A stretch of DNA of 64,000 bases, taken from assembly GCF_003711105.1 (NCBI RefSeq), contig NZ_CP023865.1:1896001-1960000 (forward strand), read 5' to 3'. The position numbers and the translations under genes are program-made. Of this stretch, positions 1-64,000 are shown piece after piece. The notes below the pieces were generated by a model, which was given only the letters and a program-made list of their open reading frames with translations, made no database searches and was not told where the DNA came from. Origin of the DNA: Actinoplanes teichomyceticus ATCC 31121 (lineage in GTDB: Bacteria > Actinomycetota > Actinomycetes > Mycobacteriales > Micromonosporaceae). The number at the start of each line of letters is the position of its first letter. Within the stretch, counting starts at the first letter, position 1.

Positions 1-575
1 ACATCTCGGCGCACGCGTCCGGCGCGTACACCGGGGAGATCTCCGGCGCGATGCTGGCGAAGCTCGGCTGCACGTACGTGGTGATCGGGCACTCCGAGCG
101 CCGCGAGTACCACAACGAGTCCGACGAGCTGATCAACGCGAAGATCAAGGCGGCTTTCACGGCCGGCCTGACCCCGATCTTCTGCGTCGGTGAGGGCCTG
201 GACATCCGGGAGGCCGGTAACCAGGTCACGCACGTGCTGGCCCAGGTCGACGCGGGCCTCGACGGGCTCAAGGAAGACCAGATCAAGCAGATCGTGATCG
301 CGTACGAGCCGGTCTGGGCGATCGGCACCGGCAAGACCGCGACGCCGGACGACGCGCAGGAGGTCTGCGGCGCCATCCGGGCCCGTCTGGTGGAGAAGTA
401 CGGCAGCGACGTCGCCGAGGCGGTGCGCATCCAGTACGGTGGATCGGTCAAGGCGGCGAACATCGCCTCGATCATGGCCCAGCCGGACGTGGACGGCGCC
501 CTGGTCGGCGGCGCGAGCCTGGACGCCGAGGAGTTCGCCTCCATCGTGCGCTTCCCGGAGCACGTCGCTCGCTGA
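1..575 (+). CDS. tpiA: Triose-phosphate isomerase, 5'-truncated by window edge
   Basis: Interconverts dihydroxyacetone phosphate and glyceraldehyde 3-phosphate in glycolysis, in the cytosol. The frame is open from base 3, giving about 190 C-terminal residues of a usual 250-260. The electrophile histidine lies in the IGHSERR motif and the catalytic glutamate in [16 protein letters not shown], followed by the phosphate-gripper loop; QYGGSVK and GALVGGASL are the C-terminal phosphate-binding segments. secG follows after a strong hairpin, the usual actinobacterial tpiA-secG arrangement. The start codon is outside the window. Identification is certain. Confidence 0.98.
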
Positions 576-588
576 GCGTGAAAGGCGT

Positions 589-617
589 GTGCCCGGCCGT
601 ATGAAACGGCCGGGCAC
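589..617 (+). terminator. Hairpin after tpiA
   Basis: Perfect 12-bp inverted repeat GTGCCCGGCCGT / ACGGCCGGGCAC around a 5-base loop, starting 13 bases after the tpiA stop. There is no T-tract, as is common for actinobacterial terminators. It probably ends the glycolytic transcript upstream of secG. Confidence 0.7.
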
Positions 618-667
618 CCGCTATTGTGGGACCGCTGCTGTGCCCTTCGAGAGGAATGAACCCGACC

Positions 668-922
668 ATGCCGATCGCGTTCGCGTACACGTTGATCGTG
701 TTGCTGATCATCACCAGCATTCTGCTGACCCTGCTGATCCTGCTGCACCGGGGCAAGGGCGGCGGCATGTCGAGCATGTTCGGCGGCGGCGTGACCTCCA
801 GCCTGGCCGGTTCCTCGGTGGCGGAGAAGAACCTCGACCGCTACACGGTTCTGGTCGGCGTGCTGTGGCTCGCCTGCGTCATCGGGCTCGGCTTCTGGCT
901 CAAGCAGGCGATCCCTTCCTGA
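668..922 (+). CDS. secG: Preprotein translocase subunit SecG
   Basis: Small integral membrane subunit of the SecYEG export channel. The 84-residue product has two hydrophobic segments (about residues 4-25 and 57-78) separated by the glycine-rich cytoplasmic loop RGKGGGMSSMFGGG typical of SecG. An ATG at 656 is in frame but sits directly against the GAGAGGA Shine-Dalgarno (649-655); the ATG at 668, 12 bases after it, gives the normal family N-terminus MPIAFAYTL and is preferred. A terminator with a T-run follows the gene. Confidence 0.93.
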   Translation: MPIAFAYTLIVLLIITSILLTLLILLHRGKGGGMSSMFGGGVTSSLAGSSVAEKNLDRYTVLVGVLWLACVIGLGFWLKQAIPS

Positions 923-947
923 CGCGCGGTAACCGTCGTACAATCTG

Positions 948-982
948 CCGCGCGGCCGGTTTCTCCGGTCGCGCGGCTTTTT
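948..982 (+). terminator. Intrinsic terminator after secG
   Basis: Stem CCGCGCGGCCGG / CCGGTCGCGCGG (12 bp with one G-T wobble) with a 5-base loop, followed by CTTTTT. One of very few hairpins here with a canonical T-tract. A -10-like TACAAT at 939-944 lies just upstream and may begin the rbpA transcript, in which case this hairpin would sit in the rbpA 5' leader. Confidence 0.75.
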
Positions 983-1017
983 GTCGTCATCGTCCTTATT
1001 GATCGGGAGTGACGTAC

Positions 1018-1362
1018 GTGTCCAGTGGCAGCGCCATCCGCGGCAGCCGCGTCGGGTCCAGCCCGATGCGCCCCGACGAGCGCAGCGAGCCCGCGCCGCG
1101 CCGGCAGGTGAGCTACTTCTGCTCCTCCGGCCACGACAGCCGGATCTGGTTCGCCGCGGACGTGCCGGCGCCGGAAACCTGGGACTGCCCGCGATGCGGC
1201 CAGCCGGCCGGGCTGGACCGGGAACGGCCACCCGGGCGGCTGCGCACCGAGCCGTACAAGTCGCATCTGGCGTACGTCAAGGAGCGTCGCTCGGCGGAGG
1301 ACGGCGCGGCCATCCTCGCCGAGGCCCTGGCCAAGGTGCGTCAGCGCCGCGGCCGCGACTGA
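1018..1362 (+). CDS. rbpA: RNA polymerase-binding protein RbpA
   Basis: Actinobacterial general transcription factor that binds the principal sigma factor and core RNA polymerase and stabilises open complexes. The 114-residue product begins with the conserved SGSAIRGSRVG tail, has a zinc-ribbon-like core (C-x3-H near residues 36-40 and CPRCG near 58-62), the basic linker and a C-terminal sigma-interaction domain (RTEPYKSHLAYVKERRS). GTG at 1018 is chosen because GGGAG at 1005-1009 is 8 bases away; the upstream in-frame GTG at 1009 overlaps that Shine-Dalgarno. Its 3' end overlaps the convergent acetyltransferase gene by 22 bases. Confidence 0.95.
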   Translation: MSSGSAIRGSRVGSSPMRPDERSEPAPRRQVSYFCSSGHDSRIWFAADVPAPETWDCPRCGQPAGLDRERPPGRLRTEPYKSHLAYVKERRSAEDGAAILAEALAKVRQRRGRD

Positions 1363-1973
1363 TCCTCGCCGGCAAGCGGCCCGGTGTCGCGGGCCAGATA
1401 GATCGCGCCGGGTTCCGCGATCGGCAGATCCCGGAACCCCATGCGCCGGTAGAAGGCGCGCGCCCCGTGGTTGTCCGGCGCCATGCCCAGGTGCACCCCG
1501 GACACGCCGGCGGCGCGCAGCCCGGCCAGGAACGCGGCCATCAACGCGCGCCCCTGCCCCCGGCCCTGCCACTCGGGCAGCAGGTCGATGTGCAGGTGGG
1601 CCGGGTAGTCGTCGAGCACGGGCAGCAACATCCGCTCCGGGCTCCGGTGCAGCTCAAGCATGAGCTCGTCACGCGGATCGCCGTCGCGCAGCCGGTCCGC
1701 GGTGGCCGGTAGCCACTCGTTGCGGTAGCGCTCGACGAACGTGGCGGTGTCCGCGGTGCCGATGATGTAACCGACCGGGCGGCCGCTGCCGTCGTCCAGC
1801 ACGTGCGCGTGCTCCGGTTCCAGGACCACGTAGGGCGCCGCCCAGATGTCCCCGAGCAGACGGTCCGAGCTGTACTTCCCGCGCGCGTCGCGGCCCGCGT
1901 CGCCGGTGCGGGCACAGATGTCGTAGACGGCGTCGAGGTCGCTCGATCGGTAGGCGCGAATCGCAACAGGCAC
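1341..1973 (-). CDS. GNAT-family N-acetyltransferase
   Basis: 210-residue cytosolic acetyltransferase of unknown substrate. The acetyl-CoA pyrophosphate-binding motif A is LLPEWQGRGQGRALM (about residues 131-145), followed by the motif B region with DNHGARAFYRRMGF (about 167-180). The length is somewhat longer than a minimal GNAT because of an insertion around residues 80-120. The GTG start has TAGACT ending 7 bases upstream and no Shine-Dalgarno, suggesting a leaderless mRNA. It is divergent from the VOC gene with only 32 bases between starts, so the two promoters must overlap. Confidence 0.9.
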   Translation of the reverse strand: MPVAIRAYRSSDLDAVYDICARTGDAGRDARGKYSSDRLLGDIWAAPYVVLEPEHAHVLDDGSGRPVGYIIGTADTATFVERYRNEWLPATADRLRDGDPRDELMLELHRSPERMLLPVLDDYPAHLHIDLLPEWQGRGQGRALMAAFLAGLRAAGVSGVHLGMAPDNHGARAFYRRMGFRDLPIAEPGAIYLARDTGPLAGEDQSRPRR

Positions 1974-2005
1974 CTGCCGGAGTCTACGGATGGCAGCATG
2001 GGTCG

Positions 2006-2413
2006 ATGAACTGGACTCTCGAGGTGGTCATCGTCCCGGTCACCGACATCGACCGGGCCAAGCGGTTCTACGCCGAGCAGCTCGGCTTCCACGTCGACCA
2101 CGACACCGCGTTCGGCGACCAGGTGCGGATCGTGCAGCTGACCCCGCCGGGCAGCGGCTGCTCCATCGTGATCGGCCGTGGCGCGGTGCCCCAGATGCCA
2201 CCCGGGTCGCTCAAGGGCTTGCAGCTGGTGGTCCGCGACATCCGGGCCGCGCACGCCGAGCTGGTGGCCCGCGGGGTCGAGGTCAGCGACGTGACCACGC
2301 TGGGGGAGAACCCGACGCCGACCCCTGATCCGCTGGACAACGTCGGGTTCATCTTCTTCAACGATCCGGACGGGAACGGCTGGGCGGTCCAGCAGATCTC
2401 GTCACGCCCCTGA
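2006..2413 (+). CDS. VOC-family (glyoxalase/dioxygenase superfamily) protein
   Basis: 135-residue single VOC-fold protein with the two beta-alpha-beta-beta-beta halves. It opens with the typical LEVVIVPVTDIDRAKRFYAEQLGF repeat start and ends with FNDPDGNGWAVQQ, which carries the family's C-terminal metal-ligand region. Closest in layout to glyoxalase/bleomycin-resistance-like proteins; the substrate cannot be inferred. No convincing Shine-Dalgarno. Transcribed divergently from the GNAT gene. Confidence 0.9.
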   Translation: MNWTLEVVIVPVTDIDRAKRFYAEQLGFHVDHDTAFGDQVRIVQLTPPGSGCSIVIGRGAVPQMPPGSLKGLQLVVRDIRAAHAELVARGVEVSDVTTLGENPTPTPDPLDNVGFIFFNDPDGNGWAVQQISSRP

Positions 2414-2417
2414 GGCC

Positions 2418-2573
2418 GCGCAGGGTTTCGCGGCGGCAAAACCGCGCAGCCTTTCGCGGCGGCAAAACCGCGCAGCCTTTCGCGGCGGCGAGGCCGCGCG
2501 GCGCTTCCCGGCGGCAAAACCGCGCAGCGCTTCCCGGCGGCGAGGCCGCTCAGCGCTTCGCGGCGGCCGCCTC
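2418..2573. repeat. 26-bp tandem array running out of the pgl 3' end
   Basis: Six head-to-tail 26-bp units at 2418, 2444, 2470, 2496, 2522 and 2548. On the minus strand a typical unit reads GCCGCCGCGAAAGGCTGCGC followed by GGTTTT or GGCCTC. The last unit is the pgl terminus itself, encoding AAAAKR and the stop. The other five are degenerate copies lying downstream of the stop. CGCGG and CCGCG within units can pair, so the RNA could fold as repeated small hairpins. Confidence 0.95.
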
Positions 2574-3278
2574 GTCGAGCAGGAAGAGCGTCCTGCGTAC
2601 GCCCTTCGCCCGTGCCGCCGGCAGATCGCCGCCGGCCAGCGCCGTCGCGATCGGGCCGGCCTTGTCCGGTCCGGCCGCGACCAGCCACACCTCGTCGGCG
2701 GCGCCGATCGTGGGCAGGGTCAGCGTGATCCGGGTGGGCGGGGGCTTCGGGCTGTTGAAGGTGGCCACCGCGGCGCCCTCCTCCTTGAGCACCGGGTGCC
2801 CGGGGAAGAGCGAGGCCACGTGCCCGTCCTCGCCGACGCCGAGCATCAGCACGTCGAAGCGGGGCAGGGCGCCGTCGCCGGCCGCGGTCAGCTCGGCGGC
2901 GTACCGGGCGGCGGCCGCGGTCGCGTCGTCGCCGTCCGGGCCGTCCGAGGCCGGCATGGCGTGCACCCGGGCCGGGTCCAGCGGCAGCGCGTCCAGCAGC
3001 GCGGCACGGGCCTGTGTCTCGTTGCGGTCCGGGTCGCCGGACGGCAGGAAGCGCTCGTCGCCCCACCACAGGTCCACCCGGGACCAGTCGATCGCGGCGG
3101 CGGCCGGCAGGTCCCGCAGCGTGCCCAGCACCTTGGCGGCCACCCGGCCGCCGGTCAGCACCACGCTCGCCGTACCGTGCACCGCCTGCGCGTCGATGAT
3201 CCGGATGGCGAGCCGTGCCGCCACCGTGGACGCCAGGATGTCGGCGTCCGCAACCACCACGACCACGGTCTCACTCAC
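2550..3278 (-). CDS. pgl: 6-phosphogluconolactonase
   Basis: Hydrolyses 6-phosphoglucono-lactone in the oxidative pentose phosphate pathway. The 242-residue product has LTGGRVAAKVL (41-51), WWGDERFLP (71-79) and GVGEDGHVASLFPGH (147-161), the substrate-binding and catalytic motifs of the glucosamine-6-phosphate isomerase/6PGL fold. GTG start with AAGGAGAG just upstream. It follows opcA in the zwf-opcA-pgl operon, separated by a 66-base gap holding a strong hairpin. Its last codons form the first unit of a 26-bp tandem array. Confidence 0.97.
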   Translation of the reverse strand: MSETVVVVVADADILASTVAARLAIRIIDAQAVHGTASVVLTGGRVAAKVLGTLRDLPAAAAIDWSRVDLWWGDERFLPSGDPDRNETQARAALLDALPLDPARVHAMPASDGPDGDDATAAAARYAAELTAAGDGALPRFDVLMLGVGEDGHVASLFPGHPVLKEEGAAVATFNSPKPPPTRITLTLPTIGAADEVWLVAAGPDKAGPIATALAGGDLPAARAKGVRRTLFLLDEAAAAKR

Positions 3279-3295
3279 TGCGCTCTCCTTGTCGA

Positions 3296-3322
3296 AGGGC
3301 CGCCCGCGTGGCGGACGGCCCT
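3296..3322 (-). terminator. Intercistronic hairpin between opcA and pgl
   Basis: AGGGCCG / CGGCCCT arms (7 bp), one mismatch, then CCGC / GCGG with a 3-base GTG loop. No T-tract. Placed between the opcA stop and the pgl Shine-Dalgarno, it could be a partial terminator or an RNA-processing site that sets the pgl level below opcA. Confidence 0.55.
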
Positions 3323-3344
3323 CTGTCAGTCGTTCCTCGTGTGC

Positions 3345-4343
3345 CTATCCGGCCAGCGCGTCGGACGTGCTGGCCGCCCGGGCCGCCAGCGCCGGGTCCT
3401 TCCAGACGTGCACCCGCGCCGCCGGTCGGTGCTCCAGACCGGTGGTCCCGGCCATGGCGGCCAGCGCCTCCGCGTAGATCTGGTCCGCGTCGAGCCGGCG
3501 CAGCTCCTCGGCGAGCTCGTCGCCGACCGGCCGCCTGGGCAGCGGCATGTACCGATCCTCCTGGCCGGTCCGGCTGAACAGCGCGGTGCCCTCCTCGCGG
3601 GTGACCCGCACGCATTCGCCGTTGGCGCACTGCAGCTCGACCGAGTGCATTCGCGGAGCCTTGTCGGTGTGCTCCAGCACCGGCTCGATGCCCAGCCGGG
3701 ACTTGAGCCAGCCGAGCATCAGCCAGGCGGTGGGGTCCCGCTCCGGCGCCACGATGCGTGCGCCGGTCACCTGCGCGTCGGTGGTGTCGAAGGCGCCGGC
3801 GACCAGGGTCCGCCACAGCGTGATCCGGGTCCAGGTCAGGTCGGTGTCGCCGGGCGCGTAGTCGACCGCCCGCTGCCGCAGCGCGGCCACCGGGTCCGGC
3901 GCCTGCGCGCTGTCGGTGATCCGGCGTTCCGCGACCACGCCCAGGAAGTCGTTGGCGATCATGTCCGGCGGCTCCTGGTGCCACCAGGTGACGACCGGGA
4001 CGTCCGGGGCGAGCAGCGGGATGACCACCGACTCGGCGTGCAGCGCGAGCCGGCCGTACATCCGCATCACGACCGCCTCGGCCGGGCCCAGCCGGCCGCC
4101 CACCACGATCTCCGCGTCCAGCCGGCTGCGGCCGTCCAGATCGGAGCGCACCACGATCAGCAGGCGGCACGGGTGCGCGGCGGCGGCGATGGTGGCGGCC
4201 GCCTCGGCCTCGCGGACCTTCTTCTCCTCGACCACCGCGATCAGGGTCAGCGCCAGGCCGGAGGCCACGCCCCCGGCGCTGCGGCGCTCCGCGGCGAGCG
4301 CCTTGACGACCTCGTTACCGGTGGTGTCCCACAGCCCGATCAT
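3345..4343 (-). CDS. opcA: Glucose-6-phosphate dehydrogenase assembly protein OpcA
   Basis: Cytosolic protein required for assembly or activity of actinobacterial and cyanobacterial glucose-6-phosphate dehydrogenase. About 332 residues, starting MIGLWDTTGNEVVKAL. The conserved OpcA core includes VTWWHQEPPD near the middle and the DLTWTRITLWR segment. The ATG start overlaps the zwf stop (ATGA at 4340-4343), implying translational coupling with zwf, its functional partner. An upstream in-frame start would intrude into zwf and is rejected. Confidence 0.95.
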   Translation of the reverse strand: MIGLWDTTGNEVVKALAAERRSAGGVASGLALTLIAVVEEKKVREAEAAATIAAAAHPCRLLIVVRSDLDGRSRLDAEIVVGGRLGPAEAVVMRMYGRLALHAESVVIPLLAPDVPVVTWWHQEPPDMIANDFLGVVAERRITDSAQAPDPVAALRQRAVDYAPGDTDLTWTRITLWRTLVAGAFDTTDAQVTGARIVAPERDPTAWLMLGWLKSRLGIEPVLEHTDKAPRMHSVELQCANGECVRVTREEGTALFSRTGQEDRYMPLPRRPVGDELAEELRRLDADQIYAEALAAMAGTTGLEHRPAARVHVWKDPALAARAASTSDALAG

Positions 4344-5857
4344 GCTCGCCTCCAGGCACGGCCCTCGCGCTCCAGCATCTCGTCCGAGGCCCGCGGGCCC
4401 CACTCACCGGCCCGGTAGGGTTCCGGCGTGGTGCCCGCCCAGGCGGCCTCCAGCGGGTCGATGACCCGCCACGACTGCTCCACCTCCGCGGCGTCCGGGA
4501 ACAGCGTGCGGTCGCCGATCAGGACGTCCAGGACGAGGCGTTCGTACGCCTCCGGGCTGGACTCGGTGAAGGCCTCGCCGTACTGGAAGTCCATCGCGAT
4601 GTCGCGGACCTCCATGGCCGTGCCGGGCACCTTGGAGCCGAACTTGAGGACCACGCCCTCGTCCGGCTGCACCCGGATGACCAGCTGGTTGTTGCCCAAC
4701 ATCTCCACGTCGGCCGGGTCGAACGGCAGGTGCGGCGCCTTCTTGAACATGATCGCGATCTCGGTCACCCGGCGCGGCATCCGCTTGCCGACCCGGACGT
4801 AGAACGGCACGCCCGCCCACCGCCGGTTCTGGATGCCGAGGCGGACCGCGACGTACGTCTCGGTCTTGGAGTCCCGCGGGATGTTCGCCTCTTCGAGGTA
4901 GCCGACCGCCCGCTCGCCGGCGACCCAGCCGGGAAGGTACTGCCCGCGCACCGAGCCGGCGGCGATGTCGGCCGGCAGGCTGATCGCCCTGAGGACCTTG
5001 AGCTTCTCGGCCCGCACCTCCTGCGGGTCGAAGCTGGTCGGCTCCTCCATCCCGACCAGCGCGAGCAGCTGCAGCAGATGGTTCTGGAGCACGTCACGGG
5101 CGGCGCCGGAGGCGTCGTAGAACGCGGCCCGGGTGCCGATGCCGACGTCCTCGGCCATGGTGATCTGCACCGAGTCGACGTACTTGGAGTTCCACACCGG
5201 CTCGAACAGGCTGTTCGCGAAGCGCAGGGCCAGGATGTTCTGGACCGTCTCCTTGCCGAGATAGTGGTCGATGCGGTAGACGTCGTCGGGGTTGAAGACG
5301 TCGTCCACCAGCTGGTTCAGCGCGATCGCGGTCTTGAGATCGTTGCCGAACGGCTTCTCCACCACCACCCGGCGCCAGCCGCCGGTCTTCGCGTTGTCCG
5401 CGAGCCCGGTGCGGTTGAGCTGGTTGAGCACCAGCGGGAACGCCGCCGGCGGGATGGAGAAGTAGAAGGCCGTGTTGCCCTGGATGCCGTTGCGCTCGCG
5501 CAGCTCGTCCAAGGTCTCGGCGAGTTTGTCGAAGTCGTTGTCGTCGTCGAACGAGCCGGGAACGAACTGGAACTGGCTGGAGAGCCGTTGCCAGACGTCC
5601 TCGCGCCAGGGCGTCCGGGCGCCCTTCTTGGCGGCCGCGTAGGCCAGCGACTCGAAGTCGCCGTCGCCCCAGTCGGCCCGGGCGAAGCCCACGACCACGA
5701 AGCCGGGGGGTAGCAGACCGCGGTTGGCCAGGTCGTACACGGCCGGGATGAGCTTTTTACGGGACAGGTCACCGGTGACCCCGAAAATGACCAGAGCGCA
5801 GGGCTCCGGGATCCGCGGGAGCCGACGGTCCTGTGCGGTGCGCAGCGGATTACCCAC
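4340..5857 (-). CDS. zwf: Glucose-6-phosphate 1-dehydrogenase
   Basis: First enzyme of the oxidative pentose phosphate pathway, making NADPH. The nucleotide-binding motif FGVTGDLSRKK is at about residues 25-35, the substrate/catalytic signature RIDHYLGKE near the middle, and the EKPFGNDL conserved Lys-Pro segment before it; about 505 residues, normal for the family. GTG at 5857 is preferred over an in-frame TTG at 5884: CAGGAT lies 6 bases before it, compatible either with a -10 of a leaderless mRNA or a weak Shine-Dalgarno, and the protein then begins MGNPLRTAQDRRLP. A perfect hairpin separates it from tal, so zwf probably has its own promoter. Confidence 0.95.
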   Translation of the reverse strand: MGNPLRTAQDRRLPRIPEPCALVIFGVTGDLSRKKLIPAVYDLANRGLLPPGFVVVGFARADWGDGDFESLAYAAAKKGARTPWREDVWQRLSSQFQFVPGSFDDDNDFDKLAETLDELRERNGIQGNTAFYFSIPPAAFPLVLNQLNRTGLADNAKTGGWRRVVVEKPFGNDLKTAIALNQLVDDVFNPDDVYRIDHYLGKETVQNILALRFANSLFEPVWNSKYVDSVQITMAEDVGIGTRAAFYDASGAARDVLQNHLLQLLALVGMEEPTSFDPQEVRAEKLKVLRAISLPADIAAGSVRGQYLPGWVAGERAVGYLEEANIPRDSKTETYVAVRLGIQNRRWAGVPFYVRVGKRMPRRVTEIAIMFKKAPHLPFDPADVEMLGNNQLVIRVQPDEGVVLKFGSKVPGTAMEVRDIAMDFQYGEAFTESSPEAYERLVLDVLIGDRTLFPDAAEVEQSWRVIDPLEAAWAGTTPEPYRAGEWGPRASDEMLEREGRAWRRA

Positions 5858-5888
5858 GTTGCCATCCTGCCAGTTTTTCGCCAATGGA

Positions 5889-5922
5889 GCGGCCTGTCGC
5901 GAAGGGTTCCGCGACAGGCCGC
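5889..5922 (-). terminator. Hairpin between tal and zwf
   Basis: Perfect 13-bp inverted repeat GCGGCCTGTCGCG / CGCGACAGGCCGC with an 8-base loop in the 78-base tal-zwf gap. No T-tract. Likely terminates tkt-tal transcription and insulates zwf-opcA-pgl. Confidence 0.7.
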
Positions 5923-5935
5923 GCAGGGGTCCGGA

Positions 5936-7072
5936 TCAGGCCGCGTCGCTGGGATTCGCGGCGCCGCCGGCGGCTGCCTTCAGCGACTTGGTGACGCCGT
6001 CCAGCAGGTCGTTCCAGCTCGCCTCGAACTTCTCGACGCCCTCCTCCTCGAGGACCTTGACGACGTCGTCGAAGTCGATGCCGACCGCCGCCAGGTCCGC
6101 GAAGACCTGCTTGGCGTGGCCGAAGTTGCCGGTGACGGTGTCGCCCCGCGTGGTGCCGTGGTCCTCGAACGCGAAGATCACCGACTCCGGCATGGTGTTC
6201 ACCGTGCCGGGCGCGATCAGCTCCTCGACGTAGATGGTGTCCGGGAAGTCCGGGTTCTTCGTCGAGGTGGAGGCCCACAGCGGCCGCTGCGGGTGCGCCC
6301 CGGCGTCGGCCAGCGCCTTCCACCGGTCGGTGCCGAAGACCTCGGTGTACGCCTCGTACGCCAGCCGGGCGTTGGCGATCGCGGCCTTGCCCTTGAGCGC
6401 CTTGGCCTCGTCGCTGCCGATCTTGTCGAGTCGCTTGTCGACCTCGGTGTCCACGCGCGAGACGAAGAACGACGCGACCGAGCCGATCTTGGACAGGTCG
6501 TGGCCGTTCGCCTTCGCCTGCTCCAGGCCGGCCAGGAACGCGTCCATGACCGCCCGGTAGCGCTCGAGCGAGAAGATCAGCGTCACATTCACGCTGATGC
6601 CGGCCGCGAGCACCTGGGTGATCGCGGGCAGGCCGGCCAGCGTCGCCGGGATCTTGATGAACAGGTTCGGCCGGTCGACCAGCCACCACAGCGTCTTCGC
6701 CTCGGCGACGGTCGACTCGGTCTCGTGCGCCTTGCGCGGGTCCACCTCGATGGAGACCCGGCCGTCCACGCCGTTGGAGGCGTCGTACGCCGGGCGCATC
6801 ACGTCCGCCGCCGCGCGCACGTCGGCGGCGGTCATCAGCCGGACCGCCTCCTCCACCGTGACGCGCTGGGCGGCCAGGTCGCGCAGCTGCTCGTCGTAGG
6901 CGTCCGCGTCGGCGAGCGCCTTCTGGAAGATGCTCGGGTTCGTGGTGACCCCGACCATGTGCTGTTCACGGCGCATCTTGTCCAGCGAACCGCTGGTCAG
7001 GCGTACCCGGGAGAGATCGTCGAGCCACACCGCCACACCCGCGGCGGAGAGCTCGGCCAGCCTGTCGGTCAT
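5936..7072 (-). CDS. tal: Transaldolase
   Basis: Transfers dihydroxyacetone units between sugar phosphates in the non-oxidative pentose phosphate pathway. 378 residues, the long actinobacterial type. The Schiff-base lysine is K140 in NLFIKIPAT, and the N-terminal [12 protein letters not shown] motif (41-52) is classic. ATG at 7072 is chosen because AGGAG lies 9 bases upstream; an in-frame TTG at 7081 abuts that site. It lies 15 bases downstream of the tkt stop, forming a tkt-tal unit. Confidence 0.97.
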
Positions 7073-7087
7073 TGACTTCAACTCCTG

Positions 7088-9202
7088 TCAGTTGCCGGTC
7101 TTGTGACCAGTGATCTCGCCGACCTTGGCGAGCGAGGCGTGCGCCTTGGCGACGACGTTGTCGGCGGTGAAGCCGAACTGCTCAAAGAGGATCTTGGCGG
7201 GTGCGCTGGCGCCGTAGTGCTCGATGCTGACCGCCTCGCCGGCGTCGCCGATGATCCGGTCCCAGCTCATCCGGATGCCGGCCTCGACGCTGACCCGGGC
7301 CTTCACCCCGCGCGGCAGGACCTCCTGCTGGTACGCCGTGTCCTGCTGGAAGAACCACTCCTGGCACGGCATCGAGACGACCCGGGTGGGGGTGCCCTGG
7401 GCCTCCAGGCGCTCCTGCGCGGTGAGCGCGATCGCCACCTCCGAGCCGCTGGCGATCAGGATCACCGACGGGTCGCTGTTCGACGCCTCGGACAGGATGT
7501 AGCCGCCCCGGAGGGTGCCCTCCGCCGACGCGTACTTCGAGCGGTCGATGGTCGGCAGGTTCTGCCGGGACAGCGCCAGCGCGGTCGGCCGGTCGGTGTG
7601 CTCCAGCGCGCCGCGCCAGGCGTACACCGTCTCGTTGGCGTCGGCCGGGCGGACCACGTCGAGGCCGACGATGGCGCGCAGCGCGGTCAGCGTCTCGATC
7701 GGCTGGTGCGTCGGGCCGTCCTCGCCGAGACCGATCGAGTCGTGCGTCCAGACGAAGATGACCGGCAGCTTCATCAGCGCGGAGAGCCGGACGGCGCCGC
7801 GCATGTAGTCGCTGAAGACCAGGAAGGTGCCGCCGTACGGGCGGGTGCCGCCGTGCACCGCGATGCCGTTGAGGATCGAGCCCATGCCGTGCTCACGGAT
7901 GCCGAAGTGCAGCGTGCGGCCGTACTCGTGGCCGGGGAACTCCTTGGTGGCGTACTCCGCCGGGATGAACGACGGCTCGCCCTTCATCGTGGTGTTGTTG
8001 CTCTCCGCCAGGTCGGCGGAGCCGCCCCACAGCTCGGGCAGCACCGGCGCGAGCGCCTCCAGCACCTTGCCGGACGCGGCACGGGTGGCCAGGCCCTTCT
8101 CGTCGGCCGGGAACTCCGGCAGCGCGGCGGCCCAGCCCTCGGGCAGCTTCTTCGCGGCGAGCCGGTCGAAGAGCGCCTTGCCCTCGGGGTTGCCGGTGGC
8201 CCAGGCCTCGAACGCCTGGTTCCACTCGGCGTGCGCCGCCTTGCCGCGCTCGACGGCCCGGTGGGCGTGCTTGATCACCTCGGCGTCGATGGCGAACGGC
8301 TCGGGCGCGAAACCGAGCACCGCCTTGGTGGCCGCGACCTCGTCGGCGCCCAGCGCGGAGCCGTGGATCTTGCCGGTGTTCTGCTTGTTCGGCGCGGGCC
8401 AGCCGATGATCGTCTTGAGCACGATGAACGACGGCTTGTCGGTCACCGCCTTGGCGGCCTGGATCGCGTCCCAGAGCGCCTCGACATCCTCGGTGTACGG
8501 GTCGGACGAGCGCCAGTCGACGACCTGCACGTGCCAGCCGTACGCCTCGTAGCGGGCGGCGACGTCCTCGGACTTGGCGATCCGGGTGTCGTCCTCGATG
8601 GAGATCTCGTTGTCGTCGTAGATCACCGTGAGGTTGCCCAGCTTCTGCACCGAGGCGATGGCGCTGGACTCGTGGCTGACCCCCTCCTCGATGTCGCCGT
8701 CCGAGCAGATCGCGTAGACCTGGTGGTCGAACGGCGACTGCCCGGGCTCGGTCTGCGGGTCGAACAGGCCGCGCTCGCGGCGGGCGGCCATGGCCATGCC
8801 GACCGCGTTGCCGATGCCCTGGCCCAGCGGGCCGGTGGTGACCTCGACGCCGGGGGTGTGGCCGTGCTCCGGGTGGCCCGGGGTCAGTGAGTCCCACTGG
8901 CGCAGCGACTTCAGATCGTCCAGCGACAGGCCGTAACCGCTCAGGTAGAGCTGGATGTAGAGGGTGAGGCTGGAGTGACCGCAGGACAGCACGAACCGGT
9001 CGCGGCCCGCCCAGTGCGGATCGGTCGGGTCGTGCCGCATCACACGGTTGAACAGCAGGTAGGCGGCCGGCGCCAGGCTCATGGCCGTGCCGGGGTGGCC
9101 GTTGCCGGCCTTCTCGACGGCATCCATGGCCAGCACCCGAACCGTGTCGACCGCCTTGCGGTCGAGGTCGGACCAGTTGAGAGCAGGATCTGTGGCACCC
9201 AC
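7088..9202 (-). CDS. tkt: Transketolase
   Basis: Thiamine-diphosphate enzyme moving two-carbon units in the pentose phosphate pathway. 704 residues. GNGHPGTAMSLAP (33-45) carries a catalytic histidine, SDGDIEEGVSHE the ThDP/metal-binding segment, and IREHGMGSILNGIAVHGG the pyrimidine-domain glutamate region. GTG at 9202 is chosen because GAGGAG lies 10 bases upstream; the frame is open for another 155 codons but that stretch is low-complexity and unlike transketolase. Divergent from ctaB across 262 bases. Confidence 0.97.
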   Translation of the reverse strand: MGATDPALNWSDLDRKAVDTVRVLAMDAVEKAGNGHPGTAMSLAPAAYLLFNRVMRHDPTDPHWAGRDRFVLSCGHSSLTLYIQLYLSGYGLSLDDLKSLRQWDSLTPGHPEHGHTPGVEVTTGPLGQGIGNAVGMAMAARRERGLFDPQTEPGQSPFDHQVYAICSDGDIEEGVSHESSAIASVQKLGNLTVIYDDNEISIEDDTRIAKSEDVAARYEAYGWHVQVVDWRSSDPYTEDVEALWDAIQAAKAVTDKPSFIVLKTIIGWPAPNKQNTGKIHGSALGADEVAATKAVLGFAPEPFAIDAEVIKHAHRAVERGKAAHAEWNQAFEAWATGNPEGKALFDRLAAKKLPEGWAAALPEFPADEKGLATRAASGKVLEALAPVLPELWGGSADLAESNNTTMKGEPSFIPAEYATKEFPGHEYGRTLHFGIREHGMGSILNGIAVHGGTRPYGGTFLVFSDYMRGAVRLSALMKLPVIFVWTHDSIGLGEDGPTHQPIETLTALRAIVGLDVVRPADANETVYAWRGALEHTDRPTALALSRQNLPTIDRSKYASAEGTLRGGYILSEASNSDPSVILIASGSEVAIALTAQERLEAQGTPTRVVSMPCQEWFFQQDTAYQQEVLPRGVKARVSVEAGIRMSWDRIIGDAGEAVSIEHYGASAPAKILFEQFGFTADNVVAKAHASLAKVGEITGHKTGN

Positions 9203-9464
9203 GTCTGTTGTGCTCCTCGGGCAGGATTGTGGAACCCTTTTCGGCTTGACCCTATCCAGTAGGTCTAAACGTCTGCGCAGCGAACGTCCCAGGCACATAC
9301 GCTGTGAGCGGACACACGGTTGAGGGGTGTGATGGCGTCCACCCGTGCTGGGTGCCCCGAGCAGCGGAGACGATGGCGCGTAGGCTGTCCGGGCGGCTCG
9401 GCCGGGTCGATGGTCACCCGGCGGCAGGTCGCGAGTTGGTCCAAATGCCGGAAGGTGGCTGTCC

Positions 9465-10427
9465 GTGAGCATGATCACCGAGCGTTCCGTCCAACGACGG
9501 TCGCCCGGCGTGGTGGAGCCTGCGCCACGCGTCGAGACCCGACGTGACCGGATGGCGGTGTTCCGGGCGTACCTCGCGCTGACCAAGCCGGCCATCGTCG
9601 AGCTGCTGCTGGTCACCACGGTGCCGACGATGATGCTGGCCGCCGGTGGCTGGCCGGACCTGGTCACCTTCTTCGCGGTGCTGGTCGGCGGCGCGCTGGC
9701 CGGCGGCGCCGCGAGCGCGCTGAACTGCTACATCGACCGGGACATCGACCAGTTGATGAAGCGGACCAAGCGGCGCCCGCTGCCCACCCACCAGATCAGC
9801 CCGCGCGCGGTGCTGATCTTCGGGTTGACGCTCGCCGTCGTGTCGGTGGCGCTGATGGCGGCGCTGACCAACTGGCTGGCGACCGCGCTCACCGCGTTCT
9901 CGATCTTCTACTACGACGTGATCTACACGCTCTGGCTGAAGCGGCGCACCCCGGCGAACACCTTCTGGGGCGGTGTCTGCGGCGCGGCGCCGGTGGTCAT
10001 CGGCTGGGCCGCGGTGACCGGATCGATCGCCCCGATGGGCTGGGCGCTTTTCGCAGTTGTCTTCTTCTGGCAGATGCCGCATTTCTACGCGCTCGCCGTG
10101 AAGTACAAGGACGACTACGCCCGGGCCGGCATCCCGATGCTGCCGGTGGTGCGCTCCGCCGCCCGGGTGAACTTCGAGATCCTGCTCTACACCGTGCTCA
10201 CCGTCGGCTCCTCGCTGATCGCCTGGCCGCTGGGCCGGGAGCTCGGGCTCGGCTGGATCTACGGCGTCGCGGCGGTCCTCACCGGCGCGCTGTTCCTCGG
10301 TGAGTCGGTGCGGCTGGTCTACCAGACCCGCCACGGCGGGCTGGTGAAGCCGATGCGCCTGTTCCAGCTGTCGATCACGTACCTGACGCTGCTGTTCATG
10401 GCGATCGCGGTGGACGCGTTGATCTGA
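9465..10427 (+). CDS. ctaB: Protoheme IX farnesyltransferase (heme O synthase)
   Basis: Farnesylates heme B to heme O for cytochrome oxidase. 320-residue polytopic UbiA-family prenyltransferase with about nine membrane segments. The first aspartate-rich motif NCYIDRDID (87-95) and the loop [16 protein letters not shown] are both present. An N-terminal tail of about 35 residues precedes the first helix. GTG start with a GGAAGGTGG-like Shine-Dalgarno. Divergent from tkt; ctaA, the next enzyme of the pathway, lies about 2.4 kb downstream on the other strand. Confidence 0.96.
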
Positions 10428-10652
10428 GATCGCCGTGAGTGATCCGGTAACGGGTAAGTCGCACAAGACGCCCGGATTGTGACCAGTGTCAACTACTGTC
10501 CGTCACTCAATAGTGGGATTCTGGCTACGCGGCAATTCGGGCGCAATTGGTGCAAAACTATGCCGCTGACGCCGAAACCTGCTGGTAACGAGAGTCACAG
10601 AAGGCCTCCGGAGTACCGCGGGAGGCGTCGCTGATTGCTTAGGCTGCGAGAC

Positions 10653-10946
10653 ATGGCAGAAGGTTCCGTAACGACACTGACCTCCGAGATCAAGTCTTTC
10701 GCCGCCGGGCACGGCGGCGCCAAGGCGGTCATCGAGTACGTCGGTAAGCGCGGCGCCCGCATCGTTCTCGTCGGCGAGGACGGCGAGTGGTCCGACCAGT
10801 TCGCCCAGGACACCGGCGTCGCCCGGGAGGCGTGCTCGCACGCCGGCGTCGAGGTGGAGAACGCGTGGGAGCGGGAGCTGCTGGAGCAGATGCGCCCGAG
10901 CAACGACCTGTGGCGGTCGATGGCGCGCCGGAGCATGGCCCGCTGA
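10653..10946 (+). CDS. Small conserved hypothetical protein
   Basis: 97-residue soluble protein of mixed charge, unrecognised. It starts MAEGSVTTLTSEIKSFAAGHGG and ends in a basic stretch (WRSMARRSMAR). No signal peptide or membrane segment. There is no Shine-Dalgarno, but TAGGCT at 10640-10645 ends 7 bases before the ATG, as expected for a leaderless mRNA. The stop overlaps the ATG of the ATP-grasp gene by one base (TGATG), so the two are co-translated and likely functionally linked. The 225-base region upstream is AT-richer than its surroundings. Confidence 0.75.
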   Translation: MAEGSVTTLTSEIKSFAAGHGGAKAVIEYVGKRGARIVLVGEDGEWSDQFAQDTGVAREACSHAGVEVENAWERELLEQMRPSNDLWRSMARRSMAR

Positions 10947-11824
10947 TGGCCGCCGACGCCCGTATCGCCCTGGTCACCTGCGCGGCCTTCCCCGACCTCT
11001 GGGACGACGACCACCCGCTGCGCGACGCGCTGCTCGCGCGTGGGCTGGCCGTCGACGTGGTGCGCTGGGACGACACGGACGCCGACTGGTCCCGGTACGA
11101 CCTCACCGTGATCCGCTCGCCGTGGGACTACGTCCCCCGCCGCGAGCAGTTCGTCGCCTGGGCGCACAGCGTGCCCCGGCTGGCCAACCCGGGCGACATC
11201 ATCGCCTGGAACACCGACAAGCGTTACCTCGCCGAACTCGCCGCGGCCGGCGTCCCGGTCATCCCGACCGACTTCGTCGGCCCCGGCGAGACCTGGACCC
11301 CGCCCGCGGAGGGCGAGTGGGTGGTCAAGCCCACCGTCTCCGCCGGCAGCCAGGACACCGCCCGCTACCGGCTGCCCGCCCAGGCCGCCGAGGCCGCGGC
11401 CCACGTGGCCCGGCTCACCGGCGCCGGCCGGACCGCGATGATCCAGCCGTACCTGACCGCCGTCGACACCGCCGGTGAGACCGCGGTGCTGTGCCTGCCC
11501 GACGCGAGCGGCGAACTGACGTTCAGCCACGGCATCCGCAAGGGCCCGATGCTGCGGCGGACCGGCGAGCACACGATCGACCCCGGCAGCGAGGACATCA
11601 GCCCGCGCACACCGTCCGAGGCCGAGCTGGCCGTCGCCCGCCGGGCGCTGTCCGCCGTCCCGGGCGGCGCGAAACGCCTCCTCTACGCCCGGGTCGACGT
11701 GATCCCGGGCCCGGACGGCGCGCCGCAGCTCGTCGAGTTGGAGCTGACCGAGCCGTCGCTGTTCCTGCGTGAGGGGCCGGGCGCCGCGGAGCGTCTCGCC
11801 GACGCGATCCTCGCCCGGGTCTGA
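10946..11824 (+). CDS. ATP-grasp domain protein
   Basis: 292-residue ATP-grasp ligase-like protein. Features are the N-terminal pre-ATP-grasp segment (RIALVTCAAFPDLWDDDHPL), the central WNTDKRYLAEL helix, the ATP-lysine strand GEWVVKPTVSAGSQDTARY, and the C-terminal metal-binding strand LVELELTEPSLFL. Enzymes of this fold join a carboxylate to an amine or thiol through an acyl phosphate; the substrate is unknown. It resembles the glutathione-synthetase-like/DcsG-like group. Translationally coupled to the 97-residue protein upstream. Confidence 0.85.
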   Translation: MAADARIALVTCAAFPDLWDDDHPLRDALLARGLAVDVVRWDDTDADWSRYDLTVIRSPWDYVPRREQFVAWAHSVPRLANPGDIIAWNTDKRYLAELAAAGVPVIPTDFVGPGETWTPPAEGEWVVKPTVSAGSQDTARYRLPAQAAEAAAHVARLTGAGRTAMIQPYLTAVDTAGETAVLCLPDASGELTFSHGIRKGPMLRRTGEHTIDPGSEDISPRTPSEAELAVARRALSAVPGGAKRLLYARVDVIPGPDGAPQLVELELTEPSLFLREGPGAAERLADAILARV

Positions 11825-11930
11825 CCGGTTCGGTTCCCCCGCAGCCGCCGGTCACCTCTCCGGCGTCCGCCGGTCAGCGTTTCCGGCGTCCGGCGGTCAG
11901 CGTTTCCGGCGTCCGGCGGGCGTTCTTTTT

Positions 11931-12041
11931 GCTTGCGCGGGTTGTTCTTTCCGCTTGCGCGGGTTGTTCTTTCCGCTTGCGCGGGTTGTTCTTTCCGCTT
12001 CCGCGGGTTGCTCTTTCCCGCCTCCGCGGGTTGCTCCTCTG
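11931..12041. repeat. 22-bp tandem array
   Basis: Consecutive units at 11931, 11953 and 11975 are identical (GCTTGCGCGGGTTGTTCTTT plus CC). The unit at 11997 differs at two positions and the next at 12019 is degenerate. Related units beginning GCATCCGCGCGGGT recur at about 12055, 12101 and 12149. No spacers, so this is not a CRISPR. Confidence 0.9.
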
Positions 12042-12527
12042 GCATCCACTTACTGCATCCGCGCGGGTCGCTCTTTCCGGCGGCCGCGGGTCACCTTTTC
12101 GCATCCGCGCGGGTGGTTCTTTGCGGCGGCCGTAAGTCGCCCTTTTCAGCATCCGCGCGGGTCGTCCTCTTCCGTACCCGCCGTCGCCCTTTCCCGCAAC
12201 GACCGGATGCGCTTCATGCGCGCGTCTTTCCGCCCTCTCGGTGCGACTGTCCGGGTCCCATGCCCGCATGGTCCTGTCCGGTGGGTGCGACGTGAAGGGG
12301 ACTCCGTGCACGGGCCGCCCGGCTGATCCGGCGGCCCGGAGGATGGCGGCCCGGAGGATGGCGGCCCGCCGGCGCCTCCGCGAGCGTCGGGCTGGTGGTG
12401 GCGGTGGTATCCACAGTCCCTTGGCCACCGTCAGCGCCGGCTGGTCGATTGCGGCTGGTCGTGGCGGTGGTTTCGGCGCTTTCTCAGGCGCGGTGAGTGC
12501 CGGCCGGGCTGCGCTCCGAGTGGTAGG

Positions 12528-12746
12528 GGGTCGGCGCGGCCAGGCGCCCTGGAATGGAGCGCGGCGGGGGGAGTGCGCAGAGCGGGGTGGGGGCAGGGGC
12601 GGCGCGGGGTCGGGCGTGGCGGTGCCCGGCGGGTCGGCGCGGCCAGGCGCCCTGGAATGGAGCGCGGCGGGGGGAGTGCGCAGAGCGGGGTGGGGGCAGG
12701 GGCGGCGCGGGATCGGGCGTGGCGGTGCCCGGCGGGTCGGCGCGGC
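12528..12746. repeat. 103-bp near-perfect tandem duplication
   Basis: Copy 1 is 12528-12630 and copy 2 is 12631-12733. They differ only at 12609/12712 (G/A). A third copy begins at 12734 and breaks off after 13 bases. One mismatch in 103 bp implies a very recent duplication or ongoing homogenisation. Confidence 0.95.
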
Positions 12747-12817
12747 GCGGAGTGCGACAGGGCGGCGCCGGATGCGGTGCGGTGCACCGGGTCCGCGGGG
12801 CGGCCCCGGTGGCGCCC

Positions 12818-13771
12818 TCAGGCGGCCGGGACGGGCTCGCCGGCCGGGAGCGGGGTGGTGGCGGCCGGTTCGGGCGCGGTTCGGGCGGGGCGCTCACGCA
12901 GCGACCACAGGACGGCGAGCGTCGCCCACCACACCACGCCGGCGCCGAGCATGTGCGCGGCGACCAGGACCACCGGGAGGTGGGTGAAGTACTGCACGAA
13001 GCCGATCAGCCCCTGCGCCAGCTCGATCACCACGAGCATCCCGGCGGCGCGGATCGCGGCGGCCGGGGCGGCGACCGCGCGCAGTGCGAACCAGATCGCC
13101 AAGGACAGGCCGATCAGCAGGAAGACCAGGTCGGCGTGGACCTGGCTGACGGCGGCCGGGTCCAGGCCGTTGCGCTTGGCGCCCCGGTCGCCGGAGTGCG
13201 GCCCGCTGCCGGTGACCACCACGCCGACCGCGACCACGGCGAGGCTGGCCAGCGCGGTCAGCCGGCCCAGGGCGCGGAGGGGGGCGGGGACCAGGGAGCG
13301 CGGCGCACCGTCGCCCTCGTCGATCCGGCGCCAGAACGCGTACGCCACGGTGATCAGCGCGACGGAGAGCAGGAAGTGCAGCCCGACCACCCACGGGTTC
13401 AGGTTGGTCAGCACGGTGATGCCGCCGACCACGCCCTGCATCGGGATGCCGAGGCCGACCGCGATCGAGAGCCGGACCAGCGACCTGCGGCGTGGCTGGG
13501 CGAGCGCTCCGAGGAAGCAGGCGATGGCGAGCCCGGCGAGCACGAAGGTGAGCAGCCGGTTGCCGAACTCGATCATGCCGTGCACGCCCATCGCGGCGGT
13601 CGTCGTGTACGACGCGTCGGTGCATTTGGGCCAGGTGGGGCAGCCCAGGCCGGAGTCGGTGAGCCGGACCGCCGCGCCGGTGACGATCAGGACGACGTTC
13701 GCGATCAGTGACGCCAGCGCGAGCGGGCGCAGCGCGGCGGCGAACGGGCGGAACAGCGGCTCGAACTTCAC
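12818..13771 (-). CDS. ctaA: Heme A synthase
   Basis: Oxidises heme O to heme A for the aa3 cytochrome oxidase, in the membrane. 317-residue CtaA/COX15 protein with about eight membrane helices and the conserved histidines in MGVHGMIEFGNRLL, LHFLLSVALI, SQVHADLVFLL and VAAHMLGAGVVWW. RLTDSGLGCPTWPKC carries the paired cysteines of the first extracytoplasmic loop. GTG start without a clear Shine-Dalgarno. It diverges from sufR, leaving about 116 bases for both promoters. Confidence 0.95.
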   Translation of the reverse strand: MKFEPLFRPFAAALRPLALASLIANVVLIVTGAAVRLTDSGLGCPTWPKCTDASYTTTAAMGVHGMIEFGNRLLTFVLAGLAIACFLGALAQPRRRSLVRLSIAVGLGIPMQGVVGGITVLTNLNPWVVGLHFLLSVALITVAYAFWRRIDEGDGAPRSLVPAPLRALGRLTALASLAVVAVGVVVTGSGPHSGDRGAKRNGLDPAAVSQVHADLVFLLIGLSLAIWFALRAVAAPAAAIRAAGMLVVIELAQGLIGFVQYFTHLPVVLVAAHMLGAGVVWWATLAVLWSLRERPARTAPEPAATTPLPAGEPVPAA

Positions 13772-13822
13772 CCGGGGAATCGTACGCTCGAAGTTGATCT
13801 TGATTGCGGGTGTCCCCGGGCT

Positions 13823-13842
13823 CCGGTGTGGTGGATCACCGG
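13823..13842. promoter_or_regulatory. Inverted repeat upstream of sufR
   Basis: CCGGTG and CACCGG arms separated by 8 bases, about 10 bases before the predicted -35 of sufR and between the divergent ctaA and sufR genes. A plausible binding site for SufR acting on its own operon, by position only. Confidence 0.4.
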
Positions 13843-13851
13843 AGTTCGGGT

Positions 13852-13880
13852 TTGCAGCCCCCGGAGGAAATACGTAACGT
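13852..13880 (+). promoter_or_regulatory. Predicted suf operon promoter
   Basis: TTGCAG (13852-13857), a 17-base spacer and TAACGT (13875-13880). The GTG of sufR is 7 bases after the -10, so the predicted transcript would be leaderless. A GGAGG at 13863-13867 is 20 bases from the GTG, too far to act as its Shine-Dalgarno. Confidence 0.6.
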
Positions 13881-13887
13881 TGCCGTA

Positions 13888-14610
13888 GTGAAAAACGAGG
13901 TGCTGGCCAGGAGCGGTGCGGTGGCGTCGGCCACCGCGTCGGACGGCCGCACCCGTGACCGGGTCGCCCGGCTGCTGCTGGAGCGCGGCGCGGCCACCGC
14001 GGCCGAGCTCGGCGCCCAGCTCGGGCTGAGCCCCGCGGCGATCCGCAAACACCTGGACGCGATGCTGGCCGACGAGCTGGTCGAGACCCGCGAGGTGCGC
14101 CGCACCGGCCCGCGCGGCCGGGGGCGGCCCGCCAAGGCGTTCGTGCTCACCGCCGCGGCCCGGGAGAGCTTCCCGCACCACTACGACGGCATCGCCTCGG
14201 CCGCCCTGCGCTGGATCGCCACGCACGGCGGCCCCGGCGCGGTGACCGCTTTCGCCGAGTCCCAGGTCGAGGCCCTGGAGGAGCGTCTGCGCACGGCGAT
14301 GCTGTCGGCCGGCGCCGATCCGCTCGCCCGGGCGGAGGCGCTCGCCGATGCGTTGACCGCGGAAGGTTACGCTGCCAGCGCGACCACGATCGCGTCCGGC
14401 GGACAGTTGTGCCAGCACCACTGCCCGGTGGCCCACGTGGCTGCCGAGTTCCCTCAGCTGTGCGACGCCGAGACCGAGGTCATCTCCCGGCTCGTCGGCA
14501 CCCACGTGCAGCGCCTCGCCACCATCGCGCACGGCGACGGGGTGTGCACCACGCACATCCCCGCCCCGCAGTGCGCACCCGCCGCAAACACGGTTAGGAC
14601 AGATAGATGA
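13888..14610 (+). CDS. sufR: SUF operon iron-sulfur transcriptional repressor SufR
   Basis: Fe-S-cluster-sensing regulator of the suf operon. 240 residues with an N-terminal winged helix-turn-helix (about 22-80, including [19 protein letters not shown]) and a C-terminal cysteine cluster C175-x3-C179-x12-C192 that would ligate the cluster; C220 and C229 are additional cysteines near the end. GTG at 13888 is chosen from the promoter geometry. The stop overlaps the sufB ATG (ATGA), so repressor and machinery are co-translated. In this family holo-SufR represses and apo-SufR derepresses the operon. Confidence 0.93.
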
Positions 14611-16028
14611 CTGACCAGATCGTCACTCAGGAAGAGCACCTCGCCGCTCTTGGAAAGTACGAGTACGGCTGGGCCGACGCCGACATCGCGGGCGCCGCCG
14701 CCACGCGTGGCCTGTCCGAGGCCGTGGTGCGCGACATCTCCGCGAAGAAGAACGAGCCGCAGTGGATGCTCGACCTGCGGCTCAAGGGTCTGCGCCTGTT
14801 CGACCGCAAGCCGATGCCGTCCTGGGGCGCCGACCTCACCGGCATCGACTTCCAGAACATCAAGTACTTCGTGCGCTCCACCGAGAAGCAGGCCGCCACG
14901 TGGGACGACCTGCCCGCGGACATCAAGAACACCTACGACAAGCTGGGCATCCCGGAGGCCGAGAAGCAGCGGCTCGTCTCCGGTGTCGCCGCGCAGTACG
15001 AGTCCGAGGTCGTGTACCACAAGATCCGTGAGGACCTCGAGGAGCAGGGTGTCATCTTCCTCGACACCGACACCGCCCTCAAGGAGCACGAGGACATCTT
15101 CAAGGAGTACTTCGGCACCGTGATCCCGGTCGGCGACAACAAGTTCGCCGCCCTGAACACGAGCGTCTGGTCCGGCGGCTCGTTCATCTACGTGCCGAAG
15201 GGCGTGCACGTCGACATCCCGCTGCAGGCCTACTTCCGGATCAACACCGAGAACATGGGCCAGTTCGAGCGGACCCTGATCATCGTCGACGAGGGCGCGT
15301 ACGTGCACTACGTCGAGGGCTGCACCGCGCCGATCTACTCGTCCGACTCGCTGCACTCCGCGGTCGTCGAGATCATCGTGAAGAAGAACGCCCGCTGCCG
15401 GTACACCACCATCCAGAACTGGTCGAACAACGTCTACAACCTGGTCACCAAGCGCGCCACCTGCGAGGAGGGCGCGACCATGGAGTGGATCGACGGCAAC
15501 ATCGGCTCCAAGGTCACGATGAAGTACCCGGCCGTCTACATGACCGGCCCGCACGCCAAGGGCGAGGTGCTCTCCATCGCGATGGCCGGTGAGGGTCAGC
15601 ACCAGGACTCCGGCGCCAAGATGGTGCACGCCGCGCCGTACACCTCCTCGACGATCGTGTCGAAGTCGATCGCCCGGGGCGGCGGCCGCACCTCGTACCG
15701 CGGCCTGGTGCAGGTGCTGGAGGGCTCGTCGCACTCGAAGAGCACGGTCAAGTGCGACGCGCTGCTGGTCGACACGATCTCCCGCTCGGACACGTACCCG
15801 TACGTCGACATCCGTGAGGACGACGTGAACATGGGGCACGAGGCGACCGTCTCCAAGGTCAGCGAGGACCAGCTCTTCTACCTGATGAGCCGGGGCCTGA
15901 CCGAGGACGAGGCGATGGCGATGATCGTGCGTGGCTTCATCGAGCCGATCGCCAAGGAGCTCCCGATGGAGTACGCCCTGGAGCTGAACCGCCTCATCGA
16001 GCTGCAGATGGAGGGCGCGGTCGGCTGA
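14607..16028 (+). CDS. sufB: Fe-S cluster assembly scaffold SufB
   Basis: Scaffold subunit of the SufBC2D complex that builds Fe-S clusters. 473 residues, beta-helix core with the highly conserved [40 protein letters not shown] and [21 protein letters not shown] segments. The C-terminal [17 protein letters not shown] helix is where SufC binds. No intein interrupts it, unlike the M. tuberculosis homologue. First structural gene of the overlapped operon, 46 bases before sufD. Confidence 0.98.
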
Positions 16029-16074
16029 CCGCCCGCCCCGCCGGACTATCGAAGACTCACGAAGCAAGGACGAG

Positions 16075-17202
16075 ATGACTACCGAGGCCATCGCCCCGCC
16101 GAGCACCAAGTCGCAGGTGCTGCGCTCCTTCGACGTCGCCGACTTCCCGGCCCTCAACGGCCTGGAGGAGGAGTGGCGTTTCACCCCGCTCAAGCGCCTG
16201 CGTGAGCTGGTCAAGGCCACCTCGCTGTCCGGCACCGCCCCGTCGGTGGAGCACGCCGGCCTGCCCGCCGGGGTGACGGTCTCGTCCGTGGACGACGCCG
16301 ACCCGGTGCTGATCCCGTTCGACCGGATCAGCGCGCTGGCCCACGGCTCGGCCGCCGGGGTGACCCTGATCGAGGTGGCGGCCGAGGCCGAGCCGGCCGA
16401 GGCGGCCGTGATCCGGCTGGTCGGCAAGGGCGGCGAGGCCGCGGCCGCGCGCACCGTGGTCCGGGTCGGCAACTTCGCCAAGGCGACCGTCGTGCTGGAG
16501 CAGACCGGCACGGTCACCCTGGCCGACAACATCGAGGTGGTGCTCGGCGACAGCGCCCAGCTCACCTTCGTCACGCTCGCCGAGTGGGACCGCGACGCGG
16601 TGCAGGCCCAGCACGTGAAGTTCCGGGTCGGCAAGGACGCGCGCGTCCAGCACGTGCAGGTGACCCTGGGCGGCGACCTGGTCCGCCAGTTCACCAGCGT
16701 GGAGTACACCGGGCGTGGCGGCGACGCCGAGCTGTTCGGCCTGTACTTCGCCGACGCCGGCCAGCACCACGAGCACCGTCAGCTGGTCGACCACAGCGTG
16801 CCGGACTGCCGCAGCTACGTCGGTTACCGCGGCGCGCTGCAGGGCTCGTCGGCGCACACCGTCTGGGTCGGCGACGTGCTGATCCGGGCGGCGGCGACCG
16901 GCACCGACACGTACGAGATCAACCGGAACCTGGTGCTGACCGACGGCGCCCGCGCCGACTCGGTGCCGAACCTGGAGATCGAGACCGGTGAGGTCGCCGG
17001 CGCCGGGCACGCCAGCGCCACCGGCCGGTTCGACGACGAGCAGCTGTTCTACCTGATGGCGCGCGGCATCCCGGAGGCGGAGGCGCGCAAGCTGGTGGTC
17101 CGCGGCTTCTTCGCCGAGCTGATCAACAAGATCCCGGTCGAGGAGCTGCGCGAGCGGCTCGGCGACGCGATCGAGGCCCGCCTGGCCGAGGTGGGACAGT
17201 GA
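16075..17202 (+). CDS. sufD: Fe-S cluster assembly protein SufD
   Basis: Partner of SufB in SufBC2D. 375 residues, with the family N-terminus (RSFDVADFPALNGLEEEWRFTP), the beta-helix segment HHEHRQLVDHSVPDCRSYVGYRGALQG and the C-terminal SufC-binding helix FYLMARGIPEAEARKLVVRGFF. The stop overlaps the GTG of the Rieske gene (GTGA). An AAGGACG-like Shine-Dalgarno precedes the ATG. Confidence 0.97.
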   Translation: MTTEAIAPPSTKSQVLRSFDVADFPALNGLEEEWRFTPLKRLRELVKATSLSGTAPSVEHAGLPAGVTVSSVDDADPVLIPFDRISALAHGSAAGVTLIEVAAEAEPAEAAVIRLVGKGGEAAAARTVVRVGNFAKATVVLEQTGTVTLADNIEVVLGDSAQLTFVTLAEWDRDAVQAQHVKFRVGKDARVQHVQVTLGGDLVRQFTSVEYTGRGGDAELFGLYFADAGQHHEHRQLVDHSVPDCRSYVGYRGALQGSSAHTVWVGDVLIRAAATGTDTYEINRNLVLTDGARADSVPNLEIETGEVAGAGHASATGRFDDEQLFYLMARGIPEAEARKLVVRGFFAELINKIPVEELRERLGDAIEARLAEVGQ

Positions 17203-17527
17203 CGTTCGAGAACGTCGGACCGGCGTCCGACATCGCGAAGGGCACCGTGCTCCAGGTGGAGATCGACGGGGTCGAGATCGCGGTCGTGCACGCCGACGAC
17301 GACAACTACTACGCGGTCCGCGACGAGTGCAGCCACGCCTCGGTGGCGCTCTCCGAGGGCGAGGTGGACGGCTGCACGCTGGAGTGCTGGCTGCACGGCT
17401 CCCGCTTCGACCTGCGTACCGGCGAGCCCTCCGGACCGCCCGCCATCGACCCGGTGGCGGTCTACCCCGTCGAGATCCGCGACGGAGACATCTACGTTTC
17501 GACGACCCCGAGCAATGGAGTAGAGCC

Positions 17528-17531
<4 letters not shown>
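17199..17531 (+). CDS. Rieske-type non-heme ferredoxin in the suf operon
   Basis: 110-residue soluble [2Fe-2S] ferredoxin with the Rieske ligand pattern C44-x-H46 and C63-x2-H66 (DECSHAS and LECWLHGS). It resembles the ferredoxin components of bacterial dioxygenases. Overlaps by four bases with both sufD and sufC, so it is an integral member of the operon. It may supply electrons during cluster assembly or be an early cluster client; the role is inferred from position. Confidence 0.93.
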
Positions 17532-18286
<755 letters not shown>

Positions 18287-18303
18287 TCACTGAGGGATTC
18301 AAC

Positions 18304-19533
18304 GTGAGCTACGACGTCGCACGGGTGCGCAAGGACTTCCCGATTTTCGAGCGGGAGGTGAACGGCCACCCGCTGGTCTATCTGGACAGCGCCAACACCT
18401 CGCAGAAGCCGGTGCAGGTGCTCGACGTCATGCGTGCGCACCAGGAGAAACACAACGGGAACGTGTCGCGCTCGGTGCACACCCTGGGCACCGAGTCGAC
18501 CGAGATGTACGAGGCCGCCCGCGCCCGGATCGCCACGTTCATCGGCGCGGGCCGCCCGGACGAGGTGGTCTTCACCAAGAACTCCACCGAGGCGATCAAC
18601 CTGGTCGCGCACGCCGCCGGACAGCTGCTCGCGCTCGGCCCGGGCGACGAGATCGTGATCTCCGAGATGGAGCACCACTCCAACCTGGTGCCCTGGCAGC
18701 TGCTGTGCGAGCGGACCGGCGCCACGTTGCGCTGGTTCGGCATCACCGACGAGGGACGGCTCGACGAGTCGCGGCTCGACGAGCTGGTCAACGAGCGCAC
18801 CAAGCTCGTCTCGGTGGTGCACATGTCGAACGTGCTCGGCACGATCAACGACGTGTCCGCGCTGGTCGCCCGGGCCCGCCAGGTCGGCGCGCTGGTCATG
18901 CTGGACTGCTCGCAGTCGGTCCCGCATCTGCCGGTCGACGTGCGCGCGCTGGGCGCCGACTTCATCGCGTTCACCGGGCACAAGATGCTCGGCCCGACCG
19001 GTATCGGCGTGCTCTGGGGCCGGTACGAGCTGCTCGAACGGATGCCGCCGTTCCTGGCCGGCGGTTCGATGATCGAGACGGTGACGATGGCGGGCACCAC
19101 GTACGCCGCGCCGCCGGCCCGATTCGAGGCCGGCACCCCGCCGATCACCGAGGCGATCGGGCTCGGGGCGGCCGTCGACTACCTGACCGGGCTGGGGATG
19201 GCCAACATCCACCGGCACGAGCAGGAGATCACCCGGTACGCCCTGGAGCAGCTGTCCGCCGTCCCCGGTGTGCGGATCTACGGTCCGGCGAAGCCGGAGG
19301 GCCGCGGCGGCACGGTGTCGTTCGGGGTCGACGGGGTACACCCGCACGACGTGGGACAGGTCCTGGACGCGCTCGGTGTCGAGGTTCGGGTCGGCCACCA
19401 CTGCGCCCGGCCGGTCTGCGCGCGTTTCGCGGTGCCGGCGATGACCCGGGCCTCGTTCTACCTCTACACGACCACGGATGAGATCGACGCGCTGGCACGC
19501 GGTCTCGACCAGGTGCGGAAGGTGTTCGGCTGA
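18304..19533 (+). CDS. sufS: Cysteine desulfurase SufS
   Basis: PLP enzyme providing sulfur from cysteine. 409 residues. The PLP Schiff-base lysine is K227 in FTGHKMLGPTG and the persulfide cysteine is C367 in GHHCARPVC, the RxGHHCA pattern of class II desulfurases. MEHHSNLVPWQ carries the ring-stacking histidine. GTG start with a GAGGGA Shine-Dalgarno in the 17-base gap after sufC. The stop overlaps the sufU ATG by one base. Confidence 0.98.
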   Translation: MSYDVARVRKDFPIFEREVNGHPLVYLDSANTSQKPVQVLDVMRAHQEKHNGNVSRSVHTLGTESTEMYEAARARIATFIGAGRPDEVVFTKNSTEAINLVAHAAGQLLALGPGDEIVISEMEHHSNLVPWQLLCERTGATLRWFGITDEGRLDESRLDELVNERTKLVSVVHMSNVLGTINDVSALVARARQVGALVMLDCSQSVPHLPVDVRALGADFIAFTGHKMLGPTGIGVLWGRYELLERMPPFLAGGSMIETVTMAGTTYAAPPARFEAGTPPITEAIGLGAAVDYLTGLGMANIHRHEQEITRYALEQLSAVPGVRIYGPAKPEGRGGTVSFGVDGVHPHDVGQVLDALGVEVRVGHHCARPVCARFAVPAMTRASFYLYTTTDEIDALARGLDQVRKVFG

Positions 19534-19988
19534 TGATGCTCGACGCGCTGTACCAGGACATCATCCTGGATCACTACAAGAACCCGCACGGCCGGGGGCT
19601 GCGGGACCCGTACGACGGCGAGGCGCACCACGTCAACCCGACGTGCGGCGACGAGATCACCGTGCGGGTGTCGGCCGATCTGTCCAACGTCTCGTACGAC
19701 GGGCTGGGCTGCTCGATCAGCCAGGCCTCCGCCTCGGTGCTGCACGAGCTGCTGCAGGGCAGGAGCCGGCAGGAAGCGGCGGAGATCCACCACGCGTTCG
19801 TGGAGCTGATGCAGAGCCGCGGCCAGATCGAGCCGGACGAGGAACTGCTCGGCGACGGGATCGCGTTCGCCGGGGTGGCGAAGTTCCCGGCCCGGGTGAA
19901 ATGTGCCCTCCTGCCGTGGATGGCATTCAAGGACGCGGCGGTTCGCGCGGGCGTCGACGTGGGCGCGAGCCCGGAGGTGAAGGCATGA
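19533..19988 (+). CDS. sufU: SufU zinc-dependent sulfurtransferase
   Basis: Accepts the persulfide from SufS by zinc-ligand exchange and passes it to SufB. 151 residues with the three conserved cysteines C38 (NPTCGDE), C60 (GLGCSIS) and C124 (ARVKCALLPW) and D40, the SufU zinc ligands, plus the linker absent from IscU. Two adjacent ATGs (19533, 19536) are both possible starts. Overlaps sufS by one base and sufT by four. Confidence 0.96.
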   Translation: MMLDALYQDIILDHYKNPHGRGLRDPYDGEAHHVNPTCGDEITVRVSADLSNVSYDGLGCSISQASASVLHELLQGRSRQEAAEIHHAFVELMQSRGQIEPDEELLGDGIAFAGVAKFPARVKCALLPWMAFKDAAVRAGVDVGASPEVKA

Positions 19989-20521
19989 CAGACAGGATCG
20001 ACACGCGGGAGGACGTGGTCGCCGAGACCGCGCCGGCCGCGAACTCCGACGAGGTGCCGGCCTGGCTGGCCGCCGAGCGGGCCGAGGCGGCGGCGGCCGG
20101 TACGCCGGTCGAGGTGCCCGCGGCCGGCGTCTCGGAGGTCGCCGACGGCGCGCCGGCCGGCGCGGCCGTGCCCGCGGGCGACGCCGCGCCGGTGAAGAAG
20201 GCGTCCGTCGACGACATCGAAGAGGCGATGAAGGACGTCGTCGACCCGGAGCTCGGCATCAACGTCGTCGACCTCGGCCTGGTCTACGGCGTCCACGTGG
20301 ACGACGACAACGTGGTCACCCTGGACATGACGCTGACCTCGGCGGCCTGCCCGCTGACCGACGTCATCGAGGACCAGACCCGCCAGGCGCTGACCGCGGG
20401 CCCGGGTGGCGGCCTGGTGCAGGACTTCCGGATCAACTGGGTGTGGCTGCCGCCGTGGGGGCCGGACAAGATCACCGATGATGGGCGCGAGCAGCTGCGC
20501 GCGCTCGGCTTCAACGTCTGA
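19985..20521 (+). CDS. sufT: SufT / MIP18-family (DUF59) Fe-S maturation protein
   Basis: Helps mature Fe-S proteins. 178 residues: an Ala/Pro/Glu-rich, probably disordered N-terminal extension (about 1-70) and a C-terminal DUF59 domain with DPELGINVVDLGLVYGV, TSAACPLTDVIEDQ (conserved cysteine) and WLPPWGPDKIT. Typical SufT proteins in this position are 100-130 residues, so the extension is the unusual part. The ATG overlaps the sufU stop. Last gene of the operon, followed by a 15-bp-stem hairpin. Confidence 0.93.
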   Translation: MTDRIDTREDVVAETAPAANSDEVPAWLAAERAEAAAAGTPVEVPAAGVSEVADGAPAGAAVPAGDAAPVKKASVDDIEEAMKDVVDPELGINVVDLGLVYGVHVDDDNVVTLDMTLTSAACPLTDVIEDQTRQALTAGPGGGLVQDFRINWVWLPPWGPDKITDDGREQLRALGFNV

Positions 20522-20538
20522 CGACGCCGCGCGACGAT

Positions 20539-20571
20539 CCGGGCGTGGTCCCCACCGGGGGCCACGCCCGG
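20539..20571 (+). terminator. suf operon terminator hairpin
   Basis: CCGGGCGTGG / CCACGCCCGG (10 bp), continued by a T-G wobble and CCCC / GGGG around an ACC loop, so a nearly continuous 15-bp stem, 17 bases after the sufT stop. No T-tract. Confidence 0.8.
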
Positions 20572-20670
20572 TCGCGTCTCACCGGAGCGGGCCGGTCGGG
20601 CGTACGCCCAACGGACGGCGCGCCACGAAGCGTGCCGTCCGCCGCCCCGGTCCGGTGGTACAAACCGGGC

Positions 20671-21426
20671 ATGACTCCGACTCCGCCCTTCCCCGAGCTG
20701 GTCACCCTGATCGAGGAACGGTCCGCGGCCCTGCGGGAGGCCGCCGTGCGGGCGCCCGATCCGGCCGCCCGGGTGCCCGGCTGCGCTGACTGGTCGCTGC
20801 GTGACCTGGTCGCCCATCTCGGCGAGGTGCAACGTTTCTGGGCGGTCGTGGTGACCGAGGCCGACCCGTCCGGGCCGCCGTCGCGGGAACGGCACGGCAG
20901 CACCGTCCCGCAGAGCGACCTGCTGCAGTGGTCCGCGGAGTCGACCCGGATGCTCGGCGCCGCGCTGCGCGCGGCCGGCCCGCAGTCGCCGTGCTGGGCG
21001 TGGTGGCCGGAGACGGCGGCGCCGCACACCGCCGGCGCGGTGGCCCGGCACCAGGTGCAGGAGGCGGCGGTGCACGCGTACGACGCCCTGGACGCCCTGG
21101 GCGAACCCGAGCCGCTGCCGGCCGCGGTGGCGGTCGACGGGGTGAGCGAGTTCCTCGGCACGGCCCTCGGCTCGCTCGGGGCGTGGCCGCACCGCCCGGC
21201 CCGGGTGATGTACCGGGCGATCGAGGGGCCGTCCTGGACGGTGGACCTCTCGCCCAGCGGCGCCACCGCCGACCCGGCGGCCAGCGGCGCGCCGGTCACC
21301 ACCGTCCACGGCACGGCCAGCGACCTGGTGTTGCTGCTGCACCGCCGGATCCCGCTGGACGCCGTCCGCATCGACGGCGACCGCGAGGTGGCCGCGCAGC
21401 TGCGCGAGTGGACCGGCACCGGTTGA
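20671..21426 (+). CDS. Maleylpyruvate isomerase-like (DinB-fold, mycothiol-dependent) protein
   Basis: 251-residue protein with the MDMPI N-terminal four-helix fold: VPGCADWSLRDLVAHLGEVQRFW supplies the first metal-binding histidine region and GAVARHQVQEAAVHAYDAL the others, followed by the C-terminal SCP2-like domain. Members use mycothiol or are of unknown function. ATG at 20671 has TACAAA ending 6 bases upstream and no Shine-Dalgarno (leaderless). Its last 13 codons form the first unit of a downstream tandem array. Confidence 0.88.
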   Translation: MTPTPPFPELVTLIEERSAALREAAVRAPDPAARVPGCADWSLRDLVAHLGEVQRFWAVVVTEADPSGPPSRERHGSTVPQSDLLQWSAESTRMLGAALRAAGPQSPCWAWWPETAAPHTAGAVARHQVQEAAVHAYDALDALGEPEPLPAAVAVDGVSEFLGTALGSLGAWPHRPARVMYRAIEGPSWTVDLSPSGATADPAASGAPVTTVHGTASDLVLLLHRRIPLDAVRIDGDREVAAQLREWTGTG

Positions 21427-21551
21427 GGTGGCCGCCGGGCTGCGGAGGAGGCCGGGACCGGTGGAGGTGGCCGCCGGGATGCGCGAAAAGACCGGGACCG
21501 GCCGGGACCGGTTGAGGTGGCCGCCCGGCCTCGTGCGGAGGCCGGGACCGG
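21385..21551. repeat. Tandem copies of the 3' end of the DinB-like gene
   Basis: The coding terminus 21385-21424 (encoding EVAAQLREWTGTG, then TGA at 21424-21426) begins GAGGTGGCCGC and ends ACCGGTT. Degenerate copies with the same beginning and end follow at 21425 (39 bp), 21464 (50 bp, with an inner GACCGGCCGG duplication) and 21514 (38 bp). Confidence 0.92.
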
Positions 21552-21609
21552 CCGGGAGCCGGGCGGGTCGGCGCCGCGGTTGATCGACGCCGACGCATAG
21601 GATCCCGGC

Positions 21610-22455
21610 GTGGAAACCTTCGACGCTCCCGACGGCACCCGGCTCGCGCTGCACCGCCGCGGCTCCGGCGAGCCGCTGATCTGCCTGCCGGGCGGCCCGA
21701 TGCAGGCCTCCGCCTACCTCGACGACCTGGGCGGGCTGTCCGCGCACCGGCTGCTGCTGGCCCTGGACCTGCGCGGCACCGGGGACTCACAGATCCCGGC
21801 CGACCCGGCGACCTACCGCTGCGACCGGCAGGTCGCCGATGTGGAGGCGCTGCGCGAGCACCTGCGGCTGGACCGCTTCGACGTGCTCGGCCACTCCGCC
21901 GGGGCCACCCTGGCGCTGCTCTACGCGGCCCGGCACCCGGAGCGGGTGCGCCGGCTGGTGCTGGTCAACCCCAGCCCGCGCGCGGTCAACCTGGAGATCA
22001 GCGACCTGGACCGGCGCCGGGTCGCCGAGGAACGCCGTGGCGAGCCGTGGTTCCCGGAGGCGTTCGCCGCGCTGGAACGGGTGCAGACCGGCCAGGCCAC
22101 GCCGGCCGACGGGCGGGCCCTCGCGCCGTTCATCTACGGGCGCTGGGATGCCGAGACGCAGGCGTACTCGGCCCGCGAGGCCGGCCAGAAGAACCGGGTG
22201 GCGGCCGCGGCCTACAACGCCGAGGGCGGATTCGACCCCGACGACGTACGAACCCGGCTGGCCCGGCTGGCCGCGCCGGTGCTCCTGGTCACCGGCGAGG
22301 TCGACCTGCAGCTGCCGCCGAAGAGCGCCGCCGAGTACGTCGGCCTGTTCCCGCAGGCCGAGCTGGCCACGGTGCCCGGTGGCGGGCACTTCGCGTGGCT
22401 GGACGACGCGGAATGGTTCGTGCAGAAGGTGGTCGGCTTCCTGCGCCGTCCGTGA
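21610..22455 (+). CDS. Alpha/beta-hydrolase (prolyl iminopeptidase-like)
   Basis: 281-residue cytosolic alpha/beta-hydrolase. The nucleophile S96 is in GHSAGA, the oxyanion region is CLPGGPMQ (25-32), the acid is in TGEVDLQLPP and the catalytic histidine in VPGGGHFAWLDD. LDLRGTGDSQIP is typical of the proline iminopeptidase/haloperoxidase branch. The substrate is unknown. The GTG start has a consensus TAGGAT at 21598-21603 ending 6 bases upstream, a clear leaderless arrangement. Confidence 0.9.
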   Translation: METFDAPDGTRLALHRRGSGEPLICLPGGPMQASAYLDDLGGLSAHRLLLALDLRGTGDSQIPADPATYRCDRQVADVEALREHLRLDRFDVLGHSAGATLALLYAARHPERVRRLVLVNPSPRAVNLEISDLDRRRVAEERRGEPWFPEAFAALERVQTGQATPADGRALAPFIYGRWDAETQAYSAREAGQKNRVAAAAYNAEGGFDPDDVRTRLARLAAPVLLVTGEVDLQLPPKSAAEYVGLFPQAELATVPGGGHFAWLDDAEWFVQKVVGFLRRP

Positions 22456-22471
22456 GCGGGCCGGTGCCGGA

Positions 22472-23716
22472 TCACTTGACGACGGCCAGGGTCTTGCCGG
22501 CCGTGACCCGGTGCTCGTCCAGCGCGTGCCAGGTGGAGAAGAGGAACGGCGCCAGCGTCACGGTCAGGTAACCGATCCCGGCGAGCAGCGCTCCGGTACG
22601 CAGGCCCAGCTCGTCGGCGGCCCACCCGCCCAGGACGCCGCCGAGCGGGATGCCGGCCCAGGAGAACGCGATCAGCACGCTCATCACCCGGCCCTGCACG
22701 CGTACCGGGATCCGCTCGTAGACGGACGCCAGCAGGATCGGATTGATCGTCGCCATCAGCGTGCCGGCCAGCGCGGCCACCGCCAGGACCAGCCACAGCC
22801 GGTCGGTCAGGGCGAGCGCGAAGAGCTGTGCCGGGCCGCCGATCAGGAAGCAGACCGCGAACGTGGCCCGCCGGGGCAGGCGCGGGCCGAAGATCGTCCA
22901 CAGGATGTTCCCGGCCACCGCGCCCGCCCCGAACGCGCTGCCGAGCACCCCGAGCGCCGCCGGGCCGTGTGGGCCCTCGCGCACCCACACCGGCACGAAC
23001 ACGGTTGCGAACGCCTGGTCGAAGAGGTTCGTCGCGAACAGCATCGACATGATGCCGATGATCAGGCGATCCTGGCGTACGTACCGGAAACCGCACCGCA
23101 GCGCCGCGGCGTACCCGCCCTCCTCGTCCTCCGCGGGGTTCTGGCCGGCGGAGCCGGAGCGCACGTAGACCGAGACCAGCACCGCGCCCACGGCGAACGT
23201 CGCCGCGTCCACCAGCAGCACCCGGGTCGGGCCGACCGCGGCCACCAGGAGCCCGGCCAGCGGCAGGCCGAGCAGCGTGGCGACCCGGCTGATCCCGTCG
23301 TAGAGGGTGGTGCCGCGCTCGGTGGTCAGCCCGGCGTCGGCGATCACCCGGGGCAGCAGCGCGCGCTTGGCCGTGTCGCCGAACCCGCGCAACGCCCCGG
23401 CCAGGGCGATCAGGCCGAGCAGGGTGTGGTACGAGATCGCCTCGGTGGCGGCCAGCAGCGGGATGCCGCTCACCGCGAGCACGCTGGCGGTGTCGGCGGC
23501 CACCGCGGTCGGCCGCGGCCCGACCCGGTCCACGATCGGCCCGCCGAGCAGACCGGCCAGGACGTACGGCAGCATCTCGGCGAAACCGGCCACCCCGGCC
23601 AGCAGCGCGGAGCCGGTGGTGGTGAGCACCAGCCAGGGGAGGGCCACGAAGGTGATCCGGCTGCCCAGCAGGGAGACCGCCTCGGCCGCGAGCAGCCCGG
23701 CCAGCCCGCGCCTCAC
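22472..23716 (-). CDS. MFS transporter
   Basis: 414-residue major facilitator superfamily permease with about twelve membrane segments, beginning RRGLAGLLAAEAVSLLGSRITFVALPWLVL. It resembles the drug-efflux MFS_3 group (macrolide-efflux-like). GTG at 23716 overlaps the stop of the upstream ArsR gene (GTGA), so regulator and transporter are one operon; by analogy the ArsR protein controls its expression. The substrate is unknown. Confidence 0.92.
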   Translation of the reverse strand: MRRGLAGLLAAEAVSLLGSRITFVALPWLVLTTTGSALLAGVAGFAEMLPYVLAGLLGGPIVDRVGPRPTAVAADTASVLAVSGIPLLAATEAISYHTLLGLIALAGALRGFGDTAKRALLPRVIADAGLTTERGTTLYDGISRVATLLGLPLAGLLVAAVGPTRVLLVDAATFAVGAVLVSVYVRSGSAGQNPAEDEEGGYAAALRCGFRYVRQDRLIIGIMSMLFATNLFDQAFATVFVPVWVREGPHGPAALGVLGSAFGAGAVAGNILWTIFGPRLPRRATFAVCFLIGGPAQLFALALTDRLWLVLAVAALAGTLMATINPILLASVYERIPVRVQGRVMSVLIAFSWAGIPLGGVLGGWAADELGLRTGALLAGIGYLTVTLAPFLFSTWHALDEHRVTAGKTLAVVK

Positions 23717-24297
23717 CGCTCGATCCGCAGGTCGCCGCGCGGCCGGTCGTCCCGGGGCGGGGCCGGGAGCGGGAACGCCTGCCACTGGAAGATCACCCGC
23801 TCGCTGCCGGGCAGCGCCGGCTGGTCCGGGTCGTCGGCCGGATAGCCGGTGAGCAGCGCGCCGAGCCGGGACAGCAGCTCGGTGGCCTGCGCCGGGGTCA
23901 TCCGCAGCGCGACGTTGCTGACCGCCACCCCGGAGTACCACTCCGGGGGCAGGCCGCCGGCCACGCTGAGGAAGTCCTGCACCCGCTGGAAGTCGGCGGC
24001 CGCGATGGCGCGCAGGTGATGCTCGGCGTCCGCGGGCGCTTCCGCGGTGGCCCTGGTCGCCGCACGCCACCAGCGCTCCCGGCCGGCGCCGCGGCCGGGC
24101 TCGTCCTCGACGAATCCGTACGCCGCCAGCCGGCGCAGGTGGTAGCTGGTCGCCGCGGACGACTCGTCGAGCCGGTCCGCCAGGCGGGTCGCGGTCGAGG
24201 CGCCCTGCTCGCGCAGCTGGGCGAGGATGCGCACGCGGAGCGGATGAGCGAGGCCGCGCAGCGCTTGCGGGAGACGGGCGTCGATGGGAGCGGGCAT
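23713..24297 (-). CDS. ArsR-family (winged HTH) transcriptional regulator
   Basis: 194 residues. N-terminal winged HTH (about 8-75) with LRGLAHPLRVRILAQL, DRLDESSAATSYHLRRLAAYGFV and a wing ending in RERWWR, then about 110 residues of helical effector domain as in HTH_20-type regulators. No metal-binding cysteine box, so probably not a metal sensor. It overlaps the MFS gene and probably represses the pair. Its ATG lies inside an ATCGAT-based inverted repeat. Confidence 0.9.
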   Translation of the reverse strand: MPAPIDARLPQALRGLAHPLRVRILAQLREQGASTATRLADRLDESSAATSYHLRRLAAYGFVEDEPGRGAGRERWWRAATRATAEAPADAEHHLRAIAAADFQRVQDFLSVAGGLPPEWYSGVAVSNVALRMTPAQATELLSRLGALLTGYPADDPDQPALPGSERVIFQWQAFPLPAPPRDDRPRGDLRIER

Positions 24298-24346
24298 CGA
24301 TCCAACCTATCGATGCAAAGAAACCTTTGGAAGATGCCGATCGATG
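24295..24346. promoter_or_regulatory. ATCGATG operator candidates at the ArsR start
   Basis: CATCGAT (24295-24301, overlapping the start codon) and ATCGATG (24309-24315) form a perfect 7-bp inverted repeat with a 7-base spacer. A third ATCGATG is at 24340-24346. On the minus strand TAGGTT lies 6 bases before the ATG as a -10, inside the repeat, so occupation would block transcription of the ArsR-MFS operon. Confidence 0.6.
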
Positions 24347-24359
24347 TATCGTCGCGGGT

Positions 24360-25058
24360 TCAGGCCGGTGGGAGATGGTCGATCACGTTGTAGCGGTCGA
24401 GTTTCAGAGCCCCGCCGCCGTCGTCCACGAAACGGGTGACCGATGCGTTCCGGACGTTGCCCGACGCCTTCTCCACCGCGGCCAGCTCCGCCCAGTCCAG
24501 ATCCTCGATCACCGCGCGGGTCATCAGCACCACCGAGTCGTGCGCGACCACCGCCACCCGCCGGCCGGCGTGCTCGCGGTGCAGGTCGGCGAGGAAGGAC
24601 GCCAGCCGCGCCCGGATGTCGGCGAACGACTCACCACCCGGCGGGCGGTACTCCCACACGCCGGCCTCGGCGAGGCGGGCCGCCTCACCCGGGAACCGGG
24701 CCGCCACGGCGGCCCGGGTCAGCATCTCCAGCTCACCGAGAAGCCGATCGACGAGACGATCATCCGTACGCGGGTCGGGCCACGGCACGCCGGACGCCTC
24801 GGCGGCGATCCGCCACGTCTCCCGCGCCCGCAGGTAGGGCGAGGTGACCACCACCTCGGGGCGTCGCGGCGCCGGCAGCGTGGCCAGCCACACGCCGAGC
24901 GCACGGGCCTGCTCCACGCCCAGCTCGGTGAGCGGGACCTCGGCGTCCCGGCCGCTCACCTCCGCCTCCAGCAGGCCCCGCGCATCCGCCGCGGGAAACG
25001 CGACGTTGGCCAGGCTCTGCCCGTGCCGGATCAGGATCAGTTCCGCGACGACACCCAT
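24360..25058 (-). CDS. Histidine phosphatase (phosphoglycerate mutase-like)
   Basis: 232-residue histidine-phosphatase-superfamily protein. The RHG motif (residues 11-13, LIRHGQSLAN) carries the phosphorylated histidine; the second arginine is in SPYLRARETW and the second histidine in VVAHDSVVLM. It more resembles a broad-specificity phosphatase than a glycolytic mutase. TAAGGT ends 6 bases before the ATG (leaderless). It ends about 45 bases from the ArsR start. Confidence 0.9.
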   Translation of the reverse strand: MGVVAELILIRHGQSLANVAFPAADARGLLEAEVSGRDAEVPLTELGVEQARALGVWLATLPAPRRPEVVVTSPYLRARETWRIAAEASGVPWPDPRTDDRLVDRLLGELEMLTRAAVAARFPGEAARLAEAGVWEYRPPGGESFADIRARLASFLADLHREHAGRRVAVVAHDSVVLMTRAVIEDLDWAELAAVEKASGNVRNASVTRFVDDGGGALKLDRYNVIDHLPPA

Positions 25059-25474
25059 GGTCGGACCTTATCTGTCACCATCCGTCGCCAGGGAGGCCGC
25101 ATCGAGTGACGGTAATCTCGTCCGGGCGCCTCCGCTGATCGTGCCCGGCGGCCCGCTCGTCGGCTCGACCTCGGCGGCCCGGCTCCGGCGGCTGGGTCTC
25201 GGTGCCCGGTCTCGGCGGCTGGGTCTCGGCGCCGGTCTCGGTGGCCCGCTCGTCGGCTCGGCTCCGGCGAGCGAGTCCCCAGCCGCCTCGCCGCTCCGCC
25301 GGGGATCGCCCGGCCCGGGCGGCGCGGAATTCGGTGGCCGGCCGGCGCCGGCCGGTCGGATGATGGCGGCGTGACCGAGCCGAGAGCCTTCCGCATCCTC
25401 CCCGTCGCCGCGGCCGGACGGAGCGGGCGACAGCAGCGGGCCGTCCCGGGAACGGCGGTGTCCGGCCCCCGGTC
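25059..25474. other. Non-coding gap with GC-rich imperfect repeats
   Basis: No credible gene; frames give Arg/Pro-rich low complexity. It holds two 26-27-bp copies of CGGCGGCTGGGTCTCGG-type sequence (about 25187-25240) nested in a larger duplication marked by GCCCGCTCGTCGGCTCG near 25150 and 25243. No clear promoter for the downstream LysE gene. Confidence 0.7.
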
Positions 25475-26074
25475 ATGAGCGCGTCCTTCCTGGCCGGTGT
25501 GGTGGCCGGCTACGGGATCGCGGTTCCGGTCGGGGCCATCGGCGCGCTGATCGCCGGGCTCAGCGCCCGCACGTCGCTGCGGGTCGGCGCGGCGGCCGGG
25601 CTCGGCGCGGCCACCGCCGACGGGATCTACGCCGGCGCCGCGGTCGCCGGCGGCGCGGTGATCGCCGGGGTGATCGCACCGATCGCCGAGCCGCTGCGCT
25701 GGGCCGGGGCGGTGGTGCTGCTGGCGCTGGCCGGCTGGACCGCCTGGGGCGCGATCCGGCGGCCGCACACCGGGGCGCGCTCCGAACGGCCGGTCACAGC
25801 GATCCGGGCGTACGCCGCGATCCTCGGACTCACCCTGCTCAACCCGGCCACCGTGCTCTACTTCGCCGCGCTGGTCCTCGGCAGCGGCGGCGCCGGAGGC
25901 GGCGTCTGGTTCGTGCTCGGCGCCTTCCTCGCCTCGGCGAGCTGGCAGCTGCTGATCGCCGGCGGCGGTTCGCTGATCGGCCGCCTGCTGATCGGCCCGC
26001 GGGGGCGTCTCCTCACCGCGCTGACCTCCAGCGCGGTGATCGCGGTCCTCGCGCTGCGTCTGCTCCTGACCTGA
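25475..26074 (+). CDS. LysE-family amino acid exporter
   Basis: 199-residue membrane protein with about six hydrophobic segments, starting SASFLAGVVAGYGIAVPVGAIGALI. GYGIAVPVGAI and LTLLNPATVLYFAAL correspond to the family's conserved N-terminal PGP-like and mid-protein NP motifs. Exports an amino acid or related small molecule of unknown identity. No obvious Shine-Dalgarno. Confidence 0.88.
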   Translation: MSASFLAGVVAGYGIAVPVGAIGALIAGLSARTSLRVGAAAGLGAATADGIYAGAAVAGGAVIAGVIAPIAEPLRWAGAVVLLALAGWTAWGAIRRPHTGARSERPVTAIRAYAAILGLTLLNPATVLYFAALVLGSGGAGGGVWFVLGAFLASASWQLLIAGGGSLIGRLLIGPRGRLLTALTSSAVIAVLALRLLLT

Positions 26075-26196
26075 GTGCGGCCTGCCGGTGCGTGGTCGGT
26101 GGCGTGTCGTGCGGGGACCGGCCGCACCCGAACGCGGCCTGCGGCGGCGCGCCCTGCGGGGACCGGCTGCCCGCACATGGCCGTAGTGTGGCGGGA

Positions 26197-26829
26197 ATGG
26201 GTGCACGGCCGGCCGCCGGCGGCGGGAAATGGGTGGATGTGGCGCCGGAGCGGGTGGCGCGCTGGCTGGCGAACTTCGCGGCGCGGCACGGGGCGTACCG
26301 GGTGGCGGGCCTGACCCTGACCGCCGCGGACGGCGCGACCGCGACGCTGCAGGCGCCGCCGGGCGCCGGGACGGTCACGACGGTGGCCGAGCTGATCGCC
26401 GAGGCCGGGGCGCCGCGGCGGCTGGGGTTGCTGCTGGCCCGCAAGGGCGCGGTCGCGGTCGGCGTCGCCGACGGCGCCGAGTTGGTCGCCTCCAAGGTGG
26501 ACACGCACTATGTGCAGGGCCGGACCGCGGCGGGTGGCTGGTCGCAGCAGCGCTTCGCGCGCCGCCGCGACAACCAGGCCAGGGCGGCCGCCGCCGACGG
26601 AGCCGGGATCGTGGGCCGCATCCTGCTTCCCGAGGTACGGTCGCTGGCCGCGCTCGTGACCGGCGGCGACCGATCAGCCGTGGACGCGATCCTCGCCGAC
26701 CGGCCGCTGGCCCCGGTCGCCGCGCTGCGGGCCGGGCGCCTGCTGGACGTGCCCGAGCCGCGCCACGCCGTCCTGGTCTCGGCGGTGGCCCTGGCCCGCG
26801 CCGTCCCGATCCTGGTCCGCGAGCCCTGA
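26197..26829 (+). CDS. acVLRF1-type peptidyl-tRNA hydrolase (Vms1-like release factor)
   Basis: 210-residue actinobacterial member of the Vms1/ANKZF1 release-factor (VLRF1) group, which in eukaryotes frees nascent chains from tRNA on obstructed 60S subunits. The diagnostic block GGWSQQRFARRRDNQ (113-127) carries the GG-x-S-Q glutamine motif and the arginine-rich segment; LLLARKGAVAVGVADGAELVASKVDTHYVQGR precedes it, as in eRF1-like cores. Its cellular role in actinobacteria is inferred. TAGTGT ends 7 bases before the ATG. Confidence 0.85.
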   Translation: MGARPAAGGGKWVDVAPERVARWLANFAARHGAYRVAGLTLTAADGATATLQAPPGAGTVTTVAELIAEAGAPRRLGLLLARKGAVAVGVADGAELVASKVDTHYVQGRTAAGGWSQQRFARRRDNQARAAAADGAGIVGRILLPEVRSLAALVTGGDRSAVDAILADRPLAPVAALRAGRLLDVPEPRHAVLVSAVALARAVPILVREP

Positions 26830-26913
26830 GCCCGGCCGGCGGGTGCGGGGAACGGCTCCGGCCGCCGTCCCGCGCCAGGTGCGGGTCGGCGGCCGGATGT
26901 TCGGTGGGCGAGA

Positions 26914-26990
26914 CCGGTCGGTCGCCCTGCTTGACCGCGCCGGTGGGTCGCCTGCTCGACCGCGCCGGTCAGTCGCCCTCCTTGACCGCG
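26914..26990. repeat. 25-26-bp tandem array at the zinc metallopeptidase 3' end
   Basis: Units at 26914-26939, 26940-26964 and 26965-26990. The last contains the final codons and stop of the metallopeptidase (minus strand, AVKEGD then TGA). The other two are downstream copies of that terminus. Confidence 0.92.
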
Positions 26991-27904
26991 CCGGGCGCGA
27001 ACGTGTCGCATTTCGCCGGGTCACCGGTGTCGTATCCGACGCGGAACCACTTCTGCCGGTCCGCGGAGGTGCCGTGGGTGAACTCGGCCGGGTTGACGCT
27101 GCCCCCGTTGCGCTGCTGGAGCGTGTCGTCGCCGATCTGCCCGGCGGTCTGGATGCCCTCCTGGATGTCCGAGTCGCTGAGGCTCGTGAAAATCTTGTTG
27201 CCCTTGGCGTCGGTGGTGCCGGTCGCGCCCCTGGCCCAGGCTCCGGCGTAGCAGTCGGCCTGCAGCTCCAGCTTGACCGACTCCAGGTTCGCCTGGTCCG
27301 GGTTGGTGTTCTGGGCCTGCCGCATCTTCGCCTCGGTGCCGAGCAGATCCTGCACGTGGTGACCGTACTCGTGGGCGAGCACGTACGGCTGCGCGAACTC
27401 GCCGGGCGCGCCGAGCTCCCTGGCCAGCTGCTGGTAGAACGTCAGGTCGATGTAGACCTTGTTGTCCGCCGGGCAGTAGAACGGGCCGACGCCGGAGTCG
27501 GCGGCGCCGCAGCCGGTGCTGACCCGGTTGGCGAAGACCCTCGTGGTGGCCTTCTCGTACGGCTTGCCGAACGCCTGGGGCAGCTCGGTGGCCCAGTACG
27601 CCTGGATCGAGTTGATGTAGAGGACGTTGCGGCAGTCCAGCTGCTCGGTGGCGTTCTGCTGCTTGCACTCCTGTTCCAGCTTCGTGTTGTCGGCGCTGGA
27701 GGAGCCGCCGCCGCCACCGCCCAGGTTGTTGATGCCGAAGTAGCCCCCGACGAGCAGGAGCAGCACGGTGACGATGATGCCGGAGAGCCCGCCGCCGCCG
27801 ATCGGGAGGCCGCCGAAGCCGCCTCCGCCGAAGCCGCCTCCGCCCGAGCCGCGCACGTCCTCGACCTGACTGGTGTCGATCTCGGCTTTCTCATTGAGTT
27901 CCAT
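26969..27904 (-). CDS. Neutral zinc metallopeptidase (YpfJ family), membrane-anchored
   Basis: 311 residues. A Gly-rich cytoplasmic N-terminus (20-40), one membrane segment (about 41-57), a Gly/Ser linker, then the extracytoplasmic catalytic domain with H178-E179-x-x-H182 in LAHEYGHHVQ and the downstream glutamate region ESVKLELQADCYAGAWA. The four cysteines near 80, 91, 132 and 144 may form disulfides. Physiological substrates are unknown. Divergent from the ABC-F gene. Confidence 0.92.
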   Translation of the reverse strand: MELNEKAEIDTSQVEDVRGSGGGGFGGGGFGGLPIGGGGLSGIIVTVLLLLVGGYFGINNLGGGGGGSSSADNTKLEQECKQQNATEQLDCRNVLYINSIQAYWATELPQAFGKPYEKATTRVFANRVSTGCGAADSGVGPFYCPADNKVYIDLTFYQQLARELGAPGEFAQPYVLAHEYGHHVQDLLGTEAKMRQAQNTNPDQANLESVKLELQADCYAGAWARGATGTTDAKGNKIFTSLSDSDIQEGIQTAGQIGDDTLQQRNGGSVNPAEFTHGTSADRQKWFRVGYDTGDPAKCDTFAPGAVKEGD

Positions 27905-27952
27905 GCCGTCCTCACTTCGCCACGGTTGCCCGGCGTGTACCCGATGATCTTG

Positions 27953-28070
27953 AAAATTAATCGGGTGGGAGGTCGGACCGAGGCCCGGGTAGTATGGCCG
28001 GGTGCTGCTCTGCGAAGGCTGACACGCCCCGCGCCGACCGTCCCCTGGGCGGCCGGCGCTTTCTTGCGCC
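27953..28070 (+). promoter_or_regulatory. Candidate promoter, leader peptide and hairpins before the ABC-F gene
   Basis: An AT-rich block AAAATTAAT (27953-27961) precedes a poor -35 region and a -10 TAGTAT (27990-27995). A seven-codon frame follows, then two mutually exclusive hairpins: GCGCCG/CGGCGC with inner CCG/CGG (28031-28059) and GGCGC/GCGCC with loop TTTCTT (28055-28070). This resembles translation-dependent attenuation leaders of antibiotic-induced ABC-F genes. Confidence 0.45.
28002..28022 (+). CDS. Possible six-residue leader peptide
   Basis: GTG, five sense codons and TGA encode MLLCEG. TAGTAT ends 6 bases upstream of the GTG, so transcription could start on the start codon. It ends 9 bases before the first hairpin. 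Too short for independent support; proposed only because of its place in the leader. Confidence 0.3.
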   Translation: MLLCEG

Positions 28071-28105
28071 CTGAGTCAGCCCGATCACCGAGAGCGAGAA
28101 CCGTC

Positions 28106-29710
<1,605 letters not shown>

Positions 29711-30159
29711 CCGGGTCCGGTTCGCCGGAGCCGGCCGGAGATCGGGGGATCATCGGCATCGTCAGTTGTCAACTGGTGCCCACACAGACAGTGCGATGTT
29801 CGGACGTTTGCGGGCAGGTCGGACTTGCTACCGTACGTTCCCACCGCCCCCCGCCGTCCCGCCCCCGCCCCGTCAAGGGCCATTGGCCAGGTCATCGCCC
29901 GCGAGTGCCTCGATCGAGTGTTTCTGCAGGTGATCGATGGTCTTGGTGAGCCGGCCGAGGCCCCTGGGGCGGCTCGGAAATGGCGTCGCGAGCGCGGCCG
30001 GCAAACAGTCTGACATTGATGCCCGTGGTAACCGTCAAGTTCCTGACAGTAATAAATGGGCACGTTCCTCGACGCCAGATGCCTAGCGCATGATCGTTGG
30101 AGGCGGTGTAATAGGTGGGACCGTATCTGACCGCACTGTCTGCGACGTGAGGATTCAAG
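29711..30159. other. 449-base intergenic region before the HTH gene
   Basis: No open frame is credible. Seen: a TCCGG-TTCG-CCGGA hairpin just after the ABC-F stop (29716-29729), a 13-bp palindrome CAGTTGTCAACTG (29763-29775), a C-rich run near 29846-29876, and unusually AT-rich sequence at about 30015-30110 with ACAGTAATAAATGG and GTGTAATAGGT. The long, AT-rich end suggests a regulated promoter or a small RNA for the HTH-crotonase pair. Confidence 0.5.
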
Positions 30160-30387
30160 ATGGCAGCCACTGGCACAGCTACCAGTACTGAGAAGGGTCG
30201 TCGAATCGTCGGTAGCGAGCGGCAGTCGCTCGCCAAGGACCTGGTGAAGCGTTACACCTCCGGCGAGAGCATCCGGGCGCTTGCCGCTTCCACCGGCCGT
30301 TCCTATGGATTCGTACACCGCGTGCTCACCGAGTCCGGTGTGCAGTTGCGCCAGCGTGGCGGCGCGCGCCGCCGCAAGAAGGCGTGA
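30160..30387 (+). CDS. Small helix-turn-helix protein
   Basis: 75-residue basic protein. SLAKDLVKRYTSGESIRALAASTGRSYGFVHRVLTESGVQLRQRGG is a compact HTH resembling recombinase/helix-turn-helix-23 domains, followed by a basic tail. Widely conserved in actinobacteria next to the ABC-F gene (from memory, Rv1473A). GAGG lies 7 bases before the ATG. The stop overlaps the GTG of the crotonase gene, so the two are coupled. DNA-binding is likely; targets are unknown. Confidence 0.88.
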   Translation: MAATGTATSTEKGRRIVGSERQSLAKDLVKRYTSGESIRALAASTGRSYGFVHRVLTESGVQLRQRGGARRRKKA

Positions 30388-31184
30388 CCGCCGACGACGC
30401 CGAGGCGGCTACCACGGTGACCGCCGACGAGGTAGGCGTTCGCTACGAACAGGCCGGGCCGGTCGCGACGGTCACGTTGTGCCGGCCCGACGTTCTCAAT
30501 GCACAGACTCCGGCCATGTGGGCGGAGCTCGGCAACATTTCCCGAAAATTGACCGGCGACGTACGCGTCGTCATTGTGCGCGCCGAAGGTCGTGCGTTTT
30601 CCGCTGGCCTGGATCTGTCGGTCGCCCGCGGGGAGGGCGATTCTTCACTGGCCCGCCTGGCGCAGTTGTCGGCCTCCGAGTGCGCCGATCGGATTGCCGT
30701 CTTCCAGACCGCGTTCACCTGGCTGCGGAGTCCGTCCATCGTGTCCATCGCGGCGGTGCAGGGCCACGCCATCGGCGCCGGCTTCCAGCTCGCGCTGAAC
30801 TGTGACATGCGGGTGCTCGCCGACGACGCGCGGTTCTCCATGGCCGAGGTCACCCTCGGCCTGGTGCCCGATCTGGGCGGGACGAAGCGGCTCACCGAGC
30901 TGGTCGGACCGTCCCGGGCACTGGAGATCTGCGTGACCGGGCGGCGGATCGCGGCCGACGAGGCGGACCGGATCGGCCTGGCCACCGCCGTCGTGCCGCG
31001 GGCTGATCTGGATGCGGCGGTCGCCGACCTGACCGCCGCCGTCCTGGCCGGGGACGCGGGGGCGGTCGCCGAGATCAAGGCTCTGCTGGCCGGCGCGCCC
31101 GGCCGGTCGTACGCGGAGCAGGACCGCGCCGAGCGGGAGGCACAGACCCGCCGGCTCGCGGACCTGCTCGGAGCCGGGGAGTAG
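30384..31184 (+). CDS. Enoyl-CoA hydratase/isomerase family protein
   Basis: 266-residue crotonase-fold protein. The oxyanion-hole segments are RAFSAGLDLS and GHAIGAGFQLALNCDM, and the second catalytic region is MAEVTLGLVPDLGGTKRL. The second active-site Glu (in MAEV) is present, but the first, normally in a GCELA-type motif, is Gln here (GFQLA), so classical hydratase chemistry is doubtful; isomerase or another crotonase reaction is possible. Overlaps the HTH gene by four bases. Confidence 0.88.
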   Translation: MTADDAEAATTVTADEVGVRYEQAGPVATVTLCRPDVLNAQTPAMWAELGNISRKLTGDVRVVIVRAEGRAFSAGLDLSVARGEGDSSLARLAQLSASECADRIAVFQTAFTWLRSPSIVSIAAVQGHAIGAGFQLALNCDMRVLADDARFSMAEVTLGLVPDLGGTKRLTELVGPSRALEICVTGRRIAADEADRIGLATAVVPRADLDAAVADLTAAVLAGDAGAVAEIKALLAGAPGRSYAEQDRAEREAQTRRLADLLGAGE

Positions 31185-31341
31185 CACGCCGGAGCCGGCC
31201 GGCTCCCGTACGGGGGAGCGGGGCTGATCGGCTCCGGGCGGTAAGGACCGTCCGCGGAATAGCGGCCTCACCTCCCGGGTTGTCGTACCCACGCGGCAGA
31301 CTGTGTGCCGCGGCGTCGAACGGCACCCGGGAGGTGGCGGA

Positions 31342-33273
31342 ATGAGCATGCCGAGCTGGAGCATGCTGCGCTCGATCCAGAATTCCGACCGGGTCGCGGC
31401 GCACCAGGTCAAGCCCGGCACGACCCGGCGGATCCTGCGGTTCGCCCGGCCCTACCGGCGGGACATCACGATCTTCGTGATCACCGTGGTGGTCGCCGCC
31501 GGCATCGGCGTGGCCACCCCGCTGCTGGCCGGCGAGGTGATCAACACGATCACCCGGGGCGGCCCCGGCGCGGCCCCGGCCGTCGTGCGGATCGCCCTGC
31601 TGATCGCCGGCCTGGCCGTCGCCGACGCGCTGCTCTCGCTCGCTCAGCGGTGGTATTCGGCGCGCATCGGCGAGGGCATCATCCTGAGCCTGCGCACCCG
31701 CGTCTACGACCACGTCCAGCGGATGCCGCTGCAGTTCTTCACCCGCACCCAGACCGGCGCCCTGGTCAGCCGGCTCAACAACGACGTGGTCGGCGCGCAG
31801 CGGGCGTTCACCTCGACCCTGTCCGGCGTGCTCAGCAACGTGATCCAGCTGGTGCTCACCGCGGTGGTGATGTTCAGCCTGTCCTGGCCGATCACCGCGC
31901 TGTCGCTGCTGCTGCTGCCGGTCTTCATCATCCCGGCGCGCCGGGTCGGCAAGCGGCTCGCCGAGATCACGCGGGAGTCGTACAACCTGGACGCCAAGAT
32001 GAACGCGACGATGACCGAGCGGTTCAACGTCTCCGGCGCACTGCTGGTCAAGCTGTTCGGCCGGCCGGACACCGAGGCCGCCAAGTTCGGCGAGCGCGCC
32101 GAGCGGGTCCGCGACATCGGGGTGCAGCAGGCGATGTTCTCCCGCACCTTCTTCGTCGCGATGCTGCTGGTCGCCTCGCTGGCGCAGGCCCTGACGTACG
32201 GCCTGGGCGGCTGGCTGGCCGTCCGCGGCGACGTCTCGGCCGGCACCGTCGTCACCCTGGCCCTGCTGCTCACCCGGCTGTACGGCCCGCTCACCGCGCT
32301 CAGCAACGTCCGGGTCGACGTGATGAGCGCGCTGGTCTCGTTCGACCGGGTCTTCGAGGTGCTCGACCTGCAACCCGGCATCGCGGAGAAACCCGACGCG
32401 GTCGCGATCCCGGCCGGCGCGGGCCGCATCGAGTTCCGTGACGTGCGGTTCCGCTATCCCAGCGCCGCCGAGGTCTCCCTGGCGACGCTGGAGGACGTGG
32501 CGACCCTGGACCGCTCGGAGAACACGCCGGTCCTGCACGGCGTCGACTTCACCGTCGAGCCGGGGCAGCTGGTCGCGCTGGTCGGCCCGTCCGGCGCCGG
32601 CAAATCGACGACCTCGATGCTGGTGTCCCGGGTCTACGACGTGACCGGCGGCGCGGTTCTGATCGGCGGCGTCGACGTGCGGGACGCGACGCTGGACTCG
32701 CTGCGGGACACGGTCGGCGTGGTCACCCAGGACTCGCACCTGTTCCACGAGACGATCGCGGAAAATCTGCGGTACGCCCGGCCCGACGCGACCGAGGAGC
32801 AGATGTGGGCCGCGCTGGACGGCGCGCAGGTCGGCGACCTGGTCCGGGCGCTGCCGGACGGCCTGGACACCGTGGTCGGTGAGCGCGGGTACCGCTTCTC
32901 CGGCGGCGAGAAGCAGCGCATCGCGATCGCCCGGCTGCTGCTCAAGCAACCGTCCATCGTGATCCTCGACGAGGCCACCGCGCACCTGGACAGCGAGTCC
33001 GAGGCGGCCGTGCAGCGAGCGCTGGCGACGGCGTTGCGGGGGCGGACCGCGCTGGTCATCGCGCACCGGCTGTCCACCATCCGGGAGGCCGACCAGATCG
33101 TGGTGCTCGACCACGGGCGGGTCGTCGAGCGCGGCACGCACGAGACGCTGGTCGCGGCCGGTGGGCTGTACGCCGACCTCTACCGCACCCAGTTCGCGCA
33201 GGCGTCGCCGGCCGGGCCGCTCACCGAGGACGTCGAGATCATGACGGTACCGATGGGCACGGTCGAGCCGTGA
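31342..33273 (+). CDS. ABC exporter, fused permease-ATPase
   Basis: 643 residues. A six-helix transmembrane domain (about 45-330, starting RPYRRDITIFVITVVVAAGIG) is followed by an ABC domain with Walker A GPSGAGKST, Q-loop VVTQDSHLF, signature FSGGEKQRIAIARLL, Walker B SIVILDEATAHLDSES and H-loop VIAHRLSTI. Half-transporter of the multidrug/lipid type; probably a homodimer. The substrate is unknown. GGAGG lies 8 bases before the ATG. The stop overlaps the next small gene. Confidence 0.93.
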   Translation: MSMPSWSMLRSIQNSDRVAAHQVKPGTTRRILRFARPYRRDITIFVITVVVAAGIGVATPLLAGEVINTITRGGPGAAPAVVRIALLIAGLAVADALLSLAQRWYSARIGEGIILSLRTRVYDHVQRMPLQFFTRTQTGALVSRLNNDVVGAQRAFTSTLSGVLSNVIQLVLTAVVMFSLSWPITALSLLLLPVFIIPARRVGKRLAEITRESYNLDAKMNATMTERFNVSGALLVKLFGRPDTEAAKFGERAERVRDIGVQQAMFSRTFFVAMLLVASLAQALTYGLGGWLAVRGDVSAGTVVTLALLLTRLYGPLTALSNVRVDVMSALVSFDRVFEVLDLQPGIAEKPDAVAIPAGAGRIEFRDVRFRYPSAAEVSLATLEDVATLDRSENTPVLHGVDFTVEPGQLVALVGPSGAGKSTTSMLVSRVYDVTGGAVLIGGVDVRDATLDSLRDTVGVVTQDSHLFHETIAENLRYARPDATEEQMWAALDGAQVGDLVRALPDGLDTVVGERGYRFSGGEKQRIAIARLLLKQPSIVILDEATAHLDSESEAAVQRALATALRGRTALVIAHRLSTIREADQIVVLDHGRVVERGTHETLVAAGGLYADLYRTQFAQASPAGPLTEDVEIMTVPMGTVEP

Positions 33274-33482
33274 CCGGCCTCCTGATCTTCGCGGTGCTGT
33301 TCACGGCGATGCTGTACGCGTTCGTGCGGTTCGCCGGGTGGGTCCGGCGCAAGGGGGTCGGCGGCGGGCTCGTGGGGCCGATCGACGAGGCCTGGCACCC
33401 GTCCGCCGACCGGTTCCGGCGCGAGACGGCGGTCCACGAGCAGCGGGTCATGCCGCCCCGGCCCGGTGACGAGCGGTCCTGA
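33270..33482 (+). CDS. Small single-pass membrane protein
   Basis: 70 residues: hydrophobic segment GLLIFAVLFTAMLYAFVRFAG (roughly 3-22), a basic stretch, then a charged cytoplasmic tail ending PPRPGDERS. GTG start overlaps the ABC exporter stop (GTGA), so it is probably a co-expressed accessory protein of that transporter. No recognised family with certainty. Confidence 0.75.
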   Translation: MTGLLIFAVLFTAMLYAFVRFAGWVRRKGVGGGLVGPIDEAWHPSADRFRRETAVHEQRVMPPRPGDERS

Positions 33483-33548
33483 ACGGCGGTCCATCGTGGC
33501 CGGTCCGGTGTTCGCGCGGTCCAGCGATTCGCGTCCGGGTCGGTTCGC

Positions 33549-33718
33549 ACATCGAGCGGTTCGGTGCGCAGGGTCGAGTGGTCCGGGTCGGTTTGCCGGG
33601 TCGAGCGGTTCGGGTCCGGGTTCGGTTCGCCGGGTCGAGTGGTCTCGGTTCGCTTCGCCGGGTCGAGCGGTTCGCGTCCCGGGTGCGTTCGCGCATCGAG
33701 CGGTTCGGTGCGGCGGGA
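33549..33718. repeat. Degenerate repeat array with TCGAGCGGT core
   Basis: Six copies of TCGAG(C/T)GGT at irregular 26-33-base spacing, each followed by CGG/TTCG-rich sequence, in the 289-base gap between the small membrane protein and mug. Non-coding: reading frames give Arg/Ser/Gly strings. Confidence 0.8.
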
Positions 33719-33771
33719 ACCGTGGTGTGCGCGGTTCGGGGTGGGCGGGGCCGGGGGCCGGTGTCGCGGAT

Positions 33772-34392
33772 TCAGTGCCGGGGCGGCCGGGCGGCGGCCT
33801 CGCGCAGGGCACGGAACTCGCGGATCAGGTCGGGTAGCTGGAAGTGGGCGTTCAGTCCGCTGGGGTTGGGCAGCACCCAGACCGGGACACCGCCGACGGT
33901 GTCCGGCTGCCGGCCGATCCGGGCCTTCGGCCGCCCGAACGCGGTGCGATAGGCGGTCACCCCGAGCACGGCCAGGAACCGGGGCCGGTGATGGCGTACC
34001 AACTCGGCCAGGATCGCGCCGCCGGCGACCAGCTCGTCCGGGCTGAGCTCGTCGGCGCGGGCCGTGGCCCGCGCGACGACGTTGGTGATGCCCAGACCGA
34101 GAGCGGGCAGCAGCTGCTGCTCGGAAGGGTGCAGCAGGCGGTCGGTGAAGGCCGCGCCGTGCAGGGTGGGCCAGAACCGGTTGCCGGGACGGGCGAAGTG
34201 GTGGCCGGTCGCGGCCGAGTACAGGCTCGGGTTGATCCCGGAGAAGAGCACCCGCAGGCCCGGGCCGACCAGGTCGGGGATGGTGCGCCCGGCGGCGGCA
34301 GCGACCTGGTCGGCGGACGGCCGCACGAACCCCGGGGCTGCCGCCGCGGATCCCGGTCCGCCGGTGGGCGCTGCCTTCCGGCGCGGCGTCAC
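33772..34392 (-). CDS. mug: G/U mismatch-specific DNA glycosylase (Mug)
   Basis: Removes uracil or thymine opposite guanine in DNA. 206 residues with the family motifs FSGINPSLYSAATGHHFARPGNRFWP and LPNPSGLNAHF, including the active-site asparagine of GINPS. An N-terminal tail of about 35 residues precedes the domain. GTG at 34392 overlaps the stop of the SDR gene (GTGA), so the two are cotranscribed. Confidence 0.93.
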   Translation of the reverse strand: MTPRRKAAPTGGPGSAAAAPGFVRPSADQVAAAAGRTIPDLVGPGLRVLFSGINPSLYSAATGHHFARPGNRFWPTLHGAAFTDRLLHPSEQQLLPALGLGITNVVARATARADELSPDELVAGGAILAELVRHHRPRFLAVLGVTAYRTAFGRPKARIGRQPDTVGGVPVWVLPNPSGLNAHFQLPDLIREFRALREAAARPPRH

Positions 34393-35150
34393 AGGCTGCG
34401 CAGGGCGCCACCGTCGACCGGGACGGCCAACCCGGTGAGGTAGCTCGCCGCGGGGGACAGCAGGAACGCCGCCACCCGGCCGAACTCGGCGGGCTCGCCG
34501 AGCCGCCCCATCGGGACCGAGGCGGCCGCCTCCGCCGCCGCGGTCGCCGCATCGCCGCTGGCCTGGAACAGCTCCCGGTTGCGGTCCGTCATGATCCGGC
34601 CGGGCAGCAGGCTGAGCACCCGCACGCCGCGGGGGGCGTACTCGTCGGCCATGTCCTTGGCGACCATCGCCAGGCCCGGCCGCAGCCCGTTGGACAGGCC
34701 CAGCCCGGCGAGCGGCGACTTGGCCGAGGTGGACAGCACCAGCGCGATCGCCCCGCCCTCGGGCAGCGCGGACGCGAACGTGCGGGCCGCGCGCACCGAG
34801 CCGAGGAAGACCGTCTCGAACGCGTCCCGCCACTGCTCGTCGCTCAGGCCGGCCGAGGTGCCGCGGGGCGGGCCGCCGACCGAGACCAGCGCGCCGTCCA
34901 GCCGGCCGAAGCGCTCCGTCGCGGTGTCCACCAGCTCGCGCGGCGTGCCCGGGTCGGCCAGGTCGGCGGTCACCCCGGCGGCGTGTTCCGGGCCGCCCAG
35001 CTCGGCGACCGCATCGGCCACATTGCGCTCGTCCCGCGAGGAGATCACCACCCGGGCGCCGTCGGCGACGAGCGCCTGCGCGGTGGCGAAGCCCAGCCCG
35101 CGCGAGGCGCCGGTGAGGATGAAGACGCGATCAGCCAGCCCCAGATCCAT
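34389..35150 (-). CDS. Atypical SDR-family oxidoreductase
   Basis: 253 residues. The NAD(P)-binding TGASRGLG motif (about 11-18) and VTADLADPG are normal and the C-terminal SYLTGLAVPVDGGALRSL is typical of FabG-like SDRs. The catalytic region, however, reads LSTSAKSPLAGLGLSNGLRPGLAMVAKDMADE: the usual Tyr-x3-Lys is not at its normal position, where the sequence is LSNGLRPG. This belongs to the SDR subgroup with an SN-x-LRP motif. Function unknown. ATG at 35150 is preferred over one three codons upstream. Confidence 0.85.
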   Translation of the reverse strand: MDLGLADRVFILTGASRGLGFATAQALVADGARVVISSRDERNVADAVAELGGPEHAAGVTADLADPGTPRELVDTATERFGRLDGALVSVGGPPRGTSAGLSDEQWRDAFETVFLGSVRAARTFASALPEGGAIALVLSTSAKSPLAGLGLSNGLRPGLAMVAKDMADEYAPRGVRVLSLLPGRIMTDRNRELFQASGDAATAAAEAAASVPMGRLGEPAEFGRVAAFLLSPAASYLTGLAVPVDGGALRSL

Positions 35151-35207
35151 GCGCACCATCTTGGCAGAGGATCGGCGGGGTGCGCGCCGGCGGGCGGGAC
35201 GCCTCAA

Positions 35208-35440
35208 GCGCCGGGATGCCTCGTGCGCCAGGATGCCCCGTGCACCGGGATGCCTCGTGCGCCGGATGCTTCATGCACCGGGATGCCCCGTGCACCGGGA
35301 TGCTTCGTGCGCCGGATGCCTCGTGCGCCGGGATGCTTCGTGCGCCGGATGCCTCGTGCGCCGGGATGCTTCGTGCGCCGGATGCCTCGTGCGCCGGGAT
35401 GCTTCGTGCGCCGGGTGCCTCGTGCGCCGGGATGCCCGGC
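35208..35440. repeat. 16-17-bp tandem array, 33-bp higher order
   Basis: Fourteen consecutive units of GC(G/A)CCGG(G)ATGC(C/T)TCGT. From about 35306 to 35407 they alternate as a 17-bp form (GCGCCGGGATGCTTCGT) and a 16-bp form (GCGCCGGATGCCTCGT), giving a 33-bp period. Lies wholly between the SDR and TetR genes. No spacers and no cas genes. Confidence 0.95.
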
Positions 35441-35551
35441 CCGGGTGGCGGCCGATCATCCACATCGGGCAGGAGCTGCCGGGGCGTACTCGGGCGGGGA
35501 GGTCGGCCGGGCAGGGAGGCCGGACGAGCGGCGCGGCGGGTACGGCGAGGG

Positions 35552-36130
35552 TCAGTGGCGGCGGACCGCGTCCTCCACCAGGTCCAGGACGTGGGCGAGG
35601 TCACCGGGCGGGCGGCCGGTGGCCAGGTGCAGGACCAGACCGTCGTACGCCAGCTCGAGGAACTGGGTCAGCACGTCGACCGGCACGTCCGGGCGCAGCA
35701 CGCCGGCGTCGCGCTGCCGCTGGAGGCGTTCCCGGGTGGCGTCGGCGATGGCGGCCGACCGTTGCGCCCAGCGCTTGGCGAACGCCGGGTCGGTGCGCAG
35801 CCGGTGGGAGACCTCCAGCTGGGTGCCGAGCCAGCCGGCGGTGTCGCCGTCACTGGTGCCGGCCCGCTCCAGCAGGTCGCGCATCACCTGCACCAGGCCG
35901 TTGCGGGCGACCGTCTCCACCATGGTGGCGGCGTCGTCCTCGGCGACCGCGAGGAACAGTGATTCCTTGTCGCGATAATGGTGGAAAATCGCGCCGCGGG
36001 ACATGCCGGTGGCCTCTTCGAGACGCCGGACCGTGGCGCCCTCGTAGCCGAACCGTGCGAAACAGCCGCGGGCCGCCGTGAGGATCTCGTGGCGGCGGGC
36101 TTCGAGCTGGTCCTGGCTTACCCTGGGCAC
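35552..36130 (-). CDS. acnR: TetR-family regulator, AcnR-like
   Basis: 192 residues with an N-terminal TetR HTH (about 10-58: ARRHEILTAARGCFARFGYEGATVRRLEEATGMSRGAIFHHYRDKESLF). This N-terminus closely resembles AcnR, the repressor of aconitase in Corynebacterium, and its mycobacterial homologue beside acn. Here it is about 3 kb from acnA with four genes between. GTG start. A perfect 12-bp palindrome lies 39 bases upstream, and a related sequence lies upstream of acnA. Confidence 0.85.
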   Translation of the reverse strand: MPRVSQDQLEARRHEILTAARGCFARFGYEGATVRRLEEATGMSRGAIFHHYRDKESLFLAVAEDDAATMVETVARNGLVQVMRDLLERAGTSDGDTAGWLGTQLEVSHRLRTDPAFAKRWAQRSAAIADATRERLQRQRDAGVLRPDVPVDVLTQFLELAYDGLVLHLATGRPPGDLAHVLDLVEDAVRRH

Positions 36131-36168
36131 GCCGCTGATCGTGTCACGTGCCCCCGCAGTCTTGCAAT

Positions 36169-36180
36169 CCGTACGTACGG
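36169..36180. promoter_or_regulatory. Palindrome upstream of acnR
   Basis: CCGTACGTACGG, a perfect 12-bp palindrome adjacent to a minus-strand TTGCAA (-35-like). Position and symmetry fit a TetR-family operator for autoregulation. Nine of its bases recur as CCGTACGTC upstream of acnA. Confidence 0.6.
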
Positions 36181-36245
36181 CTTCCTAAGCTGCCGGGTCG
36201 CTCGAACGGATGATGCGAATTTCGTCAAGGGTTCTGCGCATTGTT

Positions 36246-36262
36246 AACAGTCCTGGACTGTT
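36246..36262. promoter_or_regulatory. 17-bp perfect inverted repeat before the HAD gene
   Basis: AACAGTCC-T-GGACTGTT. It overlaps the place expected for the -35 of the promoter whose -10 is TAAAGT (36283-36288), 6 bases from the GTG. It therefore looks like a repressor operator rather than a terminator. Confidence 0.55.
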
Positions 36263-36294
36263 CGCTCCGGCCGCCGCTCACGTAAAGTGCCCGG

Positions 36295-36942
36295 GTGCCT
36301 CTAGTCTTCCTCGCTCTGGACGACACCCTGCTCGACCGCAGCGGCGCCTTCCGGCTGTGGGCTAAAGGTTTCCTCGACGAGATCGGCGCGCCCCAGGACG
36401 ATCTCGACTGGCTGGTCGCGGTGGACGCCGACGGCCTGACCTCCCGGTGGGACCTCGCCGACCTGATCCGTGACCGCTACCGGCTACGAGTGCCGTCCAT
36501 CGATCTGGTCGACGAGCTCTACGAGGGGCCCCTCGCCCACGAGCGGCTCGACCCGCTGGTGGGGTGCGCGCTGGAGATCGCGGCCGACGCGGGACTGGTT
36601 CCGGTGGTGGTCACCAACGGGGCGGCGGAGCAGTGCGAGGGCCGGATCCGGCGTACCGGGCTGGATCGTCATGTCGCCGACTGGGTGATCTCCGAGCAGG
36701 CCGGGGTGAGCAAGCCGAACCCGCGGATCTTCGCGCTGGCCGCCCAGCGGGTCCGGATGCGGCTGGCCGGCGCCTGGGTGGTCGGCGACAGCCCGGAGGC
36801 GGACATCGGTGGCGCGGCCGCGCTCGGTCTGCCCAGCGTGTGGCTGCACCGCGGGCGGGAGTGGATGGACACCCGGTTCGCCCCGACCAGGGTGGTCGGC
36901 AACGTGATCCAGGGGCTCTCCGCGATCATGGCGGCCCGCTGA
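36295..36942 (+). CDS. HAD-superfamily protein lacking the nucleophilic aspartate
   Basis: 215 residues with a HAD Rossmann core and a helical cap. Motif II is VVTNG, motif III the lysine in AGVSKPNPRIF and motif IV VGDSPEADIGGAAALG, all intact. Motif I reads FLALDDTLLD, so the position normally held by the nucleophilic Asp (DxDxT) is Ala, while the general-acid Asp remains. Such a protein should not form the aspartyl-phosphate; it may bind phosphate compounds without turnover. Leaderless GTG start (TAAAGT 6 bases upstream). Confidence 0.85.
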   Translation: MPLVFLALDDTLLDRSGAFRLWAKGFLDEIGAPQDDLDWLVAVDADGLTSRWDLADLIRDRYRLRVPSIDLVDELYEGPLAHERLDPLVGCALEIAADAGLVPVVVTNGAAEQCEGRIRRTGLDRHVADWVISEQAGVSKPNPRIFALAAQRVRMRLAGAWVVGDSPEADIGGAAALGLPSVWLHRGREWMDTRFAPTRVVGNVIQGLSAIMAAR

Positions 36943-37009
36943 CGGCGTACCCGATAAATCGGTTGCGTGGCGGGCGGGGGTGCGAAAGAGTCGTCGCGCA
37001 ACGCGCTGT

Positions 37010-37027
37010 CCGGCCCGTGCGGGCCGG
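37010..37027 (+). terminator. Hairpin between the HAD and RIO genes
   Basis: CCGGCCC-GTGC-GGGCCGG, a 7-bp perfect GC stem with a tetraloop, about 70 bases after the HAD stop and 95 bases before the RIO kinase start. Confidence 0.5.
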
Positions 37028-37121
37028 TGCGAGAGAGAAGGGGGTGGCCCGAAATGGCTGTCTTTGTGATGCCTGCTGTCTCGGCTTCCCCGCAAAATTC
37101 TTTCTCCGAGGAGACCCTCCA

Positions 37122-38039
37122 GTGCGAGAGCACGACTCCTTCGGCCCGGCGACCATGCGCCGTGGCCGACGCAAGTTCGACGACGACGAGCCCGATTTCC
37201 TGAAGCGCGGCCGGCCCGAGCCGGCCCTCCAGGAGGATCCGGACCTGCCCGAGGCCGGTGACCGGTGGTCCAGCTGGGACGGCGCGCTGCACGGTCCGCA
37301 GCCGCGCCCGGAGTGGGTGCGCACCGAGTACGGCGCCGTGGACACCGAACTGGGTGTCCTGAAAACCGGCAAGGAGGCGGACGTCTTCCTGGTCCGCCGC
37401 TGGCTCCCGGCCACCGGGCAGGTCAGCATGCTCGCCGCGAAACGGTATCGCGACGGCGAGCACCGGTTGTTCCACCGCGACGCCGGCTATCTGGAGGGAC
37501 GGCGGGTGCGCCGGTCCCGGGAGATGCGGGCGATGACCAACCGGACCGCGTTCGGCAAGCAGATGATCGCCGGTCAGTGGGCGGCGGCGGAGTTCGACGC
37601 GCTCGGCCGGCTCTGGCAGATCGGGCAGGAGAGCGGGCTGGTCCGCGTGCCGTACCCGGTGCAGCTGGTCGGCACCGAGGTGATGCTGGAGTTCATCGGC
37701 GACTGGGAGACCGGTGAGGCCGCGCCCCGGCTGGCGCAGGTGCGCTCCGGCGCCGACGAGCTCGAGCAGCTGTGGCGGCAGATGACCGACGCGCTGTCGG
37801 TGCTGGCCCGTTCGCAGGTGGCGCACGGGGACCTGTCGCCGTACAACATGCTGGTGCACGACGGCCGCCTGGTCCTGATCGACCTGCCGCAGATCGTGGA
37901 CGTGGTGGCGAACCCGCGCGGTGCCGAGTTCATCGCCCGGGACGTGCAGAACGTGGCGAGCTGGTTCCGTGCCCGTGGGCTGCCGATCGACGCCGCGGAG
38001 CTGACCGACCGGCTGCTGTTCGAGGCCGGCCTGCGCTGA
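37122..38039 (+). CDS. RIO-type serine/threonine protein kinase
   Basis: 305-residue cytosolic RIO1-like kinase. After an acidic/basic N-terminal tail, the nucleotide-binding lysine is in LKTGKEADVFLVRR / AAKRYRDG, the catalytic loop is HGDLSPYNMLVHDGRL and the metal-binding loop LIDLPQ. Both loops are complete, so activity is expected. RIO kinases act in ribosome biogenesis in archaea and eukaryotes; the bacterial role is unclear. GTG at 37122 is chosen because GAGGAG lies 8 bases upstream. Confidence 0.92.
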   Translation: MREHDSFGPATMRRGRRKFDDDEPDFLKRGRPEPALQEDPDLPEAGDRWSSWDGALHGPQPRPEWVRTEYGAVDTELGVLKTGKEADVFLVRRWLPATGQVSMLAAKRYRDGEHRLFHRDAGYLEGRRVRRSREMRAMTNRTAFGKQMIAGQWAAAEFDALGRLWQIGQESGLVRVPYPVQLVGTEVMLEFIGDWETGEAAPRLAQVRSGADELEQLWRQMTDALSVLARSQVAHGDLSPYNMLVHDGRLVLIDLPQIVDVVANPRGAEFIARDVQNVASWFRARGLPIDAAELTDRLLFEAGLR

Positions 38040-38107
38040 TCCGGTCCCGCGCCTGCCGGCCGGCGGCGGCCGTTCCTCCCGGAGCGCCCCCGCCGGCCGG
38101 TGGGTCG

Positions 38108-38190
38108 TGTCCGGGTCGGCGGTGGCGGCGGGCGGGTGGCTCGTGTCCGCGCCCGGCGGTGGCGGCGGGGCGGGTGGGCCGTGTCCGGGC
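38108..38190. repeat. Two-and-a-half copies of a 36-38-bp GC-rich unit
   Basis: Units starting TGTCCG at 38108, 38144 and 38182 share the GGCGGTGGCGGCGGG core. In the gap between the RIO kinase and DUF2630 genes, which otherwise holds nothing. Confidence 0.7.
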
Positions 38191-38243
38191 CGGCAGCCGT
38201 GGCCCGGCCCGCGGCCGCCGCGCGGACGGCGGCCGCGCCCGGG

Positions 38244-38489
38244 TCACTGCAGGTAGTTCTCCACCTCGCTGACGCTGTGGGCCTGCTCGGTGTCCGGGTC
38301 GTGCCCGGCGTCACGCGCCGCCCGGCGCCGGCGCAGCAGGTCCCAGCACTGGTCCAGGGACTCCTCGAGATCCTTGAGGCGGGCATGCTCCTCGGTGGAG
38401 GAGATCTCGCCCCGGCCCAGCTGCTGGCGCAGCCGGTGCTCCTCCTCGACCAAGCCGCTGATCCGGCTCAGCACACTGTTGTCATCCAT
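38244..38489 (-). CDS. DUF2630 family protein
   Basis: 81-residue acidic, probably coiled-coil protein. ISGLVEEEHRLRQQLGRGEISSTEEHARLKDLEESLDQCWDLLRRRRAARDAGHDP is the DUF2630 consensus. Function unknown. TAAGCT ends 6 bases before the ATG and there is no Shine-Dalgarno (leaderless). Divergent from the 135-residue hypothetical gene. Confidence 0.92.
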   Translation of the reverse strand: MDDNSVLSRISGLVEEEHRLRQQLGRGEISSTEEHARLKDLEESLDQCWDLLRRRRAARDAGHDPDTEQAHSVSEVENYLQ

Positions 38490-38575
38490 CCCCGAAGCTT
38501 ATTCACCACGGGGACGTGGGCAGGGCATCCCCGGACGTGTCCGATGTCGCGCCGGTCACGCTCTACGGTGAACGT

Positions 38576-38983
38576 ATGCCCGAGACGCCCGAGGAACTGC
38601 GCCCGGTCCTGCGCGACGTGCACGCCGCGTCCCCGGTGCGGGTGGTGGTGCGCGAACCGTCGGGCGACCATCCGTACGACGCCGGGACGGTGTGGCTGCA
38701 CGTCGCCGGCACACTCGGCAGCATCGGATTCCGGCCGGCGCCCGGCACCGCCCTGCCGGACCGGGTGTGCGCGGCCGCCGACCAGCTGCACGACTGGATC
38801 CTGGAGTGCCTGCCGGAGCTCGGCTTCCCGGCGGTGTGGCCGGAGTGCCCCGAGCACCCGGCCACGCATCCGTTGCGGGTCGGCATGACCGGCGACGGGC
38901 CGGTGTGGCGGTGCCCGCGCTCGGCGGCCGTCCACGCCCGGGTCGGCGAGCTGGGTCGCGTGCCGTTCCGGGAGGCCGGGTAG
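38576..38983 (+). CDS. Hypothetical protein
   Basis: 135-residue soluble protein, not recognised. It has several cysteines (C-A-A-A-D, ECLPEL, ECPEHP, WRCPRS); WPECPEHPATHPLRV-15-WRCPRS has the spacing of a small metal-binding site. TACGGT ends 6 bases before the ATG. Its last codons (REAG and stop) open a tandem array of gene-end copies. Confidence 0.75.
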   Translation: MPETPEELRPVLRDVHAASPVRVVVREPSGDHPYDAGTVWLHVAGTLGSIGFRPAPGTALPDRVCAAADQLHDWILECLPELGFPAVWPECPEHPATHPLRVGMTGDGPVWRCPRSAAVHARVGELGRVPFREAG

Positions 38984-39100
38984 TCGGGCCTGCGGGCCGT
39001 GGGCGGTGGCGGGAGGCCGGGTAGTCGGGCCTGCGGGTCGCGGTGGGAGGCCGGGTGGTAGGGCTGTGGTTCGCGGCGGGAGGCCGGGTAGGACCCGTGG
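38970..39100. repeat. Tandem copies of the 3' end of the 135-residue hypothetical gene
   Basis: Core GGGAGGCCGGGTAGTCGGGC occurs in the coding end at 38970 (the TAG is the stop at 38981-38983) and again at 39011; degenerate forms start at 39045 and 39078. Unit lengths are 41, 34 and 33 bp. Confidence 0.92.
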
Positions 39101-39170
39101 GCCCGGGCCGTTGCGGGCCGGGGCGTGGGAGATCGGCGGGCGGCGCGGTCACCGGCCGTGCCGCCGAAGC

Positions 39171-39210
39171 GGAAGGCCCCGCCCCCGGCTGAGCGGGGGC
39201 GGGGCCTTCC
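39171..39210 (-). terminator. acnA terminator hairpin
   Basis: Perfect 17-bp stem GGAAGGCCCCGCCCCCG / CGGGGGCGGGGCCTTCC with a 6-base loop, 14 bases beyond the acnA stop. The longest perfect stem in the window. No T-tract; symmetrical, so possibly bidirectional. Confidence 0.85.
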
Positions 39211-39224
39211 GGTGTGGCGGCGCG

Positions 39225-41996
<2,772 letters not shown>

Positions 41997-42060
41997 CGTC
42001 ATCTCCTTCACACCCAGCGACTGGAAGTCAAGTCTTTCGCACCGAAAGGGCGACCTGCGG

Positions 42061-42076
42061 GTTAGGCATGCCTAAC
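42061..42076. promoter_or_regulatory. DtxR/IdeR-like palindrome upstream of acnA
   Basis: GTTAGGCATGCCTAAC, a perfect 16-bp palindrome 65 bases before the acnA start. TTAGG/CCTAA half-sites are those of metal-dependent DtxR-family regulators (iron or manganese), though the spacing differs from the 19-bp IdeR box. Contains a TAGGCA that could be a -10 on the minus strand. Iron control of an Fe-S aconitase would be sensible. Confidence 0.6.
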
Positions 42077-42100
42077 TCTCGGTTGTGCGTTGCCGCTAAA

Positions 42101-42111
42101 CCGTACGTCCG
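42101..42111. promoter_or_regulatory. AcnR-like half-palindrome upstream of acnA
   Basis: CCGTACGTCCG, matching ten of the first eleven bases of the CCGTACGTACGG palindrome upstream of acnR, 105 bases before acnA and between it and the divergent SnoaL-like gene. Shared only at these two places as far as I noticed. Confidence 0.5.
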
Positions 42112-42217
42112 TCTTGCTATGCCTCGCAAGGCGGGGTCCACCTGCCGATCCTCCCAGTCCGGCGCGGGCCGGCGGGCTCGGGTTTGCCGTCGTCGATCGC
42201 CGGGCATACCGCGGCTC

Positions 42218-42607
42218 ATGGCAGCCCAGGCGGAACTGGACCAGCTCAGCGAGTTCTTCGGCCGCTACGGCGCGGCGCTCACCACCGGCGACGTCAGCGT
42301 CGTCGCGCGCTGCCACGCCCTGCCCGGGATGGTGGTGGCCGACTCCTACAGCTTCACCTTCAGCACCCCGGCGGCGGTCGCGCTGTCCTTCCTGGGCGCC
42401 GCTCCCACGTACCGGGATCAGCAGATCGTCGCGGCGCACGCGCAGCTGCTGGACGTGCACCGGATCTCGGCGGTGCTGTCGCTGGTCGAGGTGGAGTGGG
42501 AATACCTGGACAGCATGGGTGGGGCGGTCCCCGGGGAGCGGTACCGCTACCTGATCCGGACCGGCGCGGACGGCCCGCTGATCACCACAGTGATCGCTTC
42601 CCGCTGA
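42218..42607 (+). CDS. NTF2/SnoaL-like small protein
   Basis: 129-residue protein with the cone-shaped NTF2-like pattern: N-terminal helix LDQLSEFFGRYGAALTTGDVSVVARCHALPGMVVAD, then strands including EVEWEYLD and GERYRYLIRTGADGPLITTVIA. No catalytic residues assigned. CATACC lies 7 bases before the ATG. Divergent from acnA. Confidence 0.75.
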   Translation: MAAQAELDQLSEFFGRYGAALTTGDVSVVARCHALPGMVVADSYSFTFSTPAAVALSFLGAAPTYRDQQIVAAHAQLLDVHRISAVLSLVEVEWEYLDSMGGAVPGERYRYLIRTGADGPLITTVIASR

Positions 42608-42639
42608 AAATCGTCGTACCCCGGTGCGACGATGTTGCG

Positions 42640-45600
42640 GTGACGACCCGGCCGCCGCACTGGCTCATCGTGCATTACCACCGCCCCGACGGCGACTACT
42701 CCGGCTGGTCGCTGCACGTCTGGGGGGACGTCGCCGCCGGGCAGGAGACCGCCTTCCCGGGCGGGCAGCCCTTCGCCGGTGAGTACGAGCACGGCCGCTT
42801 CGCGTGGGTGCGCCTCGCCGAGGGCGCCGCCGAGGTCGGCTTCGTGGTCGCGCACGCCTCCGGCGCCAAGGACGTCGACGCCGACCGGGTGGTCGATGTC
42901 CGGGAGACGGCGTCGATCTGGTTGCACTCCGGCGACCCCGCGGTGCACACGTCGCCGCCCGGCCCGCCGGCCGACCCGGAACACGGCTACGCCGTGATCC
43001 ATTACCGCCGCCCGGACGGTGACTACTCCGGGTGGGGCCTGCACGTCTGGGAAGGCGTCGAGACCAGGGACAAGACCGCCTGGGGTACGCCCCTGATGCC
43101 GACCGCCTTCGACGCGTACGGCGCGGTGTTCCGGGTCCCGTTGAGACCGGACGCCGTGGGCCTGCGCTACGTCGTGCACCGCGCCGAGCACAAGGACCTG
43201 CCCGACGACCAGCGCCTCGACCTGACCGTCACGCGGGAGATCTGGCTGCTCGCCGGCACCGTCGAGCCGGTCCAGCCGGACCTGGGCACGCTCGGCCCGG
43301 AGCTGGATCCGGCCCGTTCACTGGCCGTCTTCGTCGACCGGACCACGGTCGCCCTGCCCGAGTGGTTCGCCGCCCGGGCCGCCACCTTCCGGCTGCTCGG
43401 CACGGACACCACCCTCGCGCTGACCCCGCGGCCGGGTGGGCTCTTCCAGGCACAGAGCCGCCGGTTCCCGCACCTGCGGGCGTACAAGGCCTTCGCCGTC
43501 CCGGAGCTGACCGACGCCGCCCTCGGTGAGCTGCTGCGCGGCCGGCTGCTGGTGGTCGGGCAGGACACCACCGGGGAGGTGACCGCCCGGACCGCGGTGC
43601 AGATCGCCGGCGTGCTCGACGACCTGTACGCCGAGGCGGCCGACGCCGACCTGGGCCTGACCCTGGACGGCGACCGGCCGCAGCTGGCGGTGTGGGCGCC
43701 CACCGCGCGCACCGTCGAGCTGGAGCTGTTCCGCGAGCCCGGCGGCGAGCCGCGGGTCCTGCGGATGGACCGCGACCACCTGACCGGCGTCTGGTCGATT
43801 CCGGTCAAGCGCAAGTGGCTCGGCCGCTGGTACCGGTACCGCGTCGAGGTCTGGCAGCCGGCCGCCCAGCGGGTCGTCACCACCAGCGTCACCGACCCGT
43901 ACTCGGTGTCGCTGGCTCCCGACTCCACCCACAGCCAGCTGGTCGACCTGGACTCGCCCGAGCTGATGCCGCCGGGCTGGACGTCGGAGGCCAAACCGCC
44001 CGCGGTCCCGCCGGCCCGGATGCAGATCGCCGAGGTCTCGGTCCGCGACTTCTCGATCGCCGACGCCTCGTTGCCGCCCGAGGAGCGCGGCACGTTCCTG
44101 GCGTTCACCCGGCCGGGCTCGGACGGGATGCGCCACCTGCGCTCACTCGCCGAGGCCGGGCTCACCCACGTGCACCTGCTGCCGGTCAACGACTTCGCCA
44201 CCGTGCCGGACCGCCGCGCCGACCAGGCGCAACCCGCCTGCGACCTGACGGCCTTCCCGCCGGATTCACCGGAGCAGCAGCGCGCGGTGATGGCGGTGGC
44301 CGACCGGGACGGCTACAACTGGGGTTACGACCCGTGGCACTGGACCACGCCGGAGGGCAGCTACGCCACCGACCCGGCCGGAACCGCACGGATCCGCCAG
44401 CTGCGGGCGGCGGTCGCCGCGCTGAACGCGACCGGGCTGCGGGTGGTGCTGGACGTCGTCTACAACCACACGATGGGCGACGGGATGCACCGCTTCAGCG
44501 TGCTCGACCGGATCGTCCCGGGCTACTACCACCGGCTGCTCGCCGACGGCAGCACCGCCGAGTCGACCTGCTGCCCGAACACCGCGCCGGAGCACCGGAT
44601 GATGGGCCGGCTGGTGGTCGACTCGCTGGTCACCTGGGCCCGGGCGTACCGGATCGACGGTTTCCGGTTCGACCTGATGGGCCACCACCCGCGGGCCAAC
44701 ATCCTGGCCGCGCGGGCCGCCCTGGACGAGCGGGTCCCGCACGGCAGGGACATCTGCCTGTACGGCGAGGGCTGGAACTTCGGCGAGGTCGCCTACGACG
44801 CCCGGTTCGCCCAGGCCACCCAGGTCAACATGGCCGGCACCGGGATCGGCTCGTTCAACGACCGGCTGCGCGACGCGGCCCGCGGCGGCGGCGCGTTCGG
44901 CGACCCCGGGGTGCCCGGCTTCGCCACCGGGCTCGGGGACGACACCCCCGGCTTCGTTCACGACCGGATCAAAGTCGGACTCGCCGGCGGGCTCGCGACG
45001 TACCGCTTCGTCAACCACGACGGGGTGGAACGCAGCGGCGCCCAGGTCGACTACAACGGCTCCCCGTGCGGGTACGCCGCCTCGCCCGCGGAGACGGTCA
45101 ACTACGTCGACGCGCACGACAACGAGATCCTGTACGACGCGATGGCGTACAAACTGCCACGTGGCACGCGCCCGGTGGACCGCGCCCGGATGCAGGTGCT
45201 CGCGCTGTCGCTGGTGGTGCTCGGGCAGGGCGCCGGATTCGTGGCGCTGGGCAGCGAGCGGCTGCGCTCGAAGTCCCTCGACCGCAACTCGTTCAACTCC
45301 GGCGACTGGTTCAACCAGATCCGCTGGGACCCCGGGCACGGCAACGGGTTCGGGGTCGGGCTGCCGCCGTGGTCGGAGAACGGCGACACGTGGGACCACG
45401 CGCGCCCGCTGCTCGCCGACCCGGCGCTGGTGCCGAGCGCCGAGGTGATCAACCTGACCGCCGAGCGGTACCGCGAACTGCTGCGGATCCACCGTTCCTC
45501 CCCGGTCTTCTGGCTGCCCAGCGCCGAGGAGGTGGAACGGCGGCTGACGTTCCCGCTCGGCGGGCCCGGCGAGACGCCCGGGGTGATCGTGATGTGCCTG

Positions 45601-45831
45601 GACGGGACCGGCCTGGACGAGCGGTGGCGGCGCATCGTGGTCGTGTTCAACGCCACCGACGAGCCGACCTGCCAGGTGGTACCGGAGGAGGGCACGCTGC
45701 GGCTGCACCCGGAGCTGACCGCGTCCGTCGACCCGGTGCTGCGCGGCGCGTCCGCGGTCACCAAGCTGGACGGTGCGGAACTGAGCGTGCCGGCCCGGCA
45801 GGTCGCGGTCTTCGTGTCCGACCTCTCGTGA
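42640..45831 (+). CDS. Pullulanase-type alpha-1,6-glucosidase
   Basis: Cleaves alpha-1,6 branches of glycogen or maltodextrin. 1063 residues, no signal peptide, so cytoplasmic. Two N-terminal CBM41/PUD-like repeats (HYHRPDGDYSGWSLHVW and HYRRPDGDYSGWGLHVW), a CBM48-like domain (LAVWAPTARTVELELF), then the GH13 barrel with DVVYNH, GFRFDLMGHH (nucleophile Asp), YGEGWNFGE (acid Glu), YVDAHDN and the pullulanase signature GYNWGYDP. GTG at 42640 has GACGAT 6 bases upstream; the frame is open further upstream but overlaps the SnoaL-like gene. Confidence 0.93.
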   Translation: MTTRPPHWLIVHYHRPDGDYSGWSLHVWGDVAAGQETAFPGGQPFAGEYEHGRFAWVRLAEGAAEVGFVVAHASGAKDVDADRVVDVRETASIWLHSGDPAVHTSPPGPPADPEHGYAVIHYRRPDGDYSGWGLHVWEGVETRDKTAWGTPLMPTAFDAYGAVFRVPLRPDAVGLRYVVHRAEHKDLPDDQRLDLTVTREIWLLAGTVEPVQPDLGTLGPELDPARSLAVFVDRTTVALPEWFAARAATFRLLGTDTTLALTPRPGGLFQAQSRRFPHLRAYKAFAVPELTDAALGELLRGRLLVVGQDTTGEVTARTAVQIAGVLDDLYAEAADADLGLTLDGDRPQLAVWAPTARTVELELFREPGGEPRVLRMDRDHLTGVWSIPVKRKWLGRWYRYRVEVWQPAAQRVVTTSVTDPYSVSLAPDSTHSQLVDLDSPELMPPGWTSEAKPPAVPPARMQIAEVSVRDFSIADASLPPEERGTFLAFTRPGSDGMRHLRSLAEAGLTHVHLLPVNDFATVPDRRADQAQPACDLTAFPPDSPEQQRAVMAVADRDGYNWGYDPWHWTTPEGSYATDPAGTARIRQLRAAVAALNATGLRVVLDVVYNHTMGDGMHRFSVLDRIVPGYYHRLLADGSTAESTCCPNTAPEHRMMGRLVVDSLVTWARAYRIDGFRFDLMGHHPRANILAARAALDERVPHGRDICLYGEGWNFGEVAYDARFAQATQVNMAGTGIGSFNDRLRDAARGGGAFGDPGVPGFATGLGDDTPGFVHDRIKVGLAGGLATYRFVNHDGVERSGAQVDYNGSPCGYAASPAETVNYVDAHDNEILYDAMAYKLPRGTRPVDRARMQVLALSLVVLGQGAGFVALGSERLRSKSLDRNSFNSGDWFNQIRWDPGHGNGFGVGLPPWSENGDTWDHARPLLADPALVPSAEVINLTAERYRELLRIHRSSPVFWLPSAEEVERRLTFPLGGPGETPGVIVMCLDGTGLDERWRRIVVVFNATDEPTCQVVPEEGTLRLHPELTASVDPVLRGASAVTKLDGAELSVPARQVAVFVSDLS

Positions 45832-45967
45832 TCGCGGCCCGGCGCACACCCTCGCCGGGCCATCCGGGTCGGCGCGGATCCCGGCAGCCGCACGGGGTGC
45901 GCGGCTGCGCTAGATTGCGCCGCGTGGCCCGCCGGAGGTCGGCGGCCATCCCCGAGTGGAGGTCGTC

Positions 45968-46504
45968 GTGCGGTTCGAGCGTGCCCGGCTCTGGCCGGTC
46001 CTGGGCGCGGTTGGGGTGGCCGGTGTGCTCACCGGGTGCACGTCGTCGCCCGAGCCGGAGTTCACCCAGCCGTCCGCCCCGAGCGCACCCGCCGCCTCCG
46101 GCGCACCGGCCGCCGGTGGGCCGGCGCCGGCCTGGTCCGAGCCGGTCTCCTACTCGTACGTCCTGACCCGGGGCTGTGACCCCGCCGCGCCCCTCGGCAG
46201 GTACCAGGCCACCGTCCAGGGCGGCCGGGTCACCGGCTACTCCCGGATCGGCGCCCCGACGGCCGCCCCGAGCGCGTCGGCCGACGTGGAGCTCGGCCCG
46301 ATCACCGGCGACGAGGGTGAGGAGATCGAGGTTCCCAGCCTGCGCGACCTGCTCGCGATGGCGCGGACCACCGCCGACGACGGCGGCCAGGCGACCACCG
46401 AGTTCGACCCCGCCGACGGCCACCTGGTCAAGGTCACCATCAACGTGACCGACGACCCGAACGCCGCGGAGTGCTGGAGCGTCTCCGACTACCGGATCGG
46501 CTGA
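45968..46504 (+). CDS. Putative lipoprotein (DUF6174-like)
   Basis: 178 residues with a lipoprotein signal peptide: basic start, hydrophobic core and lipobox LTGC with C24 as the lipidated residue. A Pro/Ala/Ser linker follows. The domain pattern (YSYVLTRGCDP...GRYQATVQGGRV...PSLRDLLAMA...TTEFDPADGHLVKVTIN) resembles DUF6174 proteins. GGAGG lies 6 bases before the GTG. Envelope-located; function unknown. Confidence 0.82.
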   Translation: MRFERARLWPVLGAVGVAGVLTGCTSSPEPEFTQPSAPSAPAASGAPAAGGPAPAWSEPVSYSYVLTRGCDPAAPLGRYQATVQGGRVTGYSRIGAPTAAPSASADVELGPITGDEGEEIEVPSLRDLLAMARTTADDGGQATTEFDPADGHLVKVTINVTDDPNAAECWSVSDYRIG

Positions 46505-46573
46505 CCGGCCCGGCCTACCGGGATCGGGGCCTGCGGCGCGTGGTCGAGTGGGCGTCGCCACCGGGCCTGGCGA

Positions 46574-47098
46574 TCAGTGGGCCGGCTCGGCCTGACTCAC
46601 CAGGTCCAGGAGCGAGACCAGGAAGAAGTTCGCGCCGGCGCCGAAGGCGGCGGCCAACGCGTGACCGACGGCCACGTCCACCGGCCCCGGCTCCCCGTGC
46701 CAGTCGGCGTCCACCTCACCCCTGCTGGTGATGGTGAAATCGCCCAGGCGGAAGCCGTCGCGCAGCAGGCGGCTGGTGTCCGGGCTCTTCGGGCGGTACA
46801 GGTAGGCGTGGCCCTCGTGCTCGGCGACCACCCGGTACGAGTGCCGGGAGTACCGCCCCGCGCCCGGCCGCAGGCGCACCGGGATGTCGTCGACCATCAT
46901 CCGCAGGTGCTGCCGCTCCCGGGTGCCGATCGGGATGTGCGGGTGGACCCGCGGGTCGTGCAGCCGCTCGACGACCGCGACCGTCGTGGTCCCTGCGGCG
47001 AGGACACGGACGACCACCCGGCCGTCGGACTGCTCCACGTCGACGATGCGGGCGTCGGTCACGGCGGTCTCCCGTTCGCTGGGATCGGCGGCATTCAC
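46574..47098 (-). CDS. Hypothetical protein
   Basis: 174 residues, soluble, not recognised. The N-terminal half is strand-rich (ARIVDVEQSDGRVVVRVLAAGTTTVAVVE) and the centre contains HPHIPIGTRERQHLRMMVDDIPVRL. The C-terminus GHALAAAFGAGANFFLVSLLDLV is a hydrophobic helix. GTG start, no Shine-Dalgarno. Convergent with the lipoprotein gene. Confidence 0.7.
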   Translation of the reverse strand: MNAADPSERETAVTDARIVDVEQSDGRVVVRVLAAGTTTVAVVERLHDPRVHPHIPIGTRERQHLRMMVDDIPVRLRPGAGRYSRHSYRVVAEHEGHAYLYRPKSPDTSRLLRDGFRLGDFTITSRGEVDADWHGEPGPVDVAVGHALAAAFGAGANFFLVSLLDLVSQAEPAH

Positions 47099-47211
47099 GC
47101 TGCGCCAATCCTCGCACCGGGCGGCAAGCGCCTAGAGCGCTCGGCGCGGGAGCGTGGTCCGGACGCCGCGCGCGATGGTCGTGGACCGGCCTGAGCGGGC
47201 GGTGACCGCTT

Positions 47212-47258
47212 CGCCGGGCGGCACGTCGCCGATGAACGCGGTGACGTGCCGCCCGGCG
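47212..47258 (-). terminator. 16-bp perfect inverted repeat downstream of the aminopeptidase P gene
   Basis: CGCCGGGCGGCACGTC / GACGTGCCGCCCGGCG around a 15-base loop, 29 bases beyond the aminopeptidase stop. Likely a terminator without T-tract; the large loop is unusual. Confidence 0.65.
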
Positions 47259-47286
47259 GACGGCGGCTGGTCTGGCGGAGTACGGC

Positions 47287-48759
47287 TCAGCCGGGCAGGC
47301 GGGGGCCCGCCTCGCGCTGCGCGGCCAGCCACTTCTCGACCTCGTCGGAGGTGCGCGGCAGGCCCGCGGACAGGTTGCGGCAGCCGTCGGCCGTCACCAG
47401 GACGTCGTCCTCGATGCGGATGCCGAGACCGCGCAGCTCCTCGGGGACCAGGTCGTCCTCGGGCTGGAAGTACAGCCCCGGCTCGACGGTGAGGACGTAG
47501 CCCTCGCCGAGCGGACCCTCCCGGTACGCCTCGTTCCGCGCGTGCGCGCAGTCGTGCACGTCGATGCCGAGCATGTGCCCGAAACCGTGCAGGGTCCAGC
47601 GGCGGTAGATTGTGCTGTCCTCGGCCATCGCCTCGTCCACGCTGACCGGGAGCAGGCCCAGATCGTGCAGGCCCTCGGCGAGCACCCGCATGCACACCTG
47701 GTGCACGTCGCGGAAGAGCACGCCGGGACGGATGGCGTCCATGCCGGCCTGCTGCGACGCGTACACGATGTCGTAGACCTGCCGCTGCAGCGGCGTGAAC
47801 GTGCCGGAGACCGGGACCGTGCGGGTCACGTCGGCGGTGTAGAAGTTGTTCCCCTCCACACCCATGTCCATCAGCAGCAGTTCACCGGGCTGCGTCACGC
47901 CGGTGTTGCGGACCCAGTGCAGGATCGTCGCGTGCGCGCCGGCGCCGACGATCGAGCTGTAGCCGACGTCGTTGCCGTCGTGCCGGGCGCGCAGGCCGAA
48001 GACGCCCTCCAGCAGGCGCTCCTTGACCGCGCGGTCGGCCGGCAGGACCCGGGCGACGTCCTCGAAGCCGAGCACGGTCGCGTCGATGGCGGCCTGCAGC
48101 TGGGCGATCTCCCACTCGTCCTTGACCAGCTTCAGCTCCGAGATCACCCGGGCCAGCTCGCGGTCCCGCGGACGGCTGCGGTCCGGCTCGTAGGCCAGCA
48201 CCGCCCGGTCGACGTTGGCGTCGAGACCGCGCAGCACGCGGGTGCGGCCGGGCGCCGAGGCGGCCAGGGCCGGGCCGAGCGCGCCCAGCGAGGCGGTCTC
48301 CAGGCCCAGCTCGGTGGATTTCTCGGCCAGGGTGTGGGTGCGGCCGATCCAGAGCTCGCCGTTGCGGTCGCGGAAGAAGCGGTCGGTCTCCTTCGAGTTG
48401 CGCTCCCGGGTGTAGAGCACCGCGTCGTGGCCGGACGCGCTCGGTCGGAGCACCAGCACGCTGTCCGGGTCGCGGTCGCCGGTGAGGTAGAAGAAGTCGC
48501 TGCCCGGCCGGAACGGGTAGTCGGTGTCGTTGGCCCGCACCTTCTCGTTGCCGCTCGGGATGATCAGCGTCTCACCGGGGAACGCGTCGGAGAGCGCGGC
48601 GCGACGCTTCGCGTAGTTCGGAACCTCGGGCAGCGGCGCGACCGAGATCGGGTCCTCGCGCCATCCGGTGCGCATGAACTGCAGGAACGCCTCCGGGAAG
48701 GCGGGGTCGTGGGACTCCGTCCGGGGTGCGGGCTGCGCGCCGCCGTCCTTCTGCGCCAT
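47287..48759 (-). CDS. pepP: Xaa-Pro aminopeptidase (aminopeptidase P)
   Basis: Removes N-terminal residues preceding proline; M24B dinuclear metallopeptidase, cytosolic. 490 residues. Metal ligands: the two aspartates of LLMDMGVEGNNFYTADVTRTVPVSG, the histidine of HGFGHMLGIDVHD, and glutamates of LTVEPGLYF and IRIEDDVLV. The N-terminal creatinase-like domain has SDFFYLTGDRDPDSVLVL. GGAGGC lies about 9 bases before the ATG. Confidence 0.96.
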   Translation of the reverse strand: MAQKDGGAQPAPRTESHDPAFPEAFLQFMRTGWREDPISVAPLPEVPNYAKRRAALSDAFPGETLIIPSGNEKVRANDTDYPFRPGSDFFYLTGDRDPDSVLVLRPSASGHDAVLYTRERNSKETDRFFRDRNGELWIGRTHTLAEKSTELGLETASLGALGPALAASAPGRTRVLRGLDANVDRAVLAYEPDRSRPRDRELARVISELKLVKDEWEIAQLQAAIDATVLGFEDVARVLPADRAVKERLLEGVFGLRARHDGNDVGYSSIVGAGAHATILHWVRNTGVTQPGELLLMDMGVEGNNFYTADVTRTVPVSGTFTPLQRQVYDIVYASQQAGMDAIRPGVLFRDVHQVCMRVLAEGLHDLGLLPVSVDEAMAEDSTIYRRWTLHGFGHMLGIDVHDCAHARNEAYREGPLGEGYVLTVEPGLYFQPEDDLVPEELRGLGIRIEDDVLVTADGCRNLSAGLPRTSDEVEKWLAAQREAGPRLPG

Positions 48760-48999
48760 CGTGGGGTGCCTCCGTTCCTCGTGCGGTTCCCCGACGTTAC
48801 CGCTTGCCCCCGACGAAAAGCACCGCCCGGTGCGCCGGCCGGCGGCGGGCGGCTCCCGTCGTACCCGGGAAGCGGTGGAGCGTCCATCCGGATGTCGCGG
48901 CGCAAGCCGGACCGACGCGTGCGCCGGACGGTGCGGGAAGACCGGGAGCGGCCGGACCGCGAGGCCCGGCCGGTACGGTCGTCGAACGGCGCGACGGGC

Positions 49000-49569
49000 T
49001 CAGCGCCCGCCCATCCTCTCGTACCCGAACGGCAGGTTCAGGCAGCCGACCCGGGCCCCCGCCGTCCCGGCTGCACCGGGCGTGGTCCGGGTCGTCTCCG
49101 CGTGCAGGATCAGCGACTTCGGCAGCCGCTCGTGGGAGAACATCCAGTGCTGCTCACGGCGCACCGTCGCCGCGCCCTGCGCGTCCGTGGTGAAGTCCAG
49201 CCAGATCTCGTTCGCGGGGTTGGCGTATGCCGGATCGGTCGACGGTTTGGCCGTGGTCGCGGCCGGATCGTGCCGGTGCTGGTAATGCGGGCCGGCCGCC
49301 TTGGGGTCCCGGTCGCACTCGGCGACGTGCATGTGCGCGCCGTATCCGCGGCCCGGCACCAGCCCGGTCACGTCGAGCTGCACCCAGAGATTGCTGCCGG
49401 TCGAGCTGAACTCGACGTGTGCGGTGGCGCCCACCGGCACCAGCTCGGGGTCGTAGGTGATCGCCTGGGCGCCGGGCTCCCACGTCTGGAAGACGGCGGG
49501 GCCGGGCGCCGGGACGGCGGTCAGGCCGGCGAGGGCCAGGCCGGCTGCTAGTTGAGATAGTGCAAACAT
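49000..49569 (-). CDS. Divergent Cu/Zn superoxide dismutase-like secreted protein
   Basis: 189 residues with an N-terminal hydrophobic signal-like segment (LSQLAAGLALAGLTAVPA) but no basic n-region. The copper-binding H-x-H is in GAHMHVAECD, the third histidine in GPHYQHRHDP, and the fourth in LILHAETTR. The Zn-loop GDLPN of classic SodC is replaced by ANPANEIWLDF, and AGARVGCL replaces the terminal GxRxACG. Enzyme activity is therefore uncertain. ATG at 49569 lacks a Shine-Dalgarno; GACAAT ends 7 bases upstream. Confidence 0.8.
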   Translation of the reverse strand: MFALSQLAAGLALAGLTAVPAPGPAVFQTWEPGAQAITYDPELVPVGATAHVEFSSTGSNLWVQLDVTGLVPGRGYGAHMHVAECDRDPKAAGPHYQHRHDPAATTAKPSTDPAYANPANEIWLDFTTDAQGAATVRREQHWMFSHERLPKSLILHAETTRTTPGAAGTAGARVGCLNLPFGYERMGGR

Positions 49570-49916
49570 GGCAAGAATTGTCGCAAAAACGGATTTATCC
49601 GGTGTCGGAACCCCAGGCTGGACTGACCGGCGCCGGAGCGGGGCACGGCGGAGATCTCGCCGGGTGCGCCGTCCCGGTGAAGCCGGCCAGCGGGCATGAT
49701 CAGCGGGCGCCGCGCCACGGCGGTGCAGTGGTGCATCGGCGGCGGTGGGGTGGCGGCATCGGCGGCGATGGCGCGGTGGCGTGATGGCGCGGTCGCGGTG
49801 GCGCGGTGGCATCGTCGTCGTGGCGTCGTGGCGTCGTGGCGTCGTGGCGTCGTGGCGTGGTGGCGTGGTGGCGTGGTGGCGTTGGCGGACGGGACCCGGG
49901 AAGCGGAGGAAGCGGC
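49570..49916. other. Intergenic region between the SOD-like and PfkB-kinase genes
   Basis: Divergent promoter region without a credible gene. It becomes purely G/T/C-rich from 49740 on, with GCGCGGTGGC motifs grading into an octanucleotide array (49816-49879). No canonical -35/-10 for the kinase was found. Confidence 0.6.
49816..49879. repeat. Octanucleotide tandem array upstream of a sugar kinase
   Basis: Five CGTCGTGG units (49816-49855) followed by three CGTGGTGG units (49856-49879), eight in-phase octamers ending 37 bases before the kinase ATG. Eight-base units change both promoter spacing and reading frame when copy number slips. Confidence 0.95.
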
Positions 49917-50852
49917 ATGGGCTACGCGGTGGTGCTCGGTGAGGCACTGATCGACCTGCTGGAGGCGGAGCAGGACGGCGACCTGATCTACCGTCAGGCG
50001 ATCGGCGGCGCGCCGCTCAACGTCGCCGTCGGGGTGACCCGGCTGGGCGGCCGGGTGGAGTACGCCGGATCGCTCAGCGGCGACGTGCTCGGCGACCGGA
50101 TCGCCGCGTTCCTGCGCGCGGCCGGCGTCGGCGACCGGGGCGTGCGCCGGGTCGACGTGCCGACCACGCTCGCGGTCACCACGTTCGAGGGCGCCGAGCC
50201 GACCTTCACGTTCTACGGGGAGCCCCCCTCGTACGCCCTTCTCGCCCCCGCGGACCTGGACCGCACCGCGATCGCCGGCGCCGGCCTGCTCTATGCCGGC
50301 TCCATCTGCCTGCTCCGCGAGCCGTTCCGGGCGACTGCCCGGGACGCGTGGGCCCGGTGCGGCGGCATCCGGGTCTTCGACCCCAACGTCCGTCCCAAGC
50401 TGCTGCCCGACGACGCCGCGGTGACCGCCCTGCGCTACCTCGTCGAGGAGTACTTCGCCACCGCTGACCTGGTCAAGCTCAGCTCCGCCGACGCGCAGGT
50501 GCTCTACGGCGACGCGGACCCGGCAGCCGCCGCCGAGCGGATCCGCGCGCTGGGCGCGGGCGCGGTGGTGGTGACCTGCGGGGCCCGTGGCGCGCACGTG
50601 GCCGCGGCGGACGGCACGGCGCTGCTGCCCGCCCCGGCGGTCACCGCGGTGGACGCCACCGGCGCCGGTGACTCGGTGATGGCCGCGCTGATCAGCCGCC
50701 TGCTGTCCGGCGGGCTGCCGGCGGATCTGGCCGGCTGGCAGCGGCACGTCCGATTCGCCCTCGCGGTGGCCGGGCTGGTCTGCGAACGTCACGGTGGGGC
50801 GACGGCCATGCCCACCTCGGACGAGGTCGCCGCCCGCTGGGGCGACATCTGA
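49917..50852 (+). CDS. PfkB-family carbohydrate kinase (fructokinase-like)
   Basis: 311-residue ribokinase-fold sugar kinase. N-terminal GEALIDLLEAE, substrate-binding GGAPLNVAVGVTRLGG and the catalytic anion-hole signature DATGAGDSVMAALIS near residue 245. GGAPLNVA favours fructokinase or a similar ketose kinase. GGAGGA lies 7 bases before the ATG. Upstream are eight octanucleotide repeats. Confidence 0.92.
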   Translation: MGYAVVLGEALIDLLEAEQDGDLIYRQAIGGAPLNVAVGVTRLGGRVEYAGSLSGDVLGDRIAAFLRAAGVGDRGVRRVDVPTTLAVTTFEGAEPTFTFYGEPPSYALLAPADLDRTAIAGAGLLYAGSICLLREPFRATARDAWARCGGIRVFDPNVRPKLLPDDAAVTALRYLVEEYFATADLVKLSSADAQVLYGDADPAAAAERIRALGAGAVVVTCGARGAHVAAADGTALLPAPAVTAVDATGAGDSVMAALISRLLSGGLPADLAGWQRHVRFALAVAGLVCERHGGATAMPTSDEVAARWGDI

Positions 50853-51045
50853 CGGTCCGCGAGGCGGCGACGTCTCCATGCCGCCGCGCGAGCGGCGGCG
50901 GTCCGCCCGATTCCCGGTACGAACCGGCCCGCACGCCGGCGGTCATGCGCCCCGTGGCGGCCCCGCGCGGTACGGCCGCCGGTGTTCGGGCGGCCACGGC
51001 AACCATCGGGAGCGGGCGCGAGTTCGGCTCGGGCGGTCCGGCCGG

Positions 51046-51438
51046 TCAGTCGCCGAGGGCACGGGCGATGAAGCGCGTCCGGTCGAGGACGGTGCGCTCG
51101 ACGTGGACCTCGGCGACCACGGTCTCGCCGTCCCGGACCTCGACGTGGAAGAGCAGCTTGCGCCCGTCCACGCCGACGAGTCTGGCGTGGGCGAGCACCT
51201 TGCGCCCGACCGGCGTCGGCGCCCGGTGTTCCACCGTGGCCCGGGTGCCGACAGTGGTGATTCCACCCGGGATCTGTCGCGCGGTCGCGGCCACCGTGGC
51301 GGCCTCGGCGAGCGCCAGCACCCGGGGCGTGGCCAGCACCGGCACGTCGCCGGAGCCGATGGACTGGGCGGTGTCGGCATCGGTGACCGTCAACTCCACC
51401 CGGGCGTTGAGACCGGGAGCGAACTCCGGTAGCTCCAT
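51046..51438 (-). CDS. FlK-like hotdog thioesterase
   Basis: 130 residues, single hotdog domain. GSGDVPVLATPRVLALAEAATVAA is the helix of the FlK (fluoroacetyl-CoA thioesterase) type with its catalytic Thr-Glu-type region, and GTRATVEHRAPTPVGRKVLAHARL the following strands. Substrate unknown. TAAGCT ends 6 bases before the ATG (leaderless). Confidence 0.87.
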   Translation of the reverse strand: MELPEFAPGLNARVELTVTDADTAQSIGSGDVPVLATPRVLALAEAATVAATARQIPGGITTVGTRATVEHRAPTPVGRKVLAHARLVGVDGRKLLFHVEVRDGETVVAEVHVERTVLDRTRFIARALGD

Positions 51439-51511
51439 CCCGACAGCTTAAGCGCGCCCGGGTGGCCGCCAGAACGTCTCGTCAGCGGGTTGACCCGCCC
51501 CGGAAGGTGGA

Positions 51512-53485
51512 CTACCCGTCCGCGGGTGCCGGGCCGGCCGGTGGTCCGCCGGCAGGATGCGAATCGGTCGGTGGTCCCGTCGTGGGTGGCGCAGCCTGGT
51601 GCGGTCCCGTCGTGGGTGGCGCAGCGTGGTGCGGCCCCGCCGTGGGTGGTGGACCGGTTGGCTGCCACCCCACCGGCGGCGGGGCGAGCGGCTGCCCGGC
51701 TGTCGCCGGAGGCGGCAGCGGTCCCGGCATGACGGGCAGCGCGAAGATCTGACCCGCCACCGGCGGCAGGTAGACGGTCTGCCCTGGTCGCCGCTGCCAG
51801 ACCGGGGGATACCCGGCTGCCGGCGGAGGGACGGGCTGGGCTCCGGCGAATGGTGCCGGGAAGGGCTGCGCTTCCGTGGGGGGCGCCGGGAAGGGCTGTG
51901 CTCCCGTGGGCGGTGCCGGGAAGGGCTGTGCTCCCGTGGGCGGTGCCGGGAAGGGCTGTGCTCCCGTGGGCGGTGCCGGGAAGGGCTGCGCTCCCGTGGG
52001 GGGCGCCGGGAGAGGCTGACCGCCCGGGGGCGGCGGCCCCGCGGGTCGACCGTCCGCCGCTTGACCGCGCGCCGCTTGACCGTCCGCCGCTTGACCGCGC
52101 GCCGGGAGCCACCCCGCGGCCGGCGAGCCGCCCGGCAGCCCGCCGGCCGCGGCGGGAGCGGGCCGCCGCGCCTGTCGCGCCCGGCGGGCCAGTTCGTCGG
52201 CGAGCGCCCACGCCTCGGCGAGATCGCGGTCCCGGGCCACCCCGGACCGGCCGCCGGCCGCGTCCGCATGGACCGTGGCGAGGCCGAACAGCCGCTGCAG
52301 CGGACCCTGCACGACCCGGACGCTCTGCAGCCGGGCGTACGGCACCAGGGTCATCTCCCGGGCGAGCCGCCCCTGCCGGGTGACCAGCACGTCCGGGTGC
52401 AGCCCGACGCCCATGAACCGCAGCCCGACCGGGTGCAGCCAGCGCACCCGGGCCGGCGGCGGTGAGGTGGCCAGGGTGGCCAGGTCGACACCGGGCAGCA
52501 CGGCGCCGATCAGGAAGCGGGCGGCGTGCCGGTCGCCGACCGGGAGCAGCCGGTCGGAGCCGGTGTCGGCGCCGCGTTCCGGTGCGCCGTACCCGGCCAC
52601 GTCCAGTTGCAGGTAGAGCCATCCGGAGGGTCGCCAGAGCAGCGGCCAGGTGATCCGGAGCGCCTGGACGCGGTGCAGCGGCACCACCTGGTTGCGGGTC
52701 TCGGTCAGGCCGTAGTGCAGCAGCAGCCGCCCGCCCGGATCGCGGGCGAGCCGGAAGTTCCAGTCCCGCAGCACCCGGCGGATCGGTTGGAGCAGCACCC
52801 CGGCCATCGCGGTGACCGTGCTGGCGATCCCGATGAAGGTCCACGAGCCCTCCATCACGAACTGGACGATCACCCAGGCGACGCCCACCGGCAGCAGGAA
52901 CGCCTGCGGGGTGAGCAGCTGGCTGACCAGCAGGTCGCGGTTGCGGACGGAGAGGAACACGTGTTCCGGCGGGGTCGCGGTGACCGGGGCGGCCGCCGGG
53001 CCGGCGCCGGGCACGGCCGGCTGCGGGGTACGACCGGACAGCGCGAGCAGGCGTTCCCGCAGCGCGGACGCTTCCCGTACGGTCAGGTAGGCCAGCGGCG
53101 CCTCGGCCTTGTTCCCGCCGACCACCTCCAGCCGCAGCTCGGCCAGGCCGGTGAGCTGCGCGAGCAGCGGCCGGCGCAGCTCGACGGACTGCAACCGGTC
53201 GAGCGGGATGGCCCGGTTGCGCCGCCACAGCAGCCCGTCGGTGATCCGCAGCTCCCGGGCCACCACCTGGTAGCCGGTGTTCCACCACCCGATCGCCGAG
53301 AAGATCACCGCGCCCACCGCGAGGGCGGCCACCACCATCGCGAAGTGCGTCGGCCCGAGCTGGCGCAGTGTCTGCCAGGACAGCGCGGCGACGATCACGA
53401 CGAGGCTCTTGGCGCCGTGCAGCAGCGGGCTGAGCGGGTGCAGTCGCTGCCGCCCGGCCGGCTCGGGGGTCCCGGTGGCGGTCAC
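51512..53485 (-). CDS. Bacterial PH-domain (YdbT-like) membrane protein with proline-rich tail
   Basis: 657 residues. Two membrane pairs (about 30-70 and 200-245) alternate with bPH2 domains (NTGYQVVARELRITDGLLWRRNRAIPLDRLQSVEL; GLTETRNQVVPLHRVQALRI; PDVLVTRQGRLAREMTLVPYARLQSVRVVQGPLQRLFGLATV). The last about 200 residues are Pro/Ala/Gln-rich with tandem PPTGAQPFPA decapeptides, probably a disordered envelope-facing or interaction tail. GTG start overlaps the stop of the shorter PH gene upstream. Function unknown. Confidence 0.88.
   Translation of the reverse strand: MTATGTPEPAGRQRLHPLSPLLHGAKSLVVIVAALSWQTLRQLGPTHFAMVVAALAVGAVIFSAIGWWNTGYQVVARELRITDGLLWRRNRAIPLDRLQSVELRRPLLAQLTGLAELRLEVVGGNKAEAPLAYLTVREASALRERLLALSGRTPQPAVPGAGPAAAPVTATPPEHVFLSVRNRDLLVSQLLTPQAFLLPVGVAWVIVQFVMEGSWTFIGIASTVTAMAGVLLQPIRRVLRDWNFRLARDPGGRLLLHYGLTETRNQVVPLHRVQALRITWPLLWRPSGWLYLQLDVAGYGAPERGADTGSDRLLPVGDRHAARFLIGAVLPGVDLATLATSPPPARVRWLHPVGLRFMGVGLHPDVLVTRQGRLAREMTLVPYARLQSVRVVQGPLQRLFGLATVHADAAGGRSGVARDRDLAEAWALADELARRARQARRPAPAAAGGLPGGSPAAGWLPARGQAADGQAARGQAADGRPAGPPPPGGQPLPAPPTGAQPFPAPPTGAQPFPAPPTGAQPFPAPPTGAQPFPAPPTEAQPFPAPFAGAQPVPPPAAGYPPVWQRRPGQTVYLPPVAGQIFALPVMPGPLPPPATAGQPLAPPPVGWQPTGPPPTAGPHHAAPPTTGPHQAAPPTTGPPTDSHPAGGPPAGPAPADG
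51841..52018. repeat. 30-bp in-frame coding repeats in the PH-domain protein tail
   Basis: About six 30-bp units; 51901-51930 and 51931-51960 are identical and the neighbours differ by one to four bases. They encode PPTGAQPFPA on the minus strand. Smaller in-frame duplications occur at 52067-52110 (GQAAD/GQAAR) and 51596-51650. Copy number can change without a frameshift. Confidence 0.92.
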
Positions 53486-53997
53486 AGGCCCTCGGCCCGG
53501 TCCTCGCCGAGGGCGGTGAGCCGGTCGCGCAACCGGGCCGCCTCGTCCGGTGGCAGGCCGGGCACCCGGGCGTCGCTGGCCGCGGCCGCGGTGTGCAGCT
53601 GCACGGTGGCCAGCCCGAACGCGCGCTCGATCGGTCCGGCGGTGACGTCGACGAACTGCATCCGGGCGTACGGCACGATGGTGAGCCGCCGGACCAGCAG
53701 GCCGTGCCGGACCATCAGGTCGTTGTCGCGCTCGGCGTACCCCCAGGCCCGGACGGCCCGGACGGCGACGGCCGCGCGCCAGAGCCCGAGCAGCAGCACC
53801 GCGCCCAGGCCGGCGAGCCAGCCCCACTGCCGGCCGACGAGCCAGCCGACGCCGAGCCCGATGAGCAGGACCGCCTGCCAGATGGCCAGCCCGATCAGCT
53901 CCACAGTGATCAGCTTGCTGGAGACCGGACGCCAGCGGACCGTGTCCGGCCACGGCTGCAGGGCATCGACGACGGTGGGCACCGCGGGCTCGTTCAC
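53482..53997 (-). CDS. PH-domain (YdbS-like) membrane protein
   Basis: 171 residues. Two membrane helices (about 33-50 and 58-80) followed by one bPH2 domain (AERDNDLMVRHGLLVRRLTIVPYARMQFVDVTAGPIERAFGLATVQLHT). Partner of the larger PH protein, whose GTG overlaps its stop: the usual ydbS-ydbT pair. GTG start with TAGGGT ending 6 bases upstream; that -10 overlaps the stop codon of the zinc-ribbon gene. Confidence 0.92.
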   Translation of the reverse strand: MNEPAVPTVVDALQPWPDTVRWRPVSSKLITVELIGLAIWQAVLLIGLGVGWLVGRQWGWLAGLGAVLLLGLWRAAVAVRAVRAWGYAERDNDLMVRHGLLVRRLTIVPYARMQFVDVTAGPIERAFGLATVQLHTAAAASDARVPGLPPDEAARLRDRLTALGEDRAEGL

Positions 53998-54006
53998 ATC
54001 TGAACC

Positions 54007-54228
54007 CTACGAGATCCTGGCATCCTCCGACGACACGAAAGGTGTCACTTCCCGCAGGAAGGAGCGGGCTTCCAGGAAGGCGCCGAGGGACACCCGATGA
54101 TCAGGGCAGGCGAGCCAGGTCTTGCGGTATTCCGGGGTGTGCAGCTTGGGATTGTTCCAGAGCAATTGCCAGGCCGCGGGCGCGCGACAGCCCTTGGCGG
54201 AGCACTGCGGGGGGAGTTCCTCGACCAT
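54007..54228 (-). CDS. Small zinc-ribbon-like protein
   Basis: 73 residues. CSAKGC near the N-terminus and ACPDH in the middle (C9, C14, C41, H44) form a plausible zinc site; KGCRAPAAWQLLWNNPKLHTPEYRKTWLACPDH is strongly conserved in actinobacteria as I recall. Function unknown. TAAGTT ends 6 bases before the ATG (leaderless). Confidence 0.85.
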   Translation of the reverse strand: MVEELPPQCSAKGCRAPAAWQLLWNNPKLHTPEYRKTWLACPDHRVSLGAFLEARSFLREVTPFVSSEDARIS

Positions 54229-54591
54229 GCGACCAACTTAATGGCAACGTCATTGACGACTCTGGCATGGGAGAAATAAAAACGGGTGGTTATGCGCCGG
54301 GCGGCCACGGGGGAAGCCGCCCGGCGACGTGCTAAATGCTACACGGTTCAAAGACATACGTATCCACCCGGTGAGCGTGGCTGTTCCGGCGGATCGCGCA
54401 GAAAGATCAACATGTTCGGCGGATAGTGCCCTGGGCTGCGGCGATCCGTCCGGGCCGGGATGATGGGACGGTCAGGTGACGGCGCCGGTTCCGCCTCTCC
54501 TAGGAACCTCTCAGGCGTGTGTAGTTGTCTGTCGTGTAAGTCTTGAGCGTCGGCATCCGCGCCGGCGCATCACGACCGTTGTGGAGGACCG
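54229..54591. other. Divergent promoter region before moxR
   Basis: 363 bases without a gene. It contains a perfect 10-bp hairpin (GCCGGGCGGC / GCCGCCCGGC, 54296-54325), an AT-richer stretch with TACGTA near 54357, direct repeats TTCCGGCGGAT / TTCGGCGGAT, and the moxR Shine-Dalgarno GGAGGA. No confident -35/-10 pair. Confidence 0.6.
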
Positions 54592-55755
<1,164 letters not shown>

Positions 55756-55840
55756 CCGGCGGCACCGAGCGACGCCGGCCCGCGCCGGCCGGTGATCCGT
55801 GCGGCGCGGGCCGTGCGGGCACGGTGGAGGGGGCGCGGTC

Positions 55841-56848
55841 GTGAGCCAGCCCGTGCCGGCGCCGCCGGCGGAGGCGGCACGCTCCGAGGCCGTGCTCGCC
55901 CGCCTGCAGCTGCTGGTCACCCGGAAACTGGACGGCCTGCTGCAGGGCGACTACGTCGGCCTGCTGCCCGGCCCGGGCACCGAGGCCGGCGAGTCCCGGG
56001 AGTACCGCCCCGGCGACGACGTGCGCCGGATGGACTGGCCGGTCACCGCGCGCACCACGCTGCCGCACGTGCGGCGCACGGTGGCCGACCGCGAGCTGGA
56101 GACGTGGCTGGCCGTGGACCTGTCGGCCAGCCTCGACTTCGGCACGGCCAGGTGGCTCAAGCGCGACCTGGTGATCGCCGCGGCCACCGCGGTCACCCAC
56201 CTCACCGCCCGCGGCGGCAACCGGATCGGCGCGGTGGTCGGCACCGGCTCCGGCGTACCGGAAAGCGCGCAAGCCCCGGGCCGGTGGCGCCGCAAGGCGG
56301 CGACGGCGGCCGTGGCGGACGCGGCCGGCCCGTCGGTGGTGCGGATGCCGGCGCGGCCGGGCCGCAAGGAGGCGCAGGGCCTGCTGCGGGCCATCGCGCG
56401 CACCGCGATCCGGCCCGGGCGCACCGACCTGGGCGCCCTGATCGACATGCTGAACCGGCCGCCGCGGCGGCGCGGTGTGGCCGTGGTGATCTCCGACTTC
56501 CTGGCTCCGGTGGAGAGCTGGGCGCGGCCGGTGCGCAAACTCGCGGTGCGCCACGACGTGCTGGCCGTCGAGGTGCTCGACCCGCGTGAGCTGGAGCTGC
56601 CCGACGTGGGGGTGCTGACCCTGGCCGACCCGGAGTCCGGCGAGCTGCACGAGGTGCAGACCGCCGACCCGCGGCTGCGGCAGCGCTACGCGGCCGCGGC
56701 GAGCGAGCAGCGCGCCGCGATCGCCCGGGCGTTGCGCGCGGCCGGCGCGTCCCACCTACGGCTGCGCACCGACACCGACTGGCTGCTGGACATGGTCCGC
56801 TTCGTGGCCGCCCAACGACACGCACGCACCCGGGGGACCACTCGATGA
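55841..56848 (+). CDS. DUF58 domain protein
   Basis: 335 residues. The DUF58 core is EYRPGDDVRRMDWPVTART...TVADRELETWLAVDLSASLDFG, which resembles a VWA fold. Partner of MoxR in most bacteria, thought to act in envelope or stress functions. GTG at 55841, GGAGG about 12 bases upstream. The stop overlaps the ATG of the VWA gene (ATGA). Confidence 0.93.
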   Translation: MSQPVPAPPAEAARSEAVLARLQLLVTRKLDGLLQGDYVGLLPGPGTEAGESREYRPGDDVRRMDWPVTARTTLPHVRRTVADRELETWLAVDLSASLDFGTARWLKRDLVIAAATAVTHLTARGGNRIGAVVGTGSGVPESAQAPGRWRRKAATAAVADAAGPSVVRMPARPGRKEAQGLLRAIARTAIRPGRTDLGALIDMLNRPPRRRGVAVVISDFLAPVESWARPVRKLAVRHDVLAVEVLDPRELELPDVGVLTLADPESGELHEVQTADPRLRQRYAAAASEQRAAIARALRAAGASHLRLRTDTDWLLDMVRFVAAQRHARTRGTTR

Positions 56849-57795
56849 TCCGTTTCCTGGCTCCGTGGTGGCTGCTCACGCTGCTGCCCGTCCTCGCCGT
56901 CGCCGGCGCCTACGTGTGGCGGCAGCTGCACCGGCGGTCGTACGCGATGCGGTTCACCAACGTCGACCTGCTGCGCACCCTGGCCCCCCGGGGCCTGGGC
57001 TGGCGGCGGCACGTGTCGGCGGCCGCGTTCCTGCTGATGATGGCGGCTCTGGCGTTCTCCACCGCGCGCCCCTCGGTCGACACCGAGCAGCCGCTGGAAC
57101 GCGCCACCGTGATGCTCGCCATCGACGTGTCGCTGTCGATGCAGGCCGACGACGTGGCGCCGACCCGGATCGAGGCGGCGCAGGAGGCGGCCAAGGCGTT
57201 CGTCGACGAGCTGCCGCCCACCTACAACCTGGGCCTGGTGTCGTTCGCCAAGGCGGCGAACGTACTCGTCGCGCCGACCAAGGACCGGGCCGAGGTGCTG
57301 GCCGGGATCGACGCTCTGTCGCTGGCCGAGGCGACCGCGACCGGTGAGGCGGTGTTCACCTCGCTGGACGCGATCCGTTCGGTGCCGGCCGACGGCGCGG
57401 ACGGCGCGCCACCGGCCCGGATCGTGCTGCTCTCGGACGGGTACCGGACGTCCGGCCGGTCGATCGAGGACGCGGCCACCGCGGCGGCCGGGGCCAACGT
57501 GCCGGTCAGCACCATCGCCTTCGGCACCGACACCGGCGTGGTGGACATCCGCGGCCAGCTGCAGCGGGTGCCGGTGGACCGGCTGTCGCTGCAGGAGCTG
57601 GCCGAGCGGACGAAGGGCTACTTCTACGAGGCGGCCTCGGTCAGCGAGCTGAAGAAGGTCTACGAGGACATGGGCAGCTCGATCGGGCACCGGACGCAGC
57701 CGCGCGAGGTCACCCAGTGGTACGCGGCGACCGCGCTGCTGCTGGCCCTGATCGGCGCCGCGACGAGTCTGCTGTGGACCTCACGGCTGCCGTGA
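56845..57795 (+). CDS. VWA-domain membrane protein
   Basis: 316 residues: two N-terminal membrane helices (about 5-22 and 57-75), a periplasmic/extracytoplasmic VWA domain with the MIDAS motif DVSLSMQ and the second metal residues around TATGE and LSDGYRTSG, and a C-terminal helix (about 292-310). BatA-like partner of the MoxR-DUF58 pair; matches Rv1481 position. Overlaps DUF58 by four bases. Confidence 0.94.
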   Translation: MIRFLAPWWLLTLLPVLAVAGAYVWRQLHRRSYAMRFTNVDLLRTLAPRGLGWRRHVSAAAFLLMMAALAFSTARPSVDTEQPLERATVMLAIDVSLSMQADDVAPTRIEAAQEAAKAFVDELPPTYNLGLVSFAKAANVLVAPTKDRAEVLAGIDALSLAEATATGEAVFTSLDAIRSVPADGADGAPPARIVLLSDGYRTSGRSIEDAATAAAGANVPVSTIAFGTDTGVVDIRGQLQRVPVDRLSLQELAERTKGYFYEAASVSELKKVYEDMGSSIGHRTQPREVTQWYAATALLLALIGAATSLLWTSRLP

Positions 57796-57803
57796 CCGGC
57801 AGG

Positions 57804-57893
57804 TCAGGGAGTGTTGTGCGAGGCCAGGACGAACAGCAGGACGACCCACGCGGACAGGACGGTGAAGCCGAGGGGCGCGATGAGGTTCTTCAT
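57804..57893 (-). CDS. Unrecognised 29-residue hydrophobic membrane peptide
   Basis: ATG, 28 further codons and TGA. The peptide starts MKNLIAPLGF, has a hydrophobic core TVLSAWVVLLFVLAS and ends HNTP: a positively charged N-terminus then one membrane helix. GGAAGGTGG lies about 8 bases upstream of the ATG. It is convergent with the VWA gene and separated from its 3' end by 8 bases. It matches no family I know; type I toxin-like or a small membrane-protein regulator are possibilities. Confidence 0.6.
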   Translation of the reverse strand: MKNLIAPLGFTVLSAWVVLLFVLASHNTP

Positions 57894-58225
57894 GGTGGAG
57901 CCACCTTCCGCATCGTGACTGAGCGAATCTGCGAAATGCGCAGGTCACGTCGCGGCCATGCCCGGACCCGGTGTCGCGGCGCACACGACACGGCCGGTCG
58001 ACGTCCTGCGGGCAGGCAGGATCGGACCGGTGGGCGCGGGTGGGAGATCTGGTCAGCGGTCAGAAACGCTGACGAGCGTCCCGGCCACGACTAGGAGGAT
58101 CGCTATCTCGCACAGCGATCACCTCCGCGAAGTCGATGGGGCCGGGAACCGTGCAGGAGCGTACCTCTTAAGTATCGCTTAAGAAACTCAGGACACCCAC
58201 AGGTGGCGCGGAACACCTGGACGTG
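57894..58225. other. Upstream region of the small peptide, with inverted repeats
   Basis: 332 bases between the 29-residue peptide and the response-regulator stop. Seen: GGAGGATCGCT...AGCGATCACCTCC inverted repeat (58094-58126) that on the minus strand includes a Shine-Dalgarno-like GGAGGT and a 17-codon frame MRDSDPPSRGRDARQRF (58060-58113), and a TCTTAAG/CTTAAGA operator-like site. No other gene. Confidence 0.55.
58166..58184. promoter_or_regulatory. TCTTAAG inverted repeat
   Basis: TCTTAAG-TATCG-CTTAAGA, a perfect 7-bp inverted repeat, strikingly AT-rich for this genome. By orientation it most likely controls the minus-strand small peptide gene about 270 bases away. Confidence 0.55.
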
Positions 58226-58876
58226 TCACTCGCCGGCCGCGACCAGCCCGGTCTCGTAGGCGAACACCACCGCCTGCGCCCGGTCGCGCAGCGCCAGCTT
58301 GGTCAGCACCCGCCCGACGTGCGTCTTCACCGTCTGCTCGGCGACCACCAGATCGGCGGCGATCTCCTGATTGGACCGTCCCCGCGCGATCAACCGCAGC
58401 ACCTCGGTCTCGCGCGGGGTGAGCGCGGTCAGCGCCACCGGGCGGGGCCGGTCGCGCTGCGGACGGGCGGCGAACTCGGCGATCAGCCGGCGCGTCACCG
58501 ACGGGGCGAGCAGCGCCTCGCCGGCCGCCACCACGCGGACCGCCTGCACCAGGTCGGCGGCCGGGGCGTCCTTGAGCAGGAAGCCGCTGGCCCCGGCGCG
58601 CAGCGCCTCGTAGACGTAGTCGTCCAGGTCGAAGGTGGTCAGGATGAGCACCTTGGGACCGCCGGCCAGCCGGCGGGTGGCCTCCAGCCCGTCCATCACC
58701 GGCATCCGCACGTCCATCAGCACGACGTCCGGATCGAGCCGGCGGGCCGCGGCGACGGCGGCCGCGCCGTCCGCCGCGTCGCCGACCACCAGCAGGTCGG
58801 GCTGCGCGGCCAGCAGGGCGCCGAATCCCTGCCGGACCATCGCCTGGTCGTCCGCGATCAACACCCTGATCATCAC
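58226..58876 (-). CDS. NarL/LuxR-family response regulator
   Basis: 216 residues. Receiver domain with phospho-acceptor Asp in VVLMDVRMPVMDGLEATRR (acidic pocket IADDQ, lysine in LLKDAPA) and a C-terminal LuxR HTH (LTPRETEVLRLIARGRSNQEIAADLVVAEQTVKTHVGRVLTKL). The GTG overlaps the stop of the sensor kinase gene (GTGA), so it is the partner of that kinase. Target genes unknown. Confidence 0.95.
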   Translation of the reverse strand: MMIRVLIADDQAMVRQGFGALLAAQPDLLVVGDAADGAAAVAAARRLDPDVVLMDVRMPVMDGLEATRRLAGGPKVLILTTFDLDDYVYEALRAGASGFLLKDAPAADLVQAVRVVAAGEALLAPSVTRRLIAEFAARPQRDRPRPVALTALTPRETEVLRLIARGRSNQEIAADLVVAEQTVKTHVGRVLTKLALRDRAQAVVFAYETGLVAAGE

Positions 58877-60093
58877 GCCTCCGGCTGTCGCGGGATCCGG
58901 GCCAGCACCTGGTAGCCGCCGGCGCCGTCCGGTCCCGCGGTCAGCTCGCCGCCGAGCAGGGCCACCCTCTCACGCATCCCGATCAAGCCGTGCCCCGGCC
59001 TGCGGCCCGGCTCCGGCGTGCCGGTCAGCGCGTTGTGCACGCACAGTTCCAGGCGGTCGCCGTCGGCGCGGGCGACCAGCCGCACCGGGCCGCCGGGCGC
59101 GTGCCGGGCCGCGTTGGCCAGGGCCTCCTGCGCGATCCGGTACGCCGCCAGCCCGGCCGCCTCGCCGATGCCGTCGAGTTCCGGCAGCTGCCCGGTGACC
59201 GGCAGCCCGGCCCGGCGCGCCGTGCTCACCAGCTCGGCGATCTGCGGGTAGCCCGGCTGCGGCTCGCGCTCGGCCGCCTGGCTCTCCGAGCGCAGCACGC
59301 CGAGCAGCCGGCGCATGTCGGCCAGCGCCTCCCGGGCGGCGCCGGCGATCGCGGACAGCTCCTGTCCGGTCCGCTCGTCCAGCCCGGCCAGGCGGTACGG
59401 CGCGGTCTCCGCCTGCACCGCGATCATCGACATGTGGTGCGCCACCACGTCGTGCATCTCCCGGGCGATCCGGGTGCGTTCCTCCAGCACCGCCCGGCGG
59501 GAGCGCTCCAGCTCGTTCAACTCGTTGAGCTCGGTCTGTGCGGCGAGCAACTCCCGGGTGCGGCGGCGGCGCGTCAGGATGTTGCCGAGCGCCGCGACCG
59601 CGATCACCAGGACGGCCGCGCCCCAGGAGTTCTCCGGCCGGGCGAAGAGGAACAGCGGGACCAGGCCGAGGCCGGTGGCCCAGAGCGTGACCGGGGACTC
59701 CTGGGTCGCGGCGAGCCGGCCCAGGACGACCAGGGTGCCCAGGATCTGCGCGGTGTTCCACGGCCAGGGCTCCCGCGGGCTGTGGAACAGCACCCCGATG
59801 AACAGCATCGGGTACGCCATCCGCCAGGCCAGCACCGGACGGCGCGCGGCGACGAGCACCGGCAGGACCGAGCCGGCCGCGATGAGGACGGCCAGGGCCG
59901 GGACCACTCCGCGCTCGTCCATCAGGTACGCCCCGGTGGCCATCCCGATCGCGACGAGCCCGAAGAACAGCAGCGGCACGGCATAGACCGGCAGCCGGCG
60001 CCGCAGTCGTGGCCTGGGTGTCTCCCTTTTGAACGTTAGGTAAGTCAACGGCCCCATCACCGTATTGACCGCCCCGGGGCCGATAGTCTCCAT
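58873..60093 (-). CDS. NarL-type sensor histidine kinase
   Basis: 406 residues. Four to five N-terminal membrane helices (about 45-170) without a clear extracytoplasmic sensor domain, then a HisKA_3 dimerisation domain with the phospho-histidine in TRIAREMHDVVAHHMSMIAVQAET and a HATPase with NAARHAPGGPV and GHGLIGMRER. ATG at 60093 is preferred: TAGCCT ends 7 bases upstream with ACGACA 17 bases before it (leaderless). In-frame starts at 60060 and 60057 are alternatives. Confidence 0.88.
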   Translation of the reverse strand: METIGPGAVNTVMGPLTYLTFKRETPRPRLRRRLPVYAVPLLFFGLVAIGMATGAYLMDERGVVPALAVLIAAGSVLPVLVAARRPVLAWRMAYPMLFIGVLFHSPREPWPWNTAQILGTLVVLGRLAATQESPVTLWATGLGLVPLFLFARPENSWGAAVLVIAVAALGNILTRRRRTRELLAAQTELNELNELERSRRAVLEERTRIAREMHDVVAHHMSMIAVQAETAPYRLAGLDERTGQELSAIAGAAREALADMRRLLGVLRSESQAAEREPQPGYPQIAELVSTARRAGLPVTGQLPELDGIGEAAGLAAYRIAQEALANAARHAPGGPVRLVARADGDRLELCVHNALTGTPEPGRRPGHGLIGMRERVALLGGELTAGPDGAGGYQVLARIPRQPEA

Positions 60094-60143
60094 TCCCAGC
60101 AGGCTAACGAGGAGCGGCAGCCCTGTCGTGACCCTGCGGTACC

Positions 60144-60159
60144 TCATACCGGGGTATGA
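60144..60159. promoter_or_regulatory. Palindrome upstream of fabG-inhA
   Basis: TCATACC-GG-GGTATGA, perfect 7-bp arms, 25 bases before the fabG start and between fabG and the divergent kinase gene. Position suits an operator for the FAS-II genes or a core promoter element. Confidence 0.55.
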
Positions 60160-60888
<729 letters not shown>

Positions 60889-60936
60889 TCCGCCCCGGCC
60901 TGCACATCGAGTTGTCGAGAATTCCTTCAGGAGAGA

Positions 60937-61707
60937 ATGTTGTCTGGACTGCTGGCCGGAAAACGGCTGCTGGTCACCGGTGTGATCACCGACGCCTCGA
61001 TCGCCTTCTCGGTGGCGAAGCTGGCCCAGGAGAACGGCGCTCAGGTCGTGCTCACCGGCTTCGGCCGGCTGTCGCTGGTGGAGCGGATCGCCAAGCGGCT
61101 GCCGGAGGCCGCCCCGGTCATCGAGCTGGACGTGACGAATCAGGAACACCTGGACGCCCTGGCCGACCGGGTGCGTGAGCACGTCGACGGGCTGGACGGT
61201 GTGGTCCACTCGATCGGCTTCGCCCCGCAGAGCTGCCTCGGCGGCGGGTTCCTGGACGCGCCGTGGGCGGACGTCGCGACGGCGCTGCAGGTGTCGACGT
61301 ATTCCTACAAGTCGCTCGCGACGGCGGCGCTGCCGCTGATGGGCGCCGGCGGGTCGGTCGTCGGGCTCACCTTCGACGCGACCAAGGCGTGGCCGGTCTA
61401 CGACTGGATGGGCGTGGCCAAGGCCGGGCTGGAGTCGGCCAACCGCTACCTCGCGCTGCACCTGGGCAAGCGCGGCATCCGCAGCAACCTGGTCTCGGCC
61501 GGGCCGCTGCGCACCATGGCCGCCAAGTCGATCCCGGGCTTCCAGCAGTTCGAGGACGCCTGGTCGGAGCGCGCGCCGCTGGGCTGGGACCTCAACGACC
61601 AGGAGCCGGCCGCCCGCGCGGTCTGCGCCCTGCTGTCCGACTGGTTCCCGGCCACGACCGGCGAGATGGTGCACGTGGACGGCGGCTACCACGCGCTGGG
61701 AGCCTGA
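60937..61707 (+). CDS. inhA: Enoyl-ACP reductase, InhA type
   Basis: NADH-dependent enoyl-ACP reductase. 256 residues, divergent SDR: GKRLLVTGVITDASIAFSVA binds NADH, HSIGFAP carries the serine matching InhA S94 region, and the catalytic YxMxxxK is Y155, M158, K162 in AWPVYDWMGVAKAGLESANR. The SNLVSAGPLRTMAAKSIPGF substrate-loop follows. InhA-like rather than E. coli FabI-like. AGGAG lies 5-6 bases before the ATG. 48 bases after fabG. Confidence 0.95.
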   Translation: MLSGLLAGKRLLVTGVITDASIAFSVAKLAQENGAQVVLTGFGRLSLVERIAKRLPEAAPVIELDVTNQEHLDALADRVREHVDGLDGVVHSIGFAPQSCLGGGFLDAPWADVATALQVSTYSYKSLATAALPLMGAGGSVVGLTFDATKAWPVYDWMGVAKAGLESANRYLALHLGKRGIRSNLVSAGPLRTMAAKSIPGFQQFEDAWSERAPLGWDLNDQEPAARAVCALLSDWFPATTGEMVHVDGGYHALGA

Positions 61708-61812
61708 CCGCTCCCGCACGCCGGGTCCGGCCGGGGGCCGGGCCGCGTGACGCCGCCGACACGTCGCCGGTTACCGGAGGCCGGGGAACACCCCCGGTGG
61801 CAGGATGGGCGC

Positions 61813-62859
61813 GTGGTTTACGACGCCTTCGTCCTGCTCTCCTTCGGCGGGCCAGAGAAGCCTGATGACGTGATGCCGTTCCTGCGCAACGTGGTGCGCG
61901 GGCGCGGCGTGCCGGACGAGCGCCTCGCCGAGGTGTACGAGCACTACATGCACTTCGGCGGGGTCTCCCCGATCAACCAGCAGTGCCGCGATCTGCTGGC
62001 CGCGGTGGAGTCCGACTTCGCCGCGCACGGCATCGGGTTGCCGGCGTACTGGGGCAACCGCAACTGGCACCCGATGCTGGCCGACACCGTGGCGCGGATG
62101 CGCGACGACGGTGTCGAGCACGCGCTCGGCTTCGCCACCAGCGCGTACGGCGGCTACTCCTCCTGCCGGCAGTACTGGGAGGACATCGCCGCCGCGCGCC
62201 AGCACGTCGGCCCCCGGGCGCCGCGGATCAGCAAGCTGCGGCAGTTCCACGACCACCCGGGCTTCGTGGAGCCGCACGCCGACGCGGTGCGTACCGCGCT
62301 GGCCACCCTGGACCCGGCCCGCCGGGGCACCACCCGGCTGGTCTTCACCGCGCACTCCATCCCGCTGAGCATGGCCCGCACCGCGGGCCCGACCGGCGGC
62401 CGCTACACCGCCCAGCTGGAGGAGACCGCCCGGCTGGTCCGGGCCGCCGCGGCGGCCGACGACCTGGGGTACGACCTGGTCTGGCAGAGCCGCTCCGGCC
62501 CGCCGCAGATCCCGTGGCTGGAGCCGGACATCAACGACCACCTGGAGGTGCTCGCCGAGAAGGGGGTCACCGACGTGGTGCTCAGTCCGATCGGTTTCGT
62601 CTCCGACCACCTCGAGGTGATCTGGGACCTGGACAACGAGGCCAGGGACACCGCCGCCCGGCTCGGTCTCGGGTTCGCCCGGGCCGCCACGCCCGGCGTC
62701 CACCCGCGCTTCGTCGCCATGGTGCGCGAGCTCGTCGAGGAGCGGCTGGGTGATCAACCGCACACCGGGCTGGGTACGCTCCCGACCTGGGACGTCTGCC
62801 CGACGGACTGCTGCACCCCTCCGCCCCGCCCCGCGACGCGACCTGGAGCCGCGCAATGA
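61813..62859 (+). CDS. hemH: Ferrochelatase (coproporphyrin III type)
   Basis: Inserts iron into the porphyrin in heme synthesis. 348 residues. The catalytic histidine is in FTAHSIPLSM, with the substrate-loop LSFGGPEKPDDV at the N-terminus. C-terminal VCPTDCC and an upstream cysteine in YSSCRQYWED are the ligands of the [2Fe-2S] cluster found in actinobacterial enzymes. GTG at 61813 is preferred; CAGGAT ends 6 bases upstream (leaderless), and an in-frame ATG at 61747 would add an atypical basic tail. The stop overlaps the next gene. Confidence 0.95.
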   Translation: MVYDAFVLLSFGGPEKPDDVMPFLRNVVRGRGVPDERLAEVYEHYMHFGGVSPINQQCRDLLAAVESDFAAHGIGLPAYWGNRNWHPMLADTVARMRDDGVEHALGFATSAYGGYSSCRQYWEDIAAARQHVGPRAPRISKLRQFHDHPGFVEPHADAVRTALATLDPARRGTTRLVFTAHSIPLSMARTAGPTGGRYTAQLEETARLVRAAAAADDLGYDLVWQSRSGPPQIPWLEPDINDHLEVLAEKGVTDVVLSPIGFVSDHLEVIWDLDNEARDTAARLGLGFARAATPGVHPRFVAMVRELVEERLGDQPHTGLGTLPTWDVCPTDCCTPPPRPATRPGAAQ

Positions 62860-63635
62860 AGGAACGCAAAGCGATCGAGAGCTGGCTCACCGACATGGAC
62901 GGCGTGCTCGTCCACGAGGGTGAGCCGGTGCCCGGCGCACCCGAGTTCGTCAACCGGATGAAGGCGTCCGGCAAGCCGTTCCTGATCCTCACCAACAACT
63001 CCATCTACACGCCGCGTGACCTGCAGGCCCGCCTGGCCCGGATGGGCTTCGAGGTGGACGAGCACTCGATCTGGACGGCCGCGCTGGCCACCGCGCAGTT
63101 CCTGGCCGACCAGCGTCCGGGCGGCACCGCGTACGTGATCGGTGAGGCCGGCCTGACCACCGCGATGCACGCGGCCGGCTACGTGCTGACCGAGTTCGAC
63201 CCGGACTACGTGGTGCTCGGCGAGACGCGCACCTACAGCTTCGAGGCGATCACCAAGGCGATCCGGCTGATCAACGGTGGCGCCCGGTTCATCTGCACCA
63301 ACCCGGACGCGACCGGACCCTCCAACGAGGGGCTGCTCCCGGCGGCCGGCTCGGTGGCCGCGATGATCTCCAAGGCGACCGGGGTGAAGCCGTACTTCGT
63401 CGGCAAGCCGAACCCGATGATGATGCGCTCGGCGTTGAACGCGATCGGCGCGCACAGCGAGACCACCGCGATGATCGGCGACCGGATGGACACCGACGTG
63501 CTGTGCGGGCTGGAGGCCGGACTGGAGACGATCCTGGTGCTGACCGGGATCAGCAGCCGGATGGAGAGCGAGACGTACCCGTACCGCCCGTCCCGCATCG
63601 TCAACTCGGTCGCCGACCTGATCGACGAGATCTGA
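62856..63635 (+). CDS. HAD-IIA (NagD-like) phosphatase
   Basis: 259 residues. Motif I LTDMDGVLVHEG with nucleophile Asp, motif II LTNNS, a C2 cap with GGARFICTNPDATGPSNEGLLP, lysine in FVGKPNPMM and motif IV IGDRMDTDV. Complete catalytic set. Substrates of this group are nucleotides, sugar phosphates or pyridoxal phosphate. ATG overlaps the hemH stop (ATGA), implying coupling. Confidence 0.94.
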   Translation: MKERKAIESWLTDMDGVLVHEGEPVPGAPEFVNRMKASGKPFLILTNNSIYTPRDLQARLARMGFEVDEHSIWTAALATAQFLADQRPGGTAYVIGEAGLTTAMHAAGYVLTEFDPDYVVLGETRTYSFEAITKAIRLINGGARFICTNPDATGPSNEGLLPAAGSVAAMISKATGVKPYFVGKPNPMMMRSALNAIGAHSETTAMIGDRMDTDVLCGLEAGLETILVLTGISSRMESETYPYRPSRIVNSVADLIDEI

Positions 63636-63667
63636 GCCGGGTCCGGAGCGAACCGCCGGCCGCCTGA

Positions 63668-64000
63668 TCACCGCACGCGCGATCGGGTGGCCGGTCGTCC
63701 CGGTCGCCACCCGGCCCCGACCAGCACGATCAGCGCTGCCGGCACCCCGGCCAGCGCCGCCAGCCGCGGGCCGCCGCCCCGGCGCCACCACAGCACCGGC
63801 AATCCGGCGTACCGGATCCGCAGCCGGCCCACGCCGGTCACCGCGCCCGCCGGGACCGGGGTGGCATCCGCCACCGCGTTCGCGTCGCCCTTGGTGATCA
63901 GCCGGCCGTCCGGCGCGACCCGGGCGACCCGGTGCAGCACCGCCCGCCCCGGCCGGTCCGGACTCCGGAACCGGATCACCGACCCGGCCCGGATCCGCTG
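63668..64000 (-). CDS. Signal peptidase I-like (S26) protein, N-terminus beyond window
   Basis: C-terminal 110 residues; the frame runs out of the window at 64000. It has IRFRSPDRPGRAVLHRVARVAPDGRLITKGDANAVADATPVPAGAVTGVGRLRIRY, the box D/E pattern of SipW/archaeal-type signal peptidases (HRV, TKGDAN...D), then a C-terminal hydrophobic segment. The catalytic serine would lie outside the window. It removes signal peptides at the outer face of the membrane, or is a relative with another role. Confidence 0.85.
   Translation of the reverse strand, partial: QRIRAGSVIRFRSPDRPGRAVLHRVARVAPDGRLITKGDANAVADATPVPAGAVTGVGRLRIRYAGLPVLWWRRGGGPRLAALAGVPAALIVLVGAGWRPGRPATRSRVR

Follow-up and report, generated by a model that had tools for sequence, protein, structure and literature searches.

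Tandem copies of gene ends in Actinoplanes teichomyceticus are probably intergenic minisatellites

The tandem copies of gene tails seen downstream of unrelated genes in Actinoplanes teichomyceticus are best explained as intergenic minisatellites, that is, as slippage-type duplications that survive where neither a protein nor a promoter is broken, with no special gene-end element involved; we put the probability of this reading at roughly 80%. Among the observations behind it, the gene tail is the source of the copies in three of the four cases, arrays overlap stop codons in this genome as often as uniform placement predicts, and they are depleted at gene starts.

Results

The first-pass annotation of the window (the whole 64,000-nt stretch of DNA analysed) described degenerate tandem copies of the final coding bases downstream of four genes, and these were confirmed with TRF, the fourth with an extension by eye. 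The pgl gene (6-phosphogluconolactonase; 2550–3278, minus strand; ORF call and Pfam PF01182), with its stop codon at 2550–2552, is followed by about six 26-bp copies (2412–2567; TRF and copy comparison), the first of which takes in the last 18 bases of the gene. TRF reported 26 bp x 5.8, spanning 2416–2567 at period 26 and 2412–2567 at period 78, and the array fills the 136-bp space between pgl and a convergent glyoxalase-type gene (2006–2413, plus strand). The second gene, previously labelled 'DinB-like', is of the MDMPI/DinB_2 type, in the mycothiol-dependent isomerase family (20632–21426, plus strand, stop 21424–21426; PF11716, PF07398, PF12867); its array of 39–50-bp units (21385–21562, in TRF 21385–21501 at 39 bp plus 21450–21562 at 50 bp) begins 42 bases inside the gene. 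At the putative neutral zinc metallopeptidase gene (Zn_peptidase, PF04228; 26969–27904, minus strand, stop 26969–26971), a 26-bp x 3.2 TRF array (26914–26994) includes two extra copies beyond the stop, one well kept (23/25 matches) and one with 15/25, both counted in a fixed register. At the fourth, a 135-residue hypothetical ORF without a Pfam match (38576–38983, plus strand, stop 38981–38983), units of 33–41 bp span 38971–39093. TRF detected 33 bp x 3.0 at 38993–39091, starting 10 bases beyond the stop, and a 15-base word comprising the gene tail and its TAG was found by eye in four copies (38971, 39012, 39046 and 39079), with 15, 15, 13 and 13 of 15 matches, two of them exact. The starts of this gene and of the MDMPI-type gene are as the gene caller set them.

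A fifth stop-overlapping array (5898–5945; TRF, 22 bp, 2.2 copies), absent from the four cases first described, also covers the last 10 bases of a minus-strand gene (5936–7072). Sixteen TRF arrays in the window have at least half their length in intergenic DNA; four of these overlap a stop by TRF, five with the by-eye extension at the 135-residue gene, and the remaining 11 contact no stop by TRF.

The tails of the pgl, MDMPI-type and metallopeptidase genes are conserved in relatives that carry no copies of them, which identifies the tail as the source of the copies; this support covers three of the four genes, with the 135-residue gene outside it. At pgl, the array is absent from three relatives, in which the space to the glyoxalase-type gene is 55 bp (L234), 4 bp (L235) or a 4-bp overlap (L242). 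In another relative (G010), a RIO gene carries its tail, stop included, as six identical 29-bp copies; this array is missing from A. teichomyceticus and from the relatives G016 and G023. Tail-copying events recur independently, with cases in A. teichomyceticus, L229, L246 and the G010 RIO gene. Neither the MDMPI-type gene nor pgl emerged as a clear hot spot when considered as such: of the relatives compared, 1/29 and 1/28, respectively, have an array across the stop, with L245 left out because its 3' part reads N. No unit was common to different species in 14 spacer comparisons across the window's region (one genome per species), and arrays therefore turn over between species.

A census of a 2.46-Mb sample of the A. 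teichomyceticus genome, with periods below 15 bp left out beforehand, yielded 262 intergenic arrays (period quartiles 22, 30 and 40 bp), or 0.77 per kb of intergenic DNA. Their abundance goes beyond chance: the 1214 intergenic regions of at least 60 bp held 258 arrays, compared with 13 in Markov-resampled regions. There was no strong trend with chromosome position: when the sampled stretches were divided into six, each part contained 27–48 arrays. In 45 cases an array edge enters a gene 3' end, which corresponds to ~2% of the 2226 called genes.

These overlaps were compared with a null in which units are placed uniformly over spacers extended by one period into the coding sequence. An earlier null restricted to intergenic positions had given an apparent enrichment (75 edges within <10 bp versus 46.4), and was dropped because a unit can harmlessly begin up to one period inside a gene. 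Under uniform placement, 47.6±5.3 stop overlaps were expected and 45 observed, and across six TRF settings the observed number never exceeded expectation; the proposed enrichment of arrays at stop codons over random placement therefore failed its test. At gene starts, only 2 overlaps were seen against 17.2±3.8 expected. Gene ends are not targeted, while gene starts are cleared of arrays, and it is this depletion that produces the asymmetry between stops and starts. A process directed at gene 3' ends is not supported by these counts. As to origin, the replication slippage that the first-pass annotation had suggested is still the most probable one.

The distribution of coverage gave a similar picture. 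In convergent regions, arrays covered 2.1% and 4.5% of the last 30 coding bases, and coverage then climbed smoothly to 29% at 100–150 bp beyond the stop without a peak at the stop itself, the far bins being inflated because arrays lengthen the spacers in which they lie. Around the starts in co-directional regions, between 30 bp upstream and 15 bp within the gene, coverage was 0.5–1.2%. In the interior of spacers, at >200 bp from either end, values were of similar order (convergent 10.8%, co-directional 13.1%, divergent 7.6%). When units could extend into coding sequence at stops but not at starts, stop overlaps fell below expectation in convergent regions (26 versus 34.4±3.8) and matched it in co-directional ones (19 versus 18.0±3.5). 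Fully coding arrays mostly keep the reading frame, 268 of 291 periods being divisible by 3, compared with 13 of 43 for stop-spanning arrays.

These data bear on the idea of a mutational process aimed at gene 3' ends, in which transcription–replication collision, R-loops or forks stalled at terminators would amplify gene tails. In its favour are the independent stop-spanning arrays of orthologous genes, an excess of array edges at -4 to +10 of the stop in co-directional regions of A. teichomyceticus (16 versus 7.7±2.6), and, in relatives sampled on a small scale, mildly more stop overlaps than expected: 16 versus 10.5±2.4 in other Micromonosporaceae (P 0.021) and 7 versus 4.7±1.3 in random stretches of G016 and G029 (P 0.074). 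Of these 23 overlaps, one involves a 36-aa gene whose call is weak and another a gene truncated by the end of its stretch. Against it, no excess was found among the 262 arrays or in Streptomycetaceae (9 versus 9.7±2.0), and the 1/29 and 1/28 incidences in relatives are about the background of A. teichomyceticus itself. Furthermore, although |G-skew| exceeded 0.3 in 15% of arrays versus 1%, a wider spread without mean bias, the mean G-skew over 142 co-directional arrays was -0.013 and so gives no consistent R-loop-like strand bias. We consider such a process improbable. Start depletion was non-significant in the two small samples of relatives (Micromonosporaceae, 4 versus 5.6; G016/G029, 1 versus 2.8) and in Streptomycetaceae (1 versus 3.3).

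It had also been suggested that the arrays are kept as transcript-3'-end or terminator structures. Two features fit this: the MDMPI-type array (21415–21562) folds better than its shuffles (z -3.11), and inspection by eye of the pgl array in the gene's own orientation shows, in three of six units, a short GC stem with TTTT after it. However, the other three arrays of the window show no folding advantage over their shuffles (z -0.43, 0.07 and -0.14). Across the genome sample, the mean hairpin z was -0.52 for 151 array ends in 3' flanks versus -0.75 for 220 array-free flanks (P 0.64), so that array hairpins are no more stable than those of flanks lacking arrays; the mean for 214 coding arrays was -0.47. 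In 60-base segments, GC content is higher at array ends (0.805) than in flanks lacking arrays (0.707), a point against the minisatellite reading. A consensus scan of 2380–2600 found no terminator-like site, using a model that needs at least five T and is blind to the TTTT of the pgl units. At the metallopeptidase gene, a terminator-like 38-bp hairpin (26859–26896, minus strand; MFE -34.3 kcal/mol with one more base) is identical in A. teichomyceticus, G010, G016 and G023; the extra units lie between the stop and this conserved, intact hairpin, which is 72 bases from the stop here compared with 19 (G010), 22 (G016) and 21 (G023), the relatives' distances being counted on printed sequences. Together with the lack of units common to species, these results speak against the arrays as terminators, and we regard that role as very improbable.

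An assembly or gene-calling artefact is hardly credible: tandem repeats are assembly-prone and the genes came from a home-made caller, but the copies are degenerate, arrays of the same kind occur in other genomes, and 43 of the 45 genes whose stop is overlapped reach 300 bp, with 44 scoring 30 or above. The least probable account, to the point of being negligible, is a dispersed, possibly mobile MIRU/REP-kind family inserting at gene ends, which the stop-adjacent position recalls (as it does MIRUs and the TAACTGA repeats of PMC4679880), since it is contradicted by the comparison of units: with cut-offs of 80% identity and 90% of unit length, 242 of 262 were singletons without a similar unit in other arrays, as the first-pass annotation had noted for its four cases, and the sequence that units do resemble is the tail of the gene next to them.

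With regard to mutational origin, arrays show junction homology. Among isolated exact intergenic duplications, 3 of 22 had a junction extension of at most 1 bp (4 of 26 with coding duplications added), versus 3103 of 4000 simulated, on a measure that can take in remnants of older third copies. The A. teichomyceticus genome gave no match to MutS_V and contains NucS_C. NucS mismatch repair leaves short indels uncorrected, a gap that may extend to loops of 15–60 bp. No arrays were found in 29.6 kb of E. coli or 28.4 kb of S. meliloti pSymB intergenic DNA; both controls have a lower GC content (0.51 and 0.62), so the effects of GC and repair are not separated. Array density was 0.50 per kb in Streptomycetaceae and 0.20 in Pseudonocardiales/Streptosporangiales, a comparison in which 3 of 80 named loci (L146, L150 and L195) fall in no group, and these lower densities suggest that MutS/NucS state alone may not set the rate.

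Discussion

Taken together, these results are consistent with a scheme in which tandem duplications of about 15–60 bp would be generated in very GC-rich DNA as short direct repeats slip or recombine with one another and, in a genome with NucS and no MutS_V match, may escape repair. Selection would then act as a filter, as duplications within genes would break the frame and those just upstream of starts would break promoters and ribosome sites. A stop-spanning duplication would leave the protein unchanged, because its first copy keeps the stop in place while downstream copies could drift; since such duplications spare the protein, tandem gene tails would mark the edge of the tolerated zone. Slippage is thus the probable mutational step, repair deficiency may be its cause, and the arrays themselves presumably have no function.

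The mild excess of stop overlaps in the small samples of relatives leaves some room for a weak preference. It is possible, though unlikely, that in MutS-less, GC-rich actinobacteria a weak but real preference for duplicating stop-codon DNA exists beside background slippage, so that gene tails would recurrently and independently become new 3' untranslated sequence and, later, hairpins or padding between convergent genes.

Like bacterial minisatellites and VNTRs, the arrays consist of head-to-tail units within roughly 10–100 bp (mostly ~15–60 bp), are often intergenic and locus-specific, and differ between close relatives; they stand out by their density and by the inclusion, in some, of a gene tail. 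MIRUs have been described next to stop codons and form one dispersed family over many loci, whereas each of the present loci has a unit of its own, which in stop-spanning arrays matches the adjacent tail. The enterobacterial REP/BIME elements are likewise extragenic and often repeated close together, but they constitute a dispersed palindromic family. Such palindromic units are mentioned in PMC2884548. The mycobacterial MIRU-VNTR/ETR loci (PMC2734929) are also intergenic tandem repeats of an actinobacterium: the rnc-fpg1 space, which contains repeats in the tuberculosis complex, measures 279–358 bp there and 1–54 bp in other mycobacteria among the rows covered, the short spaces resembling the empty sites of the present arrays. 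Hairpin-cluster intrinsic terminators (PMC8355165) lie close downstream of stops and can comprise several hairpins, but the arrays show no hairpin excess over array-free 3' flanks and share no units between species.

The first-pass annotation knew of no described element with this anchoring. For private gene-tail arrays this stands, in that no description was found in the literature on repeats, a weak result as subscription journals were mostly uncovered. Some TAACTGA direct repeats of marine Beggiatoaceae do overlap stop codons (PMC4679880). Those repeats share one fixed heptamer across many loci and for the most part face start codons, in contrast to the longer, locus-private units described here, which avoid starts. 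The 'intergenic tandem repeats' of PMC7176366 and PMC4849082 concern polyketide/peptide synthetase modules and are unrelated.

The analysis thus removes a claimed new element and puts a testable picture in its place, in which short tandem duplications steadily remodel the intergenic DNA of an actinobacterium without a MutS_V match, and stop codons mark the point at which selection ceases to care. Where arrays run into gene 3' ends, at ~2% of genes, the 3' regions become longer, and both annotation and the prediction of terminators could be misled, while the shadow that start codons cast in the distribution of arrays provides a simple map of promoter constraint on sequence.

Tandem copies of gene ends

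The first-pass annotation had proposed that coding-sequence ends recur in tandem just downstream of four genes in the window (64 kb of the 8.29 Mb genome), and this was borne out. TRF found all four arrays, at pgl (2418-2573), a 'DinB-like' gene (21385-21551), a zinc metallopeptidase gene (26914-26990) and the gene for a 135-residue hypothetical protein (38970-39100), and comparison of the copies showed that each array repeats the adjacent coding end. The array at the DinB-type gene matched poorly in a fixed register (8 and 6 of 24) owing to variable spacing, with a TRF score of 150. Pfam searches assigned pgl to PF01182 and the metallopeptidase to PF04228 (best named matches: Plantactinospora, Actinoplanes and Micromonospora), classed the 'DinB-like' gene product as MDMPI/DinB_2-type, and gave no match for the 135-residue protein. 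Other arrays in the window include five found by TRF in roughly 1 kb of intergenic sequence between convergent genes (11825-12817), one of them evidently recent (103-bp unit, 2.1 copies, 99% match). A called gene at 51512-53485 (minus strand), spanning 30-bp and 15-bp arrays at 51573-52104, is an over-called ORF or else encodes a protein with a repeat-built C-terminal part.

Where relatives lack an array at the stop, their gene ends are the same: FLLDEAAASKR of pgl at two loci (L235 and L240), DGDREVAAQIRDWTGD of the MDMPI-type gene at L204, and CDTFAPGAV..GD of the metallopeptidase in three genomes (G010, G016 and G023), where other arrays do occur farther on, 51 to 138 bp downstream of the stop codon. 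At these three genes, therefore, the tail is the older sequence and the copies downstream of it arose later. The 135-residue gene is excluded from this claim of polarity because its only relative among 26 sequences tried, in G023, matches to residue 126 and its end does not align.

Empty sites in relatives likewise indicate that the arrays are copies inserted just past the stop. The spacer between pgl and a convergent glyoxalase-type gene measures 136 bp here, 55 bp at L234 and 4 bp at L235, with a 4-bp overlap at L242; this neighbour was absent at four other loci that were checked. Past the metallopeptidase stop, a terminator-like 38-bp hairpin (26859-26896, minus strand; MFE -34.3) is identical in G010, G016 and G023, and is thus strongly conserved, given that the proteins are only 82-85% identical to that of A. 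teichomyceticus. Its distance from the stop, counted on the sequence, is 72 bp here versus 19, 22 and 21 bp in those genomes, a difference of about two array units; the array was therefore inserted upstream of the terminator-like hairpin, which has been retained.

Tails were copied independently at the MDMPI-type gene of L229 (array from -28) and pgl of L246 (array from -25), each array repeating its own, different tail. The cleanest and youngest-looking example is a RIO-domain gene of G010 (L264), with six identical 29-bp copies of its tail including the TGA, absent from A. teichomyceticus, G016 and G023. A window gene at 25475-26074 (plus strand) has no stop-spanning array, and seeming relatives at L267, L125 and L137 (similar C-termini, by eye) have stop-spanning arrays with units differing in all three; it is a possible recurrent array site.

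Placement relative to genes

Placement was assessed with TRF in a 2.464-Mb sample made up of the window and 120 stretches of 20 kb each (4000 bases reading N), in which a codon-usage caller gave 2226 genes. When intergenic regions of at least 60 bp were searched on their own, they held 258 arrays (period at least 15, score at least 60), versus 13 in Markov-resampled sequence. Array densities per kb were 1.46 (convergent), 0.78 (co-directional) and 0.31 (divergent). Arrays reached 4 bp or more into the coding sequence at 45/322 3' edges versus 2/202 5' edges, which suggested anchoring at stops. This disappeared under a fair null, in which each array was collapsed to one unit that could start anywhere in the spacer or up to one period into the gene on either side: the enrichment at stop codons over random placement that had been named beforehand as the test was not found (45 stop overlaps, 47.6±5.3 expected), while start overlaps numbered 2 against 17.2±3.8 expected, and six TRF settings agreed. 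Array coverage in this sample climbed gradually across the stop, with no peak there, and was strongly lowered at the start codon and over about 60-100 bp preceding it; far from both gene ends it was of the same order in all three orientations.

Some results pull the other way. In other Micromonosporaceae (29 loci, 53 arrays) stop overlaps numbered 16 versus 10.5±2.4 expected (P 0.021) and start overlaps 4 versus 5.6; in random stretches of G016 and G029 (12 loci, 24 arrays) the corresponding values were 7 versus 4.7±1.3 (P 0.074) and 1 versus 2.8, with genes in relatives called by a model trained on A. teichomyceticus. Of the 23 stop overlaps in the two samples, one depends on a low-scoring call of 36 aa and another on a gene truncated where its stretch ends. 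In Streptomycetaceae (39 loci, 53 arrays) there were 9 stop overlaps versus 9.7±2.0 expected and 1 start overlap versus 3.3. In co-directional regions of A. teichomyceticus, array edges fell from -4 to +10 of the stop at twice the expected number. Given the excess in some relatives and at these edges, arrays may have a weak preference for stops.

Turnover and structure

Selection for particular arrays is unlikely, since no unit, judged from period and consensus, was shared in any of 14 comparisons between array-bearing spacers of the window (those beyond about 19 kb) and their orthologues, with adjacent flanking genes, in G010, G016 and G023. A different array was present in five of the 14, or six with a borderline G010 array reported by TRF on one strand only; two spacers were dropped, their flanking genes being non-adjacent or not found in relatives. 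The suggestion that arrays serve as transcript-3'-end or terminator structures is not supported: in the genome sample their degree of structure did not exceed that of array-free 3' flanks or of arrays within genes, and of the four in the window three resemble shuffled sequence when folded. The 60-base array ends in 3' flanks averaged 80% G+C (n=151), compared with 71% for 3' flanks that lack arrays (n=220).

Origin of the duplications

Reading frame was kept in 268/291 coding arrays, and the period was divisible by three in only 13/43 stop-spanning arrays, as expected if the first copy alone matters. Isolated exact two-copy intergenic duplications had junction extensions of at most 1 bp in 3/22 cases versus 3103/4000 simulated; this homology beyond chance points to short direct repeats as a likely seed. 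A search for MutS_V in A. teichomyceticus found no match (the same search was positive in 11/14 control genomes), and NucS_C is present. NucS is described in a review as not correcting short indels (PMC8228993). This gap would, we infer, extend to longer loops.

At the same thresholds, 200 kb each of the less GC-rich E. coli (0.51) and S. meliloti pSymB (0.62) contained no intergenic arrays. Around the metallopeptidase gene, and hence not in a random sample, named actinobacterial loci carried 1.00 arrays per kb in Actinoplanes (three loci), 0.56 in Micromonospora, 0.50 in Streptomycetaceae, 0.41 in other Micromonosporaceae and 0.20 in Pseudonocardiales with Streptosporangiales.

Of the proposed amplification of gene 3' ends, the pattern stands and the targeting is not supported: tail copying is real and recurrent, and is accounted for by the places in which tandem duplications are able to persist. 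The arrays are ordinary in kind and notable in density.
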